Shown in pieces: positions 1 to 48,854 of a DNA stretch of 48,854 bases. How positions within the stretch are numbered: the first letter of the stretch is position 1; each line of letters begins with the position of its first letter. This DNA is from a virus: positions 1-48,854 of the IMG/VR virus record IMGVR_UViG_3300032093_000210; one strand, written 5' to 3'. Made by a program: the position numbers and the translations under genes. The notes under the pieces were generated by a model. That model saw nothing but the letters and a program-made list of their open reading frames with translations, had not been told where the DNA came from and searched no databases.

Positions 1-2
1 AG

Positions 3-3000
3 TATATAGTCAGCCCCACTAACCTGAAGAGCTACGCATTCAATCACGGGGCCACCCTACTTACCTATAATGGTGGGGAGCTATTTCGTCGGGGGGTACT
101 AGAACGGAATGATCAGCAGATAGCGGCCGCTCTCCTTTCCATAGCTGATTCGCGTCTCTTTAGTAATAATAGCAATATCAATATAGACACTGTCTATATA
201 GAAATAGCACAGTTGGCAGCGCAGGGGCGGCTCGGTAATTACTATCGTGACCTCTATATGTCTACTATGCTGGAACTTATGCAGAGTGATAAGCTAGGAG
301 ATGGCTCCCCTCATCTCGAAATAGGTAGGAAGCTAGTACGCGGGAGCGACGGTGCTATTAATAGACTACAGAGTCCTGTTCTAGGGGCCATTGATATATC
401 AGAGATAATGACAGCCCTGCGTAGTGGAACTAGTAGTGGGTCATTATCTAATAAGGTAGGTCTGATAGTAGATGCAGCAGATGCAGCGCGCAGGGGTTAT
501 GTAGATACTGGGGCTATGGGTCGCGGCTTTGAGCGCGCTGCTATAGCCGGTAACCTAGAGATTATGATGCAGCTCATGTCACTTAATAATACCCTAGAGC
601 TCAATACTACGCCAGTGACTGGTAGCGATAGTATATCTCGTCATGCGTATGCGGCTATGAGCGTTATAGCAGGCGTTACGCAGGCAGATGAGATAAGCGT
701 AGGCCAGGAAAACGTGGCCGTTATGCTCGATAGATTGAGTAATTACTCTCGCTATGTAGTGCTATATAATGCCGTGATGGGTAGTAGCTCTAAGGTGCCA
801 TTGAGTAGTAAGGACACTGCGCAACTAGAAATGCAGCATATAGTATCTAGTCCCTTCATGGCTAACGTGGATAAATTCAAGCGTGATGGTAGTGTTGATA
901 GTATGCGTAGGGCTATCCTTGGCGTCATGAAGATGGCTATAGGGGCAGACCCCAATAAGATGGCGGTGGATGATATTCCTATGTATGACCTGGCTGGTCT
1001 AGACTTCCATGCTAATTCTACGCTAGGAGAGATATTACTAGGAGTGTATAACGATGCGCGGGCCCCACTAAGCGATATAACTAATCTACGCGAGCGATAC
1101 CGGCAGTTCCACACTGCATTGTCTCTACTCGAGAGTGCCAGTGATACTGACATGGTGTCGTATACTAGAGGGTCGGGCCCTGATACTACTAATGTTACTC
1201 ATACTATACTTGATGAGATAGCGACATGGATGGGCCAACCTGCGGGGACTGATAGAGATACTCTACGTAATGTAGTACGCCAGTCACTTCGTGTCCTGAA
1301 GAATGATATATATGCCCATGCGTCCCGCTGGCGTCTAGCAGGAGATAAAGTACTGGGTGTAGAGGCCACTGAAGCTACCGTGCAGTCAATGGGCCAGAAG
1401 AATCTTCGTCGTATAGCTTATGAGTTTCCCTCCTTCCGTATAGAGGGAAATAACGTTGTATTCAATACAGCTATTAAGGAGAGGGGATTTATCCTGAGTC
1501 CTGAAGATGTGAGAATAGCAGGTATTCAGTTCGGTAGCCACGAGAATGAGATAGCTGCTGCTACAGTAGATAAATGGGTTATGCTGGCCCCCGGTAGTAC
1601 AGTACGTGATATCTTCGAGAAGGTAGCCATTGAGTCTAGTTCGAGGACTACTATTGAACTAGAGGGCCTCAGTGACTTCCAGATACAGGAGTTGACTAGG
1701 TTCCAGGAACTCAATAGCACCTATGAGGCCCGCGTTTATAATGACCTGGCGAGCGCATATCTGCAGCCTATCACTGGTAATAAAATAGGCGTGACAGGTA
1801 CTACTGGCGTAGGGGCCGCTAGCTGGTATGTACCTGTGCGTGGCGCCGTACTAGCAGAGGCCACTATGGAGCGCTTCGGTACGCGAGGTAGTCAGACACG
1901 AGAGGAGATACTTACTAGATTAGGAGACCATCTCAAGAATAACCTGTCTGTTATTGGCCAATCAGGTGATAAGAGAATTGGTCGTAGGTTAATACAACAG
2001 CAGATATATGCTATAACCGAGGGACTCAGTATAGCGGGCATGTATGGGCTGGAGACAGTAGTAGATAAAAGTAAGAACTTCCAGAGTAGGATAGCCGGTA
2101 TAGAAAAACTGGCTCCTGGTTTACAGGCAGCTGAATACGCTCATCTAGAGATAGAAATTAAGGCCGAGATGGATAGATTCAGTAGCATGAAATTCAGCGG
2201 TAGCGGGGATTCTCTGGTATCTACTCTAGGTGAAGCCGAGATGGGCACAATACTGGAATCTCTGCCTGGAGCTGAAACTCATAAGTATAGAGATCTGGGT
2301 CACTTACCTATTATTATCTCTGGGCTCATGATAGGTAGTCAGGGCCCGGCCCGCTCTATCATACCTGATAATATGCGGATCTACATTGACACTAATGCAT
2401 TAGGTAATAGGTTTGATAACCTGGATCTACTACAGGGTCGTGCACGTAAGAATCCCATAGACCTATCCTTCTTCAGCGATACGCGTGGTAAGGATGGTGC
2501 TGAGATGCTGAATACATTCTCTACTAGACTAGATAGTCTAGAGAGAACTATTAATGACGTAACCTCTGCTGTAGATACGTATTTAGAAGGTAAGAGCCCG
2601 CGGGGCACTGATTTACATAATAGAGGCGTGGCTCTCATAACTCAGTATAGGAAGCTGGTAAGTGATGCAAACGCCGCCTATGCAATGGAACTAGATCCAG
2701 TTATGGCTAATCGTGCAGCGCGCGATTCATTATTCATAATGAATAGTACTCTGCAGGCTGATATGAGTATATTCTTCACTGAGCTGGAGTTAACGAGAGC
2801 CTGGATTCAACGTAGCCCGCCCCCTGGGAACACCCATCTCGATAAGCTGGTGTTCGGATTAGATACACTCAATAGTATCAATAACATATACCGAGACCTG
2901 ACTGGCAGTGGCTTTAACTTCTTTGATGATACTCGTAATAAGTCATTGACTCTACTTAATCCCATCAGCTTTATAGCCAGTAACCTAGGAGACTTCGACG

Positions 3001-6000
3001 GGGATACCTTCAGCGCTATATTCTTCAATTACTCTCAGATGAAGTTGCAGCGCGATGATATGCTGGAACGCGCTAAGGAGCGGCGGGAGATGGCATCTCA
3101 GGCTGCTGATCCCGCTAAGCGTACCATTCTAGAGAAGCAAGCTAGCGATTTAGAGACGCGTGCCAGTGCTCTACTGGATACTATACAGCAGGTAACCACT
3201 AATGCTAGTTGGAATGAGTATACCGACTCAGTGTATAGCTGGGTAGCGGGCTATATGAAATTAGATAAGGGTATGCTGGAACAGAGAGGTATAGAACATG
3301 CCCTGGTACTAGTAGAACAGGCCCGCGGTCTCTTCGGTATGATGGAGGATGTATACGCGCGTATACACCCAGCTCACGAATCCCTATTAGAGTTAATACA
3401 GCAGAGTAGAACCGATAGTGCAGTTGATATAGTTAATAGATTATCTACCTCTACAGACCAGAACATACTAACCGATCTCGTTAATAATCCTGATATAGGG
3501 CCATTCGTGCGGGCTAGTCTACATGATATCCTGAGCGCTACAGGTAACGATCAGGAAGAGAAGGCATATGACTTCCTGCATAAATTAACTGCTGTTAATG
3601 CTCGCGATAATCTCAGTAAGTACATGAAGCGCGCTGATGGTAGTGTCATGAGCGGCGGTCAATTTGATATGATGCAGAAGGTACTGGGTCAGGCAGGTAG
3701 TGTAATCCTCGGTAAGACATATAATACTACCGTGGGTATGCTATACGAGCGCTCCCCCATCATGGCTGTATCACACGCACTAGAGAATAGCTCGGCCCTA
3801 CAGGATGACATACGTCGTATACTAATCGATCAGGGTATAGCAAGTGGCATGAGCGCGAGTGATGCTAACCTAGAGGCCGATAGTAAGATAGCGGATATAC
3901 AGAGACTGGCCCGCCAGAGTAGGACAGAGGTAGGCGAGGTAGGCACATTCCTGCAAGAGATACAACAAATGCTGCGGGATGCTATTAAGCCTAAGATGGG
4001 TGGCGCTGAGTTCCTAGAGAACTTATCGCAGTACCATAAGCGCTTTGTAGATGCCGTCGATGATGTGGAGCGCCAGCGTGTAGTGGATGATATGAGTAAA
4101 CTACTACCGTCTATAACTCCTCTATTTAAGTTAGATGCGTATATAGAAGCTCATAAAGAATTACTGGCATCAGCTACTAATGATGCTCAGGACTCTAAGA
4201 TTAATGATCTACTGACTAAACTCTCCATTGGAGAGGCTGAGCAGTTAGATTTATCTCGTCGATTGAGTGTACTGCGAGGAGATGAGATAGGTACTCATAG
4301 CCGCGCCCTCATAGCCAGCTATCAACTACGACAGGACCTAGTAGGTATGGCGGCTGTATTCGCCTTTGAGCGGGCTATGCCAACCGATAAGGCAGGTAAC
4401 CCCATTAGCTCTGGTAGAGGCCTAGCAGAGAGTGTGGAGACCTACATAAATAGCGAGCCCGCGCGGGCCGCTCAGATAGATGCCCTCATAGCAGGTGGCA
4501 TCACTAATGGCCTCACCGAGATGGAGATAGAAGTAGAAGAGTTCCAGAACTTCACTCGTGATGTAATAGGAGATAAGCGCTTCCAGGATATGGGTACGAA
4601 TACTAAGCGTATATTAGCTATGAACTTCCTACGTAGTAGGGAGAGTGCATCACTCTGGGCTAATACTGATGGCAGTAAACTACTGCGCTTCGCTATTAAT
4701 GATAGTACCCGCTCCACACTATACGGAGGACAACTAGAGGATGTACTCGGTCAGGATCTGATTACTGCCGCTGGTGACCCTACTGGCTTAGGAGCTAGTC
4801 CGCTAGTTAGATCACTGTTACAGGCTGTATCGGCCGGGAAGATAAACGAGCCTGAGCAGGTAGCACGGGCCCTCGAGTCTCTTATGGATACCTTCACTCA
4901 CGCTGATGGTAAGCGCTATGAAATAGCAGATATCTTTAGTGTGTTACTCAATAGCGGCACCCCTAGCCCAGCTGATAAGGAGATAATAGAGTTTATTCAG
5001 AAGACAGTTCTCACAGATGAGATAGCCACTAGTCGATTGGTTACTTATGTTCGCGCTACAGCACTAGGTCAGCAGGTAGATACAGCCGATAGACTAGTAG
5101 AGGAGCTACGAGACTATGAGAGCCGTGACGTCGATACGCGCTATATAAAACTACTACAGGATATGGGTGTCGCCCCAGATAGGGCTAAGGAGTTAGCAGC
5201 TCGTCGGCGCGATTATCTACTGGCCGGCTCACCTCCTGATGTGGACCCACTGGATCCTCGCCCGCGACCAGACCGCCCCCTCTTGCGCGTAGCAGATGAT
5301 CTACCTATTCTTAACAATACTGCCGGTAATATAATGGATGTACTTCTATTCCCCCTAATGGCACTGGCAGGAGATATGATTAGTAGTGGCGGAGCCCGCC
5401 CCGAGGCAATGCAGCAGACTATGGGTAATATGCTAGGCGCTATGGCCTACGTAAGCGCCCCAGCAGGTAACCAGTTGGGACGTTTCGCCGCAGGTACTCT
5501 GATGAGTATGGGATTCAAGGGACGCCTAGCAGGTCAACTACACGAGGACTATACAATTGGTGTCGGTATGCTACTAGCACAGGAGATAGCCTTTGGCGCA
5601 ACAGCTCAACTGGCAGGCCGCTATATCATCAACCCATTCGTAGAGAAGACACTCGGTAAGGCTCCCACAATAGACTCTGACCCATTCGCGGGCCTGCGTA
5701 ATGTAGCTAGCAACGTCATCACGGGGGCATTGAGTCTCGTATCAGCAGGCTTCGTAAATAAGTTACTCCATCGTGGGTTAGAGGTCAGTATGCAGCGTAG
5801 TGTAGCCCCCGTAGCTCTAGATGCTGTTAGCGCCGGTATACGCGCTACTCAAGAGAGTATGAATAGAGCTCGCATGGAACGAGAGGATAATGCTGAAACC
5901 GAGGTCGTAGATGACGCGGGCTCCCCTGTTGAGTTCTTCGTACAAACTATATTCAATGGTGATGAATACGACACCTATGACGCCCTCTATATGAGCGACC

Positions 6001-6071
6001 TAACAGTAGACCGTCCTAATAGTATGGCCTATCGAAATGAGAGCGAGAGTTACTCTATGGATCTGGTTTAA
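3..6071 (+). CDS. Giant RNA-polymerase-like protein with DFDGD motif (5' end outside window)
   Basis: The reading frame is open to the left edge, so the first in-frame codon seen is at position 3 and the true start lies outside; about 2,020 residues are visible. The codons at 2991-3005 read D-F-D-G-D in the context SNLGDFDGDTFSA. This resembles the catalytic metal-binding NADFDGD motif of the RNAP beta' double-psi barrel, which giant virion RNAPs of crAss-like phages also carry. The upstream and downstream parts are mostly helical and not recognised. Near the C-terminus (nt 5330-5760) there are hydrophobic, Gly/Ala-rich stretches that could contact membrane. The last 17 nt overlap the 3' end of the converging leftward genes. 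Isoleucine is mostly ATA. I infer a virion-packaged or early phage RNAP from the single motif plus size; other beta and beta' motifs were not confirmed. Confidence 0.6.
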   Translation, partial: YIVSPTNLKSYAFNHGATLLTYNGGELFRRGVLERNDQQIAAALLSIADSRLFSNNSNINIDTVYIEIAQLAAQGRLGNYYRDLYMSTMLELMQSDKLGDGSPHLEIGRKLVRGSDGAINRLQSPVLGAIDISEIMTALRSGTSSGSLSNKVGLIVDAADAARRGYVDTGAMGRGFERAAIAGNLEIMMQLMSLNNTLELNTTPVTGSDSISRHAYAAMSVIAGVTQADEISVGQENVAVMLDRLSNYSRYVVLYNAVMGSSSKVPLSSKDTAQLEMQHIVSSPFMANVDKFKRDGSVDSMRRAILGVMKMAIGADPNKMAVDDIPMYDLAGLDFHANSTLGEILLGVYNDARAPLSDITNLRERYRQFHTALSLLESASDTDMVSYTRGSGPDTTNVTHTILDEIATWMGQPAGTDRDTLRNVVRQSLRVLKNDIYAHASRWRLAGDKVLGVEATEATVQSMGQKNLRRIAYEFPSFRIEGNNVVFNTAIKERGFILSPEDVRIAGIQFGSHENEIAAATVDKWVMLAPGSTVRDIFEKVAIESSSRTTIELEGLSDFQIQELTRFQELNSTYEARVYNDLASAYLQPITGNKIGVTGTTGVGAASWYVPVRGAVLAEATMERFGTRGSQTREEILTRLGDHLKNNLSVIGQSGDKRIGRRLIQQQIYAITEGLSIAGMYGLETVVDKSKNFQSRIAGIEKLAPGLQAAEYAHLEIEIKAEMDRFSSMKFSGSGDSLVSTLGEAEMGTILESLPGAETHKYRDLGHLPIIISGLMIGSQGPARSIIPDNMRIYIDTNALGNRFDNLDLLQGRARKNPIDLSFFSDTRGKDGAEMLNTFSTRLDSLERTINDVTSAVDTYLEGKSPRGTDLHNRGVALITQYRKLVSDANAAYAMELDPVMANRAARDSLFIMNSTLQADMSIFFTELELTRAWIQRSPPPGNTHLDKLVFGLDTLNSINNIYRDLTGSGFNFFDDTRNKSLTLLNPISFIASNLGDFDGDTFSAIFFNYSQMKLQRDDMLERAKERREMASQAADPAKRTILEKQASDLETRASALLDTIQQVTTNASWNEYTDSVYSWVAGYMKLDKGMLEQRGIEHALVLVEQARGLFGMMEDVYARIHPAHESLLELIQQSRTDSAVDIVNRLSTSTDQNILTDLVNNPDIGPFVRASLHDILSATGNDQEEKAYDFLHKLTAVNARDNLSKYMKRADGSVMSGGQFDMMQKVLGQAGSVILGKTYNTTVGMLYERSPIMAVSHALENSSALQDDIRRILIDQGIASGMSASDANLEADSKIADIQRLARQSRTEVGEVGTFLQEIQQMLRDAIKPKMGGAEFLENLSQYHKRFVDAVDDVERQRVVDDMSKLLPSITPLFKLDAYIEAHKELLASATNDAQDSKINDLLTKLSIGEAEQLDLSRRLSVLRGDEIGTHSRALIASYQLRQDLVGMAAVFAFERAMPTDKAGNPISSGRGLAESVETYINSEPARAAQIDALIAGGITNGLTEMEIEVEEFQNFTRDVIGDKRFQDMGTNTKRILAMNFLRSRESASLWANTDGSKLLRFAINDSTRSTLYGGQLEDVLGQDLITAAGDPTGLGASPLVRSLLQAVSAGKINEPEQVARALESLMDTFTHADGKRYEIADIFSVLLNSGTPSPADKEIIEFIQKTVLTDEIATSRLVTYVRATALGQQVDTADRLVEELRDYESRDVDTRYIKLLQDMGVAPDRAKELAARRRDYLLAGSPPDVDPLDPRPRPDRPLLRVADDLPILNNTAGNIMDVLLFPLMALAGDMISSGGARPEAMQQTMGNMLGAMAYVSAPAGNQLGRFAAGTLMSMGFKGRLAGQLHEDYTIGVGMLLAQEIAFGATAQLAGRYIINPFVEKTLGKAPTIDSDPFAGLRNVASNVITGALSLVSAGFVNKLLHRGLEVSMQRSVAPVALDAVSAGIRATQESMNRARMEREDNAETEVVDDAGSPVEFFVQTIFNGDEYDTYDALYMSDLTVDRPNSMAYRNESESYSMDLV

Positions 6072-6330
6072 CTAGCTTTTCTATCATACGCAGTGGCACT
6101 ATATTGCAGGTAGCCACTAGCGCAGTACTGTGCACATATTGATTAGATAACTCTATCAAATTACCTGACTTATCGAATAGTAAAAAGCGGCACTCGATGG
6201 GACCATTAATGGGGGGCACCTCAAAGCGAGTGAAGTGAAATGGCTCATCCGCAGCGGTCATCCCAGCGAATATTATAGTCGGTAGTGATGTTATCTCGTA
6301 TGTGAGTCTATAGTCTGAGAGTGTTACCAT
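6055..6330 (-). CDS. Small hypothetical phage protein, late leftward operon
   Basis: A 91-residue protein of unknown family, last gene of the leftward operon that begins near 8.5 kb. Its start overlaps the preceding gene by 7 nt and its 3' end overlaps the converging giant RNAP-like gene by 17 nt. Such tight packing supports a real gene. It contains the segment FEVPPINGPIECRFLLFDKSG, suggestive of a beta-rich fold, but I recognise no domain. Being downstream of a PAAR spike gene, it may be a baseplate or tail component; this is inference from position only. Confidence 0.55.
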   Translation of the reverse strand: MVTLSDYRLTYEITSLPTIIFAGMTAADEPFHFTRFEVPPINGPIECRFLLFDKSGNLIELSNQYVHSTALVATCNIVPLRMIEKLVKPDP

Positions 6331-6578
6331 GCTAATTGAGTAGGACTTACGTGAACATTAAATTCTAATATGCCCCGCTCCATCAGCATGGCGCATATAT
6401 ATCCTATATTATCGCCTATATCGTCTTCTATGGCTAGTACTGCCTCGTATGGTTCTAACTTCTCTACTATAATATTGTCCTCCTCCGCTGTCTGTAGCCA
6501 GCCAAAGGCATCCTCTCCTATTGTATGTGACCAATCAAGAGACTGATGCTGTGAAAATGTAATTGATATATAAGTCAA
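6324..6578 (-). CDS. Small acidic hypothetical phage protein
   Basis: An 84-residue acidic protein with no motif I recognise. It is translationally coupled: its start overlaps the end of the preceding 79-residue gene by 4 nt and its end overlaps the next gene by 7 nt. The codon use (many ATA isoleucines) matches neighbouring late genes. A structural or chaperone role is possible from operon position, but nothing in the sequence proves it. Confidence 0.55.
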   Translation of the reverse strand: MTYISITFSQHQSLDWSHTIGEDAFGWLQTAEEDNIIVEKLEPYEAVLAIEDDIGDNIGYICAMLMERGILEFNVHVSPTQLAW

Positions 6579-6814
6579 TGTATAACTCCTGATTTCTTAA
6601 GGTAGTGTCCTAAGTAAACATATAGTAGCTTAAGGTGCTGAAGATAGGTACGATTAACTCCGCGTAGTAATCTTTTACTTATTCTAATCCTAAGGATATC
6701 TATATCAGCCGGTGTATCTAGGTAATATAAATGTAGGAGCTGGCGCATGTCCTCTGGCTCCAACTCCTCTAACTTCACCTTATCTAGTGGCGCTAGTAGT
6801 ATTAGCTTGTCCAT
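6575..6814 (-). CDS. Small helical hypothetical phage protein
   Basis: A 79-residue protein, probably all helical, with acidic N-terminal and basic C-terminal halves (KLLYVYLGHYLKKSG near the end). It overlaps the upstream 314-residue gene by 13 nt and the downstream gene by 4 nt, implying translational coupling in the leftward structural operon. No family recognised. Confidence 0.55.
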   Translation of the reverse strand: MDKLILLAPLDKVKLEELEPEDMRQLLHLYYLDTPADIDILRIRISKRLLRGVNRTYLQHLKLLYVYLGHYLKKSGVIH

Positions 6815-7746
6815 GATCCATTCCCCTGGCGAGCCCAGTAATTATCTACTAATGGGGCTGTATCCCCACCGTTATTCCAGAAGTTCTGCGGCATACTGCT
6901 CCTATTGGGGGGTAATAATCTGGTCTCTAGACTAGAGCCTACGGGGTGCTGTAGTATATCGCTCTCTCCTGAGTGATTTATCTCAGGACTGAAGCGAGAG
7001 AATAGATACTCTCCCCAGAACTCCACGGTTACGGTACAGGGGGCCTCTAGTAATAATTCTAGTAGTTTAATACGTATAATAGGCCAGTGCAATAAGAATA
7101 TACCACTGACTACCTGGGCCGGCCCATCAGGAGTCTGTAGTATCTCTACCGTGTGAGATACGGGGGGATCTACGACTACACGGGCGGCCACCCTCTTACC
7201 TGCATTGACTAGAGGTAATACATAGGGCGTAGTAGGAAAGGTCCCCTGCTCTTGAGTGGGTACCTCAATGGGATTACCGCCTGCATCAAGGCCCTCTCCT
7301 AGTGATGGCCAGTCAGCGGGACGCCGCCATACTAGCGTATCCACACACTTAGGTCTATAGTGCTTCTCCTGCCTATACGTATTAATACGCTTCTGCCACT
7401 GCAGAAAATCACTATCACTGGGCGGGCCCATATTATAGGGATTAGACACTGAGCTAGAGTATACGTCCTCGTAGAAGGGGCGTATGAGTCTATAGTAGTG
7501 GTCTGCCTCATACACACGAGAATATTGACCCAGGCTGACCATATCTAATCGTACGAGATCTGTTTCGTTGAAGCGTATCTCGTGATATCGTCTACTATAC
7601 ACGCGGGCCCCCTGTGTGGTAACCTGCTGCTCTCCTACTACCCATTCCTCCTCCAATTCACTATTGAACTGCTGTATGACGGCATTAGTAGTAGTGGGGG
7701 GTGAGCTTATGGTGGCAGGCTGTGGATCTCTATTAAATGTAAGCAT
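6802..7746 (-). CDS. Probable tail or baseplate structural protein, unknown family
   Basis: A 314-residue protein rich in Tyr, Arg and Pro with no transmembrane segment and no motif I can name. It follows the PAAR gene directly: the start codon shares its A with the last base of that gene. It heads a run of three small coupled genes. Position beside a PAAR spike-tip gene suggests a baseplate, spike or adaptor protein. This is inference; only the operon structure is seen in the sequence. Confidence 0.5.
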   Translation of the reverse strand: MLTFNRDPQPATISSPPTTTNAVIQQFNSELEEEWVVGEQQVTTQGARVYSRRYHEIRFNETDLVRLDMVSLGQYSRVYEADHYYRLIRPFYEDVYSSSVSNPYNMGPPSDSDFLQWQKRINTYRQEKHYRPKCVDTLVWRRPADWPSLGEGLDAGGNPIEVPTQEQGTFPTTPYVLPLVNAGKRVAARVVVDPPVSHTVEILQTPDGPAQVVSGIFLLHWPIIRIKLLELLLEAPCTVTVEFWGEYLFSRFSPEINHSGESDILQHPVGSSLETRLLPPNRSSMPQNFWNNGGDTAPLVDNYWARQGNGSWTS

Positions 7747-8003
7747 CAGTCTATGAAGGTATCCTCACTACCTGTTATTATAACGCCACAGAAGACCTGA
7801 TCTATAATACTCACGGCGGGTATGCCATTAATAAATGTGCGCGGGCTGCCAGTGATAGCAGGGCCCGGCACTGACTTGTCTCCTATTCGTATGGCGGGTC
7901 TACCATTAATCATAGTATCAGGACTACCTGTGTAGAAAGGCCCGTCGGGTATCCTGGGGCATATGCTTCTCACCATATCTCCTATCCTGCACGCTGGAAA
8001 CAT
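7746..8003 (-). CDS. PAAR-domain spike-tip protein
   Basis: An 85-residue protein with the PAAR pattern: Met-Phe-Pro-Ala-x-Arg-x-Gly-Asp at the N-terminus, then repeated G-S-P-x-T-x-x-N-G-x-P-A-x-R-x-G-D blocks (for example GSPDTMINGRPAIRIGD and GSPRTFINGIPAVSI). PAAR proteins cap the membrane-piercing spike of contractile tails and type VI secretion. The start is supported by a strong AAGGAGG about 13 nt upstream. Its first 80 nt overlap the end of another leftward reading frame. The family call is confident; the exact partner spike protein is not identified. Confidence 0.8.
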   Translation of the reverse strand: MFPACRIGDMVRSICPRIPDGPFYTGSPDTMINGRPAIRIGDKSVPGPAITGSPRTFINGIPAVSIIDQVFCGVIITGSEDTFID

Positions 8004-8205
8004 CTGGTCTACTATCCTCCTTGTGATTGCAATTAATCATCATATGATTACTGGTATCTATACTCAACTCCCCCTGACCTACACGGATTATCACTCCCTC
8101 GTAGTCTACTGTGAGATACGGGCCGGCCCATGTAAGATGAGCTCGACTCAGTAGGCGTGCTAGAGCTAGTAAACTACTTAAGAATCGTATTAGTTTCACC
8201 ATCAT
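7924..8205 (-). CDS. Possible small spike-associated protein overlapping the PAAR gene
   Basis: A 93-residue frame whose first two thirds look like real protein: a hydrophobic N-terminus (KLIRFLSSLLALARLL) then a beta-rich segment with YEGVIIRVGQGELSIDTS. Such strands occur in spike or baseplate needle proteins. Its last 27 codons overlap the start of the PAAR gene in another frame, where this frame looks less protein-like. It overlaps the upstream 121-residue gene by 32 nt. It could be a genuine overlapping gene or one shortened by a recent mutation. Confidence 0.45.
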   Translation of the reverse strand: MMVKLIRFLSSLLALARLLSRAHLTWAGPYLTVDYEGVIIRVGQGELSIDTSNHMMINCNHKEDSRPDVSSVQDRRYGEKHMPQDTRRAFLHR

Positions 8206-8539
8206 GCTCCGACTTACCGTACGTGTGTTCTAGGGCCTGCTCTATTACAAAGATACCCTCGTCTTCTAGTGCTCGCATCGAGTCCTCCTGATTAACCTCG
8301 GCTGAGGGACAGTCTAGCAATTCTATCTGCTCCTGAAGCCAGTCACATCCACTCTCATCTAGGCTATTGTAAGCCATATGAACTGCTAGTTCTATCTGCT
8401 CGGCCTCGGTGAATAATAGGGCGATGACATCTAGAATAGCCTCAGTGGCTTCCTCATCTCTCTTGATTACTGCTGCTACTAGTAGTTGACTAGCACAATC
8501 TTCGAGTTGTGTGTGCATATTTTTCAATGACAATACCAT
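8174..8539 (-). CDS. Acidic helical hypothetical protein, first gene of leftward operon
   Basis: A 121-residue acidic, helix-rich protein starting 28 nt before the divergent Gp88-like gene, so both promoters must lie in or near this short gap. It overlaps the following gene by 32 nt. No motif recognised. It may be a regulator or assembly factor, but the sequence does not decide. Confidence 0.5.
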   Translation of the reverse strand: MVLSLKNMHTQLEDCASQLLVAAVIKRDEEATEAILDVIALLFTEAEQIELAVHMAYNSLDESGCDWLQEQIELLDCPSAEVNQEDSMRALEDEGIFVIEQALEHTYGKSEHDGETNTILK

Positions 8540-8566
8540 ACTTCAATCCATTCTAGACTATATTCT

Positions 8567-9280
8567 ATGTATAAAAGTAGTACCCTCGTGATATGGAGTG
8601 GCCTTTCTCTATGGGACAGCCAACCTATAGTAGTTCTCGCCAGTGGATTCCAGCGCCCCAGTATGAACCGTAAGACGGGCTTTATGATACAGACATATAT
8701 TCTGCGTCAGGAGGGCTCGCCTATATCTAATATACAGTCTGGTGCTGATAGTAGTATATGCGGTGATTGTCCTCTGCGGAAACGGGTGTGTTATGTGGAT
8801 CCGCGGGCCTCTAATAACATCTGGCGTATGTGGGAACGCGGTGATCTCGATACTTGGAAGAACACTACGTTACCATTCCCCCTGCGCCTGGGAGCCTATG
8901 GCGATCCAGCTATGATGCCCCTCTCTGCCTGGCTACCTCTGATTAATAAGGCACCGGGATGGACTGGCTATACTCATCGATGGCGTGATTGTGACCCTGA
9001 GTGGCGCAACTACCTCCATGCTAGTGTAGAGTCATATGAGGATTTAAAGCTGGCCCACTCTATGGGCTGGGCTACCTATCGGGTTGCTATAGATGGTGAG
9101 CTACCTATTAGGGGAGAGCAGGCCTGTCTCTATTCAGTTAACGAGACTCAGTGTAGCGCGTGCCTTAAATGTAATGGTAATACAGGTAAGAACATAGTCA
9201 TACCGGTACACGGCGTGGCCCATAAGATACAGGTATTCAATAAGCTTAAGTCAGCTATGCCAGATCTAACTCAAGGCTGA
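8567..9280 (+). CDS. Gp88-like phage protein with cysteine motifs
   Basis: A 237-residue protein matching the layout of phage Gp88-like proteins as I remember it: an N-terminal strand VIWSGLSLWDSQPIVVLASG, then S-x-N-x-K-T-G, then CGDCPLRKR...CYVDPR, then LRLGAYGDPAM, and a late CSACLKC pair. The cysteine pairs could bind zinc or an iron-sulfur cluster. The biochemical role is unknown. It is the only rightward gene inside the leftward late block and faces the tail-fibre-like gene, with a shared inverted-repeat terminator between them. Confidence 0.65.
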   Translation: MYKSSTLVIWSGLSLWDSQPIVVLASGFQRPSMNRKTGFMIQTYILRQEGSPISNIQSGADSSICGDCPLRKRVCYVDPRASNNIWRMWERGDLDTWKNTTLPFPLRLGAYGDPAMMPLSAWLPLINKAPGWTGYTHRWRDCDPEWRNYLHASVESYEDLKLAHSMGWATYRVAIDGELPIRGEQACLYSVNETQCSACLKCNGNTGKNIVIPVHGVAHKIQVFNKLKSAMPDLTQG

Positions 9281-9285
9281 TTAGT

Positions 9286-9329
9286 ATTGATTGACTTTGA
9301 GAAGGTTAAGTGTTGCGCCCTCAATCAAT
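9286..9329. terminator. Inverted repeat between convergent genes
   Basis: ATTGATTGA (9286-9294) and TCAATCAAT (9321-9329) form a perfect 9-bp stem with a 26-nt spacer, between the ends of the rightward Gp88-like gene and the leftward 306-residue gene. This could serve as a bidirectional terminator, though there is no long T-tract. Confidence 0.4.
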
Positions 9330-9332
9330 CTA

Positions 9333-10253
9333 CTATGGCAGAGAGTAATTTTCAGTAATAATTGGCATTAATATGCTGCCGCCACCAGAAACAGCGCTAA
9401 CTACTATATGAAAGTGATCTTCTGGTGTCGGTGGGGTTGACATAACCCTTACTAGACTATTCACTTCTAGATTTTGGTTACTAAATAATAAGAACGGCCT
9501 CGCTATTCCCAGTGGATAATTAATGCCGTAATCGGTAGTGCCGCTATCTCTAAACATAAGATCGGTAATATTGGCACCAGGAGTAGGAGTGACGCAATTA
9601 ATAGATCCAATAACTACCACAGGTTGAGAGGGTTGCGCGCCGCCTCCTCCTCCAGGTACCACCATATCTTTGTATCTTATAAAATTACTACCGCCAGATC
9701 CAACATAGTCCAGTGGATAGCTGTTATTATTGCCAAAATAAGCTACGGATGCTGGATCCTCGCAGTATCCAAAATAGTGAAAAGATGTCTGGCCACTATA
9801 TGTAGTTAATCCAGTATTAGTCGCCGCGAACATAGCAATCCCCTTATCATCGGCACAGGCGTAGAAGTATCCTGAGGCTGCGCTATACGGGCTTATTGTT
9901 GTAGATCTTGTGTCGTTAAGTTGAGTTTTTGTGGCATAGGTGTGCCCTAAGAGCGACCAGAAAAATGGGTTAGTTCCAACATTATTATTAGCACGTTCCA
10001 TTGACACCCTATGCCGCCCCTGGCTAAGACTTTCAGTTACATCTCCCAACTGGATTAAATCAGTATCAACTTCTGGAAATCGAAGATTAATTAGCGTCCC
10101 ATCCGCTCTGACAAATCGATGTGTCGATGTGATGCCAATAGCATCCAGGAATAAAAGAAAATTAGGCATATTAAAATATACTCCGCCAACCGCAGATGTA
10201 CGCCAACCATAAGTTGCGTATCCGTATCTCGAGCCGACAATAGGTAACGTCAT
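9333..10253 (-). CDS. Probable tail-fibre or receptor-binding protein
   Basis: A 306-residue protein rich in Gly, Ser, Thr, Asn and aromatic residues, without membrane segments. A glycine hinge (VPGGGGGAQPSQP, around residues 201-213) separates an N-terminal region from a beta-rich C-terminal region. This composition and layout are typical of tail fibres or surface-binding proteins. Base composition is more AT-rich than in the flanking late genes, suggesting module exchange. I recognise no named domain; the fibre call rests on composition and position among tail and lysis genes. Confidence 0.45.
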   Translation of the reverse strand: MTLPIVGSRYGYATYGWRTSAVGGVYFNMPNFLLFLDAIGITSTHRFVRADGTLINLRFPEVDTDLIQLGDVTESLSQGRHRVSMERANNNVGTNPFFWSLLGHTYATKTQLNDTRSTTISPYSAASGYFYACADDKGIAMFAATNTGLTTYSGQTSFHYFGYCEDPASVAYFGNNNSYPLDYVGSGGSNFIRYKDMVVPGGGGGAQPSQPVVVIGSINCVTPTPGANITDLMFRDSGTTDYGINYPLGIARPFLLFSNQNLEVNSLVRVMSTPPTPEDHFHIVVSAVSGGGSILMPIITENYSLP

Positions 10254-10313
10254 AAATTAACTCCTAAATGATAAATTAACTCCTAAGTGAACTAAGCGCT
10301 TCCCGTAATAACA

Positions 10314-10724
10314 TTAACTGTATCTCTTATGTATGTATGTCCCTATCTGGCTCATTACCGTACCTAGCGTATATGCTAGTATCTCCTCATCATCATCTAT
10401 ATCCTCTCCTAGTTTAAGTAGACCCTTCAGTCTCAGATATGATGTGGCTATGTGTAGAGCCTCATGCGCTATTATACCGGCATCTAGGTAAGGGAGACAT
10501 AACCCCACCCATCCCACTCTACTATGTATATAGCCATCCTCATTTACATTATAGTCTGGTATTACTATGGCCTTATAGTCTACTGTATGACCCCCTCTCT
10601 TCTGGTGCCCCCATAATAGTAGAGATCCCACAGTGTCGTGAATGCGGGCCTCATAGTAGTGACTATCCTCCTCTAGCATATAGTTGTCTCTACTCGGATA
10701 TATACGGAACCTCCCTGTTATCAT
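10314..10724 (-). CDS. Zincin-like (HExxH) protein
   Basis: A 136-residue protein with the HExxH-type motif in GIIAHEALHIATS (around residue 86) followed by an acidic stretch (GEDIDDDEEILAYTLG) in which a downstream Glu could be the third zinc ligand. This is the usual arrangement of a minimal zinc metallopeptidase-like domain. It overlaps the GH19 endolysin gene by 4 nt and lies in the lysis cluster, so it may be a virion or lysis-associated peptidase. The large polymerase at 20.7 kb has a similar HELVHH motif. The motif is visible; activity is inferred. Confidence 0.55.
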   Translation of the reverse strand: MITGRFRIYPSRDNYMLEEDSHYYEARIHDTVGSLLLWGHQKRGGHTVDYKAIVIPDYNVNEDGYIHSRVGWVGLCLPYLDAGIIAHEALHIATSYLRLKGLLKLGEDIDDDEEILAYTLGTVMSQIGTYIHKRYS

Positions 10725-11476
10725 GTCAGCACTGCCTGTATTCTCTTCCAGTGTTCTAGTCTATCTGATAACCCTATCAGCCCGCCATTGATACGTCGCG
10801 TTACCTGCCTGAATGCGTCTATATCATTCTTGTCTGCTATTTCATTTAGCCCCCGTGTTCTCCAGTAGTGCGCTGCTATGCGTGCTGAGTTGACGGGCTC
10901 CTTTGCTAGTTCTGGGCTATCTACTAGCGGTAGCCCTAGCATATTCCCCATGTTTTGGTAATTGGCCCGGCCCGTTAACTGAAATAAACCTCTACCCCTG
11001 AATCTTCGCCCATCTCCTACCTTTATATTACCGAGGTCTCTCCTGCCCTCGTATCCCCTCTGTATTGGTGTGGGCCCCCATATCTCCTCATCGTAGCGTA
11101 GGTTCCCTGACTCGTGCATCAGCTGAGCTAGGAACATCGCTATACGCGCGGGCTCCTTTATATTACACTCCTCCATCGCTGCCATTAGGGGCCTGTAGTA
11201 TCGATCTCTATCTCTCTTAGAGGCGGGGGCTAACGCTAGATCGTATTCTCCTCTCGTCATTACTTCATCATCTGATAATAATAGACGCACAGAGCCTGGC
11301 CCTATTAGGTCGGGCTCCGCTTGATTATTTGCCTCCTTCCACTCCTTCCACCTAGCCTCTGTCCTCGGCCCCATTACCCCATCTACTACTAAACCACCTA
11401 GCTCCTGTTGTAGCTCCCGCACCTGCTGACTATTTAACTCTTGCAGCCGCATTGCTCTATCAATGTTTCTTAGCAT
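10721..11476 (-). CDS. Endolysin: N-terminal binding domain plus GH19 (chitinase/lysozyme) domain
   Basis: A 251-residue protein. Residues about 1-70 form a peptidoglycan-binding-like domain (QVRELQQELG...DGVMGPRTEARWKEWK...LIGPGSVRLLL) shared with the next endolysin. Residues about 85-250 carry GH19 features: FLAQLMHESG with the likely catalytic Glu, then RFRGRGLFQLTGRANY, and ARIAAHYW. GH19 phage enzymes cut the glycan strand of peptidoglycan. It is coupled to the zincin gene by a 4-nt overlap. The start codon lies inside a 9-bp hairpin, suggesting translational control. Confidence 0.85.
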   Translation of the reverse strand: MLRNIDRAMRLQELNSQQVRELQQELGGLVVDGVMGPRTEARWKEWKEANNQAEPDLIGPGSVRLLLSDDEVMTRGEYDLALAPASKRDRDRYYRPLMAAMEECNIKEPARIAMFLAQLMHESGNLRYDEEIWGPTPIQRGYEGRRDLGNIKVGDGRRFRGRGLFQLTGRANYQNMGNMLGLPLVDSPELAKEPVNSARIAAHYWRTRGLNEIADKNDIDAFRQVTRRINGGLIGLSDRLEHWKRIQAVLT

Positions 11477-11501
11477 ACTTCTACTTGTATTAGTATGCTA
11501 A
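11470..11501 (-). promoter_or_regulatory. Hairpin burying the start codon of the GH19 endolysin
   Basis: TTAGCATAC (11470-11478) and GTATGCTAA (11493-11501) are perfect 9-bp inverted repeats. In the leftward mRNA the endolysin ATG (11476-11474) sits in the 3' arm. An AAGGAG sequence lies just 5' of the stem, 27 nt from the ATG, and no good closer Shine-Dalgarno is seen. Such a fold could delay lysin translation. Confidence 0.45.
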
Positions 11502-11533
11502 TGCTCCTTGTCTTGTATGGGGAGGGGTAGGCA

Positions 11534-12160
11534 TTAGTATCTCCAGCGGGGCCCCTTCTTTCCTCCTGCTCTCCACCCCCTCGTTAACCCTAGGTGCGTG
11601 AAGCCCCTCCCACTCTGGGCCCCCCACCCCAGCGGCCCATACCAATGCTCGTCTAACCATCTCTCGAACTCGATTAGCTCGGCGGGGTCTATGGGCGCTA
11701 TGTCTACTGCTAGCCCCTCTATATGCTGACTATTATCCACTCCTCCTACTGCCCTGTTAATCGCAAGGGGCCTATACCAACTCGTTACTATAATGGGCTT
11801 ACCCCACTCTTCCCTTATCTTATCTAACTCCTTAGCTAGTCTCATTATATTGTCTTGGATGACCTTACTCGTTGGTATGCGCGCCGCCTCCCCCTTCGTT
11901 ACTTCTCTCACTGTGAAGTACTTACTCACCTTACTCGTCATATCCGTCCAGTTTATCTCCTCTAGTAATAGACCTATAGAACCCGGCCCTATTAACCCCG
12001 GTTCCCCCATACCCTTACTCCTCTTCCAGTCCTCCCAGGCCTTCCTCGTCATTGGCCCCATTATTCCTGTCTGCTGTATCCCTAGCCTCCTCTGTAATTC
12101 CCTTACCTGTATCTCACTCAACTTCTCTACCCTAACCGCTCCCTTGATGTCCTCTAACAT
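11534..12160 (-). CDS. Endolysin: N-terminal binding domain plus peptidase M15-type domain
   Basis: I chose the ATG at 12160 because AGGAGGT lies 6 nt upstream and the resulting N-terminus aligns with that of the GH19 endolysin; the frame extends to 12211. The 208-residue product has the shared binding domain (QVRELQRRLG...GIMGPMTRKAWEDWK...LIGPGS, residues about 15-65) and a D,D-carboxypeptidase-like M15 domain. The zinc-site pattern is visible as S-x-H-x-x-G-x-A-x-D (SQHIEGLAVDIAP) with a later GFTHLGL. M15 phage enzymes cleave peptide crosslinks, complementing the neighbouring glycan-cutting enzyme. Confidence 0.85.
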   Translation of the reverse strand: MLEDIKGAVRVEKLSEIQVRELQRRLGIQQTGIMGPMTRKAWEDWKRSKGMGEPGLIGPGSIGLLLEEINWTDMTSKVSKYFTVREVTKGEAARIPTSKVIQDNIMRLAKELDKIREEWGKPIIVTSWYRPLAINRAVGGVDNSQHIEGLAVDIAPIDPAELIEFERWLDEHWYGPLGWGAQSGRGFTHLGLTRGWRAGGKKGPRWRY

Positions 12161-12215
12161 ACCATTACCTCCTATATAACTGGTCCATACTACTACACCT
12201 CTCTGCCTCATTATT

Positions 12216-12318
12216 GAGCTTCTAGATTCTCGATATTTGCTGGCGGTATTTGGGTGTATACGTATTAATACCTAGAGCTCTTAGATTCCATAAACTTGCT
12301 GGCGGTATTTGGGCGTAT
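12216..12318. repeat. 44-bp direct repeat in the divergent control region
   Basis: Copies at 12216-12259 and 12275-12318 share the exact core TTGCTGGCGGTATTTGGG plus similar flanks (GAGCT, AGATTC, GTAT). The pair lies in the only divergent gap between the leftward late genes and the rightward early array. It is a good candidate for an operator or phage-polymerase promoter pair. Confidence 0.6.
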
Positions 12319-12344
12319 TATAGGGTATATCCCCTCCCCCACCC

Positions 12345-12396
12345 GGCCCTTCAATTGGCCCCTTTTTCCTTCTAGTGGTCTATAACCCTAGGAGGG
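12345..12396 (+). promoter_or_regulatory. Intergenic module 1 (hairpin, T-tract, box, SD)
   Basis: First copy of the repeated module. A short GGCC/GGCC stem runs into a T-tract, then CTTCTAGTGG, TATAACC and SD AGGAGGG, 4 bases before the ATG at 12400. Confidence 0.7.
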
Positions 12397-12399
12397 TAT

Positions 12400-12537
12400 A
12401 TGAAATCATTAGCTCTAATTATCAGCGTCGTAGTAATTCCTATTATCTTCATGACGGTATTGGCCAGCCAGCTACCAGAACGTGGAGACGGCCAGAATAT
12501 ACCGACTGTGCGTCAGGAGTATATAAACATGAGATAA
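12400..12537 (+). CDS. Tiny membrane protein
   Basis: A 45-residue product beginning MKSLALIISVVVIPIIFMTV: one hydrophobic helix at residues about 4-22 and a short polar tail. The start is fixed by AGGAGGG four bases upstream. It is the first gene of the module array. Unlike the related tiny proteins downstream it lacks the cysteine pair, so it may be a separate type. Function unknown; host-membrane targeting is inferred. Confidence 0.6.
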   Translation: MKSLALIISVVVIPIIFMTVLASQLPERGDGQNIPTVRQEYINMR

Positions 12538-12542
12538 GAAAA

Positions 12543-12596
12543 GGGGTCTGGGCAGGGCCCCTTTTTCTTCTGGTGATCTATAATCTCCAGGAGGAG
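12543..12596 (+). promoter_or_regulatory. Intergenic module 2
   Basis: GGGG (12543-12546) pairs with CCCC (12558-12561); T-tract, CTTCTGGTGATC, TATAAT and SD AGGAGGAG precede the ATG at 12602. Confidence 0.7.
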
Positions 12597-12601
12597 ACAT
12601 T

Positions 12602-12745
12602 ATGAAATCTATCAAAGACGATATACTCGGTTTAATTGTGGCTGCTGCACTCGTGCTCGGCGTGAATGGTCTAATTCTTGGCGCCTTCTACCGGGTTGTC
12701 TGCTACGACTACCCCGCACTGTCAATGTGTAAGACTGATAAATAG
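12602..12745 (+). CDS. Tiny membrane protein, two-cysteine family
   Basis: A 47-residue product with a hydrophobic helix (LIVAAALVLGVNGLILGAF, residues about 11-29) and a C-terminal tail holding two cysteines (VVCYDYPALSMCK). The tail pattern C-Y-(D/G)-x5-6-C recurs in the products at 13616, 13829 and 14613, and in altered form at 19729. The tail could form a disulfide outside the membrane. Module 2 supplies the SD. Function unknown. Confidence 0.6.
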   Translation: MKSIKDDILGLIVAAALVLGVNGLILGAFYRVVCYDYPALSMCKTDK

Positions 12746-12764
12746 GTAGATAAATAATAATTAA

Positions 12765-12814
12765 GGGGCAGCAATGCCCCTTTTTTCTTTCTGTGAACAC
12801 TAGTCCACAGGAGA
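12765..12814 (+). promoter_or_regulatory. Intergenic module 3
   Basis: GGGGCA, loop GCAA, TGCCCC, then TTTTTTCTTTCTGTGAAC and SD AGGAGA before the ATG at 12821. The box is a variant (CTGTGAAC) shared with module 11. Confidence 0.7.
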
Positions 12815-12820
12815 ACACCT

Positions 12821-13165
12821 ATGATGAGTATATATAAACATCTTCCCAGGGAGTATGACTACGCCTATCGTGGTCATACCAACGATCACTTAGATTGGGA
12901 TCGTTGTAGCGAAGTTCTTTATGCCAGCCGCAGTTTGGCAGTGGCCAAGGACTTCGCCCGTGGAGGATACGGGTCAGTCTTCATCCTTGCTTTCGACGGG
13001 AACGTCGAAGCCCACCGCCCCTGGTGGTACGTCGAAGACGACCCAAACTACTACGATGAGGTTGCATTACCAACCAGACGCATAGTCTGGTCTAAGATGG
13101 TAATATTCGGCGGTGAGTTCGTCGTCGAACCAGTAATTAACTGGAACCCAGGTTATATCAAGTAA
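12821..13165 (+). CDS. ADP-ribosyltransferase-like protein
   Basis: A 114-residue protein with the order expected of a small R-S-E type ADP-ribosyltransferase. There is an early Arg in DYAYRGHTN (residues about 13-21), a Ser motif in LYASRSLAVAKDFARGG followed by a hydrophobic strand SVFILAF, and a late acidic strand YDEVALPTRRIV that could hold the catalytic Glu. Phages use such enzymes to modify host RNAP or translation. The motifs are degenerate and no structure check was possible. Single gene between modules 3 and 4. Confidence 0.45.
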   Translation: MMSIYKHLPREYDYAYRGHTNDHLDWDRCSEVLYASRSLAVAKDFARGGYGSVFILAFDGNVEAHRPWWYVEDDPNYYDEVALPTRRIVWSKMVIFGGEFVVEPVINWNPGYIK

Positions 13166-13179
13166 CTTGGGGTAATTTA

Positions 13180-13230
13180 GGGAGTGTAATGCTCCCTTTT
13201 TCTTCTAGTGAACTTTAAACCTTAGAGGAA
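13180..13230 (+). promoter_or_regulatory. Intergenic module 4
   Basis: GGGAG (13180-13184) pairs with CTCCC (13192-13196); T-tract, CTTCTAGTGAAC, then SD GAGGAA five bases from the ATG at 13235. Confidence 0.7.
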
Positions 13231-13234
13231 GATT

Positions 13235-13555
13235 ATGTACGTTCTTAATTCTTTCCCAAACTCCCTTTACCCTACCACGCCGGGTGGGGCTATCACTAGT
13301 ACTTGTATTTCAGAGGAAGAGACCCGCGCTCTCCTCTCCACTACTGAGTGGACAAGTGCTCTCGGACACCTCTCTACGGCGGAGCTCCTCTCCGCCCGTC
13401 TCGGAGTAAACATACCCGTGAATCGGGTACAGGTGCCCTCGGGGGCCGAGTATATTGTATGTTTATTTGTCAGCCCCCGGCGGCTGGCAGAAGGAGAACG
13501 ATGGACGGAGGAGGATATACTCCAGTTCAACATCAACTACATCCTTGTTAAGTAG
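13235..13555 (+). CDS. acrIII-1: AcrIII-1-like viral ring nuclease (DUF1874 family)
   Basis: A 106-residue protein matching the DUF1874 (STIV B116) / AcrIII-1 layout. It starts MYVLNSF, then has SALGHLSTAELLSARLG, then IPVNRVQV, and ends with RRLAEGERWTEEDI. AcrIII-1 cleaves cyclic tetra-adenylate, the second messenger of type III CRISPR, and so blocks that defence. The key residues fit: His45 in the ALGH motif and Arg83 and Glu86 in RRLAEG, with the same spacing as His47, Arg85 and Glu88 that I recall for the characterised enzyme. It is a single gene between modules 4 and 5. Activity is inferred from family knowledge. Confidence 0.8.
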   Translation: MYVLNSFPNSLYPTTPGGAITSTCISEEETRALLSTTEWTSALGHLSTAELLSARLGVNIPVNRVQVPSGAEYIVCLFVSPRRLAEGERWTEEDILQFNINYILVK

Positions 13556-13564
13556 TTGATAGAA

Positions 13565-13611
13565 GGGGCACTGCGCCCCTTTTTCTTCTAGTGAAGTTAA
13601 CTCCTAGGAGG
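13565..13611 (+). promoter_or_regulatory. Intergenic module 5
   Basis: GGGGC, loop ACTGC, GCCCC, then TTTTTCTTCTAGTGAAG and SD AGGAGG before the ATG at 13616. Confidence 0.7.
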
Positions 13612-13615
13612 ATAT

Positions 13616-13759
13616 ATGAAGCTAGATAAGTATGATATAGCATACATTGTATGTATGCTATTCCTAACAATTACTTGCTCCGCCATTGTTGGTGGAGTAG
13701 CCGTGGAATCCTGTTACGGAGACCCGAAGTCTCCACTCTGTGAGGAGGTGAATAAATAA
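13616..13759 (+). CDS. Tiny membrane protein, two-cysteine family
   Basis: A 47-residue product with a hydrophobic helix at residues about 8-30 ending in the glycine motif AIVGG, and a tail with CYGDPKSPLCEE. It is a close paralogue of the 14613 product (same MKL.KYDI start, CSAIVGG core and LCEEVNK end). A disulfide-bonded tail outside the membrane is plausible. Function unknown. Confidence 0.65.
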   Translation: MKLDKYDIAYIVCMLFLTITCSAIVGGVAVESCYGDPKSPLCEEVNK

Positions 13760-13773
13760 TAAATAATAAATAA

Positions 13774-13825
13774 GGGGCCTTGGTAAGGCCCCTTTTCTTT
13801 TAGTGATCTTATAACCCTAGGAGGG
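13774..13825 (+). promoter_or_regulatory. Intergenic module 6
   Basis: GGGGCCT, loop TGGTA, AGGCCCC, then TTTTCTTTTAGTGATC, TATAACC and SD AGGAGGG before the ATG at 13829. Confidence 0.7.
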
Positions 13826-13828
13826 ATT

Positions 13829-13963
13829 ATGAAATACACATTATCTTACATAGCGGCTGTTGCCGTCATCCTTGGCGTATGCGGCGCTATCGTTGGTGGA
13901 GTATACCATGAGGCCTGTTATGGACCTCTACCGTCTTCACTATGTGAGGTAGACAAAGAGTAG
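13829..13963 (+). CDS. Tiny membrane protein, two-cysteine family
   Basis: A 44-residue product: MKYTLSYIAAVAVIL start, GAIVGGV helix end and a tail with CYGPLPSSLCE. It is most like the product at 19729. The gene is flanked by modules 6 and 7. Function unknown. Confidence 0.65.
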   Translation: MKYTLSYIAAVAVILGVCGAIVGGVYHEACYGPLPSSLCEVDKE

Positions 13964-13970
13964 TAGTTAA

Positions 13971-14022
13971 GGGGCCTGGGCGGGGGCCCCTTTTTCCTTC
14001 TAGTGATCTATAATCCTAGGAG
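13971..14022 (+). promoter_or_regulatory. Intergenic module 7
   Basis: GGGGCC (13971-13976) pairs with GGCCCC (13985-13990); then TTTTTCCTTCTAGTGATC, TATAAT and SD AGGAG before the ATG at 14029. This copy is close to the consensus. Confidence 0.7.
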
Positions 14023-14028
14023 TACATC

Positions 14029-14544
14029 ATGAATGGTTTACAGATGGAGAAAGTAGTGTTACGCCTAGTTGAAGAGTTAGGCTTCGAGTGTCCGAAGCCC
14101 CGAGAGATATGGAATACGGGTTATCTGTATAACCAGGCGCGTGATCTCGCGGGTGAACATCTAGAGCTCAACTCCCGAGGCGGTGTCCTTCGTCGTCTCG
14201 TCCCCACTGATGATTGGGGAGTACTAGACCGGGTATACAAGGTGGACGTAATAGTCCGCCAGTATACTGGCGAGCTATGGGCTCTTCAGCTTACTACCGA
14301 CGCCGAGGCAGTAGATAAGAAGCTGGGCCAGTTATGCCGTACCGACAGTCTTCGTTTGGCTGTTGGCATCACCAAGACCTGCTTGGTAGAGATTAAACCC
14401 CCTCAGCCTACCTGGGAGGGGCTCGGTCTGACTAGCCGGGTGGACCGAGATCATCTCGAGGAGTGCCTCTATGGTCTCTTCGAGACAATAGAGAAGAGTG
14501 ATAAACTTCTCTATTACCAGCTAGACTTAAGCTGGTTAAAGTAA
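14029..14544 (+). CDS. Hypothetical protein with possible PD-(D/E)XK-like fold
   Basis: A 171-residue protein. The central strand pair KVDVIVRQYTGELWALQLTTD (residues about 76-96) resembles the D-x(n)-(E/Q)-x-K core of restriction-endonuclease-like folds, with Asp and Gln present but Thr where the Lys is usual, so it may be inactive or a divergent binder. It is a single gene between modules 7 and 8, in the same island as the ring nuclease. I could not assign a family. Confidence 0.5.
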   Translation: MNGLQMEKVVLRLVEELGFECPKPREIWNTGYLYNQARDLAGEHLELNSRGGVLRRLVPTDDWGVLDRVYKVDVIVRQYTGELWALQLTTDAEAVDKKLGQLCRTDSLRLAVGITKTCLVEIKPPQPTWEGLGLTSRVDRDHLEECLYGLFETIEKSDKLLYYQLDLSWLK

Positions 14545-14555
14545 TTTAATTAAAA

Positions 14556-14608
14556 GGGGATATGCTTTATCCCCTTTTTTCTTCTAGTGATCTATTAATC
14601 CTAGGAGG
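14556..14608 (+). promoter_or_regulatory. Intergenic module 8
   Basis: GGGGATA (14556-14562) pairs with TATCCCC (14568-14574), then TTTTTTCTTCTAGTGATC and SD AGGAGG before the ATG at 14613. The stem differs from other modules but is compensated. Confidence 0.7.
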
Positions 14609-14612
14609 AATT

Positions 14613-14756
14613 ATGAAATTAGGTAAGTACGATATCGTCTATATTGTCTCTATCATAATATTAACATTTAGCTGCTCCGCCATTGTTGGCGGAATAGCCG
14701 TAGAGGCCTGTTACGGAGACCTGAAATCTTCACTCTGTGAGGAGGTAAATAAATAA
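14613..14756 (+). CDS. Tiny membrane protein, two-cysteine family
   Basis: A 47-residue paralogue of the 13616 product, with helix IVSIIILTFSCSAIVGGI and tail CYGDLKSSLCEEVNK. The SD of module 8 fixes this start; an upstream in-frame extension would run through the hairpin and is unlikely. Function unknown. Confidence 0.65.
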   Translation: MKLGKYDIVYIVSIIILTFSCSAIVGGIAVEACYGDLKSSLCEEVNK

Positions 14757-14763
14757 TAATTAA

Positions 14764-14814
14764 GGGGTCTTGATAAGGTCCTTTTTTCTTCTGGTGAATT
14801 TTAGTCCCAGGAGG
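14764..14814 (+). promoter_or_regulatory. Intergenic module 9
   Basis: Stem GGGTCTT/AAGGTCC contains two G-U pairs; then TTTTTTCTTCTGGTGAAT and SD AGGAGG before the ATG at 14823. Confidence 0.65.
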
Positions 14815-14822
14815 ACAATTCT

Positions 14823-16793
14823 ATGTCTAAGTTTATCAAATCCGCCAAAACCAAGGCGGCTCGCCTTCAGCTTGCCTACTCCCTTGAGTGGGAGGCACAA
14901 GCTGAGTTAGGAGCTGACCCCGCTCCCTACTATTTCTCTCTTTATAACGTTCTACTTGAGTTCCGGCAGTGGCTGGAACTCAATCCACATACTCCCTGGA
15001 GTGAGTGGGAGGAGTGGAATAGTCTATCCAGCTCCCAGCGCTGGATTATCTCTCGGGTCATCACCCGAGAAGTAAGCTTGGAGGAAGCAAAGGAGGCGCA
15101 CATGGTGCGCCTGCGCCTTATCCGATACCTTCGTTTAAACGAGGGTATCGGACTCTCTTATGAGAAAGAAGGGGTTTGGTTCGAGGAGCTAAGAACTCCT
15201 CAGCTGGCTGAACACTTAGTAGATCTAGGTGTTAAGTACTGGTGGGAGGTCAAGCGCATCCTCCCTCTATGGGAGGATGTCCGCACCCCTGGGCGGGTAT
15301 GGAACTCCGGTTACCAACCGGATCACAGTAAAGTGTTAAGGGTAGCGCTTACCCCAAACTATAACCGCTTACCCATTTGGGTTAAGCGGGTACTGGTTCA
15401 TATGTCTGTTCCCACCCGCATTGGTAACGTATGGGATCTAATCCCAGCTGCGCGGACATGGAAATATAACACAGAGATTCCCAAATCTTTAGCCGTACGG
15501 CTGGGAACTATGTACAAGTCCCGCCCAGACCTCCGAGCCCTTGCTGGGGTCCTCTGGAAAGAGGAGGGGGGACAGTGGGATCGGGCGCGCCGTCGTTCCC
15601 GTACCGAACGCATCGCTGCCTTCTGGCAGCGCTTTAATGAGGTGTGCCACTCGGGGCGCACGGCCATAGCCCAGTACTTATGGCTTAATGGCCACAAGCG
15701 CCTAGCCCTCCGTAAATTGTACGGGGAACTTAGTTGGGCTATTGAGCGCCCTTTGCTCAAAGCCTTTAAAGAGAACGAAGAAACTATATTTGGGGAGGAG
15801 GGGTATATACCCACCCTGAAGGTAGCAGTAGCTAATAAGCTATTGCTACTACGGGAGAATCCTCCAGAGTACCTCGTCCCATTAGTAACAACTTTCGGAA
15901 GCCGCTCTGAGGAGTGGCTCACTAAGATGGCCAAGCTCGGCTACAGCGAGCATGACGCCACTTACTGGCTACCCCTCGGCGGGCAGGGATTGAGCGAGTT
16001 CCTATTCGCACAGGGGGAGCGCCTACGCCAGCGCTCCACCTCATTTTCTGAACTCGGCTTAATATGCCGAGTCTGGCACAAACTGAGCGTGGAGGAGCGC
16101 TCTCTGCCATTCCGTCTACTGGTGACGGTATGTAAGACACGTAAGTACGCAAGTATTAACCACCAGGGGTTTGCCCTGGAGTGCGCCAATTGGGGTGTAT
16201 CTGCGCGGGATTACAACTACTACGAGGGGCGTTTTATACGTTCTCTACAAATACCAGATTTCCTTTCGGGGATTGATGCTACCCGGGATGGAATCCGCGC
16301 CTACTTCCTCCCCCGGGAGGATACGCGAGGGCTCTTCCTCGGTGAATATACTAACTGTTGCCAGCACCCAGACGGGGCTGGGGAAACCTGCGCTTGGTAT
16401 GGGCAAGAAAAGCGCAACTCCGGATTCCTCATATTCGAGGATAATTCAGGAATAATAGCGCAGTCCTGGACCTGGATTAACCAGTCCGGGGATCTGTGCT
16501 TCGATAATTGCGAAGCACTTGGGCTAGGGCAACGAGAGCCCACGGTTATTCTTCTCTACGAAGAGATAGCCCAGAAGATTCTTAAGATGTGGTTCATCAA
16601 AGGGGTGCGCCTCGGAGCAGACGGGTATCTCTATAATGCCTTCGTCAATCGGGTGCTCCTCGGAGCAAACGGGGATCTCTATGGTGCCTTCGACGCATGG
16701 GGCGAGCCACTTAAGGTAGGACGGTCTCTTCTACCAAAAGACTATCAAGATTACACGGATGCTAAGCGCGTCTATGTGATCAGTCATAACTGA
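14823..16793 (+). CDS. Large hypothetical early protein with Cys-rich C-terminal region
   Basis: A 656-residue protein, helical and Trp-rich in its N-terminal 450 residues. The C-terminal part has a conserved-looking block: LGEYTNCCQHPDGAG, C-A-W-Y, GFLIFEDNSGIIAQSWTW, then LCFDNCEALG. The layout (paired Cys, a polar loop, then a strand ending in Q-S-W) recalls PcfJ-like proteins, but the match is weak. Two near repeats, VRLGADGYLYNAF and VLLGANGDLYGAF, occur near the C-terminus. It is the second largest product of the module array. Function unknown. Confidence 0.6.
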   Translation: MSKFIKSAKTKAARLQLAYSLEWEAQAELGADPAPYYFSLYNVLLEFRQWLELNPHTPWSEWEEWNSLSSSQRWIISRVITREVSLEEAKEAHMVRLRLIRYLRLNEGIGLSYEKEGVWFEELRTPQLAEHLVDLGVKYWWEVKRILPLWEDVRTPGRVWNSGYQPDHSKVLRVALTPNYNRLPIWVKRVLVHMSVPTRIGNVWDLIPAARTWKYNTEIPKSLAVRLGTMYKSRPDLRALAGVLWKEEGGQWDRARRRSRTERIAAFWQRFNEVCHSGRTAIAQYLWLNGHKRLALRKLYGELSWAIERPLLKAFKENEETIFGEEGYIPTLKVAVANKLLLLRENPPEYLVPLVTTFGSRSEEWLTKMAKLGYSEHDATYWLPLGGQGLSEFLFAQGERLRQRSTSFSELGLICRVWHKLSVEERSLPFRLLVTVCKTRKYASINHQGFALECANWGVSARDYNYYEGRFIRSLQIPDFLSGIDATRDGIRAYFLPREDTRGLFLGEYTNCCQHPDGAGETCAWYGQEKRNSGFLIFEDNSGIIAQSWTWINQSGDLCFDNCEALGLGQREPTVILLYEEIAQKILKMWFIKGVRLGADGYLYNAFVNRVLLGANGDLYGAFDAWGEPLKVGRSLLPKDYQDYTDAKRVYVISHN

Positions 16794-16920
16794 TCAACAA
16801 CGCCGCCCCGCTCCTGTTATTGATCTTGCGGCGTAAAGCCACGAGATGGAACAGGTAAGGCAGGAAATAGAGAAGCTCCGCCGTGAGTGAGCGGAGCTGA
16901 ATAAGTAGAGTAGGTAAGGA
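16794..16920 (+). other. Intergenic stretch with hairpin and relic-like mini-ORF
   Basis: CGCCGC (16801-16806) pairs with GCGGCG (16828-16833). A 14-codon frame at 16846-16890 (MEQVRQEIEKLRRE) ends at a TGA and would continue AELNK, as if a short coiled-coil gene had been interrupted. There is no SD for it. CTCCGC/GCGGAG forms another small stem at 16876-16896. Confidence 0.3.
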
Positions 16921-16968
16921 GGGGCCCGAGGCCCCTTTTTTCTTTCATGAACTTATCTCCAAGGAGGA
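16921..16968 (+). promoter_or_regulatory. Intergenic module 10
   Basis: GGGGCC, loop CGA, GGCCCC, then TTTTTTCTTTCATGAACTT and SD AAGGAGG before the ATG at 16973. The box is a variant (CATGAAC). Confidence 0.65.
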
Positions 16969-16972
16969 GACT

Positions 16973-17812
16973 ATGAAATCTATCAAGCTGGCTGGCTATA
17001 CATTCCGCTTCGTCAAATTAGACGAGTCTATAGGCATTAAAGTAGGAGCTGATTACTTATACCGTGTAGAATACTACACAGCATCAGCCTGCCAAGAACG
17101 TGCCATCGCTACCTTGGAAGAGGTAGTGGAAATAATAGACGGAGGGACTCATCCCTCTAAGGGGTACTACGAGGACATTCCGTCGGTAGATTGCTCTTAC
17201 ACTCGTCAGAAGTGGACTCCTGCATTGTTACGCATTCCCGTCCGCGTACGTCGTTGGCGGGACCAAAATGGGCTTGTCACTTCTCCTCTAGATGAAGCGG
17301 CTCGTCTAGAAGCCCGGTGCATCTACCTCTCTAACGGAGAGGTAGAGGTAGACATGACGCACCTAGTAGTAGAATGCCCTACTACTACGGAGCACTATGA
17401 GTGGCGTGAGGAGGAGGCCGCCGCTTACTACCGCGATATTATCGAGCGTGAGGTTATACCCGACTATCTACGCTGGGTAGAAGAGAAAACAGACAAAAAG
17501 CAAAAGGAAGAGGATAAGGCACAGGCGGAGGAAGCGTATCTTGCGTCTCCTGAGCACGCTAAACAAATGGCGGGCTACCAACCCGTCATTGACTTCCTTA
17601 ACAAGAAGTCTTTTGACCTTAAGAAGATTGGAGAGAATGAGGCTCTCCGTTCACTTCTCAAATCAGGAGCCGTGGCATCTGCCGTCTATCGTTGGGGTGA
17701 ATATTACCTAGCGGTAGATGGCAACCCCAAATGTCAGCTCAAGTACCTCATGCAATTGATCGAGCGACTGGGGTATCGGGCTAAGGCCAAGCCCGTGCTT
17801 CGTAAGAAATAG
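16973..17812 (+). CDS. Hypothetical early protein
   Basis: A 279-residue protein. The N-terminal ~150 residues look beta-rich; residues about 165-200 are a charged helix (EEKTDKKQKEEDKAQAEEAY) likely to be coiled coil; the C-terminal 90 residues form a small basic domain. No named domain recognised. Module 10 lies upstream and the decayed module 11 downstream. Confidence 0.6.
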   Translation: MKSIKLAGYTFRFVKLDESIGIKVGADYLYRVEYYTASACQERAIATLEEVVEIIDGGTHPSKGYYEDIPSVDCSYTRQKWTPALLRIPVRVRRWRDQNGLVTSPLDEAARLEARCIYLSNGEVEVDMTHLVVECPTTTEHYEWREEEAAAYYRDIIEREVIPDYLRWVEEKTDKKQKEEDKAQAEEAYLASPEHAKQMAGYQPVIDFLNKKSFDLKKIGENEALRSLLKSGAVASAVYRWGEYYLAVDGNPKCQLKYLMQLIERLGYRAKAKPVLRKK

Positions 17813-17820
17813 ATAACAGA

Positions 17821-17868
17821 GGGACAGCAATGCACCTTTTTTCCTTCCTGTGAACACTAGTCCAAGAG
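17821..17868 (+). promoter_or_regulatory. Intergenic module 11 (decayed copy)
   Basis: The sequence is nearly module 3 (GGGACAGCAATGCACC, T-tract, CTGTGAACACTAGTCC) but the hairpin has mismatches and the SD is reduced to AAGAGAA. It shows modules duplicate and then decay. Confidence 0.6.
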
Positions 17869-17876
17869 AACAGCTC

Positions 17877-18173
17877 ATGTTAAACTGCACCACTAATGTC
17901 ACCGTAGCTGCTCGTGCTACTGCTGCTTACAATTACGAGTCTAGTGTGGCTCGTCAGAGCTGGGGTAGCCAGCATCGTGGTGGGACGGTGGTACGTAGTA
18001 GCCGTCACGTCTTCTACGGTCCTGGTGAGCCTGACAATGCTCGTTGGGATGCGGGCTTCTGGGGAGGTGGCTCCTTCCACCAAAGCTATAACCAGTCTAA
18101 ACGTTGGCGTCGTTATCACGGCAAGGCGTTACGCCAAGCAGCTAAGAAGGCTGGACGTTGCCGTGGGGTGTAG
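17877..18173 (+). CDS. Small basic hypothetical protein
   Basis: A 98-residue basic protein rich in Arg, Gly, Ser and Trp. I start it at the ATG at 17877, downstream of module 11; an in-frame codon at 17850 lies inside the module and is unlikely. The C-terminus (RWRRYHGKALRQAAKKAGRCRG) suggests nucleic-acid or membrane-surface binding. Function unknown. The weak SD leaves expression uncertain. Confidence 0.5.
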   Translation: MLNCTTNVTVAARATAAYNYESSVARQSWGSQHRGGTVVRSSRHVFYGPGEPDNARWDAGFWGGGSFHQSYNQSKRWRRYHGKALRQAAKKAGRCRGV

Positions 18174-18188
18174 GTAGTTAATTAGTAA

Positions 18189-18241
18189 GGGGAGCATATA
18201 GCTCCCCTTTTTCCTTTTAGTGACCTTTACTCTAGAAGGAG
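18189..18241 (+). promoter_or_regulatory. Intergenic module 12
   Basis: GGGGAGC, loop ATATA, GCTCCCC, then T-tract, CTTTTAGTGACC and SD AAGGAG before the ATG at 18249. Confidence 0.7.
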
Positions 18242-18248
18242 TATTATC

Positions 18249-18401
18249 ATGTGCCCATATCAAACCTATCTGCACATTATCAACCATACCACTATCCAGT
18301 TACGTACAGTTGATGGTCCTGCGTGTCACATAGACCTGGATGGTCACCGCTGGTACGTTCTACCAGATGGTGACTTCGAGGTCATCACTCTAATAGACTA
18401 A
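18249..18401 (+). CDS. 50-residue protein, MCPY family (copy 1)
   Basis: A 50-residue product starting MCPYQTYLHI with the block VDGPACHIDLDGHRWYV and end GDFEVITLID. A second copy lies at 19410 with about three quarters identity, showing that the frame is conserved and real. The two Cys and two His residues could bind metal. Function unknown. Confidence 0.65.
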   Translation: MCPYQTYLHIINHTTIQLRTVDGPACHIDLDGHRWYVLPDGDFEVITLID

Positions 18402-18407
18402 CACTAT

Positions 18408-18460
18408 GGGGAGCTATATGCTCCCCTTTTTCCTTCTGGTGATTCATTAGTCCCAGGAGA
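18408..18460 (+). promoter_or_regulatory. Intergenic module 13
   Basis: GGGGAGC, loop TATAT, GCTCCCC, T-tract, CTTCTGGTGATT and SD AGGAGA before the ATG at 18465. Confidence 0.7.
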
Positions 18461-18464
18461 GCAT

Positions 18465-18701
18465 ATGTACAAAATCCTAGCGGCGTCAATCTACGCCGCA
18501 CTACAGGCGGCGGGCGTCTACGTCCACCCAACGACGTGGGCATTCATCTCGTATTATTTCATGGGCGGTCCTCAGCCCCCGACTCTATCTGAAGCCGACA
18601 TCGCTAAGACACGCGATGCGGTAATACGAAACTTCAAGGCTCGTCTTAACGAAGAAGAAATCACCTCTCTCGCTGCTTCCGGAGGGCACGACAACTGGTA
18701 G
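18465..18701 (+). CDS. Hypothetical protein, possibly read through an in-frame TAG
   Basis: A 78-residue product that ends at TAG (18699-18701). The same frame stays open after the stop to 19202 and the sequence just after the stop reads like protein (SSLAGAIGNFNYRILAVGPD). No module, SD or terminator separates the two halves, unlike nearly every other gene boundary here. Either a 245-residue gene has been split by a point mutation or the TAG is partly suppressed. Function of either half is unknown. Confidence 0.5.
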   Translation: MYKILAASIYAALQAAGVYVHPTTWAFISYYFMGGPQPPTLSEADIAKTRDAVIRNFKARLNEEEITSLAASGGHDNW

Positions 18702-19202
18702 TCTTCTTTAGCCGGGGCCATCGGTAACTTCAACTACCGCATTCTGGCGGTAGGTCCCGACACCATCAAGGTGGAGTGTCGTGACACGTGGAACTTCAAT
18801 CCCAACTCCTATAACATGAAGCTACCTTGCCCGCCTCGTCTAGCGGGTATCCTATCTTCTCTGGCCAAGAAGGTAGGTATAGAGGTCTCCTACAATGGAG
18901 GAGAGATAATCGTCTGTGAAGAGCAGCTGGTCAAGCTCAATCCTGGCCGTGCCTTCACGACCGTATGGAAAGTAGAGATACCCACAGCGGAAGTAATTCC
19001 TGAGTGGGCTACTTACTGGGAGGTGGCTACCTGGGATGAGGGTAACTATGCATTCATCCGACCTCTCAAGTATGTATCCCTACCCCTCTGCCGCTACCAG
19101 CGGGGTGAAGGAGTCTATGTTGAACGGAACTACCATTCCGACATTGATTACGTGTCGATGTTAGAGGCGGGTTGGGCTCCCTCTGTAGATTTACCTGAAT
19201 AA
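18702..19202 (+). CDS. Downstream half of the TAG-interrupted gene
   Basis: The open frame following the TAG encodes about 166 residues; the first possible internal start is a GTG at 18771, which lacks a Shine-Dalgarno sequence. The segment contains PCPPRLAGILSSLAKKVGIEV and a Trp-rich region, with no family recognised. Without its own module it would be translated only by readthrough or weak initiation. Confidence 0.45.
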   Translation, partial: SSLAGAIGNFNYRILAVGPDTIKVECRDTWNFNPNSYNMKLPCPPRLAGILSSLAKKVGIEVSYNGGEIIVCEEQLVKLNPGRAFTTVWKVEIPTAEVIPEWATYWEVATWDEGNYAFIRPLKYVSLPLCRYQRGEGVYVERNYHSDIDYVSMLEAGWAPSVDLPE

Positions 19203-19208
19203 TATTAG

Positions 19209-19246
19209 GGGGCTGCTAACCACAGCCCCTTTTTTCTTCTAGTGAC
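19209..19246 (+). promoter_or_regulatory. Intergenic module 14 (no SD)
   Basis: GGGGCTG (19209-19215) pairs with CAGCCCC (19223-19229), then TTTTTTCTTCTAGTGAC. The SD part of the module is missing here. Confidence 0.65.
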
Positions 19247-19262
19247 AACCTGCCTCGCTCTA

Positions 19263-19331
19263 ATGATGGAGGCTCGCGCTCTTTCCCATCAAGTGGAAGA
19301 GGAGGGGCACGCTCTCTTGCGTAGTCTGTAG
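19263..19331 (+). CDS. Possible 22-residue remnant peptide
   Basis: A 22-codon frame (MMEARALSHQVEEEGHALLRSL) between modules 14 and 15. There is no SD, so this is more likely the remains of a deleted cassette than an active gene. Confidence 0.2.
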   Translation: MMEARALSHQVEEEGHALLRSL

Positions 19332-19347
19332 CTAGTCGTGTAGTTAA

Positions 19348-19403
19348 GGGGCTGTTGGGTGGGCGGCCCCTTTTCTTTCTAGTGAACATTTACTCTAGGA
19401 GGT
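19348..19403 (+). promoter_or_regulatory. Intergenic module 15
   Basis: GGGGC (19348-19352) pairs with GCCCC (19366-19370), then CTTTCTAGTGAAC and SD AGGAGGT before the ATG at 19410. Confidence 0.7.
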
Positions 19404-19409
19404 AAATCT

Positions 19410-19562
19410 ATGTGCCCTTATCACACTTATCTTCACGTGTTGAATCGTTTGACGATTCAACGTCGGTCTGTAGATGGTCCAGCGTGTCATCTAGACCTTG
19501 ATGGTCATCGCTGGTACGTTGTACCAGATGGTGATTTAGAGATTATTACTCTAATAGACTAA
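19410..19562 (+). CDS. 50-residue protein, MCPY family (copy 2)
   Basis: Paralogue of the 18249 gene: same length, MCPYHTYLH start, VDGPACHLDLDGHRWYV core and EIITLID end. Differences are spread along the protein and the frame is intact, so selection for protein function is likely. Function unknown. Confidence 0.65.
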   Translation: MCPYHTYLHVLNRLTIQRRSVDGPACHLDLDGHRWYVVPDGDLEIITLID

Positions 19563-19568
19563 TGCTAT

Positions 19569-19608
19569 GGGCCCGCCTCTATCTTGAATAAGAAACAGAG
19601 ACGGGCCC
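19569..19608. terminator. Long hairpin after MCPY copy 2
   Basis: GGGCCCG (19569-19575) pairs with CGGGCCC (19602-19608), extended by CTCT/AGAG. There is no T-tract. It is followed by about 65 nt without a gene. Confidence 0.4.
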
Positions 19609-19675
19609 TCGTTTCTAAATGATAGCGTGTTAAAGAAAAGATAAATGAAGCTCAACGCCTTAGTTCGTTAAGTGC

Positions 19676-19723
19676 GCCAACAATTGGCCCCTTTTTCTTC
19701 TAGTGATCTATTAATCCTAGGAG
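19676..19723 (+). promoter_or_regulatory. Intergenic module 16
   Basis: An unrelated stem GCCAA, loop CAA, TTGGC leads into CCCCTTTTTCTTCTAGTGATC and SD AGGAG before the ATG at 19729. The box is conserved although the stem sequence is not. Confidence 0.65.
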
Positions 19724-19728
19724 AGATT

Positions 19729-19863
19729 ATGAAATATACACTAGCTTACATAATTTCTGTTGTGGTAATTCTTGCCACTAATGCCGCTATCGTTGGTGGG
19801 GTATACGTAGGCATTTGTCATGGGGACTCCCCCGTGACGGCGTGCGAGATAGGTAAAGAGTAG
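19729..19863 (+). CDS. Tiny membrane protein, two-cysteine family (divergent)
   Basis: A 44-residue product, MKYTLAYIISVVVILATN start, AAIVGGV helix end and tail ICHGDSPVTACEIGKE. It is close to the 13829 product but has His instead of Tyr after the first Cys. Preceded by module 16. Function unknown. Confidence 0.65.
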   Translation: MKYTLAYIISVVVILATNAAIVGGVYVGICHGDSPVTACEIGKE

Positions 19864-19870
19864 TAGTTAA

Positions 19871-19905
19871 GGGGCCTGAGCGGGGGCCCCTTTTCTTTTA
19901 GTAGT
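19871..19905 (+). promoter_or_regulatory. Intergenic module 17 (no SD)
   Basis: GGGGCC (19871-19876) pairs with GGCCCC (19885-19890), then TTTTCTTTTAGTAG. The following sequence lacks a clear SD before the ATG at 19928. Confidence 0.6.
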
Positions 19906-19927
19906 TTTATACACCCAAGTATACACA

Positions 19928-20674
19928 ATGAGAAACAACAACAATCAAGCCTCTAACTCCTCTAACTCCTCTAACCCTTCTAACCCCACCAACTCTACTG
20001 TGAAAAACTACGTATTTACTCTTAACGTAAGCAAGAGTGTCAACACTAAACCTGGCATTCTTGCTTACGTGCACAATGGCGCTATCAAACGCCGCTTGGA
20101 TCTATCTAGCTACTGGCTAGAATTCCGGCTGATATCCAATAAGAACGGGGAGGTACCTCTCACTACCTCCGATGGCCGTAGCTTATCTACGTCCAAGTTT
20201 GTAGAGCGTCTGACCGGAGACGCCAGCGATGATATTATTATGTCTGTAGAGTTATCTACAGATTTCGAAGACGACTGGGAAAGCTCATCATGTGGAAGTG
20301 TAAAAGTTAGCTTCAACGCAGAAGACCTCTGCGTTGGACGCGAAACAGAATACAAGGGCACAATAACCCAGTACTTTCACCTTGAAGGTGCGGAGATACA
20401 ACTTCATCGGGAAGTCATGCGCCCGAAGATAGACCCGTCTATACTGGACGGGTTTGAGGGGACGGCAAAATCTAACGTGGTAACTGTGGAACAATTACAT
20501 AGTAAAGCGGCCGCCCGCAAACGCAAACGGGAGGCTGCTGCAACAGCTCGTGCAACTGCCGCAGCCGCAGCAGCAACAGAAGCAGCCGCAGCAGCAACAG
20601 CAGAAGCTACAACAGAAGCAGCCGCAGGTACTGTTGATAAAACACGTGCAGATATAAACGGTCTACTTGACTAA
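19928..20674 (+). CDS. Hypothetical protein with low-complexity ends
   Basis: A 248-residue protein. The N-terminus is a Ser/Asn/Pro repeat (NNNNQASNSSNSSNPSNP); residues about 25-175 look like a beta-rich globular domain; the C-terminal ~55 residues are a basic stretch (ARKRKRE) followed by an Ala/Thr/Glu helix. This resembles a DNA- or surface-associated protein with flexible tails. It directly precedes the second polymerase-like gene and may be made with it. Function unknown. Confidence 0.55.
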   Translation: MRNNNNQASNSSNSSNPSNPTNSTVKNYVFTLNVSKSVNTKPGILAYVHNGAIKRRLDLSSYWLEFRLISNKNGEVPLTTSDGRSLSTSKFVERLTGDASDDIIMSVELSTDFEDDWESSSCGSVKVSFNAEDLCVGRETEYKGTITQYFHLEGAEIQLHREVMRPKIDPSILDGFEGTAKSNVVTVEQLHSKAAARKRKREAAATARATAAAAAATEAAAAATAEATTEAAAGTVDKTRADINGLLD

Positions 20675-20681
20675 GTAAAAA

Positions 20682-20735
20682 GGGCCCTGCTTGGGCCCCT
20701 TTTTCTTTTAGTGGTTCTACATTACTAGTAATACC
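20682..20735 (+). promoter_or_regulatory. Intergenic module 18
   Basis: GGGCCC, loop TGCTT, GGGCCC, T-tract, CTTTTAGTGGTT, then a TTACTAGTAA palindrome just before the ATG at 20736. There is no strong SD. Confidence 0.65.
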
Positions 20736-23700
20736 ATGAATGTCAACTTTGTCTTCTTCCAATCTTTTGTAGCCTCTATCAGCGCCGCTATCGCAGGTAC
20801 TCGCACTACTGCACGACGCGTAGGCCCTGGGCGCCGTGCCCAGCAGATAGCGAGCCGTCGCGCTAATCGCGTAGTACGCCGTCGCTCTCGTCGTATAGCG
20901 TCAGCCGGCCGCCCTATACGCTCCTTACCTCAAAGCCAACGCCCCTGCGTTGTAAAATCAGCACGGCGTGCGCTACGTCGTGCCGCAGCTGCCGCAGCCT
21001 CAGCCGCCCGCAAACACGTGTTACGCGGCCGTAACGTCGTAGACAAACTTGTCTTACAACAACGTAAGGCCAAACCTATACTGCGCGCTGTCAGTGCATT
21101 ATTTACGCGTCCCTCGCGCCCCGCGCGTCCTACTAGCACCGGCACCGGCGCTAAAGCCGTTGCTACCGTAGTTAATAATGCTGCTGGTAGTATTATCGCT
21201 GCTCTTAATCAAGGCCGCGTAAACTACCGCGGCAACGGCCGCACTTGTGTGGGCAAGAAGTACAAAACTAAAAACGATAAAACGGCTTTATCTACCGCTA
21301 AAGCTGCTAAAGCTGCCAATAAAGCAGCACGCGTTAAACGTTGTGTGAGCGTTGTAATGCCAGAATTACCAAGTGACGTACCGGCTATCCGCATGATAGC
21401 CATAGGCAAACTATGCGGTGTCACCTTCGTACAAGGGAGCATAGCATCTTATTGTAATGGTGTCATCACTATACCCGACTACAACAATTTATACACAGTG
21501 ACTCATGAGCTTGTTCACCACTGCCAAGCTCTAGGTCTTACTGAAGACCTAGAGTTTGGCGCTGTATCCAAAGCCGCCATGAAGGCTGGCTTCGCTCAAT
21601 GGCATGCCACTAAATCGTTCTACGAGGGTACTGAACACGAGAACGACGAGTACGAAGCAGCCCTGCTTATGTACGACCCGGCGTTAGTGGCCCGCCTCTT
21701 ATGCACCCACTACCTCATGGCCGCGTTTGTAGAAAGCGGAGCACCTGGTCCTGATGATACATGGATGGATGTAGTAGACAGTTTAGATCCTGCGATTTGT
21801 CGTGAAGTCGTAGGTCTCGATGATCGTGTACTCGGTTATAAGACCTATGGCGAATATGCTGAAGCCGTTGGATATGATGACACTAATACGTTATTAGACT
21901 GGGAATTCGTCTTTAACAATAGTGTCAACAACGATGATGCTGTTGCGCTAACCATTCAAGCAATTGATGGTCTTATTGGTGCGGCGCCCGCAGCAGTAAC
22001 TCCTACCCGCCCGCTCTCTAACACAGGAGCCCCTACTAAGGGGTTAGAGAGTGATAGCTCCTCTACCAATACCACCAATGACCCTAGTACTATGAAAAGC
22101 ATTATCGAGATGTTAATTCCTGACCCTAGTACTCTCGGTGGAGTCGTGTCTCCTAAGCAGGAGGCGCGCATCACGACAGCTCGTAAAGAGCTAGCCCGCT
22201 TGTTTGGGGCTAATAACTTCGACCTTCTGCCTGAAGGTCCGATTCTCTATGTCGTGTCTCCTAACAGCCGTATGTCTAAGAAGTTCCTTGCGCTTCTAGA
22301 CCACCGTGTTGTTTACACCACAGACTCTAAGATGAATCCTAAGGTCATTAACTTAGGTGTGACTAAGTCTATTCCCTACGAAGCCGACAAGCATACCTAT
22401 GCTACTAAGACCGAATGCTTAGTTAACATGTATAGTGAGCACTTCCTCACTAAGTTAGCTACGTGGTCTGGTGATGACCTGGCCGCTCTCGTAGGCTGTC
22501 TGTGTGTCAAGCAGCACCGTATTGTTAGTGTTGAGGGCCCCTGTGTTGTCATCAAGGGTAATAACCGCAGCACTACTTTCAACTTTAGTACAGGTACCGT
22601 CAATGATGGTCGTCAGCGTCGCATCGCTAATGAACTCGTCAAAGTCGGAGGCAAGGACTACAGTGGTCGTGTAGTCCTTGTGGCACTCTGTATGAAGGTA
22701 GCGTATAACGCCACTGGTGCGCGTGCTATCCTCAACGAGATAACCAACCTGTGGCGCGAGGACATCAACTACGGCGCTCAGCCTAAAGAGGGCCAATCTC
22801 TGTTTGAGATTAATCGCGGTATGAGTCGTCCTATCGTGTTCAAGCCTTGGGATAAGGCCTTCCCCTTCCTGCAAGTAGAGAACACTAATCTTGCTCCCAG
22901 CGATCTCGAATTGTCGCTCAAGGCCGGCATCATAGCAGCACCTGATAAGTACAATACAAAGTGGATCGCTGTAGGTAAGGGCGCCAAGGCCATGTTCCTT
23001 GGGCTTAAGGATGGTAAGATATACTCCATCCATGACTTCAGCAAGCCCACTAAGGTGTACAACCGTCCGCCTAGCTCGGGTAAATACACCCGTGCTGAGA
23101 TCATAGATCGTCGTGATAGCCTACTTCGCGTTGATTTAGGTGATGGCGGCTATAGTTGTGGTGGTGGCCTCTATCTACGCACTGCATTCACCAATAGTCG
23201 CTTTGGCTTTGGCAGCGGTGTTGCTGCTATACGTCGCGACCTCGAGTTCGAATACACCGTACCGAAGACCATTACTAAGGAGTTTCACGTACTCCGTATT
23301 CCTAGCTCAGTTCGCGCTCTTATGGCTGCTGATCTAGATGACCCCACGAGTAAGCTCATAGAAGTCATAGAAGGTAAGATAGCGAAGGCAGAGGGCCAGG
23401 TTTATGCTCCTGGTAACCCTATCATCAGTATTATGCAGGGCAAGTACTGCATTGTCAAGAACGAGACGTTCGCGCAGGACATCCGCGTAATAGGCGGGAC
23501 TGTCACGCGTAATGGCGTCGAGGGCCGCGCTGATAGCGTCACCATTCGACTTGAGACTGAAATGGTAGGGCGCGACCAGGTCCTCAAACTCCGCGGTCTA
23601 GGGAAGAAGCTTACCACTCTTCCCTATGACGTTAAAGGATTATCTCAACCCTGGGATATCATCCTGAATAACGAGACCACCAAGGGATGGCCCGCACTCA

Positions 23701-25817
23701 TAGAGATGTTTGCCATTGAGAAGGGGGGCTGCACCTATACTCCCGAAGGTGCGCTTCTCACCATCGATGATACTGGTAAAGTCATTGATCTCATGGCTAA
23801 GACTAATGCCTTTACTGAGTGGGCTCGAGCCAACAGTGTTAAAGAGGTCATCTCCTTTGATATGGCCCGCGACCTGTGGGATTCCATCTCGTCTGTAGTC
23901 GCTAACGATGATATCAATGTAATCGATATAGACGATACCAGCGTCCGTATCGAAGAGACCGTCGAAGTTATATACGGCTATCTGCCGTACGATATCGAGA
24001 TAGCTACTCCTCGTGAGTCCGTAGCATTCTCCAAGATGACTATGGAGCAGATCGGTATTGTGGCTCTACAGAACCGCGCTTGGGGCGAAGCGCTCATGAA
24101 GGAAGTTAAGTACGATAACGTTATGTCCATAGTTAGCATGATCACATCTAAAGACTGTGCTGCTTGTGTTAACATCAGCACTACTAAAGGGCGTGACCAT
24201 CTACGGGGCATTATCGGTGTAGTTAACGACTACGTTTCTGATAGCACCCCCGGCAGTGACCGCGAGCTGCTAGGCCGTTTTGCTACCGCCTACCCCAATG
24301 GAGTGGATATCGTTGCCCAGAACAACGGCAATGAAGTCTCTCTTCATATCAATGGTAAGGCCTTGAGTGCATTCGGTACCTTCTCTGGCGCCTCCGCTAC
24401 TGGCATTATGTTAGACCTTCTAACTCTGCTGGCTTACGTTACTGATGTAGGGATTGAAGACCAGAGTGGTTTGGATAGTAAAATCTACTCTATGACTGCT
24501 AAGGTCAGCCGTGGTTTACGCACATGGTGTAACACTATGGTTAAATCCCAGGGCATTCTGAAAAGTATAGCCCGCGCCGGCAATGTGGTCGTTGGTAAGG
24601 TCAAGACGAGCTATAGCCCACTGCTTCATAGCGCTGATGGCGTGCCTGTAATTCTCATGCACCCCGATTGCCCTATGGTGCGTATGCTTGGCGTTGAAGA
24701 GGGCCAGGTTATTGGGGTACAACGTACTCCTATGGGTTTCATCCTATGTGGCCGCGTCAAGTTCTCTACTACTGATGCCTTCGTCGCACACTATACGGTC
24801 AACCCCCTCCTATGGCACGCCGTTAACGAAGGTGATGCTGATGGTGATCAGTGCGGCGGCATTAATGCTCACAAGTATGGTATTAACGCTAAGAGTGCCC
24901 TCACTATCAATGCTAGTCTCATGGGCATGGGCGGCTACTTCTACTGCTACGAAGCAGATGACCTGCCGTTCTTCGCCTTCATGAGCTATGAAGATAAGAT
25001 GGGCAAGAAATCCCTCACTAAATGGGATAAGGCTGTAGCTACTGCTATCGCTGTCAATAAGTACGTCAGCGACGCTGCTGAGGTGCATATGCACTACAAA
25101 GGGGCCGTAGGTGCTGGCTATGGTATCTGTTCCGCACTTGCCTTCCAGGCATGGGATAGTATGTACCGCGCTAGCGGCGTCGATACCGACGCACTCAAGG
25201 CGTGTGTTATAGCTTGGCGTTTCGTCTATGAAAACATGGGTCTCGGGGGCTATACCCCTGAGGCTAAGATCTTCATGGCGACCTTAGTACAGGCAGCCCG
25301 CGCCTGGGCTGCTGGCGTACCTATGTATAAGTCGGCGCAAGACAGGTTATACTACTCTGCCAACTCTACTAAGCTTGCGGATACGGATCGCCAAGGAAGT
25401 GGTGTACCTCCTGCTCAGGCTATGGCTGGCCTTATGCCTGCTAAACTAGCTAAGGAGCCCGCGGTAATCTACCAGCTTATAAAGGCTCGTGCCCGTACTC
25501 TCACATACGGTGCTCTCGAACGGGGCAACTTCACTCGCGAGGGCCTTATCATGTCGTCTGCCATATACGGAGCCTTCCGTCGTACTGGCCAGGGCTATGA
25601 TCCTGTGGCTCCTATGACCCAGGATGACGCAGCTAGTTATGGCGCTGATGAGATCGTTCCAGTTAGTGTGTTCCAAATGGTAAGTGAGTTCCAACTCTCT
25701 AATCATGTCAGGAACCCCCAGCTCAAGCAGCTGTTGGAAATCGCAACTGCTGTACATCTCGACCTCGGCGACTACAAACTAGAGCTCGCTGAAGCTGAAG
25801 ATCATCCTGATTTCTAA
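20736..25817 (+). CDS. Single-chain RNA polymerase-like protein with basic N-terminus and zincin motif
   Basis: A 1,693-residue protein. Residues about 20-205 are extremely Arg/Lys/Ala-rich. Residues 256-262 read THELVHH, an HExxH zincin motif, with acidic residues 30-45 further on that could complete a metal site. Residues about 946-985 (GRDQVLKLRGLGKKL, then a WDIILN strand) resemble the beta-subunit GDK..GR.G.KG and DIVLNP segments. Residues 1367-1371 are D-A-D-G-D in NEGDADGDQCGG, matching the beta' NADFDGDQ active-site motif, preceded by an EEGQVIGVQR strand as in beta'. The beta-then-beta' order in one chain is known from YonO-like and crAss-like phage polymerases. It closes the module array. 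Polymerase identity is likely; a peptidase role is speculative. Confidence 0.7.
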   Translation: MNVNFVFFQSFVASISAAIAGTRTTARRVGPGRRAQQIASRRANRVVRRRSRRIASAGRPIRSLPQSQRPCVVKSARRALRRAAAAAASAARKHVLRGRNVVDKLVLQQRKAKPILRAVSALFTRPSRPARPTSTGTGAKAVATVVNNAAGSIIAALNQGRVNYRGNGRTCVGKKYKTKNDKTALSTAKAAKAANKAARVKRCVSVVMPELPSDVPAIRMIAIGKLCGVTFVQGSIASYCNGVITIPDYNNLYTVTHELVHHCQALGLTEDLEFGAVSKAAMKAGFAQWHATKSFYEGTEHENDEYEAALLMYDPALVARLLCTHYLMAAFVESGAPGPDDTWMDVVDSLDPAICREVVGLDDRVLGYKTYGEYAEAVGYDDTNTLLDWEFVFNNSVNNDDAVALTIQAIDGLIGAAPAAVTPTRPLSNTGAPTKGLESDSSSTNTTNDPSTMKSIIEMLIPDPSTLGGVVSPKQEARITTARKELARLFGANNFDLLPEGPILYVVSPNSRMSKKFLALLDHRVVYTTDSKMNPKVINLGVTKSIPYEADKHTYATKTECLVNMYSEHFLTKLATWSGDDLAALVGCLCVKQHRIVSVEGPCVVIKGNNRSTTFNFSTGTVNDGRQRRIANELVKVGGKDYSGRVVLVALCMKVAYNATGARAILNEITNLWREDINYGAQPKEGQSLFEINRGMSRPIVFKPWDKAFPFLQVENTNLAPSDLELSLKAGIIAAPDKYNTKWIAVGKGAKAMFLGLKDGKIYSIHDFSKPTKVYNRPPSSGKYTRAEIIDRRDSLLRVDLGDGGYSCGGGLYLRTAFTNSRFGFGSGVAAIRRDLEFEYTVPKTITKEFHVLRIPSSVRALMAADLDDPTSKLIEVIEGKIAKAEGQVYAPGNPIISIMQGKYCIVKNETFAQDIRVIGGTVTRNGVEGRADSVTIRLETEMVGRDQVLKLRGLGKKLTTLPYDVKGLSQPWDIILNNETTKGWPALIEMFAIEKGGCTYTPEGALLTIDDTGKVIDLMAKTNAFTEWARANSVKEVISFDMARDLWDSISSVVANDDINVIDIDDTSVRIEETVEVIYGYLPYDIEIATPRESVAFSKMTMEQIGIVALQNRAWGEALMKEVKYDNVMSIVSMITSKDCAACVNISTTKGRDHLRGIIGVVNDYVSDSTPGSDRELLGRFATAYPNGVDIVAQNNGNEVSLHINGKALSAFGTFSGASATGIMLDLLTLLAYVTDVGIEDQSGLDSKIYSMTAKVSRGLRTWCNTMVKSQGILKSIARAGNVVVGKVKTSYSPLLHSADGVPVILMHPDCPMVRMLGVEEGQVIGVQRTPMGFILCGRVKFSTTDAFVAHYTVNPLLWHAVNEGDADGDQCGGINAHKYGINAKSALTINASLMGMGGYFYCYEADDLPFFAFMSYEDKMGKKSLTKWDKAVATAIAVNKYVSDAAEVHMHYKGAVGAGYGICSALAFQAWDSMYRASGVDTDALKACVIAWRFVYENMGLGGYTPEAKIFMATLVQAARAWAAGVPMYKSAQDRLYYSANSTKLADTDRQGSGVPPAQAMAGLMPAKLAKEPAVIYQLIKARARTLTYGALERGNFTREGLIMSSAIYGAFRRTGQGYDPVAPMTQDDAASYGADEIVPVSVFQMVSEFQLSNHVRNPQLKQLLEIATAVHLDLGDYKLELAEAEDHPDF

Positions 25818-25824
25818 TTACAAT

Positions 25825-25873
25825 GGGGTCATATGACCCCTGGGGGCCACCTGGCCCCTTTTTCTTTTAGTGG
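25825..25873 (+). terminator. Double terminator plus module 19 after the polymerase gene
   Basis: GGGGTCATATGACCCC (25825-25840) is a perfect palindrome. It is followed by GGGGCC, loop ACCT, GGCCCC (25843-25858), a T-tract and CTTTTAGTGG. This is the last copy of the module and has no long gene after it. Confidence 0.65.
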
Positions 25874-25899
25874 AGCTCTTCCCTCCATATGATAGGTAG

Positions 25900-26226
25900 T
25901 ATCCAGTATTGCTCATGACAGCGAATGTTACTAGCGGCGGCTTATGCTCGTGACGGCGAATTCTATTAGCGGTGGCAATAAACTATCTGTTATGCGTACT
26001 CCCTAAGGATCCAGCAAGAGCTGCGTTAGTTTCATTAGCCACTCCCTTTCAGAAGAGCTATTATCGCGATAGCTACCATAGCTATATTAGCCACTCCCCA
26101 ACGGAGGGGCTTGTGTCGCACTAGTCGCGATAGCTACACTAGCTGCACTAGCCACTCCCCAGCGGAGGAGCTTATGGTGCTCGAGCTGCGAAAGTAGCCG
26201 ATGCCACTCCCCAACGGAGGGACATA
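25900..26226. repeat. Non-coding region with two sets of tandem imperfect repeats
   Basis: Set 1 (about 25911-25980): two ~35-bp copies starting GCTCATGACAGCGAAT and GCTCGTGACGGCGAAT. Set 2: four units starting near 26034, 26086, 26147 and 26200, each with GCCACTCCC; the last three continue CC(A)(A/G)CGGAGG and can fold as CTCC/GGAG hairpins. TCGCGATAGCTA also recurs. No convincing gene lies here. Confidence 0.6.
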
Positions 26227-26258
26227 ACCTCTAATTATTACCTATTAACTTATTAGCC

Positions 26259-26906
26259 ATGAGACCATCACGCACTACCGCCAAAGCCACTCGCTCAGCT
26301 GTGGACGCATTTAAGGCAGCGGAACCTAAACCACAGGAACCAGTCAAGGCGTTTATGCTATACTCAATAGCATTTACGACTAAATACCAAGGGCGTATCT
26401 GGAACAGAGAATGCGCCGATGGGACTGTCCGATTAGTGGGCACAGTTACGAAGATTAGTAATGTCACCCACCAGGGCTCCCCTATTGACAATGGCCAGTT
26501 AGCTGGTCTTACGGTAGAAGTCCGGGTAACACCGGACCAATTTGAAACCATTACTGATAATATCGCAGATATGATGGGAGGGGGCGTTTCCATCCTATTT
26601 GAAGTCGGAGAGCCCAGCTTCTCCGTACTAACCGTAAATGGGATGGATACCCATAGTATCACATTCTACTCCTGCGGGATAGAGGGAATGGAAGTAAATA
26701 AGACATCTATCGGCGGCCTAGGCTTTGAATCAAAGCCCGCGATGGATGCCTGGCTCTTAGCAGCGCGGTCTCAGAATAATGCTCGGCAGGAGCGCCGGCA
26801 ATTAGAACGTACTTCCCGACTCGCTGCTGCACGAGCAGCAGCGGATGCAGCAGGTAACGATGCAGAGTGGGCGGCCCCTGCCGCAAGCACCAATCCTATG
26901 GAATAA
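26259..26906 (+). CDS. Hypothetical phage protein, three-member paralogue family (copy 1)
   Basis: A 215-residue protein. The middle (residues about 50-135) shares a pattern with the 31010 and 31641 products: a GTV strand, a G-x-L-x-G-L-T-V-x-V segment, then ITDNIADMMGGG and a hydrophobic strand. The C-terminus is a basic Ala/Arg helix. The start follows the repeat region, and AGGG lies well upstream, so initiation is uncertain. Function unknown; the repeated family suggests a small beta-rich domain. Confidence 0.55.
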   Translation: MRPSRTTAKATRSAVDAFKAAEPKPQEPVKAFMLYSIAFTTKYQGRIWNRECADGTVRLVGTVTKISNVTHQGSPIDNGQLAGLTVEVRVTPDQFETITDNIADMMGGGVSILFEVGEPSFSVLTVNGMDTHSITFYSCGIEGMEVNKTSIGGLGFESKPAMDAWLLAARSQNNARQERRQLERTSRLAAARAAADAAGNDAEWAAPAASTNPME

Positions 26907-26979
26907 GAATCAGCTGACCTTATCGGAGGTCGGCCGATATACGCCTCTCTACTGGTAGAGGGGCGTGTATACCATTCTA

Positions 26980-27165
26980 CTACAGAGAGATCGAGGGACT
27001 ACCCGAACCCCAGGAAGGAGTTTATTACATCGTATCCGGGTTGGTGGCCGCCGCGGCCGCTAAGATAGGTCGCGTGGACTGTTTAGCCCCCCGGGGCATT
27101 AGTCCAGGATAAATCTAACCCTGGGACTGTTTTAGGGTGCCTGTTTTTACAAAAGTCTTAAGTTA
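26980..27165 (+). pseudogene. Truncated, frameshifted copy of the gene at 27581
   Basis: This stretch matches nt about 27767-27943 closely (shared GAGATCGAGGGACTACCCGA and GGTGGCCGCCGCGGCCGCTA) but lacks the 5' two thirds and shifts frame after the GTGGACTGT codons, ending early at TAA. It is the decayed first half of a duplicated two-gene unit. Confidence 0.7.
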
Positions 27166-27207
27166 GTTATCAGCTATCAGATGTCAAGATTTAATCTTAG
27201 AGGTGTT

Positions 27208-27528
27208 ATGCTGTCATTTGAAGAGTTTCAGGGTACCTCAAAAAAAGAATTGCTGTCATTTGAAGAGTTTCAGAGTCACGTTTTAGAGATATTTAATGCC
27301 TCTAAAGAGGAGTGTAAGTTTTGCTCTTCTTCTTATCATTTCTTGGCATTAATTAATTACACTGGCTGCCAGTGGTTATTTTTTACAGTCAAATACTCAA
27401 TAGACCCTGACGCTTGCAGTTATGGCCGTTGGAGTGTCGTAAAAGAAAAAGACAAAGGTTCGGATTCTTTAGTAGAAGCAATAGAAATTGTTTCGCAAAA
27501 AACAGAAATTGCTGTTTTTAAAAAATAG
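27208..27528 (+). CDS. Hypothetical protein with doubled LSFEEFQ motif (copy 1)
   Basis: I start at 27208, where GAGGTG lies just upstream and the N-terminus aligns with the paralogue at 27983; an earlier ATG exists at 27181. The ~106-residue product has the motif LSFEEFQ twice in its first 25 residues, followed by a domain with EEC, YGRW and Lys-rich end. The DNA is AT-rich and flanked by GTTATCAG-type repeats, unlike the phage genes around it, suggesting transfer from a cyanobacterial host. Function unknown. Confidence 0.55.
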   Translation: MLSFEEFQGTSKKELLSFEEFQSHVLEIFNASKEECKFCSSSYHFLALINYTGCQWLFFTVKYSIDPDACSYGRWSVVKEKDKGSDSLVEAIEIVSQKTEIAVFKK

Positions 27529-27580
27529 AAAAGTAATTAGTTATCAGTTATCAGCTAACAATTATTTAGGAGTCAAAAGA

Positions 27581-27943
27581 ATGGTCGTTAACGCCACGCC
27601 TGATGTAATCACCCTCGTCTCTAGACAGGGGGTCGAGCAAGACTCCAAGAACCAGTTTCTCGCTGAAACTGTTGAAATTCTCAAAGAGATCCCTCCGTCG
27701 GGGATTCTCCCACGAGTTTCAATAGTCACGGGGGAAATCGATGGTATTGCCATCGAGTCCATTGTTTACGGAGAGATCGAGGGACTACCCGAACCCCAGG
27801 AAGGGGTTTATTACATCGTGTTAGGGTTGGTGGCCGCCGCGGCCGCTAAGATAGGTCGCGTGGACTGCCTTACCCCTGGAGGGTTAGTCCGGGATAAATC
27901 TAACCCTGGGACTGTAGGGTACCTGTTTTTACAAAAGCTCTAG
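27581..27943 (+). CDS. Phage-associated protein of unknown function (NxTP start, LPEPQEG motif)
   Basis: A 120-residue protein starting MVVNATPDVITLV, with PPSGILPRVSI, then YGEIEGLPEPQEGVYYIV, an Ala-rich helix and GGLVRDKSNPGTVGYL. I recall this order (N-x-T-P at the start, G-x-x-x-G-L-P-x-P-x-x-G-x-x-Y-I-V, late R-D) from small phage and actinobacterial proteins of unknown function. AGGAGT lies upstream of the ATG. Its GC content is higher than in the two AT-rich genes it sits between. Confidence 0.6.
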   Translation: MVVNATPDVITLVSRQGVEQDSKNQFLAETVEILKEIPPSGILPRVSIVTGEIDGIAIESIVYGEIEGLPEPQEGVYYIVLGLVAAAAAKIGRVDCLTPGGLVRDKSNPGTVGYLFLQKL

Positions 27944-27982
27944 ATTGGTTATCAGCAATCAGATAATAGAGGCTATGTTGTC

Positions 27983-28348
27983 ATGTTGTCATATGAAGAG
28001 TTTCAGAATAGCGTATCAGCAGAGAAACAACTGCTGTCATTTGAAGAGTTTCAGAGTCACGTTTTAAAGGTATTTAATGCCTCTGAAGAAGAATGTGATT
28101 TCTCTAATTTTTCATATGCCTTCTACGCAGAAGTCAGCTACCAAAAATACCAGTGGTTACAGTTTGTGGTTAGATACATAACAGACTCTGAAAGCTGTTA
28201 TTATGGCCGCTGGATTTGTGTTAAAAGATACGACAAGGCCTGTAAGACTATTTCGGATTCCTTAAATCAAGGAATAAAGGCCCTTGAGCGGCAGACAGAG
28301 GAAAGCATCAAAGAAGAGATTGATGTTTTTAAACGCTTAGAGAAGTAA
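27983..28348 (+). CDS. Hypothetical protein with doubled LSFEEFQ motif (copy 2)
   Basis: A 121-residue paralogue of the 27208 product: MLSYEEFQ start, then LLSFEEFQSHVLKVFNAS, a YYGRW motif and a charged C-terminal helix. Together with the 27581 gene it forms the second copy of a duplicated two-gene unit. Upstream DNA carries GTTATCAG-type repeats. Function unknown. Confidence 0.6.
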   Translation: MLSYEEFQNSVSAEKQLLSFEEFQSHVLKVFNASEEECDFSNFSYAFYAEVSYQKYQWLQFVVRYITDSESCYYGRWICVKRYDKACKTISDSLNQGIKALERQTEESIKEEIDVFKRLEK

Positions 28349-28378
28349 TCGGTTAGTAAAACCTATCAGGAGTAAAAA

Positions 28379-28564
28379 ATGAGCCTCTGCTTATCCTGCT
28401 CCCGTCGTAAAGATCAAGACCCATGTATGGGTCAATTCAGTGACGGGCACTACTACTGGTGGACCCCAGTAGTCCAGTCCGAATTGGAGAAGGTACCGTC
28501 TTGGGTACGGGATAAAGAAGTCTATTCTGTCAAAGAGTGCTTCCGATGGAAAGAAAACCCTTAA
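28379..28564 (+). CDS. Small Cys-containing hypothetical protein
   Basis: A 61-residue product starting MSLCLSCSRRKDQDPC, with C-x-x-C plus further cysteines that could bind zinc, and a Trp/Tyr-rich middle. CAGGAGT precedes the ATG. It overlaps the next gene by 19 nt. Function unknown. Confidence 0.55.
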   Translation: MSLCLSCSRRKDQDPCMGQFSDGHYYWWTPVVQSELEKVPSWVRDKEVYSVKECFRWKENP

Positions 28565-29145
28565 GTGCCTTAATGCTATGTGCAATGGCACTGGTCGGCG
28601 TAGCTGCATTCGCTGACGTAGCATCTAACCTATCGAAGGCAAGGCCTTCCGTATGTAGTGCTAATAGTGACAAGGTAGTAGATAGAGTTCGGGTGGTCGC
28701 ATTCACCGATCCCTTGCTTGCCTCTAATAAGAGAGGCTGTTATGTATATGTGCCCTTAGATGGGCCCCCGCCTGAGATAGGCGAGTGGTTAACTATACAA
28801 GGTGATATAGAGAATGGTGAGTTAAAGGGCACTTATAACCGTACTTATCTAGACTACGATAGTGTGAGTAGCCCTAGGCTCAAGAAGCGGTTCCTCAGAA
28901 TAGAGGAGCCCTTACGGGAGACCGAGCCTGGTTCTGGTTACTATGCTATAACTAACCTAAGTCTAAAAATAGATGCGCTCGACGTGCGGGCCATCAATCA
29001 TGCGTTACAACACGGCGGTGTCGTATATGCCATCATCGAATGGGACGAGGGCATAGTTCATACTATGACCTTCGTTGACGAGACCGAGTTCAATGAGGCC
29101 ATAAAACGTGCTAGATACAGTGCTCGCCCTTATACTAGGGAATAG
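28546..29145 (+). CDS. Probable exported hypothetical protein
   Basis: I choose the ATG at 28546 (a GTG lies three codons earlier). The product of about 199 residues begins with a signal-peptide-like segment: MERKPLSALMLCAMALVGVAAFA, with a likely cleavage after AFA. The mature part is beta-rich and contains WLTIQGDIENGELKG, a segment echoed in the next gene (IQVTGNVSNGTL). An OB-like or other small beta domain is possible. First of a run of overlapping exported and membrane genes. Function unknown. Confidence 0.55.
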   Translation: MERKPLSALMLCAMALVGVAAFADVASNLSKARPSVCSANSDKVVDRVRVVAFTDPLLASNKRGCYVYVPLDGPPPEIGEWLTIQGDIENGELKGTYNRTYLDYDSVSSPRLKKRFLRIEEPLRETEPGSGYYAITNLSLKIDALDVRAINHALQHGGVVYAIIEWDEGIVHTMTFVDETEFNEAIKRARYSARPYTRE

Positions 29146-29416
29146 GCCCCCGCCCATACCAGTGGGCCTATGCGATATAAGGCGCCATAATGGCTCCTAC
29201 GTGACAATTGAGAAGGCCTGGGCTAAGAGCACTACATACTCTAACCCTCTCCTACCCAACCATGCCTACGTCCTCCTATACGAGGGTGCGGGCACTAGCA
29301 GGTGCAGTATACTTATCCTGGCTAGGGGAGTACGCAGCGGTAGGTTTATACAAGTAACGGGTAACGTTAGTAACGGCACGTTAATTAACGTTACCATCAT
29401 TACCTTAAATGGGTAA
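29108..29416 (+). CDS. Small beta-rich hypothetical protein
   Basis: The frame opens with GTG at 29108, overlapping the previous gene by 38 nt; a later start is possible. The 102-residue product has a short hydrophobic N-terminus (LDTVLALILG) and a C-terminal GRFIQVTGNVSNGTL similar to part of the preceding protein, so the two may be diverged duplicates. Function unknown. Confidence 0.45.
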   Translation: MLDTVLALILGNRPPPIPVGLCDIRRHNGSYVTIEKAWAKSTTYSNPLLPNHAYVLLYEGAGTSRCSILILARGVRSGRFIQVTGNVSNGTLINVTIITLNG

Positions 29417-29421
29417 GTCAC

Positions 29422-30465
29422 ATGACAATCGTATTAGCGTTGATGGCCCTCATAGTATCTCTGATACCATATCTTAGTATCGAGATACTGCTAATGGCCC
29501 TTATGCCGCTGATAAGCGGTGATAACGCGATGGGCGTATTAGCTATAGTGATAGTTGGCACTATCACCAGTGAGGCCCGCATGAGTAACCCGGCCTTCAC
29601 TGGTATGCGAGTAGTTACCGCCACTAGCGGATATGACGCATCGGCCTCGCTGCTAATACGAATCACCAGCCTAATTGGGGGCATAGTAGCCAGTCTAGGC
29701 ATAATAGTTATGGACCAATACCTCGGTGTATCTCATATGTGGATAACGCCATTAATGATGGCCATCTTCATATTAGTGCAGTGCTGGAGCCGCGCCGAGA
29801 TGGTAGGTCTAGCCGTTATCACGGCTATCTTCCTATGGTTCCTGCATAGTCAGCCCCACGCTACTACCATCCTGGGTATGGGGGGCTACGTTATGGCCAG
29901 CCTAATATGCCCCGCTAGACGTAAGACTGGGGACTGTGAGACCAGCAATGCACTGAGCATCGCTATGTCGCTAGGACCATTCCTCGCTATTGGGTTACCT
30001 GTAGCCGCAGCCGCCCCCGATGGTAAGACTGAATCTTATCTCGAGGCCGTTGTGCGGGGCATATCATTGGGACTAGTCATGTTAGGTAATAGTAGCGGGC
30101 GAGATGCCATGAGCTCCTACCTGGCCCTAACGGATGTAAACCAATTCCATTGGCCCGCCTTCGTCGGCGCAGTAGTGTTACTGACGCCCCTATTCTTATC
30201 AGCCTATTGGCTGACCATCTGGATGATAAGGAGCCCCATGTGGCAACGTTGGTTACACGCCGGCCCCACTCGCCTTATCAATCTAGGTGTAACGGCGGCC
30301 GCGCTGGTCGTGTTGATGGCATCGGCTCACGTTAGTATTCTATTCCTACCGGGGGCCGTATGTCTAGGACTGATGTATATGGTAGGGGAGATATCAGGGA
30401 TAGATAAGATGCTACCCTTCCCCATACTAATAGTCGTCAGTTATATAAGCCAATGGGGCTCCTAG
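29422..30465 (+). CDS. Polytopic membrane protein, unknown family
   Basis: A 347-residue, strongly hydrophobic protein with roughly eight to ten predicted membrane helices by eye (for example residues 1-30, 39-48, 80-100, 105-125, 128-148, 190-205, 240-262 and 287-345). There are few charged loops. It starts 5 nt after the preceding gene, in the same operon. A transporter-like or membrane-remodelling role is possible, but I recognise no signature motif. Large polytopic proteins are uncommon in phages, so this may be an acquired gene. Confidence 0.6.
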   Translation: MTIVLALMALIVSLIPYLSIEILLMALMPLISGDNAMGVLAIVIVGTITSEARMSNPAFTGMRVVTATSGYDASASLLIRITSLIGGIVASLGIIVMDQYLGVSHMWITPLMMAIFILVQCWSRAEMVGLAVITAIFLWFLHSQPHATTILGMGGYVMASLICPARRKTGDCETSNALSIAMSLGPFLAIGLPVAAAAPDGKTESYLEAVVRGISLGLVMLGNSSGRDAMSSYLALTDVNQFHWPAFVGAVVLLTPLFLSAYWLTIWMIRSPMWQRWLHAGPTRLINLGVTAAALVVLMASAHVSILFLPGAVCLGLMYMVGEISGIDKMLPFPILIVVSYISQWGS

Positions 30466-30568
30466 TATCCCATTGTCGATGCCCCAGTGGGGCACTAGGG
30501 GCATCGACTGCGGCCTAATCGGCGGCACTGGGTGTACCCATCCATTAACCACACCATGGGAGAGCTAT

Positions 30569-30802
30569 ATGGAGCCTATAGAATTAGATGCGCGTCACGT
30601 AGCGTATCTATCACTGTTCATGTTCATGGTGGCCGTGCTGGTCATCACACATAGTGTAGCGGTACTAGTAATCGTAGCATTCCTGGCCCGCGCGCTCTAT
30701 CTATCGAGCTCCAAGCGGAGCAATGCGCGTATCATACTATCACCTAATGGTGTAGAGAGTCGAGTAGGTAACTCAATTTACTGGGGGGTAGGGAATGTCT
30801 GA
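30569..30802 (+). CDS. Small membrane protein
   Basis: I choose the ATG at 30569, with GGGAGAGC upstream, over a TTG at 30473. The 77-residue product has a long hydrophobic region (YLSLFMFMVAVLVITHSV and AVLVIVAFLARALYL, residues about 12-45) that could form one or two helices, then a polar tail. Its stop overlaps the next ORF by 8 nt. Function unknown. Confidence 0.5.
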   Translation: MEPIELDARHVAYLSLFMFMVAVLVITHSVAVLVIVAFLARALYLSSSKRSNARIILSPNGVESRVGNSIYWGVGNV

Positions 30803-30971
30803 TTATCCAATCGATCTGTATAGCCTGGAAATTAAACCACGCCATCGAGAGCTGGTGGTCAGAGTGCGCGAGGCACGACCGCAGATGAGGAAGGCCCCCG
30901 CAGGGGGGACGAGTCGTCAAGTCTGGCCGTATCACGGAGCCCGTCGCATAGAAGAGTGGCCGCACTACTAA
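30795..30971 (+). CDS. Small basic hypothetical protein
   Basis: A 58-residue Arg/Pro-rich product starting MSDYPIDLYSLEIKP, with TSRQVWPYHGARRIEEWPHY at the end. GGTAGGG lies 5-11 nt before the ATG and the gene overlaps the preceding stop by 8 nt. Function unknown. Confidence 0.45.
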   Translation: MSDYPIDLYSLEIKPRHRELVVRVREARPQMRKAPAGGTSRQVWPYHGARRIEEWPHY

Positions 30972-31009
30972 GAGACCCCAATCAATTAACCAACTAACCG
31001 AGGTATATT

Positions 31010-31534
31010 ATGAAACTCAAGATCAAATTGACGCGCAGCAACGCAACCCGGCAAGTAACACTTACTACTAGCCCTAAGAATGGCAACACGGTGCTAACCG
31101 GCACCGTGGTAGACGCTAGTAATTATCAGTTGAACCTGTCAGATGGTAGCCTCGTTGATGTCAGTGAGCGGGCCATTGGGCTGACTGTTAATCTAGTATT
31201 CAGACCACAAGATACTGATACTATAGCCAATCACATAGCTGATGGTTACCGTATCCATGGGAATGGCAGTCCATTCATCACAATGGTGATTGATTGTAAA
31301 ACTAAGAAGCCCGCAGCCGGGGGCAATATAATCATCATGGGGGACGACATTGCGTCAATTGACTATGAAGCATGGAATGACGATACTTTCGTGAATGAGC
31401 GCGAGCTAGATATGCTCTTCAATAAGGAGGCAGAAACTAAGGGGGCAAGTGGAGCAGCGCGTGAAGCAAGTGCTCCTACTTCAGGTGCTCCCAACTGGTT
31501 CAGCCGTAAGGTAACTCTCCAAGAGAGACTCTAA
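31010..31534 (+). CDS. Hypothetical phage protein, three-member paralogue family (copy 2)
   Basis: A 174-residue protein starting MKLKIKLTRSNATRQVTLT. It is clearly paralogous to the next gene (shared KIKLTRSN start, VDVSERA.GLTVNLVF, IADGY, SPF, VI.CKTKKP) and more distantly to 26259. Beta-rich N-terminus, flexible Ala/Ser C-terminus. Gene and 3' flank were duplicated together. Function unknown. Confidence 0.6.
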   Translation: MKLKIKLTRSNATRQVTLTTSPKNGNTVLTGTVVDASNYQLNLSDGSLVDVSERAIGLTVNLVFRPQDTDTIANHIADGYRIHGNGSPFITMVIDCKTKKPAAGGNIIIMGDDIASIDYEAWNDDTFVNERELDMLFNKEAETKGASGAAREASAPTSGAPNWFSRKVTLQERL

Positions 31535-31640
31535 TAGAGAGCTAGAGTATAAATTACACGGCCTGCCGCGGGGAAGAATGGTCGCAAGGACCCTCTACCT
31601 AGTAGAGGGTTACCCCATCAAATAATTAAGTAGGACTGCC

Positions 31641-32147
31641 ATGAAACCAAGAATGAAACTAAGAATCAAATTAACCCGTTCGAATGAAACCAAACAAGTT
31701 ACATTTACGACTAGCCGCAGCGGCAATGCCGTGTTAACTGGAACTTGCGTTGAAGCGCAAGACTATCATTTGAAGTTAGCAAACGGCCGTTCTATCGACG
31801 TCAGTGAACGGGCCACTGGGCTAACTGTCAACCTAGTGTTCCCGCATAGCAATTATATAGCCAAGGACATAGCCGATGGCTACAAGATGTATGGGAATAA
31901 TAGCCCATTCATTGTAATGGTGATTGAATGTAAAACCAAAAAACCCACGGCTGAGGGTAATATCATAATCATGGAGGACGACATTGACTCCGTTTATTAT
32001 GAGGCCTGGAGTAGTGATGACACCCTTGTGAATGAGGAAGAGATAAATAGGCTCTTCAATAAGAAGGCAGGAACTAAGGGAGCAAGTGGAGCAGCGTATG
32101 AAGCAAGTGCTCCCGACTGTTTCAACCATGTAACTCTCCAGTACTAA
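31641..32147 (+). CDS. Hypothetical phage protein, three-member paralogue family (copy 3)
   Basis: A 168-residue paralogue of the preceding gene; an in-frame ATG four codons later would align better with it. The downstream flank TAGAGA.CTAGAGTA...TATAAATTAC also repeats the flank after copy 2. The upstream hairpin ACCCTCTAC/GTAGAGGGT near 31592-31614 may terminate the previous transcript. Function unknown. Confidence 0.6.
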   Translation: MKPRMKLRIKLTRSNETKQVTFTTSRSGNAVLTGTCVEAQDYHLKLANGRSIDVSERATGLTVNLVFPHSNYIAKDIADGYKMYGNNSPFIVMVIECKTKKPTAEGNIIIMEDDIDSVYYEAWSSDDTLVNEEEINRLFNKKAGTKGASGAAYEASAPDCFNHVTLQY

Positions 32148-32235
32148 TAGAGAACTAGAGTAGCCTAGCTATAAATTACTTGGCCCGCGGCTACTAGCGG
32201 GTCAACCCCGCCCATAGCAGAGGGCGTGTAATACA

Positions 32236-32646
32236 TTGAGTAAACTAAACACAGCACTAGAGGTAATAGCAGAATGGTTAGAGGAGTATGGCCCGGCCCA
32301 TCTCCCCATTCTAATGCGATACGCCTTACTAGAGAGATACACATTAACGAAGGCCCGAGAGATGGGGCACGATATTAATATATGTACGACAGCGTTCAAG
32401 AGCCTATGGACAGAGGCCAATGATGAAGGTATACAGATAGCGAGATTACTGAGGAGGTATCTAGAGGGAGGAGGGGAAGTAGAATACTTCCGAGAGAGGC
32501 CCGACTTAGTAGAAGCGATGAGCTGTTTCATGGCCCTAGGGGACATAGAGTTTTACAGAGAGTTAGACGATAAGATAATGAAGGCTGCTACAGAGAGAGC
32601 AGCGCGGGCCAGCAGTACAAGACTAAATAAATCATATGCAAACTAA
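32236..32646 (+). CDS. Helical hypothetical protein
   Basis: A 136-residue, mostly helical protein starting at TTG (AGAGGG lies about 11 nt upstream). It includes a hydrophobic start LEVIAEWLEEYGPAHLPILM and a charged C-terminus. The gene overlaps the next by 11 nt. No family recognised. Confidence 0.5.
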   Translation: MSKLNTALEVIAEWLEEYGPAHLPILMRYALLERYTLTKAREMGHDINICTTAFKSLWTEANDEGIQIARLLRRYLEGGGEVEYFRERPDLVEAMSCFMALGDIEFYRELDDKIMKAATERAARASSTRLNKSYAN

Positions 32647-32875
32647 ATATACAATACGAGCCACAGACGGTAGATACCTGGCCCCCATTACTATAGAGGA
32701 GGCAGAGGAGCTAGAGAGGAGCGGTATAATCAGGCCAGATGGAGAGGGGGGTTACATGATGGTGGCAGACAGCGCGTTTGCCGTCAGTCAGTACGTGATC
32801 TATGATTGTCAGCGGCTATGTGATGACCTATTCGAGGAGGGGCCCGTCGTAATTGAGAGAACAGCTTCAAGATAG
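32636..32875 (+). CDS. Small hypothetical protein
   Basis: A 79-residue protein (MQTKYTIRATDGRYLAPITIEEA start), with an EEAEELERSGII...DGEGGYMMV stretch that looks like a small alpha/beta unit. Its start overlaps the end of the preceding gene, suggesting coupling, and its end faces the leftward HNH gene. Function unknown. Confidence 0.5.
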   Translation: MQTKYTIRATDGRYLAPITIEEAEELERSGIIRPDGEGGYMMVADSAFAVSQYVIYDCQRLCDDLFEEGPVVIERTASR

Positions 32876-32890
32876 GTGCGTGCAACAGCA

Positions 32891-33577
32891 TCACGCGCAG
32901 GCGGCCTGCTCCCTCCGGAAGATATCAAGTAGGGGGTCGATAGTAGATCTAAGGCCGGCCAAGAGATGACGAGCTGCATCAGTAGGTAGGCCCCGCCACC
33001 AGCGCTGCACCCTCTCCTGAGCCCAATCGAGGCCCAATCGCGTCATAGTGCGCTGTAGTGTGCGCTCGAGCAGGTGGGTGAACTGAGCGAGGGGGCGTAT
33101 ATCACCGCTATCGGTACCGTAGTGCACTACCCACTGAGCGGGGTCAGCGATAACCTCAGGATTCTGAGTAGCGTGGGCCAGAAGCTTATTCTCGATGGGG
33201 CTCACGTACCAGAGATTACCATAGTCGTTGTTAGAGGTATCACCATCGAGGTGATGTACTTCCATGAGGCCCGCGCGGCAGACCTCACCACGGCGTTCTC
33301 GTCTCCAACCAGCGGCGGGCCGCCTATCAATGTAGAGGACTATCTGGTGAACATATACCAGCTCCTTACGGAGGTTAGTGCAGTGGAACGCGAAGAAGCG
33401 ACAGTGCTCGAGGTAATCGAATAGCCGCTTATTCTCCTTAGCGAGGACGTACTGGTAGCCACTGGCATTGGTGTGAATAGTGGCAGCCGCGAGATAGCGG
33501 CGGGCCCCACCTAGCATAATATGCATGGCGTGGTAAGATGGGCGAGGTTCGAATCCGCTACTTGATTTTGTTTCCAT
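32891..33577 (-). CDS. HNH endonuclease
   Basis: A protein of up to 228 residues with a clear HNH core: EVHHLDGDTSNNDYGNLWYV followed by SPIENKLLAH. The two adjacent His, the Asp-Gly, the N-N and the final His are the expected metal and catalytic ligands. The first 16 residues (SSSGFEPRPSY) are what the antisense of a tRNA T-arm-like sequence (GGTTCGAATCC at about 33546) encodes, so the true start may be a later Met (near 33526). Likely a free-standing homing or phage nuclease beside structured non-coding DNA. Confidence 0.75.
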   Translation of the reverse strand: METKSSSGFEPRPSYHAMHIMLGGARRYLAAATIHTNASGYQYVLAKENKRLFDYLEHCRFFAFHCTNLRKELVYVHQIVLYIDRRPAAGWRRERRGEVCRAGLMEVHHLDGDTSNNDYGNLWYVSPIENKLLAHATQNPEVIADPAQWVVHYGTDSGDIRPLAQFTHLLERTLQRTMTRLGLDWAQERVQRWWRGLPTDAARHLLAGLRSTIDPLLDIFRREQAACA

Positions 33578-33597
33578 GTGCCTCCATGTGCTATAAT
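33568..33597 (+). promoter_or_regulatory. Candidate sigma-70 promoter firing rightward
   Basis: TTGTTT (33568-33573), an 18-nt spacer and TATAAT (33592-33597). It would transcribe the structured region that follows and lies back to back with the HNH gene. Confidence 0.45.
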
Positions 33598-33605
33598 AGA
33601 GAGGT

Positions 33606-33940
33606 TTCTATGTGTAATTATGCCGGGCAGCCCCCACGAGATAGGCTCCCGGCATTTACTTATCCCTGCGGCCGGCCCCTCCTCGATCCCCCCCTCCATC
33701 GGAGGCCGGGGAAGGGGGAAGGGGGGCCCCAGGGATAAGTAAATGAAAATGCCCTACAGATGCATATCCCCCCTCCATCGGAGGCCGGGACGCCATCTAT
33801 AGGGCATTTGATTATCCGTTGATCGCGGGTCCCCCCCTCCATCGGAGGCCGGGGTCGCAATCTAGGGATAGGTTCAACCTACTGGCCAGATATTCAGTAG
33901 GTCTAGATCATGCTCACTGGCCAGATATTCAGTGAGCACT
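33606..33940 (+). ncRNA. Candidate structured RNA: hairpins with shared cores and different stems
   Basis: In order: a TGCCGGG/CCCGGCA stem (33621-33654). Then a 15-bp perfect stem 33653-33667/33731-33745 and a 16-bp stem 33747-33762/33794-33809 (one mismatch), each enclosing the core CCCTCCATCGGAGG. A third such core near 33832-33854 has weaker flanking pairing. Then two hairpins (33877-33902 and 33911-33938) with the same loop GGCCAGATATTC but different outer stems. Short frames here overlap the hairpins and are probably not genes. Confidence 0.5.
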
Positions 33941-34696
33941 AGCATATATACATTATACATCAAAATTATCGTCGTGGCAATAATGCCGATGTACTAATTA
34001 ACGAGGAAGGCCCGGGCTCTAGGAGGTAATTACCGTTACCTAGTACAACCCTCGATGGCCATAAGTGGTGCTATCTGGGCACCGGCCGCATCTCTGTGAA
34101 GGGGGGGTGATTATTAAGACTAATTTTGTGGATATGCTAGCAAGATGGGCCTAAATAGTCTAGCAGCCGCACCTCTATAATCCAATACATCCATTATACC
34201 ACGCCGCTGCAGTGGTGTCAACCCCAACATTGAGGATACAGTCAACTAACATAAGGCCCGCGGTATAACGGTACGCGGCCGGTGTAGCTCAGTATTGAGG
34301 CCATACTGTCACGATGGTGGGCCCTGCTACGGTATAAGGAACCGGTGTAGCTCAGCTCAACTACTGTCATATACTAATGCATATGGGGCCCGCGATGTTA
34401 TAACACAGTGGGCCCTGCGGTAGAGGGGGGCCCGCCTGATTATAGAGCGGCCCTCCCTCCTCGTGGACTATCAATATAAGGAAGACAAGGACAGGACGAC
34501 TGAACTATGTTGATCGTGTAGGTATTACCGCCAACCCTTCCGTGGTGGCCCCCCTCCTTATAACCACTCCCATAAGGGTGAGGGGCAGAGCAGGTATAGA
34601 ACAGGGACTATCCGCGGGCCCCAATGAGAATAATGGACACAATAGTGCCATACGATAGTCTAGGCGGCCAAATAATAGTATATATATGCCAATATA
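33941..34696. other. Non-coding stretch with ~65-bp tandem repeats
   Basis: I see no convincing gene. Diverged tandem units at about 34220-34420 share CGGTATAA, CCGGTGTAGCTCAG (34279-34292 and 34342-34355), TACTGTCA and GGGCCC. A small hairpin GGTGC/GCACC lies near 34085-34105. GGTGTAGCTCAG looks like a tRNA D-arm, but no T-arm follows. Confidence 0.5.
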
Positions 34697-34900
34697 ATGG
34701 AACAGCTGATGAATAATGAGAGTAATGAGCTAGATTACGCTAAGGAGCGATTAGATACACCTGGGCGCCTATCAATTACAGTGAGGGGGCGCTCCTATTA
34801 CTACCCAGCCCGTAAGAGGTGGCGGGCCAGAGGAAGCAATAAAGAATATAATTCACACTCTATCGACCACCTAGTAAAGTTCCTCTCCAAATACACTTAA
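34697..34900 (+). CDS. Small basic protein, KRWRA..SNKEY family (copy 1, internally deleted)
   Basis: A 67-residue product (MNNESNELDYAKERLDTPG, then GRSYYYPARKRWRARGSNKEY and a C-terminal helix). It is paralogous to the gene at 35497 but lacks about nine residues after residue 22. No good SD is seen. Basic Tyr/Arg-rich strand suggests nucleic-acid binding. Function unknown. Confidence 0.5.
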   Translation: MEQLMNNESNELDYAKERLDTPGRLSITVRGRSYYYPARKRWRARGSNKEYNSHSIDHLVKFLSKYT

Positions 34901-35029
34901 TTAACTAACGGCCCGCCACAGGCCCACAACAGCTAATCAGAGGGGGCCGTTAGTTAATTAGTAGGGCCCATCCTGGAGTTTCAATCCCTAGTAGGGATTA
35001 AGTTAGCTGTTGTGGGCCTGTGGCGGGCC
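34898..35029. repeat. Two interlocking perfect inverted repeats
   Basis: Pair A: 34898-34914 with 34944-34960 (17 bp, TAATTAACTAACGGCCC). Pair B: 34910-34936 with 35003-35029 (27 bp, perfect; contains GCCACAGGCCCACAACAGCT). The order A1-B1-A2-B2 means the two stems cannot both form simply; they make a pseudoknot or a two-state switch. Confidence 0.75.
34978..35013 (+). CRISPR. Solitary CRISPR-repeat-like unit (no array)
   Basis: GTTTCAATCCCTA (34978-34990) followed by G and TAGGGATTAAG resembles, from memory, the repeats of many cyanobacterial CRISPR arrays (GTTTCAATCCC..., palindromic TAGGGATT). AATCCCTA and TAGGGATT form the typical stem. There is only one copy and no spacers, between arms A2 and B2 of the interlocking repeats. 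It may be a phage-borne solitary repeat (RNA anti-CRISPR type) or a coincidence. Confidence 0.45.
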
Positions 35030-35445
35030 CCCCCGCGTTATCGGGGAGGCCAATAATTTATTGGTTACAGCGTCTAATAAACAACTTCACCCAATTGGGG
35101 GAATCGCCAAGGGCGGTTTATATGTCATCCTGAGGAGAGGATAGGCCTAACTCCCTTACGGGAGTCCCTCCCCCCAGTCGGTCGCTGCTCCGTGGCTCTC
35201 ATTACCTGCGTGCGCTGCCCCCTCCCGCCTGCAAGGGGTCATCCCCTCCGCCCCGTGTGGGGCCACATACCTATCGGTATGCCGTTTGACTTACCTGCCA
35301 TCATCACCTTATCGATGGTAGGTGGGTGTCGGGTACCCAGGTGGTAGTGAGGCAGTCCTGGCCTCATTCCCTTCGTGCTCTCGTGAGTTAGGGGCACGGC
35401 GTACGCAGTATAAAGCTTCGCCTTACGTCTGCAGATGTTACACAT
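35030..35445 (-). ncRNA. Candidate leftward structured RNA
   Basis: Downstream (leftward) of a consensus promoter lie many stems: 35347-35365 (TGAGGC/GCCTCA), 35293-35302/35314-35323 (10 bp with one G-U), 35150-35165 (ACTCCC/GGGAGT), 35127-35142, 35105-35115, 35090-35099, 35050-35064 and a CCCCG/CGGGG stem near 35032-35047. A leftward 68-codon frame also starts exactly at the predicted +1 (ATG at 35445, MCNICRRKAKLYTAY), so a leaderless mRNA is the alternative. The density of short hairpins favours a structured RNA. Confidence 0.45.
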
Positions 35446-35451
35446 GCGTGT

Positions 35452-35480
35452 ATTATAGCACAGGGCCCCCACCCTGTCAA
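35452..35480 (-). promoter_or_regulatory. Consensus sigma-70 promoter, leftward
   Basis: On the minus strand: TTGACA (35480-35475), exactly 17 nt spacer, TATAAT (35457-35452). Both hexamers match the consensus perfectly. The predicted start is near 35445. Confidence 0.75.
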
Positions 35481-35496
35481 TACCCTATTAATTAAA

Positions 35497-35727
35497 ATGG
35501 ATGAGCCCATGAATAATGAAAACTTCCCTGAGTTTGATCACGCTAAGGAGTGCCTAGATAAACACGGCATTAAATGGTCCTCTGTTGGTAATGGGTCCCT
35601 ACTCATTAACGTTAAGGGCCGCTTCTACTACTACTATCCGACGCGTAACCGCTGGCGGGCCAAGGGCTCGAATAAGGAATATAGTATCCGTTCCATTGAT
35701 TATCTAATAGAGCTTCTAAGTAAATAA
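35497..35727 (+). CDS. Small basic protein, KRWRA..SNKEY family (copy 2)
   Basis: A 76-residue product: NNENFPEFDHAKECLDKHGI start, then LLINVKGRFYYYYPTRNRWRAKGSNKEYS and a helix. It is the fuller paralogue of 34697. Both copies bracket the structured region. A compact strand-rich unit with basic Tyr-rich face is likely. The family is unnamed to me. Confidence 0.55.
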   Translation: MDEPMNNENFPEFDHAKECLDKHGIKWSSVGNGSLLINVKGRFYYYYPTRNRWRAKGSNKEYSIRSIDYLIELLSK

Positions 35728-35733
35728 CCGTCA

Positions 35734-35928
35734 TTGATTAACCTGAGCATAAACAACGTAGATATCAAGGCGCGCCACATTAACTCAGACTTATTCTGCT
35801 GTGTAGACGACTTACAGCGACTATGTGCTGCGGGCCCGGCCGATTACAGTAACAGTGCCTTATACTATCGTGTAGAAGACGCACAGCTGCTATACGCGGG
35901 CCAGACTAATTTCACTGTGGGAGCGTAG
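35734..35928 (+). CDS. Small hypothetical protein
   Basis: A 64-residue frame from a TTG, in the same frame as the preceding gene and only 6 nt after its stop. It contains two similar halves: CCVDDLQRLCAAGP and YRVEDAQLLYAGQT, suggesting an internal duplication. No SD seen. Function unknown. Confidence 0.4.
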   Translation: MINLSINNVDIKARHINSDLFCCVDDLQRLCAAGPADYSNSALYYRVEDAQLLYAGQTNFTVGA

Positions 35929-36223
35929 CGCTGAGCTACGTAATAGATACCAGTGTAGAAGCATACGGTGAATTCGAGCCTAACGCAGTTGTGATTAGTT
36001 CAAGAACGAGAAGATCAAGGTCAATAGCGTGATAAGCTACCGTGTAGAGTTATAGTGCGGGCCCGCACTATCCATGGCCCTCGAGCAAGTAATAGCTCAA
36101 TATGAGGGGTGATAAGCCCGCGGGCCACTACTACGGGTTAGGGGCCTTAGCACAAGCGAGGCCTCCCATAGGAGCACCTACTAAATAATAGACTATGAGA
36201 CCACAGCTACGGTCTCCCAATAA
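35929..36223. other. Intergenic stretch before tRNA 1
   Basis: No convincing gene. Contains a perfect 20-bp palindrome (36052-36071) and a second GGCCCGC-type cluster near 36117. An unstarted frame (35936-36031) reads like protein in part (VEAYGEFEPNAVVIS) and may be a gene relic. Confidence 0.4.
36052..36071. repeat. Perfect 20-bp palindrome
   Basis: ATAGTGCGGGCCCGCACTAT equals its own reverse complement. It is centred on the GCGGGCCCGC word that is overrepresented in this region. It could be an operator, a recombination site or a hairpin. Confidence 0.7.
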
Positions 36224-36296
36224 GCAGAATTGGCCGATTGGTATAGGCACCGTCCTCATAAGACGGCTTAAAGTGGTTCGATTCCGCTATTCTGCA
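36224..36296 (+). tRNA. tRNA with CAT anticodon (Ile2 or Met), copy 1
   Basis: A 73-nt cloverleaf: acceptor GCAGAAT/ATTCTGC, D-arm with GGCC and GGC, anticodon stem CCGTC/GACGG with loop CTCATAA, variable CTTAA, T-arm AGTGG-TTCGATT-CCGCT, discriminator A. No CCA is encoded. The anticodon CAT could be elongator Met or an Ile2 tRNA (lysidine-modified) reading ATA. Heavy ATA use in the phage genes favours Ile2. Confidence 0.85.
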
Positions 36297-36389
36297 TACA
36301 GCGTTAGGGCAAAACCCACAACGCTATATAAGAATAGTTTATCAATGACTATCAAAGTGCCATTCTACCCCCTGAGACAAACCTATTAA

Positions 36390-36698
36390 CTATTGATTGT
36401 AATCTATGCTAGCGTCACTTAGTATATAGTGTAGTATTGTATATTGATAAGTTATACTTATCAATTAAATATTCCACAGCTTCTCTCACCTCAGATAAAT
36501 ATGCCCATAACATACAGTTAGAGTATGTAACAATTCAAACAATAATAATTGTGGTTTTTAATACAGCGATGAAAATACGGCAAATATCGCCATATTTAAC
36601 CATATTTAAATAAACATTAAGCTATCAAATGCGAGCCAGAGAGATAGACAAGAGTAAGTAGTAGGGAGTCCCCACTTAATTATTAAGGAGATAATTGC
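36390..36698. other. AT-rich island without a clear gene
   Basis: Much more AT-rich than its surroundings. Contains a 10-bp inverted repeat ATTGATAAGT-TAT-ACTTATCAAT (36443-36465). A leftward 32-codon frame ending at 36419 (MLWAYLSEVREAVEYLIDKY start) could be a gene fragment. The end holds AAGGAG, the SD of the next gene. Confidence 0.4.
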
Positions 36699-36911
36699 AT
36701 GTCAATAACAGTATTAGCATTAAATGCAGTCTTTACCGTGTACATAGTATTCCTGATGTATCTAATTCCTAAAGTAGGGCCCCGCGATAGATGGGGCCTT
36801 GTCGCGTTAATATACGTCATAGCGCTGGTATGGGTATCAATCATGTCTGCTGGAGAGCCCGCCGACGATACATGTAGTAGTGTGTTACACTACTCTACAT
36901 CTAGGCTATAA
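36699..36911 (+). CDS. Small membrane protein
   Basis: A 70-residue product with two hydrophobic helices: VLALNAVFTVYIVFLMYLIP (residues about 4-24) and GLVALIYVIALVWVSIM (residues about 33-49), with a short charged turn KVGPRDRW between and a polar tail. AAGGAG lies 9 nt upstream of the ATG. Function unknown. Confidence 0.6.
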   Translation: MSITVLALNAVFTVYIVFLMYLIPKVGPRDRWGLVALIYVIALVWVSIMSAGEPADDTCSSVLHYSTSRL

Positions 36912-36941
36912 CACTGTAGACTTAATAGTTGTAGTATATAG

Positions 36942-36981
36942 AACGAGGCCCGCGCCATAATAACGAGGCCCGCGCCACAAT
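36942..36981. repeat. 20-bp tandem direct repeat
   Basis: Two adjacent copies of AACGAGGCCCGCGCC(A)(T/C)AAT differ at a single base. Each holds one GGCCCGC word. Confidence 0.75.
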
Positions 36982-36983
36982 AA

Positions 36984-37023
36984 GGATAGGTAGAATGATG
37001 TAACCGACTCCACTATCCTGCAT
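36984..37023 (+). pseudogene. Probable tRNA 3'-end relic
   Basis: CCACTATCCTGCAT matches the 3' end of tRNA 2 (CCGCTATCCTGCAT), and AAGGATAG upstream could pair as a shortened acceptor, but the anticodon arm is missing. It looks like the remnant of a third tRNA copy. Confidence 0.35.
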
Positions 37024-37060
37024 ACGGTAAACCTTATAGAGGATTAAACTCAGGAGGAAG

Positions 37061-37192
37061 ATGGTGATTTTATTGCTTTCGCAGATTGGTGGATTAATCT
37101 TCCTTGTAATTTTGCTTAACAGGCTGTTACATAGTTTCTATGTAGCGGCGTGGGACAGGAATACAAAGAGGTTAATCAGAAAGGGTAAGTAA
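37061..37192 (+). CDS. Tiny membrane protein
   Basis: A 43-residue product with CAGGAGG just upstream: one hydrophobic helix (MVILLLSQIGGLIFLVILL) followed by a basic tail (RNTKRLIRKGK), a type typical of holin-like or membrane-anchored small phage proteins. Function not established. Confidence 0.5.
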   Translation: MVILLLSQIGGLIFLVILLNRLLHSFYVAAWDRNTKRLIRKGK

Positions 37193-37239
37193 CGGGCATA
37201 CTAGATAAACGCGGCCCCCCAGTTAGGGTCGCACCACAA

Positions 37240-37312
37240 GCAGGATTGGCCGATAGGTGGAGGCACCGTCCTCATAAGACGGCTTAGAGCGGTTCGATCC
37301 CGCTATCCTGCA
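37240..37312 (+). tRNA. tRNA with CAT anticodon (Ile2 or Met), copy 2
   Basis: A 73-nt cloverleaf nearly identical to copy 1: acceptor GCAGGAT/ATCCTGC, same anticodon stem and CTCATAA loop, T-arm AGCGG-TTCGATC-CCGCT, discriminator A. Acceptor and T-stem differences from copy 1 are compensated. No CCA is encoded. Confidence 0.87.
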
Positions 37313-37370
37313 TTCAGAATTAATATAGGCCCCCCCATTAGGGATACAATCTACAATACTAAGGAGAGCT

Positions 37371-37661
37371 ATGAAAGTATTAACCTCTTACGCCTTATAT
37401 CCATCACCAGACGAACAGATCAACATTAAGAAGTACGCGTGCTTCACAAAGCACATCATCAGCGTAGAGATTAATATGGTGATGTGGCCCAATAATGAGG
37501 CCCGCAGTGCCCAGCTGATGAGATACCTGTTCGACACACTGAAGCTACAGTATACAGAACACGAGGATGGGTTTATGATCAGATTGCATAAGTTAGTATA
37601 TACTGATGGCTCTACGGCACTAATAGTGCCAACGGCATATACAGATAAACTACTACGTTGA
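37371..37661 (+). CDS. Small hypothetical protein
   Basis: A 96-residue product starting MKVLTSYALYPSPDEQINIKKY, with AAGGAG upstream of the ATG. It seems a compact alpha/beta protein with SVEINMVMWP and a late strand LIVPTAYTDKLL. No family recognised. Last rightward gene before the convergent terminator. Confidence 0.55.
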   Translation: MKVLTSYALYPSPDEQINIKKYACFTKHIISVEINMVMWPNNEARSAQLMRYLFDTLKLQYTEHEDGFMIRLHKLVYTDGSTALIVPTAYTDKLLR

Positions 37662-37735
37662 TAAGAGGCGTGTATACGGCACAGTATAGTATATCACGAG
37701 GGGCCCGCCTCACTCTCAACTACATACAATCAATC

Positions 37736-37765
37736 CCCTCCCTCCCTGCCAGCAGGGAGGGAGGG
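37736..37765. terminator. 14-bp hairpin between convergent genes
   Basis: CCCTCCCTCCCTGC (37736-37749) and GCAGGGAGGGAGGG (37752-37765) form a perfect stem with a 2-nt gap. It lies between the ends of a rightward and a leftward gene. There is no T-tract, so it acts as a strong hairpin rather than a classical intrinsic terminator. Confidence 0.6.
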
Positions 37766-37779
37766 ATATCAATAGCCAA

Positions 37780-38706
37780 TCAGCTCCATAAGCGGGGTAG
37801 CATCTCCTTGCACTTATGTATATACCAATGACCTTCAGCAGGAGTGTTATCTAGTGCTTCTTGGAATAGCATATCGCGCAACTGTCGTACAGTCATAAAT
37901 GAAACAGGCTCGTGCAATAGACGTTGTGCTTGAGGGGTAATGCTGGGCCCCACAAATATGAACTCAACTGGCGTGTCGAAGTGGTTAGTGGCCAGTTCTA
38001 TATAACCCTTATCAGCTATAGTAGATACTACGTCCTCTACGCCAATAGGGTTAATCTTAATCTCAATGACCTGTGTCTTACCATTACTAGAACGGCATAG
38101 ATCAAAGCGACGAGTGCGGGCCCGACTCTCTAGTGTGTTGATTACTGTTAACTCCCTAGTGAAGGGGTTAGTAGTATAACTAGCTAATAATACTAGATCC
38201 ATCTGTATCTCAAGCTCAGAGTTATAAGTGGGGCCTACGTTACGTATAGATGGTGCAGGTATTGTCTTACTTCCCTCTACACTGCGAGAGAGAGTGGGGC
38301 CCAGCCTAATGTTATTATAGAGAGCTATGCGCCCATAAGCCGCTGTCCAATTACATACCCATAAGTGATTATTATAGTAATTGACATCGTAATAAGTATA
38401 TAGTGCTCTTTGAAATAGTTTAATAGCTACAGCATCTAATTTAATCAAACGCGGTTTAGGTAGGCCAGGTTTATCTGCCCAGGCGCGCACAATAGGGTTA
38501 AATAAGTTCCTGACATTGCTAACCGACATCTTGAGTCTTTGCGCTATTTCAGGCATTAAGAAGTAAGCATCTTTACCGTCTCTATCAGGTACCCAGGTAA
38601 GTTCGTATTCATCAACCCAATGAACTAATTGATCTAGTATAGGGCCCGCGCAATTAGGGTACTCCTTAAGTATGGCCGTAGATAAATCTGGTAGTGCAAC
38701 TGGCAT
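37780..38706 (-). CDS. Winged-helix plus PD-(D/E)XK nuclease-like protein
   Basis: A 308-residue protein. The N-terminal ~95 residues contain a helix-turn-helix-like stretch (PEIAQRLKMSVSNVRNLFN, residues about 51-69). The middle and C-terminal part carries a PD-(D/E)XK core: RTRRFDLCRSSNGKTQVIEIKINPIG, with Asp in FDL and E-x-K in IEIKI. This pairs a DNA-binding domain with a nuclease fold, as in some transposition and restriction proteins. The upstream region has nested inverted repeats that may be autoregulatory operators. Exact family not recognised. Confidence 0.6.
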   Translation of the reverse strand: MPVALPDLSTAILKEYPNCAGPILDQLVHWVDEYELTWVPDRDGKDAYFLMPEIAQRLKMSVSNVRNLFNPIVRAWADKPGLPKPRLIKLDAVAIKLFQRALYTYYDVNYYNNHLWVCNWTAAYGRIALYNNIRLGPTLSRSVEGSKTIPAPSIRNVGPTYNSELEIQMDLVLLASYTTNPFTRELTVINTLESRARTRRFDLCRSSNGKTQVIEIKINPIGVEDVVSTIADKGYIELATNHFDTPVEFIFVGPSITPQAQRLLHEPVSFMTVRQLRDMLFQEALDNTPAEGHWYIHKCKEMLPRLWS

Positions 38707-38719
38707 ATTTAAATTCTAA

Positions 38720-38800
38720 AGTAACTATTCTAATAATAGCATACAACTATTAATAGCACACGAGTCAATTTGTGTGCTATTAATTAAACAGATAGTTACT
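38720..38800. promoter_or_regulatory. Nested inverted repeats upstream of the nuclease-like gene
   Basis: Outer pair AGTAACTAT (38720-38728) and ATAGTTACT (38792-38800); inner pair TTAATAGCACAC (38750-38761) and GTGTGCTATTAA (38772-38783). All are perfect. This arrangement suits an operator for the HTH protein encoded next to it. Confidence 0.6.
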
Positions 38801-38891
38801 CTATAATCTTCCTATGCGGCTGTATGATTAGCATTCATTATATCAAGCATTCTATCTGCTTCTAGAATATCACTCTACTGCTCGCTGTTTA

Positions 38892-38942
38892 GAAGCATGC
38901 ACTGACACTCCCCGTCTTTTTAGAGCGGGGATTCTTGGTTCA
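38892..38942. mobile_element. Possible end of an IS200/IS605-type element
   Basis: CACTGACACTCCCCG, a T-rich loop, CGGGG and ATTCTTGGTTCA resemble, from memory, the right end hairpin of cyanobacterial IS200/IS605 or TnpB elements. There is no transposase gene beside it. It marks the change from GC-rich phage DNA to AT-rich DNA. Confidence 0.45.
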
Positions 38943-38983
38943 CAGAGATTACTTGCTTAGACAGAATTGCTTCTGAAAAAGTA

Positions 38984-39095
38984 GAGAAGGCGCGTTTTTG
39001 ATTTGCAGAAAGTACCTTTTTATCAATCCTCTAACCCTGAGATTGTCACCAGCTATATCATGTCTTCTGGATTAAGTGGATGGGATGATATTTAA
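38984..39095 (+). pseudogene. Fragment of a host-like gene
   Basis: An open frame without start encodes RRRVFDLQKVPFYQSSNP...IMSSGLSGWDDI and a stop. It reads like the C-terminal end of a real protein cut off by the nearby mobile-element end. Family not recognised. Confidence 0.3.
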
Positions 39096-39106
39096 AATTA
39101 GATACA

Positions 39107-39889
39107 TTACACCCAATTACTAGGTAAAGGTCGAGTCGTCCTAAAAGGATGATTTGTAGGAAGCCGCGAACCTATTCCCGCTTCCCAGGCGAAATGCCCT
39201 TCAAGGACTTGCCTTCTAGTAGCACTCAAATCACTAGGTACAATAAATACTGTCGCTTTCAAAACAGGATTGTATCGAGTAAAGAGAGTACTAGCTCCTA
39301 TTATTAGAGGGCTGGTTCCTAGATTAGTCCTTAATGTTTGGGTGAAAGAAAAAAGTCCGTCCGCAGCACCATTCCCCCAAGATTCGATTCTATTATTAGT
39401 AATTGTGGCTACAAAAAGGTGAGTTTCATTCAAAGAATAACTCACGGCTCCACTGCCATCATAATTAGGTTGTCCACTCGTACTCGTGCAATAAATCGCA
39501 CTTCTTAAGTTATTTTTGATTAATAAAGTATACCCAGCGGTAATACCGGATACATCTCCATAAAAATCTAGCAAAGAACTATAAGGCACATAACTTGAAG
39601 CCCGAAAGAGGACAAATATCGTGAGTGGGTATTGATAAGCCCATGCTTCAGGAATCCTTTGCAAACGATCATTTACCCCATCAAAAGATAAACTTCCTCG
39701 GCTATTAATTCCGTTTGACAAAAAACTTGGACGAAAATTAACAAAGCCGCCAGAAAAATTTCTGCCAAATCCACTTTTGTCCGCCCAGATTCCATTTGAA
39801 TAAGTAGCTGAATCAAATCCATCTAGCCACAGCAAAGGACTGGCTATAAGAGGATTAAATAACTGAGGACTGGCATCAATTATTAGCAT
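39107..39889 (-). CDS. Tail-fibre protein with lectin-like (LamG/concanavalin-like) domain
   Basis: A 260-residue protein. The start PLLWLDGFDSATYSNGIWADKSGFGRNF followed by SLSFDGVNDRL is the usual opening of a concanavalin-like LamG sandwich found in tail fibres and surface proteins. The rest alternates strands to the end with no membrane segment. It is the last gene of the leftward fibre cassette, 2 nt after the preceding gene. Sugar binding to the host surface is a fair inference. Confidence 0.6.
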   Translation of the reverse strand: MLIIDASPQLFNPLIASPLLWLDGFDSATYSNGIWADKSGFGRNFSGGFVNFRPSFLSNGINSRGSLSFDGVNDRLQRIPEAWAYQYPLTIFVLFRASSYVPYSSLLDFYGDVSGITAGYTLLIKNNLRSAIYCTSTSGQPNYDGSGAVSYSLNETHLFVATITNNRIESWGNGAADGLFSFTQTLRTNLGTSPLIIGASTLFTRYNPVLKATVFIVPSDLSATRRQVLEGHFAWEAGIGSRLPTNHPFRTTRPLPSNWV

Positions 39890-39891
39890 AG

Positions 39892-40323
39892 CTAGTTAAA
39901 AAGTGCTGTTATTTTAAGGATATCTTGACTTAACAATTGAGATAACAAATTGTCGTCATTGAATTGTTCTGTCACTGCTTGTAAAATTGCCGATTCAGCA
40001 ATCGGATTTAATTTCCCTTCATTATCAACAGAAACCGCAAGTCTTGGGGTTTCTCCGAACACAGCGGCGGTCATGCCTAACTTAGCTACATTTAACTTAA
40101 CATAAGGATTAAAAACGATCATTTCTGACAAAATCCTTTTGTAAACATAAACCTTGACGGATTGATCATTAATCAAGCTAGGCTTAATCTGGCTATCAAA
40201 GAAAGCTTGATTAGTTGATACTTCATTAAAAGTCCCAGCTACATTTGTTAAAGCAATTTGGTATCTTTCCAAATAATCAGGGCTATTTAAAAATAAACTT
40301 TGAGCGGTCAAGCTATTAGACAT
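39892..40323 (-). CDS. Hypothetical tail-fibre cassette protein
   Basis: A 143-residue protein with a helical N-terminus (LFLNSPDYLERYQIALTNVA) and a late FNDDNLLSQLLSQDILK helix. It lies between two fibre-type genes with 2-nt gaps. It may be a fibre assembly or chaperone protein; no family recognised. Confidence 0.5.
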   Translation of the reverse strand: MSNSLTAQSLFLNSPDYLERYQIALTNVAGTFNEVSTNQAFFDSQIKPSLINDQSVKVYVYKRILSEMIVFNPYVKLNVAKLGMTAAVFGETPRLAVSVDNEGKLNPIAESAILQAVTEQFNDDNLLSQLLSQDILKITALFN

Positions 40324-40325
40324 AA

Positions 40326-40826
40326 TTATCCTCGTGAATATTCAAATGTTAAGCCAACGTCAACGGGTCCACTTGTAAAAGAAGCAAATTCGATTCGTAT
40401 CTGTTGAGCAGCAGTGATTAATTGCCCATTACCACTAACTGAATGATTCGTAGGGCTTGTCGTGATCGTTCTGCTGCCTAATCCCGGAATCGTAGTAAAA
40501 CTCGCCCCACTACCAAAAAGCAGGTTAACTACAGCACTTCCGCTAGATCCTGTTAAAGTATTTTGAGCGTTTACAATCCTCAGTAACGTTATATTCTCCG
40601 TGTAAAAAATAGGCAAAGTAATGGCCACACTGCCAGTGTTTGCACCTCGCAATAAAAAAGGTTCTCGCTGAATGCGTGCATCTCCATCGTTTAGTTTGTG
40701 AGCAACGCTACCAGTTTGATCACTACAAAATAAATCAAACCCGTCACCCGTTCTGACAAAATAAAGAGTATTTGCTTGTAACGCGGGCAAACTGCTGATT
40801 ACTTTTTGTGCTCTAAATTCACTCAT
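40326..40826 (-). CDS. Tail-fibre-like protein
   Basis: A 166-residue protein. The N-terminus (FRAQKVISSLPALQANTLYFVRTGDGFDLFCSD) resembles that of the preceding gene product (ETALPGTLQPYAIYFV...EIYVSD), a short phage fibre module. The remainder is beta-rich and Gly/Ser/Thr-rich. Compact spacing places it in the fibre operon. Confidence 0.55.
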   Translation of the reverse strand: MSEFRAQKVISSLPALQANTLYFVRTGDGFDLFCSDQTGSVAHKLNDGDARIQREPFLLRGANTGSVAITLPIFYTENITLLRIVNAQNTLTGSSGSAVVNLLFGSGASFTTIPGLGSRTITTSPTNHSVSGNGQLITAAQQIRIEFASFTSGPVDVGLTFEYSRG

Positions 40827-40827
40827 C

Positions 40828-41400
40828 TTACCAAGCTACACTATTCCAGCCTGTTGTAGGAAGCAAATTGCTATAAGTTAACAAGCCATTAGCATTTTCC
40901 CCAATTTTATCAAGCTGAGTTTTATTGGTATGGGTATGGCTATTACTCACGGCCGCATCAATAGCAGAAGCCGAGCTAGTTGGTCGACCTTGAATATTTG
41001 CCCACTGCAAAACTAAATCCATTGATTCAGCTTCGTTTAATTTAATCCAAGAAGTCGTAGAAAATCGGTACAAATAAGTGGCTGCACCACTTGTTACTGT
41101 GGAATCTCCAGTTGCATTTAACACTAAAACCTGAGTGTCTCTGGTGAGTGTCGAAGCTAAAGCATTTCTTGCTGCTATATCAGCTACGACTGGCATTTCC
41201 CCGCCTAAACCAGAAATCGAAGCGTTAATTAATGCCTGAATATCAGTGTCAGTGAGAACTCTTTTGGCAGAAGAGCCAGTAGCATCGGAAACGTAAATTT
41301 CGACATAATTCGGCTTTGATGCCGGAGCTACAAAATATATCGCATAAGGCTGAAGAGTTCCAGGGAGTGCCGTTTCTCGAAATGCTTTAAAAGTTGTCAT
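40828..41400 (-). CDS. Tail-fibre protein
   Basis: A 190-residue protein with the same N-terminal module as the next gene (LPGTLQPYAIYFV, VEIYVSDATGSSAKRVL), a central PVVADIAARNALASTL segment and a C-terminal SHTHTNKTQLDKI motif common in phage tail fibres (His-rich metal-binding tip segment). I infer a structural or tip fibre protein. Confidence 0.65.
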   Translation of the reverse strand: MTTFKAFRETALPGTLQPYAIYFVAPASKPNYVEIYVSDATGSSAKRVLTDTDIQALINASISGLGGEMPVVADIAARNALASTLTRDTQVLVLNATGDSTVTSGAATYLYRFSTTSWIKLNEAESMDLVLQWANIQGRPTSSASAIDAAVSNSHTHTNKTQLDKIGENANGLLTYSNLLPTTGWNSVAW

Positions 41401-41405
41401 AAATT

Positions 41406-41864
41406 CTACCAGTTAGTGCTATTCCATTGTTTTTTTAAGCTTTCTAGCCAGTCTTGTTCAGTTCCAACAAAACCGTTGCTCAGGGCTACTTGATAAGCGG
41501 ATAGCCCAATAGGGCCCTGTAGTTGTCCGCCATTAATCCACTCTATACCCGACCAAGTGTAAAGAATACCTTGAATTAGGTAACCATGTCCTATAGAGGG
41601 GTTAGTAGGCAGATCGCCTGCAGAATTAAGATTACCTTTAATTAATAGAGGCGGACCAGGCGGGCCAGGAGGAACATCTTTAAGCACTAATGCACTTAGT
41701 CGCTGTTCTCCCTGAAGGCTACCTATCTTGTCACGTATACCAATAGCACTAGCAGCCTCTGATAGATTACCTCCATCTACAGCGATGAGGTCGCTGGGCG
41801 TATCCGTTATTACTATAGTAATTGGTGGGCTCATAAGAGACATCGTTGATTGTAATTTACACAT
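41406..41864 (-). CDS. Tail-fibre protein with collagen-like segment
   Basis: A protein of up to 152 residues; a start at the second or third Met is possible (MSLMSPP). It contains PPGPPGPP (collagen-like), then GYLIQGILYTWSGIEW and a phage fibre end motif GLSAYQVALSNGFVGTEQDWLESL. First gene of the leftward fibre operon. The 5' half is GC-richer than the 3' half, suggesting a mosaic gene. Confidence 0.65.
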   Translation of the reverse strand: MCKLQSTMSLMSPPITIVITDTPSDLIAVDGGNLSEAASAIGIRDKIGSLQGEQRLSALVLKDVPPGPPGPPLLIKGNLNSAGDLPTNPSIGHGYLIQGILYTWSGIEWINGGQLQGPIGLSAYQVALSNGFVGTEQDWLESLKKQWNSTNW

Positions 41865-41912
41865 ACAGGATTAGGCAGGTATTAGGCAGGCACGCACTAA
41901 CTAAAACTATGC

Positions 41913-42188
41913 GTGGCTAGTTTTATAACAAAGGCTATTCACACAAAACACGGTCATAATATGACTGACGTTCTAGATTACACCACTATCTATGTTTCAG
42001 AGCTAGTTATGGTTCCTGCGGGAGGTTTAGCTCGTGGCATCCACGACACACTCTACAGCGTGACGGCTTTAGTTGATTTGTCTCTAGAGTTGCCGACGGC
42101 GAAAGAGATATACGATGCTTACAAACACAATAACGCTCATTTCAGCGTAGAGGCTATAAAAGGTGGCTATCACTTTTACAGCATTTAG
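41913..42188 (+). CDS. Hypothetical protein
   Basis: A 91-residue frame from GTG; an ATG start at 41961 would give a product of 75 residues. Its middle LVMVPAGGLARGIHDTLYSVTALVDLSLELPTAKEIYDAY has no family I recognise. It starts divergently from the fibre operon, 49 nt away. Composition is closer to the host-like region. Confidence 0.4.
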   Translation: MASFITKAIHTKHGHNMTDVLDYTTIYVSELVMVPAGGLARGIHDTLYSVTALVDLSLELPTAKEIYDAYKHNNAHFSVEAIKGGYHFYSI

Positions 42189-42229
42189 TAACAAGCAATT
42201 AAGTCAAAACGGGAATAATTTCCCGTTTT

Positions 42230-42823
42230 ATGTTAACACTAGCATTAACAAAGATTATGAACATATACAAAAGATTGGGCGCAAAAACGGTATCGTTAGC
42301 TAATATGTGGAACGCAAAACCTCCTTTTATCGGGGAAGACGGTAATCCCTGTGAAAAAACTATAAAATGGGCATTAAGCAAACAAGGTTTTGTCGATACA
42401 GATAATATTAAGTTTGATTCTTGGTGTTCTTTAAAAGATGTCTGGACGGATTCTGTTGTCGCTGTCGTTCCTGCTACGGCTACTAGAAATGAAGAAACGA
42501 TCTACTTGCATCCTAGTCTTAGCGGTATCTTAGGGGAGTTTTACGCTGAATGTTGCCGGGTCGATAGTCAAGAAATTATTATCGGACCATATCAACCACA
42601 TCAAATAGAAAAAGCTTTTGATGACTGCATAGAAAAAGCGCAAGATGTACTTGAGTACATCAAAAGTAAGTGTATTTATACCAAAGGTGCTAATCTTGAT
42701 AAAAGATTTACTTTTTTACATGATGATGGCTGGTATTGCGATGGTATAAAAGTTGTTTTTTTGCCTGTTAATTTTAATTGTCTTCCATCAATTAAAGGAT
42801 TTTTCTTTTTACCTCAAGAGTGA
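42230..42823 (+). CDS. Hypothetical protein
   Basis: A 197-residue frame; an ATG at 42257 (MNIYKRLGAK start) is a likely alternative start. Contains YRADxx-free, mixed alpha/beta sequence with ILGEFYAECCRVDSQE and YIKSKCIYTKGANLDKRF. AT-rich, with host-like codon use. No family recognised. Confidence 0.5.
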   Translation: MLTLALTKIMNIYKRLGAKTVSLANMWNAKPPFIGEDGNPCEKTIKWALSKQGFVDTDNIKFDSWCSLKDVWTDSVVAVVPATATRNEETIYLHPSLSGILGEFYAECCRVDSQEIIIGPYQPHQIEKAFDDCIEKAQDVLEYIKSKCIYTKGANLDKRFTFLHDDGWYCDGIKVVFLPVNFNCLPSIKGFFFLPQE

Positions 42824-43020
42824 TTTGCAACTTTATAATCTTAATTATGTTTCTTAGATCAGAAGATTTTGAAGTTTTAAAATCTTCTGTCTTAAATATT
42901 GTTAAGTTACAAGATCACTCTCTATCAGACGTACCGCTGACAAGAATAGCTTTAATCTGTGATAAGCATCCTGAGATAATCAAAAAGCAAGGGATTAACA
43001 GAAATAATTCTCTCAAATAG
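42820..43020 (+). CDS. Small hypothetical protein
   Basis: A 66-residue frame whose GTG start overlaps the previous stop by 4 nt; an ATG at 42847 would give 57 residues. Helical, with a short LTRIALICDKHPEIIKK stretch that looks like a helical hairpin. Function unknown. Confidence 0.4.
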   Translation: MICNFIILIMFLRSEDFEVLKSSVLNIVKLQDHSLSDVPLTRIALICDKHPEIIKKQGINRNNSLK

Positions 43021-43086
43021 TTGATATTTCTGGGAGAATATCGTAAGACAGGATCAAGTAAACAAACACACAAGAGGTAACAAGAC

Positions 43087-43784
43087 ATGACTTCTATTAA
43101 TTTTTACGAAAGAACGACGCTTATCAAGCGTATCGAAAACAATCTCAATGAAATTAACCAAAGATATTTTGAGGGAGGCCACGTGATATTATCAGTGACT
43201 GATAACGGTGATTACCTCACTGTCAAAAAACAAGGTGTTTACTTAGCAGGTTATGATACTCAAAAGCTTTTTGACGCTCTAGAAGATTTTAGTGAAGAAG
43301 TTCGGGAGTTTCTTTTTCCTTATGACCTGTGGGACTATTTAGATTATTGCAAGTACACGCCAGAAAATCAGGAATCTGACAATAAATTAAAAACCGATGA
43401 TGAATTATCGCTCTCTGACAGTGTCGATATGCTGCTGAGTAAACCTGAACCTGTACCTATAGATGAATCTTCTGGACTGCATGATTGGACTGTTAGTTTA
43501 ATACGCCACTCACAAACTATACATACCAAAGCTTCTACCTTAAGCAAATTAGTTGAGGAACTAGAAACAAAAAATGAAATTCTGGAGAAAAAAATCAAGA
43601 ATTAGAGCAGAGCAAAGAATACAACGAAGCATGGATTGGCAACTTAAAACAAAAAGTTCACGATTTAGAATCCTCGGTTTGGCTACTGCAACAGGAAAAT
43701 AAGCGACTAAAAAATGAATCAGAGGAATGGAAAGAGCATTTTATGGATATTTATGGCTTTGCTGACAGTATAGAAATTAGTTAG
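43087..43784 (+). CDS. Coiled-coil protein split by an apparent -1 frameshift
   Basis: The first frame (43087-43605) encodes 172 residues ending in a coiled coil (KLVEELETKNEILEKKIKN, then stop). After the run of seven A at 43588-43594 the -1 frame continues the coiled coil without a gap (NQELEQSKEYNEAWIG, then LLQQENKRLKNESEEWKEHF) to a stop at 43784. Either ribosomes slip on the A-run or the gene carries a one-base deletion. Preceded by CAAGAGGTAAC. Function unknown. Confidence 0.5.
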
Positions 43785-43840
43785 ATGCCAGTTTCCAGTT
43801 ATCAGTTATCATCCATCAAAAACAAAACTAGGAGTAAGAA

Positions 43841-44401
43841 ATGACAATTAAAATTGAAATGGTAGAGGTACCACCAAGTCAGGATCAAAAAATCAGTAGT
43901 TTTGCGATTGGTAAATATCCAGTGACTCAGGAACAATATGAAGCAGTAATGGGAACCAATCCCTCTTGGTTTCAAGACAATCCTCAAAATCCAGTGGAAA
44001 GTGTAAGTTGGAACAATGCCCAAGTTTTTTGTCAGAAATTGAGTGAAATGACCGGCAAAACTTATCGCTTACCGACAGAAGCGGAATGGGAGTATGCTTG
44101 CCGTGCGGGAACTGATACTGTCTATTATTTTGGTAATGATGCTAATCAATTAGGAGATTACGCTTGGTATTGGGGAAATTCTCAGGAAACAACCCATCCT
44201 GTAGGGCAAAAATTACCTAATGCTTGGGGACTCTATGATATGCACGGCAATATTGAGGAGTGGTGCCAAGAAGTTGTGCTGCGGGGCGGTTCCTGGGCCG
44301 ACTTTCCTAATAACTGCCGTACCGCGATTCGCGACTTCTTTAACGTCCGCCGCAACGACAACTTCAACGCTTACGGTTTTCGGGTAGTTTGTGATAATTA
44401 G
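43841..44401 (+). CDS. DGR target: FGE-sulfatase-fold protein A
   Basis: A 186-residue protein of the FGE-sulfatase (C-type-lectin-like) fold: IGKYPVTQEQYEAVMG, NPVESVSW, YRLPTEAEWEYACRAGT, HPVGQKLPNAWGLYDM and a C-terminal LRGGSW block. Such lectin-fold proteins are the usual targets of diversity-generating retroelements. The 3' ~107 nt (44282-44388) are GC-rich and differ from paralogues at almost every NNY codon. CTAGGAGTAAG precedes the ATG. I infer a binding rather than enzymatic role. Confidence 0.8.
   Translation: MTIKIEMVEVPPSQDQKISSFAIGKYPVTQEQYEAVMGTNPSWFQDNPQNPVESVSWNNAQVFCQKLSEMTGKTYRLPTEAEWEYACRAGTDTVYYFGNDANQLGDYAWYWGNSQETTHPVGQKLPNAWGLYDMHGNIEEWCQEVVLRGGSWADFPNNCRTAIRDFFNVRRNDNFNAYGFRVVCDN
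44282..44388 (+). repeat. DGR variable region 1
   Basis: From CGGGGCGGT to GGTTTTCGGGTAGT. Variable codons read GCC GAC TTT AAT AAC ... ATT ... GAC TTC TTT AAC GTC, all ending in C or T, as expected if AAY codons of a template were randomised at the A positions. Confidence 0.75.
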
Positions 44402-44445
44402 TTACTAATCAATTATTTATCAGTTATATCTTAGGAGTAAAAATA

Positions 44446-45003
44446 ATGATTAAAATTGAAATGGTAGAGATACCATCAAGTCAGGATCAAGGAATTAGTA
44501 GTTTTGCGATTGGGAAATATCCAATTACTCAGGCGCAATATGAAGCAGTAATGGGAAACAATCCCTCTCGGTTTCAAAACAATCCCCAAAATCCGGTAGA
44601 AAAGGTTAGTTGGAATGATGCTCAAGCCTTTTGCCAAAAATTGAGTCAAATAACCGGGAAAACCTATCGCCTCCCCACAGAAGCGGAATGGGAGTATGCT
44701 TGTCGTGCAGGGACTACTACTCGCTTTTATTTCGGTGATGATGCTAATCAATTAGAAGATTACGCTTGGTATTACGCAAATTCTCAGGGGACAACTCATT
44801 CTGTGGGACAGAAAAAACCCAATGCTTGGGGACTTTATGACATGAGCGGCAATGTTTGGGAGTGGTGCGAAGACGGCGTGAATCGGGGGGGTTCTTGGTA
44901 CAGCGATCCTGATCTCTGCCGTTCCGCTTACTGCCATTACGACAACTATCGCCGCGACTACCAAAACAACAATCTCGGTTTTCGGGTAGTCTGTGACAAT
45001 TAG
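44446..45003 (+). CDS. DGR target: FGE-sulfatase-fold protein B
   Basis: A 185-residue paralogue of protein A, about two thirds identical upstream of the variable region but different inside it. It has the same IGKYPITQAQYEAVMG and LPTEAEWEYACRAGT segments and ends NRGGSWY...GFRVVCDN. TAGGAGTAA lies before the ATG. Confidence 0.8.
   Translation: MIKIEMVEIPSSQDQGISSFAIGKYPITQAQYEAVMGNNPSRFQNNPQNPVEKVSWNDAQAFCQKLSQITGKTYRLPTEAEWEYACRAGTTTRFYFGDDANQLEDYAWYYANSQGTTHSVGQKKPNAWGLYDMSGNVWEWCEDGVNRGGSWYSDPDLCRSAYCHYDNYRRDYQNNNLGFRVVCDN
44884..44990 (+). repeat. DGR variable region 2
   Basis: Same frame and length (107 nt) as region 1. Variable codons include TAC AGC GAT and TAC TGC CAT TAC GAC AAC TAT, again almost all NNY. 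Confidence 0.75.
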
Positions 45004-45032
45004 TCAATTATTAGTTATCAGCAGTAAAAATA

Positions 45033-45323
45033 ATGATCATTCAACAAGTCACTTTTCTCGCTAAAGACTTTGACGATACTGAATATCAATTTAGTGGCAC
45101 CCTGTTTCCTAATGGTGCTGTAATGGTATCTTACGCTCACACAAACGACGGTTGGTTTGAGAGTCTTGAAAGTGTTGACGCTTGTGGAAATGCAAGTGTA
45201 GTCAATTGGGAACTAGGGAAAAAGTCTAGAATGTCAAGGGCTTCTGTAAGAGAATCCCTAAAAGGTGCTGTGCGAGAATTTGGATCGGACAAAGGCACAA
45301 AAAAAGGATTTAAGTTGCTTTGA
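45033..45323 (+). CDS. Small hypothetical protein between DGR targets
   Basis: A 96-residue protein with VTFLAKDFDDTEYQFSGTLF and a basic C-terminus (GTKKGFKLL). It interrupts the run of FGE-fold genes and has a weak SD (CAGTAAAAATA). It may be an unrelated neighbour or an accessory factor; the sequence does not say. Confidence 0.45.
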   Translation: MIIQQVTFLAKDFDDTEYQFSGTLFPNGAVMVSYAHTNDGWFESLESVDACGNASVVNWELGKKSRMSRASVRESLKGAVREFGSDKGTKKGFKLL

Positions 45324-45384
45324 TTATCTTTTAGCGTCAGTTGGTTATTAGTTATCAGTAAAAACAAAGCTAGGAGTAAAAATG

Positions 45385-46155
45385 ATGATTAAAATTGAAA
45401 TGGTAGAGGTACCATCAAGTCAGGATCAAAAAATCGGTAGTTTTGAGATTGGTAAATATCCAGTGACTCAGGAGCAATATCAGGCGGTAATGGGAGTTAA
45501 TCCATCTTATTTTCAAGGTAATCCGCAAAATCCAGTAGAAATGGTTAGTTGGGAAGACGCTCAAGCCTTTTGCATAAAATTAAATGGAGTGACTAGCCAT
45601 AAGTATCGTCTCCCTACACAAGAGGAATGGGAATATGCCTGTCGTGCTGGGACTACTACTGACTATTATTTCGGAGATGATGCTAATCAATTAGGAGATT
45701 ACGCCTGGTACGAAGACAACTCTGGGCTGATAACCTATCCTGTAGGCGCAGCAAAATCACCTAATGCTTGGCTGATAACCCATCCTGTAGGGCAAAAATT
45801 ACCTAATGCTTGGGGACTCTATGACATGATTGGCAACGTCTGGGAATGGTGTGAAGATGGTTGTCTGCGGGGCGGTTCCTGGAACGACCTTCCTTATTTA
45901 TGCCGTTCCGCGAATCGCGACAGCAGCCCTCCCAGCGGGCTCCGCTTCAACAATGGCGGTTTTCGGGTAGTACAAACTATTAGACCAACACTATTAGCTG
46001 AAGAGATGTGGGAAGCGCAGTTACCTGAACCGTATAAAGATATGATTTTATCTGAAGTAGTAGAATATCTAGAGACTATGCAGACTAAAGAGGAAAAAGA
46101 GAAGTTTATAACTGCTATATACTGGTCAGGGTTTCAAGCGTGTCTGGATGATTAA
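45385..46155 (+). CDS. DGR target: FGE-sulfatase-fold protein C, with C-terminal extension and internal duplication
   Basis: A 256-residue protein (start at 45385; one more ATG lies at 45382). The FGE fold is complete but the segment around residues 117-142 is duplicated: YPVGAAKSPNAW followed by HPVGQKLPNAW. The variable region (45868-45971) is internal because a C-terminal helix of about 58 residues follows (LLAEEMWEAQLPEPYKDMIL, then a TKEEK...AIYWSGFQACLDD end). Protein D shares this extension. Confidence 0.8.
   Translation: MIKIEMVEVPSSQDQKIGSFEIGKYPVTQEQYQAVMGVNPSYFQGNPQNPVEMVSWEDAQAFCIKLNGVTSHKYRLPTQEEWEYACRAGTTTDYYFGDDANQLGDYAWYEDNSGLITYPVGAAKSPNAWLITHPVGQKLPNAWGLYDMIGNVWEWCEDGCLRGGSWNDLPYLCRSANRDSSPPSGLRFNNGGFRVVQTIRPTLLAEEMWEAQLPEPYKDMILSEVVEYLETMQTKEEKEKFITAIYWSGFQACLDD
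45868..45971 (+). repeat. DGR variable region 3
   Basis: From CGGGGCGGT to GGTAGT, one codon shorter than the others. Variable codons include AAC GAC CTT and GAC AGC AGC CCT CCC AGC. The surrounding GCGGGCTCCGC is GC-rich. Confidence 0.7.
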
Positions 46156-46226
46156 GATGATTAGGGTAGGGCCCCTCCCAAAAAGTTAGCTATCAGTTGT
46201 TAAAATAAAGCACTTAGGAGTAAGAA

Positions 46227-46934
46227 ATGGCAATTAAAATGGTAGAGATACCAGCGAGTCAAGAAATTAAAAGTTTTAGGATTGGCAAATATCCAGTGAC
46301 TCAGGTACAATATCAGGCGGTAATGGGAGTTAATCCATCTTATTTTCAAGGTAATCCTCAAAATCCAGTAGAAAATGTCAGCTATGATGATGCTGAAACT
46401 TTTTGCCAGAAATTAAGTAAAGCAACAGGGAAACAATATCGCTTACCAACGGAGGCTGAATGGGAATATGCCTATCGTGCGGGGACAACTAGCGACTATT
46501 ATGGAGATTATGCTTGGTATAAAGGAAATTCTCAGCAGACAACTCATCCTGTAGGACAGAAGAAGCCCAATGCTTGGGGACTTTATGATATGCGCGGCAA
46601 CGTCTGGGAATGGTGCCAGCAGGTTGTAATACGAGGCGGTTCCTACTGCACCGATCCTCTTAACTTCCGTTCGTTTCGCATCGACTACATACGCCGCGGC
46701 AGCCGCTACGACAGTATCGGTTTTCGAGTGGCAGAAACTATTAGACCAATACTATTAGCTGAGGAGATGTGGGAAGCACAGTTGCCTGAACCGTATAAAG
46801 ACATGATTTTATTTGAAGTAATAGAATACCTAGAGAATCTACAGACTAAAGAGGAAAAAGGAAAGCTTCTGACCGCTATATACTGGTCTGGTTTTCAAAC
46901 GTCTCTGGATCACATAGATGATTACAGTTCTTAA
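46227..46934 (+). CDS. DGR target: FGE-sulfatase-fold protein D, with C-terminal extension
   Basis: A 235-residue protein. The FGE fold is shorter (the segment between residues 85 and 95 is reduced) and the variable region is followed by the same extension as in protein C (LLAEEMWEAQLPEPYKDMIL...AIYWSGFQTSLDHI). CTTAGGAGTAAGAA precedes the ATG. The extension may anchor or multimerise the protein. Confidence 0.8.
   Translation: MAIKMVEIPASQEIKSFRIGKYPVTQVQYQAVMGVNPSYFQGNPQNPVENVSYDDAETFCQKLSKATGKQYRLPTEAEWEYAYRAGTTSDYYGDYAWYKGNSQQTTHPVGQKKPNAWGLYDMRGNVWEWCQQVVIRGGSYCTDPLNFRSFRIDYIRRGSRYDSIGFRVAETIRPILLAEEMWEAQLPEPYKDMILFEVIEYLENLQTKEEKGKLLTAIYWSGFQTSLDHIDDYSS
46632..46730 (+). repeat. DGR variable region 4
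   Basis: From CGAGGCGGT to CGAGTG. Variable codons include TAC TGC ACC GAT and ATC GAC TAC ATA. One ATA departs from the NNY rule. Confidence 0.65.
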
Positions 46935-46994
46935 CTCTGCGTTCGCTTGGCTATCAGCTATTAGTTGTCAACTAACAATTATTTAGAAGCAAAA

Positions 46995-47642
46995 ATGAGT
47001 GATACAGATTTTATTCGAGAAGTTGAAGAACTGCATCTGCGTCTTGCTGATGCAGATACAGATGATCTGGTTGAATTAGCTAAACTTGCGGGTTTGGACC
47101 CTAAACTCGCAATTCAGATTGAAATGGTAAAAGTTCCTGACGCAACTTTTGCAATAGGAAAATATCCAGTGACTCAGGCACAATATGAAGCGGTAATAGG
47201 AACTAATCCTTCCCACTTTCAAGGCAATCCTCAGAATCCAGTGGAAAGTGTTAGTTATAACAATGCCATAGCTTTTTGTCAAGAACTAAGTCAAGTGACT
47301 GGTAAGAATTACCGCTTACCCACAGAATCAGAGTGGGAATATGCTTGCCGCGCGGGGACTACTACTCGCTGGTATTTTGGTAATAATTATCGCCAATCAG
47401 GAGATTACGCTTGGTATGGTGGAAATTCTGAAGACACAACTCATCCTGTAGGACAAAAATTACCTAATGCTTGGGGATTATACGATATGAGTGGCAATGT
47501 TTACGAATGGTGTCAAAGTGAAATACTACGGGGTGGCTCCTATCTATCCCATGATGGATGTTGCGACTCTACGTTTTGCATAAACTCTTTCGGTGACTTC
47601 AAATACTGCACTAATGGTTTTCGGGTAGTCTGTGACAATTAG
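46995..47642 (+). CDS. DGR target: FGE-sulfatase-fold protein E, with acidic N-terminal extension
   Basis: I start at the ATG at 46995 (an earlier TTG at 46965 is unlikely). The 215-residue product has an acidic N-terminal helix of about 40 residues (MSDTDFIREVEELHLRLADADTDDL) not seen in the others, then the common FGE fold and a variable region at 47529-47629. The helix could mediate oligomerisation. Confidence 0.75.
   Translation: MSDTDFIREVEELHLRLADADTDDLVELAKLAGLDPKLAIQIEMVKVPDATFAIGKYPVTQAQYEAVIGTNPSHFQGNPQNPVESVSYNNAIAFCQELSQVTGKNYRLPTESEWEYACRAGTTTRWYFGNNYRQSGDYAWYGGNSEDTTHPVGQKLPNAWGLYDMSGNVYEWCQSEILRGGSYLSHDGCCDSTFCINSFGDFKYCTNGFRVVCDN
47529..47629 (+). repeat. DGR variable region 5
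   Basis: From CGGGGTGGC to GGTAGT. It diverges most from the others (TAT CTA TCC CAT GAT GGA TGT TGC); still mostly NNY codons. Confidence 0.6.
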
Positions 47643-47710
47643 CAACTAATCAATTAATTATCAGTTATCAGTTATTAGTTGCTATCAACAACTTAACAGG
47701 AGTAAAAAAT

Positions 47711-47899
47711 ATGTTGCAGGATATAGCTCATTATCGACTAAGTTTTTTGAAAATGACCGAATTAAGAAAATTAGCATCTGAATATGGACTTCCAACACAA
47801 CGATGGAATCGGACAATTTTAATTGCCGAACTTAGCAAGGTTATAGACTGGACGACACTGCCAAAACCTAAAACAACAGTTGACTGGTTTAAATTTTAG
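47711..47899 (+). CDS. Small SAP/Rho-N-like protein between DGR targets (copy 1)
   Basis: A 62-residue product with MTELRKLASEYGLP...WNRTILIAELSKVI, a helix-turn-helix-like pattern typical of SAP or Rho-N domains that bind nucleic acids. A near-identical copy lies 882 nt downstream at 48593. It may be part of a repeated unit or an accessory factor of the DGR. Function unknown. Confidence 0.55.
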   Translation: MLQDIAHYRLSFLKMTELRKLASEYGLPTQRWNRTILIAELSKVIDWTTLPKPKTTVDWFKF

Positions 47900-47949
47900 T
47901 TATCAGTAGTTAGTTATCATCCGTCAAAAACAAAATACTTAGGAGTAAA

Positions 47950-48504
47950 ATGACAATTAAAATTGAAATGGTAGAAATACCAGCAAGTCAAGATCAAGGA
48001 ATTAGTAGTTTTAAAATTGGTAAATATACAATAACTCAGGCACAATATGAAGCGGTAATAGGAACTAATCCTTCCCATTTTCAAGGCAATCCTCAGAATC
48101 CAGTGGAAAGTGTTAGTTATGATGATGCTCAAGTTTTTTGTCAAAAATTAAGTCAAATAACAGGAAAAACCTATCGCCTACCGACGGAAGCGGAATGGGA
48201 ATATGCCTGTCGTGCAGGAACTACTACTAAGTATTATTTCGGTGATGATGTCAATCAGTTAGAAGATTACGCTTGGTATTGCGGAAATTCTGAGGGTACA
48301 ACTCATCCCGTAGGATTAAAGCTATCCAATGCCTGGGGATTGTACGATATGCACGGTAACGTTTGGGAATGGTGTATTGATAAGTGTCTGCGGGGCGGTT
48401 CCTGGGGCGACATTCCTTATTTCTGCCGTTCCGTGATTAGCGATGACTTCGGCCACGGCGACAGCCTCAACACTCTCGGTTTTCGGGTAGTCTGTGACAA
48501 TTAG
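47950..48504 (+). CDS. DGR target: FGE-sulfatase-fold protein F
   Basis: A 184-residue paralogue of protein A, with IGKYTITQAQYEAVIG, YRLPTEAEWEYACRAGT, HPVGLKLSNAWGLYDMHGNV and the variable region 48391-48491, ending GFRVVCDN. CTTAGGAGTAAA precedes the ATG. Confidence 0.8.
   Translation: MTIKIEMVEIPASQDQGISSFKIGKYTITQAQYEAVIGTNPSHFQGNPQNPVESVSYDDAQVFCQKLSQITGKTYRLPTEAEWEYACRAGTTTKYYFGDDVNQLEDYAWYCGNSEGTTHPVGLKLSNAWGLYDMHGNVWEWCIDKCLRGGSWGDIPYFCRSVISDDFGHGDSLNTLGFRVVCDN
48391..48491 (+). repeat. DGR variable region 6
   Basis: From CGGGGCGGT to GGTAGT. Variable codons include GGC GAC ATT, TAT TTC and GAT GAC TTC GGC CAC GGC GAC AGC CTC AAC ACT CTC, all NNY. Confidence 0.75.
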
Positions 48505-48520
48505 TTACTAATCAGTTATT

Positions 48521-48562
48521 TATCAGTTATCAGTTATCAGTTATCAGTTATCAGTTATCAGT
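48521..48562. repeat. Heptanucleotide tandem repeat (TATCAGT)x6
   Basis: Six perfect 7-bp units TATCAGT in a row. Shorter runs occur between nearly all FGE-fold genes and near 27168-27960. This class of short tandem repeat is typical of cyanobacterial genomes. Confidence 0.85.
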
Positions 48563-48592
48563 TATTATCGACAAATCAACAAGAGTAAAAAT

Positions 48593-48781
48593 ATGTTGCA
48601 GGATATAGCTCATTATCGACTAAGTTTCCTAAAAATGACCGAATTAAGAAAATTAGCATATGAATACAGGATTCCAAAACAACAATGGAATCGAACGATT
48701 TTAATTGCCGAACTTAGCAAGGTTATCGACTGGACGACACTGCCAAAACCTAAAACAACAGTTGACTGGTTTAAATTTTAG
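48593..48781 (+). CDS. Small SAP/Rho-N-like protein between DGR targets (copy 2)
   Basis: A 62-residue product differing from copy 1 at only a few residues (for example YEYRIPKQQWNRT versus SEYGLPTQRWNRT), with an identical C-terminal half. It belongs to an 882-bp tandem duplication. Function unknown. Confidence 0.55.
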   Translation: MLQDIAHYRLSFLKMTELRKLAYEYRIPKQQWNRTILIAELSKVIDWTTLPKPKTTVDWFKF

Positions 48782-48831
48782 TTATCAGTAGTTAGTTATC
48801 ATCCGTCAAAAACAAAATACTTAGGAGTAAA

Positions 48832-48854
48832 ATGACAATTAAAATTGAAATGGT
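48832..48854 (+). CDS. DGR target: FGE-sulfatase-fold protein G (cut by window end)
   Basis: ATG ACA ATT AAA ATT GAA ATG at 48832 starts exactly like proteins A and F and lies 882 nt after the start of protein F. The rest lies outside the window. Confidence 0.7.

Follow-up and report, generated by a model that had tools for sequence, protein, structure and literature searches.

Composite elements that join a stem-loop terminator to start signals between small genes have been described in several viruses. The PeSLs of T4-type phages (Arbiol et al. 2010, Comeau et al. 2014), as described in papers that cite them (PMC4503421, PMC3950731), are promoter-terminator motifs that occur at high density between small, variable genes and mediate modular shuffling of these genes, and haloarchaeal virus HGTV-1 has promoter-stem-loop-like motifs, with an inverted repeat plus a TATA-like element before most ORFs of one part of the genome and with suggested shuffling (PMC3950731). 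In the pre-early region of Thermus phage P23-45, which encodes a TMP-fused vRNAP (gp96) and an nvRNAP (gp64), the genes around the nvRNAP gene carry terminators and AT-rich vRNAP promoters (PMC10770324). In the leaders of T4 genes e, soc, 49 and I-TevI, finally, the Shine-Dalgarno (SD) sequence is sequestered in a helix in read-through RNA, and in gene e a late start within the 5' arm releases it (PMC3014915). Here we analyzed a 48,854-nt stretch of DNA (the window; IMG/VR record IMGVR_UViG_3300032093_000210) from a Ma-LMM01-like phage (Fukuivirus) of the bloom-forming cyanobacterium Microcystis, in which a string of small genes is separated by repeated double-hairpin joints that look like a stop signal for one gene fused to an insulated start for the next.

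A sequence-only reading of the window had described a nineteen-copy module of hairpin, T-tract, box and SD at about one copy per gene, and this observation was confirmed. Searching for the core CCCYTTTTYCTTYTAGTG with up to 3 mismatches gave 18 hits, all on the + strand and all within 12,360-25,872, against 0.17 +/- 0.47 expected by chance and at most 2 in any of 100 shuffles, and when a stem was required and the divergent copy at 16,935 was added, the count became 19, as had been claimed. Terminator-like sites in 12.0-26.4 kb numbered 37 against 10.6 +/- 3.3 expected. The claimed compensating stem changes also held, since each 5' arm of the first hairpin (hairpin 1) paired better with its own 3' arm than with the arms of other copies, both for the 19 copies of the window (-14.0 vs -11.5 +/- 0.5 kcal/mol, 0 of 20,000 permutations) and for 26 upstream families (-15.3 vs -12.8 +/- 0.4, 0 of 20,000). 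That the module precedes nearly every gene of the region held as well, with 17 of 19 copies having an ATG 37-41 nt after the first base of the box, the exceptions being 19,230 and 25,858. That it is not seen elsewhere held in six complete relatives (162-182 kb), where 7-16 copies occurred, only beside the homologue of the 1,693-aa ORF discussed below. Ma-LMM01 has seven modules, which lie within record positions 43,757-51,291. The remark that a TATAAT-like word lies close to the SD was only partly right, as exact TATAAT was found in 2 of 19 copies and at least 5 of 6 matches in 4 of 19, and the word is mostly the loop of a second hairpin that had been missed; as a sigma-70 -10 element it was rejected as a general feature.

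All of the modules lie on the + strand. Module 1 (12345-12394) has a weak hairpin, GGCC/GGCC, with a T-tract, the box CTTCTAGTG and an SD hairpin having a 12-bp stem with one unpaired T; it has no gene upstream on this strand and is followed by an ATG at 12400 (45 aa). Module 2 (12540-12593; ATG 12602) has the hairpin GGGGTCT/GGGCCCC, and its CTTCTGG pairs with CCAGGAG in a compensated manner, whereas in module 3 (12763-12813; ATG 12821) TTTCTGTG pairs with CACAGGAG in a shifted register. Module 4 (13179-13228; ATG 13235) has the hairpin AGGGAGTG/TGCTCCCT, module 5 (13561-13610) has GGGGC/GCCCC and precedes a gene for a 47-aa membrane-like protein (ATG 13616), and module 6 (13772-13823; ATG 13829) has AAGGGGCCTT/AAGGCCCCTT, with a loop that is inverted in L042, one of the sequences compared. 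Module 7 (13969-14022) precedes a 171-aa gene (ATG 14029), module 8 (14552-14607), with the hairpin AAAAGGGGATA/TATCCCCTTTT, precedes a paralogue of the 13616 gene (ATG 14613), and module 9 (14762-14813), again with CTTCTGG/CCAGGAG, precedes a 656-aa gene (ATG 14823). Module 10 (16916-16965) has the divergent box CTTTCATGA and an SD that is predicted to be accessible (ATG 16973, 279 aa), and module 11 (17818-17852; ATG 17877) has a decayed stem and the box CTTCCTGTG. In module 12 (18187-18239; ATG 18249) CCTTTTAG pairs with CTAGAAGG, also in a shifted register, and module 13 (18408-18459; ATG 18465) has CTTCTGG/CCAGGAG. Module 14 (19207-19244) consists of hairpin and box only, with no credible downstream gene or SD. 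Module 15 (19346-19401) precedes a paralogue of the 18249 gene (ATG 19410), and module 16 (19670-19723; ATG 19729) has the hairpin GCGCCAA/TTGGCCCC. Module 17 (19869-19903), with a hairpin and the box CTTTTAGTA, precedes the homologue of gp065 (ATG 19928, 248 aa), and module 18 (20677-20713), with a hairpin and the box CTTTTAGTG, precedes the homologue of gp064 (ATG 20736). Not every copy has a canonical SD, as those at 17,838, 19,889 (gp065 gene) and 20,699 (gp064 gene) lack one. Module 19 (25842-25872), finally, follows the gp064 gene, with the box kept but no gene directly downstream (the next ORF lies about 400 nt on), and a terminal copy in this position was found in all 18 arrays compared.

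We next asked how the modules and their flanking genes are inherited. In the 18 arrays, 157 module instances fell into 26 upstream-end families and 24 downstream-start families, in 49 combinations that were many-to-many. Pairs sharing only the upstream gene agreed through hairpin 1 and lost agreement after the box, whereas pairs sharing only the downstream gene agreed from the box to the gene but not in hairpin 1, with the core being common to all. The modules thus separate one-gene cassettes that are reshuffled between phages, with hairpin 1 following the upstream gene, everything from the box to the ATG following the downstream gene, and crossovers falling in the ~17-bp core (CCCCTTTTTCTTCTAGTG). 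Most genes of all arrays had an ATG 35-42 nt after the box start, also where no SD exists, and TAGTG was almost invariant, including in the last module with no gene.

The second hairpin is formed by pairing of the box with the SD (CTTCTAG/CTAGGAG, CTTCTGG/CCAGGAG). Its arms paired best with their own partner, with z -7.9 for 69 distinct arm pairs (0/20,000) and z -3.8 when one pair per downstream family was used (n=20, p 1.5e-4), and in a fixed register 85% of cells were paired against 49-68% when slid by 1-3 nt. However, pyrimidine tracts pair with any SD, so most of the energy of this hairpin is generic (the null was already -7.6 kcal/mol), and in a fixed register the test by letter shuffling was weak (151/5000), the free-register arm-swap test being the stronger one; true two-sided change is clear at essentially one pair (A-U to G-C), plus two shifted-register variants. 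The predicted unpaired probability of the SD had a median of 0.03 in 15 array families against 0.58 in 21 other Ma-LMM01 genes (p=0.004). In a longer context it was 0.21, rising to 0.69 if the RNA starts at the GTG of the box (paired p=1.2e-4), although in families D6, D13, D15 and D20 the SD was predicted to be accessible already in read-through RNA.

On this basis we favour, with some but not strong confidence, the view that the module is a PeSL-like composite intergenic joint. In this view, hairpin 1 plus the T-tract ends the transcript of the gene before it, while the box folds onto the SD in read-through RNA and silences translation, and an RNA started or cut at about the GTG of the box would lack the 5' arm and expose the SD. 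Each small gene would thus be insulated from its neighbour, any cassette could be placed behind any other, and the array would work as a shuffling platform. The array, the shuffling and the position of the crossovers are shown by sequence comparison, whereas termination and hiding of the SD are predicted from sequence and covariation, a start or cut at the box is inferred, and recognition by a phage polymerase (gp064 and/or gp080) is a hypothesis. The sequence-only reading, which had inferred a terminator coupled to a phage-specific start or RNA-processing site, or alternatively an N4-type hairpin promoter, was partly supported. Its terminator half is well supported by the GC-rich stem plus T-tract, the covarying arms, the inheritance of the hairpin with the upstream gene and the copy after the last gene, and a phage-specific start or processing site, although only inferred, is favoured by the fixed distance from box to ATG, by the lack of enrichment of sigma-70-like hexamer pairs and by a different conserved box in distant relatives. 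Cleavage by a nuclease at the box or at hairpin 2, separating cistrons, would give the same release of the SD, but this is a doubtful alternative, as no nuclease candidate was identified and it would not explain the terminator-like hairpin 1.

The N4 reading is not supported and seems very unlikely. N4-type promoters are hairpins of fixed geometry with a small conserved loop at a fixed distance from the start, extruded on single-stranded or supercoiled DNA and read by a T7-like single-subunit polymerase of the virion. Although a hairpin here sits just upstream of genes and giant proteins are encoded nearby, the loops were 3-8 nt in nearly all copies, of any sequence and inverted between phages, so there is no fixed hairpin geometry, the stems varied from 4 to 13 bp or more, and one copy follows the last gene. 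A search with the Pfam profile PF00940 found no T7-like polymerase, but its control was silent too.

An ordinary operon with leaky intrinsic terminators would be another, in our view unlikely, explanation, with host RNA polymerase reading from repeated promoters upstream of the array, with T-tracts and SDs pairing merely because pyrimidine-rich tracts always pair with purine-rich SDs, and with the core conserved through recombination between copies. Direct repeats with TATTATAGGG upstream of the array could indeed be ordinary promoters for one long transcript, so that starts at each module are not needed to explain expression, the null pairing energy was high, and a published RNA-seq study reports no phage-specific motifs and SigA-like sites upstream of genes, with all classes using SigA-like promoters (PMC5780444). 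Against this, the CTAG/CTGG extension covaried with the SD side beyond swapped arms, TAGTG was almost invariant, the distance from box to ATG was tight, and distant relatives keep the layout with another box. A consensus scan for sigma-70-like sites, which was crude, gave 18 against 15.4 +/- 3.4 by chance, and only one (12419-12446, and 18220-18247) lies near a module, and neither in a conserved position.

In two distant phages, the same layout with another box, GGGCCTATTATTGT, was found 5 times in Microcoleus phage My-WqHQDG (two records, 193 kb) and 4 times in an 85.5-kb IMG/VR contig, only beside and after the gp064-like gene, suggesting a phage transcription apparatus. Searches for distant relatives found none in genome contigs, a search with the Microcoleus segment found none in viral contigs, and nothing was found on plasmids. 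The core pattern had one hit in genome contigs, in a Campylobacterales MAG, without a preceding GC hairpin or an SD after the box, which we regard as chance. Of thirteen further contigs from the pattern scan, L018, L019, L022, L024, L025, L027, L028 and L029 share one unrelated coding-like sequence, so they are not module arrays.

It is possible, although we consider it somewhat less likely than not, that the hairpin-plus-box is the terminator and/or promoter of a phage-encoded two-barrel RNA polymerase, with gp080 as virion and gp064 as non-virion enzyme, as in P23-45. The gp064 homologue (20736-25817, + strand, 1693 aa) has HELVHH at aa 257 and RTP...DADGD at aa 1367, and the gp080 homologue, of which the window holds the C-terminal 1952 aa of a ~3560-aa ORF (213-6071, + strand), has GDFDGD at aa 927 of this part; both are unproven candidates. 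The DxDGD motif was conserved in distant homologues, as DADGD/DGDGD/DTDGD/DSDGD with an R-T-P about 40 residues upstream for gp064, and as GDFDGD inside the longest invariant block at 24% identity for gp080, and P23-45 gp64 shows the same RxP...DYDGD layout. The module exists only beside gp064, with a different box where gp064 has diverged. However, DxDGD also occurs in calcium-binding loops, and as the motif was not found at other genes, it would serve only this region. AlphaFold2 models of gp064 aa 530-1693 and of the gp080 core, made with only near-identical sequences in the alignment, reached pLDDT of only 28 and 38, phmmer against PDB sequences gave no match, Pfam and the PF00623 profile gave no support, and hhalign to P23-45 gp64 and gp96 gave nothing.

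The module provides a concrete cis-element for phages in which the RNA-seq study left open how three expression classes arise with host SigA alone (PMC5780444), joins predicted termination, predicted translational insulation and gene shuffling in one ~60-bp element, and points to two giant proteins of unknown function as possible polymerases in phages said to lack one (PMC9927357). A more far-reaching and tentative reading, rather less likely than not, is that these phages carry two divergent two-barrel polymerases (gp080, gp064), with the double-hairpin module being their terminator-promoter, having a built-in silencer for read-through RNA and doubling as the recombination site of a one-gene cassette array conserved in layout but not in sequence across cyanophages. 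Transcription independent of the host in bloom-forming Microcystis infections would then become testable.

Comparing the locus with the described systems, HGTV-1 shares the inverted repeat with a TATA-like element and the suggested shuffling, but is an archaeal virus with an archaeal promoter, and no SD hairpin is described for it. The pre-early region of P23-45 shares the one-gene units around the nvRNAP gene, each with a hairpin terminator and a start motif next to the ATG, and a giant DFDGD protein plus a second DxDGD protein; its elements and polymerases are, however, experimentally supported (PMC10770324), whereas here only motifs are seen, the sequences are unrelated, and the SD hairpin has no counterpart noted in P23-45. 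As in the T4 gene e type of leader, the SD is predicted to be paired in read-through RNA for most copies, but here this is repeated at about a dozen consecutive genes and fused to a terminator, with the start inside the 5' arm being only inferred. With the PeSLs, the module shares a stem-loop terminator between genes, a high local density and shuffling of the flanked genes at the elements; it differs in that no sigma-70 early promoter is recognisable in it, that it has a second, SD-covering hairpin, and that it is confined to one locus beside a giant gene in Ma-LMM01-like phages.

We first considered the gene content of the 48,854-bp virus contig. The 1,693-aa ORF at 20,736-25,817 was found to be 86-88% identical to gp064 of Ma-LMM01 and its relatives MaMV-DC, -DL01, -DL02, -CH01, -CH02 and -DH01, whereas the ORF running in from the left edge (213-6,071) is the C-terminal 1,952 aa of the ~3,560-aa gp080 homologue. 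Searching with the core CCCYTTTTYCTTYTAGTG, allowing up to 3 mismatches, gave 18 hits, all on the + strand between 12,360 and 25,872, against 0.17 expected, and with a divergent copy at 16,935 the count became 19. The nineteen-copy module noted in the sequence-only reading was thus confirmed as a real and well-bounded element, with covarying arms in its first hairpin (hairpin 1). Whole-record scans of six complete genomes found 7-16 copies, all on the strand of the gp064 gene and all beside it, while the reversed control pattern found none. Direct repeats with GCTGGCGGTATTT..GTATTATAGGG were seen upstream of the array (window 12216-12318; 13270-13440 in the compared sequence L009) and are possible promoters or binding sites. 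Tandem repeats follow the terminal module in all lineages (window 25910-26230; L009 21282-21562; 2920-3187 in the compared sequence L058; after 18415 in L015, a record of Microcoleus phage My-WqHQDG), with 42-bp units in Ma-LMM01, where they precede the published early genes gp054-gp063, and 69-bp units in L058. Further along the window, at 27150-28360, two diverged copies of a small gene and of a second ORF lie in tandem with host-like TTAGTTATCAGCTATCAG repeats between them, and two tRNA-Met(CAT) genes are found at 36224-36296 and 37240-37312, of which only the first reaches the Rfam threshold.

We next asked whether the genes had been exchanged between phages at the modules. For this, 157 module instances were taken from 18 arrays and the 130 bp before and after each were clustered, giving 26 upstream families and 24 downstream families in 49 combinations, with many upstream families meeting several downstream families and the reverse. 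Compared position by position, copies sharing only the upstream gene agree through hairpin 1 and diverge after the box, whereas copies sharing only the downstream gene disagree in hairpin 1 and agree from about the ninth base of the box onward, with all copies agreeing in the core. A cassette therefore runs from the box through its gene to its hairpin 1, and the crossovers fall in CCCCTTTTTCTTCTAGTG. The window itself carries duplicated cassettes (13,602/14,599 and 18,249/19,410), and several array genes (window 12602, 13616, 13829, 14613 and 19729) encode 44-47 aa single-membrane-span-like paralogues ending in a Cys-rich tail (CYGDPKSPLCEEV...).

From the T-tract to the ATG, most copies were found to fold into a second hairpin of 9-13 bp, the 3' arm of which holds the SD. 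In this hairpin CTTCTAG faces CTAGGAG, and where the box reads CTTCTGG the other side reads CCAGGAG; likewise TTTCTGTG faces CACAGGAG and CCTTTTAG faces CTAGAAGG. Own arms pair better than swapped arms (z -7.9 for 69 distinct pairs, 0 of 20,000; z -3.8, p 1.5e-4 for one per downstream family, n=20), although the generic affinity between T-tract and SD accounts for most of the energy, and the test is weak with a fixed register. The SDs of array genes are predicted to be much less accessible than those of other Ma-LMM01 genes (0.03 vs 0.58, p=0.004), and folding RNA that starts at the GTG of the box instead of read-through RNA raises the predicted median from 0.21 to 0.69 (p=1.2e-4). This is the logic known for T4 gene e, where late transcripts lack the 5' arm of the inhibitory helix (PMC3014915). 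The TATAAT-like word, which the sequence-only reading had considered with regard to a sigma-70 start, is mostly the loop of this second hairpin; it is exact in only 2 of 19 copies, and sigma-70-like sites are not enriched.

Features other than the hairpins were also conserved. TAGTG is almost invariant (positions 12-14: G 47/49, T 49/49, G 46/49), also in modules without hairpin 2 and in the last module, which has no gene directly behind it. The distance from box to ATG is 37-41 nt in the window and 35-42 nt in the other arrays, with the search for the latter count confined to 34-50 nt. Both facts fit a start, processing or end point at the box. A hairpin promoter, as proposed alternatively in the sequence-only reading, is not supported by the variation of hairpin 1: in at least eight upstream families its loop occurs in both orientations in different phages, e.g. 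CTGTtaaccACAG against CTGTggttaACAG, as if flipped by template switching or recombination between the arms. Examples among the compared sequences include window 13772-13794 vs L042 ~2463, L010 14702 vs L042 4849, and L032 4662 vs L033 9957. A terminator still works when inverted, whereas a hairpin promoter with a recognised loop would not. Such flips are familiar from small hairpin loops in chloroplast DNA.

We also analyzed distant relatives. My-WqHQDG encodes a 3,410-aa protein (L015 8183-18415) whose C-terminal part is 27% identical to gp064 and which has an insert matching phrog_1017 between two gp064-like stretches. The gene boundaries leading to that gene, and the spot after it, carry a GC hairpin followed by GGGCCTATTATTGT, with 5 exact copies and none elsewhere in the two records of this phage. 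An 85.5-kb IMG/VR contig with another gp064-like protein has 4 copies in the same layout. The layout is thus kept while the box changes with the lineage, which suggests co-evolution with a phage factor, although this is an inference from three lineages.

Could such a factor be one of the giant proteins? gp064 has RTP...DADGD at aa 1,367, with homologues reading DGDGD (in L042, keeping the three aspartates), DTDGD and DSDGD, and gp080 has GDFDGD inside its best-conserved block at 24% identity. The same type of signature is shown by gp64 and gp96 of phage P23-45, which is known to use a tail-tape-fused virion polymerase and a second polymerase, with special terminators near the pre-early genes (PMC10770324), and whose intergenic regions show the same one-gene layout. 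gp064 also carries HELVHH at aa 257-262, a zinc-metallopeptidase-like motif, with HELFHY in the corresponding giant protein of My-WqHQDG, and P23-45 gp96 is annotated with a metallopeptidase domain too. However, AlphaFold modelling failed for lack of diverse sequences, profile comparison found nothing, and searches of Pfam and PDB and with PF00623 were silent. The polymerase reading stays a hypothesis.

Taken together, the shuffling of cassettes at the core is shown by the sequence comparisons, whereas the functions of the element are inferred from sequence and predicted folding. Termination at hairpin 1 is likely, and SD hiding by hairpin 2 is likely, with somewhat less confidence, for most copies. 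A start or cut at the box is about as probable as not, and a phage polymerase as the reader of the box is somewhat less probable than not. The sequence-only interpretation, of a terminator coupled to a phage-specific start or RNA-processing site, was supported in part. Published work claims that there is no phage-specific motif (PMC5780444), which is contradicted by the array itself, and no phage RNA polymerase (PMC9927357), with regard to which the candidates discussed here remain hypothetical. The defining sigma-70 early promoter of PeSLs was looked for with a crude consensus scan and not found, for which reason we do not classify the module as a PeSL and regard it instead as a variant differing from these in that respect, but functionally it is to PeSLs that the element comes closest.

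Follow-up and report, generated by a model that had tools for sequence, protein, structure and literature searches.

A DUF1874-family gene of Microcystis phages, a predicted AcrIII-1-type ring nuclease, lies between repeated terminator-leader elements

Introduction

Most of the known viral ring nucleases come from archaeal viruses of hot springs, and a few from bacterial phages. The H47A variant of AcrIII-1 from SIRV1 (gp29) still binds cyclic tetra-adenylate (cA4) but has no activity; AcrIII-1 itself outpaces the cellular ring nuclease Crn1 about 60-fold (PMC7213978). The corresponding mutant of Crn2, H495A, is dead (PMC7293037). In a survey, AcrIII-1 is the commonest phage ring nuclease and occurs in 36 of 28,114 phage genomes, among which MaMV-DH01 may be counted; the same study describes Csx16 as itself a cA4 ring nuclease, structurally like Crn2 (PMC12409355). 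In the literature searched, DUF1874 was never mentioned together with cyanophages, and anti-CRISPR is not mentioned in the paper describing MaMV-DH01.

Microcystis aeruginosa FACHB-524, the host of MaMV isolates, carries two type I and three type III-B systems (PMC11855584). Csx1 is found in one of the type III-B systems and a CARF protein in two, cluster 4 comprising Csx1, Uma2 and a CARF protein and cluster 5 comprising Uma2 and a CARF protein; spacers of both clusters match MaMV phage genes, and Csx1 raised protection against T4 in an E. coli reconstruction of the FACHB-524 system (PMC11855584). MaMV-DC infects FACHB-524, a strain with matching type III-B spacers (PMC11855584).

Results

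A Fukuivirus fragment carries an intact DUF1874-family gene

The stretch of viral DNA analysed here, hereafter the window, comprises 48,854 bases and is 87-88% identical to the Microcystis phages MaMV-DH01, CH01, CH02, DL01, DL02 and DC over 20-41.9 kb, from which we identify it as a Fukuivirus fragment and so as part of a Microcystis myovirus. Judged from these relatives, the host of the virus is very probably Microcystis. The cyanobacterial setting proposed in the initial annotation was right and is narrowed to Microcystis, a genus in which three type III-B systems are described for strain FACHB-524 (PMC11855584). Features around the gene under study are collected in Table 1.

Table 1. Features of the accessory region of the window
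Feature	Position	Strand	Remarks
Terminator-leader elements across array (hairpin, CCCTTTTTTCTTCTAGTGA, Shine-Dalgarno, ATG)	12360-25873	+	Sense strand only
Module missing from contig L102	12770..13778	.	114-aa ORF, ring nuclease and 47-aa ORF
114-aa ORF, phrog_35503	12821..13165	+	Conserved in Fukuivirus; PHROG match, synteny
Intercistronic element before ring nuclease	13178..13229	+	Repeat families D1/D3/D4, terminator scan, motif matches
DUF1874 / AcrIII-1-family ring nuclease gene	13235..13555	+	106 aa; predicted catalytic and binding residues H45, R83, E86
Next element copy	13561..13612	+	Closes ring-nuclease unit, leads into small ORF at 13616
Small hydrophobic ORF, 47 aa	13616..13759	+	Family repeated along array
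Second small hydrophobic ORF, 44 aa	13829..13963	+	Same family as 13616 ORF
171-aa ORF, phrog_28304	14029..14544	+	In all Fukuivirus compared

The initial annotation had read an AcrIII-1-type ring nuclease here from an MYVLNS start, ALGHLSTAELLS, IPVNRVQV and RRLAEGERW, and from His45, Arg83 and Glu86 spaced as His47, Arg85 and Glu88 of the known enzyme. Its placement of the ORF proved exact: all of these motifs are present in a frame running from ATG to TAG, the three residues stand at the positions given, and an ungapped HMMER alignment pairs them with 47, 85 and 88 of the 2x4i chain. The ATG is preceded at a distance of 5 nt by AGAGGA (13224-13229), a near-consensus Shine-Dalgarno sequence. 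Most orthologues start with ATG CTT TAC (MLYVLNS), and the allele of the window, like that of L008, is without the initial leucine. Pairwise dN/dS between the gene of the window and its Fukuivirus orthologues ranges from 0.13 to 0.39, indicating that the gene is intact and under purifying selection.

The protein belongs to the AcrIII-1 family by profile and by fold

A hmmscan against Pfam matched residues 2-101 to PF08960 (STIV_B116-like, formerly DUF1874) with 47.3 bits and E 2.3e-12, above the curated cut-off of 26 bits, and phrog_5063 was matched in the PHROG collection (E 3.5e-15), so that chance similarity is very far from sufficient to explain the matches. Among solved structures, a single-sequence search ranked AFV3-109 (2j6b) best with E 1e-12, followed by 2x4i (SIRV1 ORF114a), 2j85 (STIV B116) and 6scf (the AcrIII-1 entry); we take 2x4i and 6scf to be the same SIRV1 protein, which is consistent with the residue numbering. 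In an alignment of 24 viral homologues, ranging from Acidianus and Hydrogenobaculum viruses through to bacterial phages, N5, S41, G44, H45, T48, R64, R83, E86 and G87 are invariant. Each of these 24 proteins matched PF08960 and nothing else. The Csx16 profile (PADLOC PDLC01147) also matched the protein of the window, more weakly, at 33.5 bits and E 1.3e-8 against the 47.3 bits of PF08960, in a library that is not directly comparable with Pfam. No NCBIfam profile matched the protein, nor did anything in a plasmid search, and two genome-contig pattern scans, whose patterns reach only close relatives, returned no cellular relative. The nearest relative outside Fukuivirus, 45% identical, is encoded at L028:573-932 on a 54-kb IMG/VR contig; its neighbours include a P-loop ATPase-like ORF, and this contig is perhaps plasmid-like rather than phage.

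The AlphaFold2 model built from the 24-homologue alignment, as a monomer, has a mean pLDDT of 91.5. All 16 Foldseek matches with E <= 0.001 were members of the DUF1874 family. VIA-align gave Z values of 12.7 to 2j6b, 12.4 to 2x4i, 12.3 to 6scf and 11.1 to 8y7g, the H495A mutant of Csx1-Crn2 with cA4, with an identity in structural alignment to the proteins of solved structure of only 18-30%. The model has the AcrIII-1 fold, and the family reading of the initial annotation is supported by profile, fold and invariant catalytic and binding residues alike. The gene product is a member of the AcrIII-1 family, a family already known, and by sequence and fold we favour its assignment to DUF1874 over Csx16.

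AcrIII-1 of SIRV1 shares with the protein its fold, length, H-R-E spacing and viral location at about 18-20% sequence identity, but SIRV1 is a hot-spring archaeal virus while the gene of the window belongs to a mesophilic cyanophage. AFV3-109 is the best match among solved structures in both sequence (about 30-34% identity) and fold; unlike the protein of the window, it is an archaeal lipothrixvirus protein. Crn2, as in Csx1-Crn2 of Marinitoga (8y6z, 8y7f, 8y7g), has the same domain family, the same fold and the same kind of catalytic histidine (PMC7293037), but it is cellular, fused to Csx1 and located in a CRISPR locus. The gene studied here is stand-alone, virus-encoded and outside any CRISPR locus, with phage genes on both sides, which separates AcrIII-1 from Crn2. 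The closest counterparts are the orthologues of MaMV-CH01, CH02, DL01, DL02 and DH01, 85% identical and in the same genomic place, which are annotated as hypothetical protein only and have the initial leucine that is absent from the allele of the window.

The gene is bounded by a repeated terminator-leader element

The element before the ring nuclease consists, in order, of a terminator-like hairpin (13179-13197), a T run, CTTCTAGTGA (to 13211), an AT-rich stretch and the Shine-Dalgarno sequence. Nearly every gene from 12.36 to 20.7 kb, a stretch of about 8 kb, is preceded by a copy. Counted with at most 3 mismatches, the CTTCTAGTGA core motif occurs 15 times in the window, always on the plus strand, against 0.03 expected. 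Six Fukuivirus isolate genomes contain 5-13 matches each, none of them on the opposite strand or outside the equivalent region, and the reversed control pattern gave zero matches. An Rfam scan of the window found a tRNA alone, hence the element corresponds to no catalogued RNA. TATAAT-like stretches inside the element were considered as a promoter; the -10-like box lies right against the Shine-Dalgarno sequence and the copies vary, and we make no such claim.

Contig L102 (16,970 bases) is identical to the window over about 17 kb apart from the loss of 1,009 bp and one junction base. It corresponds to window positions 30291-13759 joined to 12769-12316, so that window position 12769 meets 13779, and its single mismatch falls within the 20-base junction overlap. 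The crossover maps to the 8 identical nucleotides TAAGGGGC that two copies of the element share. Contig L092 has the same sequence as the end of L102. Because the junction is 454 bases from the contig end, a chimeric assembly of L102 is possible.

Presence and absence of the gene among sister phages

The ring nuclease gene is present in five MaMV isolates (CH01, CH02, DL01, DL02 and DH01). Ma-LMM01 and MaMV-DC have none, neither at the matching locus nor genome-wide: in the alignment, their flanking genes are kept and the leader element runs straight into a small ORF. With the phrog_28304 gene as an anchor to score presence or absence, the ring nuclease was found in 8 of the 10 IMG/VR contigs having this neighbour, L092 and L101 being without it. 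With a copy of the repeated terminator-leader element on either side, the gene travels as one unit, and recombination between elements probably explains its absence from some sister phages. More broadly, the ring nuclease may be one removable unit of a plug-and-play accessory array, in which inter-element recombination would add, remove or reorder host-takeover genes, anti-CRISPR included, within a single viral population; this wider picture is a tentative one, to which we give slightly less than even weight.

Phages differ in gene order near the ring nuclease: in L003 and L004, the 656-aa gene stands where the 114-aa gene stands elsewhere. Two tandem 48-nt repeats, 83% identical, are found at 16593-16688 (plus strand) of the window, inside the 656-aa ORF. 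By eye, the 114-aa ORF resembles an ADP-ribosyltransferase (YRG, an S-rich stretch, DEV); Pfam and PDB profile searches returned nothing useful, its structure model (pLDDT 34.6) neither supports nor excludes this likeness, and we make no claim for it. The family of small hydrophobic ORFs (44-47 aa) has, besides the two in Table 1, members at 12602-12745, at 14613-14756 and from 19729 onward, and their number varies between phages.

Discussion

Sequence, modelled fold and analogy with the studied enzymes together make it highly probable that the protein is a phage AcrIII-1-family ring nuclease switching off type III-B cA4 signalling in Microcystis. On this reading, type III-B complexes of Microcystis would recognise phage RNA and make cA4, which would turn on Csx1 and CARF effectors. 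The phage protein would act as a dimer, holding cA4 in a pocket with R83 and E86 and using H45 for catalysis, and would cleave it into linear di-adenylate that bears a 2',3'-cyclic phosphate (A2>P); with the loss of cA4, the effectors would be switched off and infection could continue. By analogy with the family, the protein very probably cleaves cA4 and inhibits CRISPR; that it forms a dimer, when it acts and how the phage benefits are likewise inferred.

Phages are known to use sponges, and the protein could conceivably be one, or a slow enzyme, binding and sequestering cA4 tightly with little turnover. Sponge action has been raised for the CRISPR protein Csx15 (PMC12409355). However, no homologue departs from the catalytic histidine or the Arg/Glu pair, and the studied relatives having these residues are fast enzymes (PMC7213978, PMC7293037), which makes sequestration improbable. 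We hold it equally improbable that the ring nuclease acts on the signal of another system, such as CBASS or another cyclic oligonucleotide, rather than on type III cA4: Microcystis does have many defence systems (PMC5780444), but those members of the family that have been characterised act on cA4 and are linked to type III CRISPR, and the sister phages infect a host whose type III-B systems contain spacers against them (PMC11855584).

Several RefSeq entries of archaeal viral relatives bear the name 'DNA binding protein', which would suit a DNA-binding or other protein that has merely retained the DUF1874 fold. It is, however, the cA4 site to which the conserved residues belong, and structures with bound cA4 are matched by the fold; of the readings weighed here, this one is the most remote.

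Given the type III-B systems of FACHB-524, a cA4-degrading enzyme would be a plausible asset for its phages. MaMV-DC, however, does not have the gene yet infects FACHB-524, so that the gene is not strictly needed on that host; its benefit would be conditional, or MaMV-DC would have another countermeasure. The existence of sister phages with and without the gene offers a natural plus/minus comparison, by which its value to the phage is directly testable, and an E. coli reconstruction of the host system is already published. The carriers are lytic phages of a toxic bloom-former, among them several cultured isolates that infect a single strain in which three type III-B systems are present, and two sister isolates are without the gene. 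What adds interest over the known family is this natural contrast between isolates together with the removable-unit setting, and the removable-unit arrangement provides a route to further unrecognised anti-defence genes nearby.

Other features of the window

A tRNA gene lies at 36224-36296 on the plus strand (Rfam RF00005, 54.1 bits), and a tRNA-Met is annotated in the equivalent region of Ma-LMM01. At 43841-48504, on the same strand, at least five tandem paralogues with variable C-terminal ends resemble by eye formylglycine-generating-enzyme or C-type-lectin-like proteins. The two that were tested match phrog_18508, named 'kinase', and DNA related to these paralogues occurs in other Fukuivirus.

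Follow-up and report, generated by a model that had tools for sequence, protein, structure and literature searches.

A predicted one-piece, two-barrel RNA polymerase with a basic tail and a zincin-like domain in Microcystis myoviruses of the Ma-LMM01 type

Could a cyanophage thought to depend wholly on its host for transcription encode an RNA polymerase of its own? The question is raised by an open reading frame (ORF) at positions 20736–25817 (+) of a 48,854-base virus record (hereafter the window), which is a fragment of the genome of a Ma-LMM01/MaMV-type Microcystis myovirus. An earlier note on this DNA described the ORF as a polymerase-like chain with an arginine-rich N-terminus and an HExxH motif. 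The frame is indeed complete, and its product of 1693 amino acid residues has a single counterpart, 86.5–88% identical, in every Ma-LMM01/MaMV-group record of a Microcystis myovirus. The Ma-LMM01 gene is gp064 (86.5% identity to MaLMM01_gp064), the name used here also for the protein of the window. All the Microcystis myovirus copies are annotated as 'hypothetical protein', and PHROG 30979, to which they correspond, carries no function. Among 50,697 phage records a homologue is present only in those of the Ma-LMM01/MaMV group and in Microcoleus phage My-WqHQDG, and no relative was found in the plasmid records searched. As for the published view, MaMV-DH01 is said to lack an RNA polymerase (PMC9927357), and Ma-LMM01 is said, in the transcriptome paper, to rely on the host RNA polymerase with sigma70 promoters throughout (PMC5780444).

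Direct sequence searches of Pfam and PDB with gp064 gave no polymerase hit, and a Pfam hit to FtsJ (E 0.07) was dismissed as being at chance level. The protein of My-WqHQDG matches gp064 weakly (26.7% identity over 278 residues), with GDTDGD in the place of GDADGD, and motif scans based on this match led to relatives in contigs as long as 252 kb (L075, L076, L084, L087, L088, L090–L092 and L168). Three relatives, used as queries, match gp064 over hundreds of residues with E values of 1e-37 to 1e-71. In an alignment of 18 sequences, with identities down to about 20%, DxDGD is invariant; R.P, W...N.GD.DGD, KK and a later block with VG..Y and YE..L.G vary little or not at all, the fully invariant columns being those of R.P, W...N.GD.DGD and parts of that later block; and KxRGxGxK (K951..K957/K958) is kept in most members. 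The corresponding elements in gp064, all on the plus strand, are KLRGLGKK (residues 951–958; 23586–23609), which holds the candidate basic residues of a beta-like barrel (DPBB-B) according to alignment A3; R1330-T-P1332 (24723–24731), whose R and P are invariant (R837 and P839 of alignment A3) and which lies 37 residues upstream of D1367; DADGD (residues 1367–1371; 24834–24848), the predicted metal-binding motif of a beta'-like barrel (DPBB-A); and HYKGAVGAGYG (residues 1453–1463; 25092–25124), a bridge-helix candidate by alignment and model, located in the long helix after the barrel. A profile made from the 18 family sequences found nothing at E 10 or better among all PDB chains, which leaves fold and motifs as the basis for connecting the family with known polymerases.

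The fold was modelled with AlphaFold2 for residues 494–1693 (22215–25814, +), giving a pTM of 0.66 and core blocks with pLDDT of 80–93; the first approximately 225 residues of the model have pLDDT below 50, and it is well predicted from model residue 380 on. The conserved long helix past the barrel comprises model residues 947–982, and a loop at 1036–1064 is of low confidence. Foldseek comparison of this model with PDB returned mostly RNA polymerases and double-psi barrels, and isolated double-psi barrels match it with a TM-score of 0.7–0.8 of the target. The best structural matches of the model are all two-barrel polymerases: in VIA-align, ZmRDR2 (7w84; Z 12.6, rmsd 5.6, 460 aligned residues) is at the top, together with P74-26 gp62 (8f5m; Z 11.4, rmsd 5.0, 400 of 591 residues), QDE-1 (7y7t; Z 10.8, rmsd 6.1, 458 aligned) and P23-45 gp64 (8f72; Z 10.4, rmsd 5.1, 399 aligned), where Z differences of 1–2 give no ranking. 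The absence of phi14:2 gp66 from the structural matches listed excludes nothing. The observation in the earlier note that beta-like and beta'-like segments lie in one chain is thus borne out by the model and the fold matches, and on the strength of the predicted structure gp064 is very probably a single-chain, two-barrel (double-psi) RNA polymerase. Residues from about 494 to 1693 would form an enzyme consisting of the beta-like barrel with KxRGxGxK, the beta'-like barrel with RxP...DxDGD, and a long helix resembling the bridge helix.

Two other readings of this core had to be considered. The first is that DxDGD binds calcium, or arose by chance, in an unrelated or inactive chain, since the same pattern retrieves FG-GAP-like calcium repeats (family assigned by eye) in bacterial genomes, and such repeats made up most of the matches in our motif scan of genome contigs. 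But in gp064 the motif is invariant and lies in a fold that is predicted with confidence and resembles that of two-barrel polymerases, RxP stands 37 residues upstream of it, and dN/dS is about 0.1, which makes this reading barely credible. Within the Microcystis phages dN/dS is 0.08–0.16 in the polymerase part, against 0.2–0.4 in the tail, the zincin and the C-terminus, so that the polymerase part is the one under the strongest purifying selection. L168 was the sole real relative among the genome-contig matches examined; this polymerase relative (1191–4892, −) is located on a contig of Pleurocapsales LEGE 10410, perhaps a phage or prophage. The second reading is that gp064 copies an RNA template, given that the top fold match, ZmRDR2, is an RNA-dependent RNA polymerase from a plant and that QDE-1 also scores high. 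However, the phage enzymes P74-26 gp62 and P23-45 gp64, which have the same fold (Z 10–11), act on DNA (PMC10770324), gaps in Z of about 1–2 fail to separate the RNA- and DNA-templated groups, and the virus is a dsDNA phage; we therefore hold an RNA template to be very unlikely.

The N-terminus is as basic as had been claimed: residues 1–185 (20736–21290, +) contain 31 Arg and 11 Lys and only 2 Asp/Glu, giving a net charge of +40, and no acidic residue comes before number 103. Elsewhere the net charge reaches +19 at most, among 4,769 other 185-residue segments taken from 19 other ORFs of the window and the rest of the gp064 chain. Similar basic tails are found in My-WqHQDG, L075 and L215. In the best 150 residues the net charge is +27 to +37 in the tailed proteins, and +9 to +15 in L212, L213, L214, L216, L217 and L218. 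A probable role of the arginine-rich tail is to hold on to DNA or RNA, or to anchor the enzyme on the phage genome.

The THELVHH at residues 256–262 was also confirmed, and HELVH (residues 257–261; 21504–21518, +), the predicted zinc-binding motif, is the sole HExxH of the chain. It lies in a zincin-like domain of the Peptidase_M78/IrrE type (residues 200–330; 21333–21725, +), the support for which consists of the conserved motifs and a weak similarity to profiles. The third zinc ligand is proposed to be E305 in DEYEAA (21645–21662, +), 48 residues beyond H257, following the M78 pattern; DEYEAA was matched by eye to EEQxxY of My-WqHQDG (L003) and L075, and hhalign aligns the HExxH half only. 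All 13 copies compared have the same HELVH and DEYEAA, even the Ma-LMM01 allele, in which synonymous divergence of the zincin segment from that of the window has reached saturation. HExxH is present in My-WqHQDG (as HELFH) and in L075 as well. The zincin of My-WqHQDG passes the Pfam cut-off for Peptidase_M78 (PF06114; score 22.5, cut-off 22), while that of L075 (13.9) is below this curated cut-off and matches a PHROG metallo-protease (E 1e-5). The domain of the window itself has no significant Pfam hit and was not recovered by a HMMER profile built from two zincins of relatives; hhalign gave E 0.0018 with a probability of just 15%, and the AlphaFold2 model of residues 186–480 (pLDDT 38) is too low in confidence for use. 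With the M78/IrrE-like zincins it would share a strand before HExxH and a proposed ExxA after it, and it differs from them in its fusion to an RNA polymerase, its H-to-E spacing of 48 and its own lack of a significant hit. Residues 200–330 are likely a zincin, and it is reasonably probable that it is an active peptidase. Its probable role would be to cleave another protein in trans, be it a regulator of the host or a partner encoded by the phage.

The zincin segment occurs in two alleles (window 21333–21725; Ma-LMM01, L002, 20553–20948), which between these two genomes are saturated at synonymous sites, with flanks at dS 0.15–0.3; an allele split with such low-dS flanks suggests recombination. 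A second HExxH gene, reported in the earlier note, is present at 10314–10724 on the minus strand; the HEALH...EE.LAY pattern of its product recurs in Ma-LMM01 gp070, and its zincin-family hits are weak (DA1-like, E 0.015; phrog_1365, E 1.1e-4). This small HEALH/EEILAY protein is probably a separate small zincin.

The relatives differ in how much of this architecture they have. The proteins of My-WqHQDG (3410 residues, with HELFH) and of a third lineage (G001; frame of 3260 residues, with HELMH) have a basic tail, the HExxH and then the polymerase. L212, L213, L214, L216, L217 and L218 consist of the polymerase without HExxH and without a comparable tail, and L215 has the basic tail and lacks HExxH. 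The zincin is thus missing from all seven of L212–L218, which marks it as an accretion, and taken together these architectures indicate that both tail and zincin were added to a core of about 1200 residues; on the sequence comparison, the N-terminal part of about 490 residues is a lineage-specific accretion. As further variations, the My-WqHQDG polymerase (L003, 12183–22415) has a NADAR domain at residues 2963–3094 (Pfam, 3.3e-20), an insertion into the trigger-loop region past the catalytic barrel. In L055 (G002) the polymerase is apparently split, with a 694-residue gene that ends just past NNGDDDGD, and two small HExxH-like genes are nearby (Tox-MPTase4, E 1e-3 and 1e-4).

These architectures also bear on the two readings offered in the earlier note, an injected RNA polymerase whose tail binds DNA, or a self-processing polyprotein. 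In the former, the polymerase and its basic tail are upheld, while injection may better suit the second, giant polymerase-like protein described below. In the latter, the zincin would cut between the domains and free the polymerase; it does sit between tail and polymerase and is followed by a linker (residues ~331–490), and zincin cleavage of multidomain injected proteins has been proposed for polyvalent proteins (PMC5512222). Yet at least six full-length relatives retain the polymerase without HExxH, meaning that the polymerase family needs no zincin for maturation, and no cleavage site was identified in gp064, so we consider self-processing quite unlikely.

A second polymerase-like protein is encoded in the window. 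The ORF at 3–6071 (+), whose frame is still open where the window begins, encodes the C-terminal portion of a giant protein of the gp080 type (3562 residues at full length in Ma-LMM01) and includes NLGDFDGD, with the conserved DFDGD at 2991–3005 (+). The profile of the gp064 family finds the NLGDFDGD stretch of gp080 with E 2.5e-5 in a one-sequence search, and hhalign of gp080 against the gp064 family gives a weak similarity (E 0.002). Giant homologues (L229–L234) with open frames of 2231–4712 residues are present in the contigs of 6/9 relatives, and most gp080-type homologues have in common LGKAG..ILGKTYN as well as DxDGD with an R[SA]PPxG-like motif upstream of it. In Ma-LMM01, the N-terminal part of gp080 shows a weak match to the phospholipase-D active site (E 0.035). 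These phages thus combine two proteins that carry the metal motif of polymerases, and judging from the shared motifs the gp080-type protein is likely an RNA polymerase, a candidate for the virion enzyme. Since gp080 of Ma-LMM01 adjoins tail, head and sheath genes, it is a better candidate for that role than gp064. We regard it as fairly probable that gp064 is a phage-specific, DNA-dependent, single-chain two-barrel RNA polymerase and, probably, one of two such enzymes together with gp080.

When gp064 is made can be judged in part from its surroundings. Intrinsic terminator-like hairpins followed by the element CCTTTTTCTTTTAGTGG are located just upstream (20682–20714, +; the ATG is 22 nt on) and just downstream (25842–25873, +) of the gene, and bracketed by these two units it looks like a transcription unit of its own. 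More generally, a hairpin of variable sequence followed by the conserved CCTTTTTCTTYTAGTGR occurs in 12 copies at 12362–25873 of the window, against 0.13 expected, all on the plus strand and mostly between genes of the gp064–gp067 cluster; Ma-LMM01 has six copies in this cluster and none in the structural region. The unit could be a terminator or a terminator-promoter of phage-specific transcription. In the Ma-LMM01 transcriptome paper, sigma70-like sequences are reported upstream of all classes, with no phage-specific motif, and the early genes are exactly gp054–gp063 (PMC5780444); the matching operon of the window (26259–32646, +) lies directly downstream of the polymerase gene. Five late genes are given there, gp086, gp087 and gp091 among those named, and gp064 goes unmentioned in the main text (PMC5780444). 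Being outside both the early block and the named late genes, gp064 is probably expressed in the middle class, as would suit a non-virion enzyme that serves later genes but equally a component of the virion.

Several other features of this region were noted. Early genes are tandemly duplicated together with their upstream regions (26981–28350 and 31222–32113), and a repeat upstream of two early genes was rejected as a phage promoter because it belongs to a tandem gene duplication. In Ma-LMM01 (L002) an array of 42-bp tandem repeats at 25277–25570 separates gp064 from the first early gene, and the equivalent site of the window contains degenerate 52–61-bp repeats. The ORF at 37780–38706 (−) has a weak match to the C-terminal part of NucS endonuclease (E 5.5e-4), under the curated cut-off.

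Where gp064 acts is the remaining part of the question. It could itself be the virion RNA polymerase, with the tail holding packaged DNA, the protein being injected to start the downstream early genes, and the zincin acting on entry or on host proteins. N4-type virion polymerases are almost always fused to zincins (PMC5512222), the tape-measure/virion polymerase of P23-45 has a metallopeptidase domain too (PMC10770324), a fold relative in BFVD (A0A8S5SD80, E 2.8e-6) is annotated as a minor tail protein, and both tail and zincin could suit an injected protein; moreover, gp064 lies outside the early class and would be expected in it if it served the middle genes. Against this, the giant gp080 beside the morphogenesis genes fits the role better, full-length relatives are without tail and zincin, and the published early promoters are host-like. 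We give a virion gp064 an appreciable chance, though clearly the smaller one. P23-45 has a giant virion polymerase plus a smaller non-virion polymerase (PMC10770324), and the pairing of gp064 with gp080 suggests the same division. By this analogy, in the most likely arrangement the gp080-type giant would come in together with the DNA as virion polymerase, and gp064 would be synthesized inside the infected cell and transcribe a later class of phage genes; for gp064 taken singly, we lean slightly towards a non-virion polymerase. A search for a virion proteome found none, and the MaMV-DH01 paper still calls for mass spectrometry (PMC9927357).

The nearest precedents of gp064 are P23-45 and the crAss-like phage phi14:2 and, for the zincin fusion, N4 (PMC5512222). 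With P23-45/P74-26 (gp64/gp62 non-virion; gp96 the virion polymerase fused to the tape measure) the likeness lies in the single-chain two-barrel fold, in two such enzymes per phage, one of them inside a giant protein (PMC10770324), and in the DFDGD of the giant protein and a metallopeptidase within the same system. On the other hand, gp064 has no detectable sequence similarity to P23-45 gp64/P74-26 gp62 and is about three times longer, it has the arginine-rich tail, its zincin is on the shorter enzyme and not on the giant one, and its host is a cyanobacterium. The virion polymerase gp66 of phi14:2, a large phage protein, and QDE-1/RDR share the single-chain two-barrel fold; they differ in phage group, and tail and zincin are additions of gp064. 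YonO-like polymerases are shorter than gp064, and to our knowledge they have neither tail nor zincin. By description, these phage enzymes resemble gp064 in having both barrels in one subunit (PMC7824862). The polyvalent proteins of the N4 type likewise combine an RNA polymerase and a zincin in a large phage chain (PMC5512222), but their polymerase is T7-like, with a palm fold, and their zincin is C-terminal, whereas gp064 is two-barrel with an N-terminal zincin; no T7-like palm-fold domain was found in gp064, whose fold matches are two-barrel and which has no Pfam polymerase hit.

Ma-LMM01 and MaMV are model viruses of toxic Microcystis blooms, and in a search of the main texts of open papers we found none that names a two-barrel polymerase in their group, though there may be an earlier mention elsewhere. 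It appears that a phage thought to be wholly host-dependent for transcription carries its own one-piece RNA polymerase, whose family would be a new, sequence-distant branch of the single-chain two-barrel polymerases and would add a further fusion of a zincin with a phage RNA polymerase beside N4 and P23-45. The timing of the three expression classes is left open in the Ma-LMM01/MaMV papers (PMC9927357, PMC5780444), and it would become directly testable if gp064 (and gp080) are polymerases. A more far-reaching scheme, which we think rather unlikely, is a two-polymerase programme of gp080 and then gp064, in which the zincin would cut a protein of host transcription or a partner protein and phage transcription would be turned on without host genes being shut down; if true, it would explain how three expression classes may arise with host transcripts almost unchanged.
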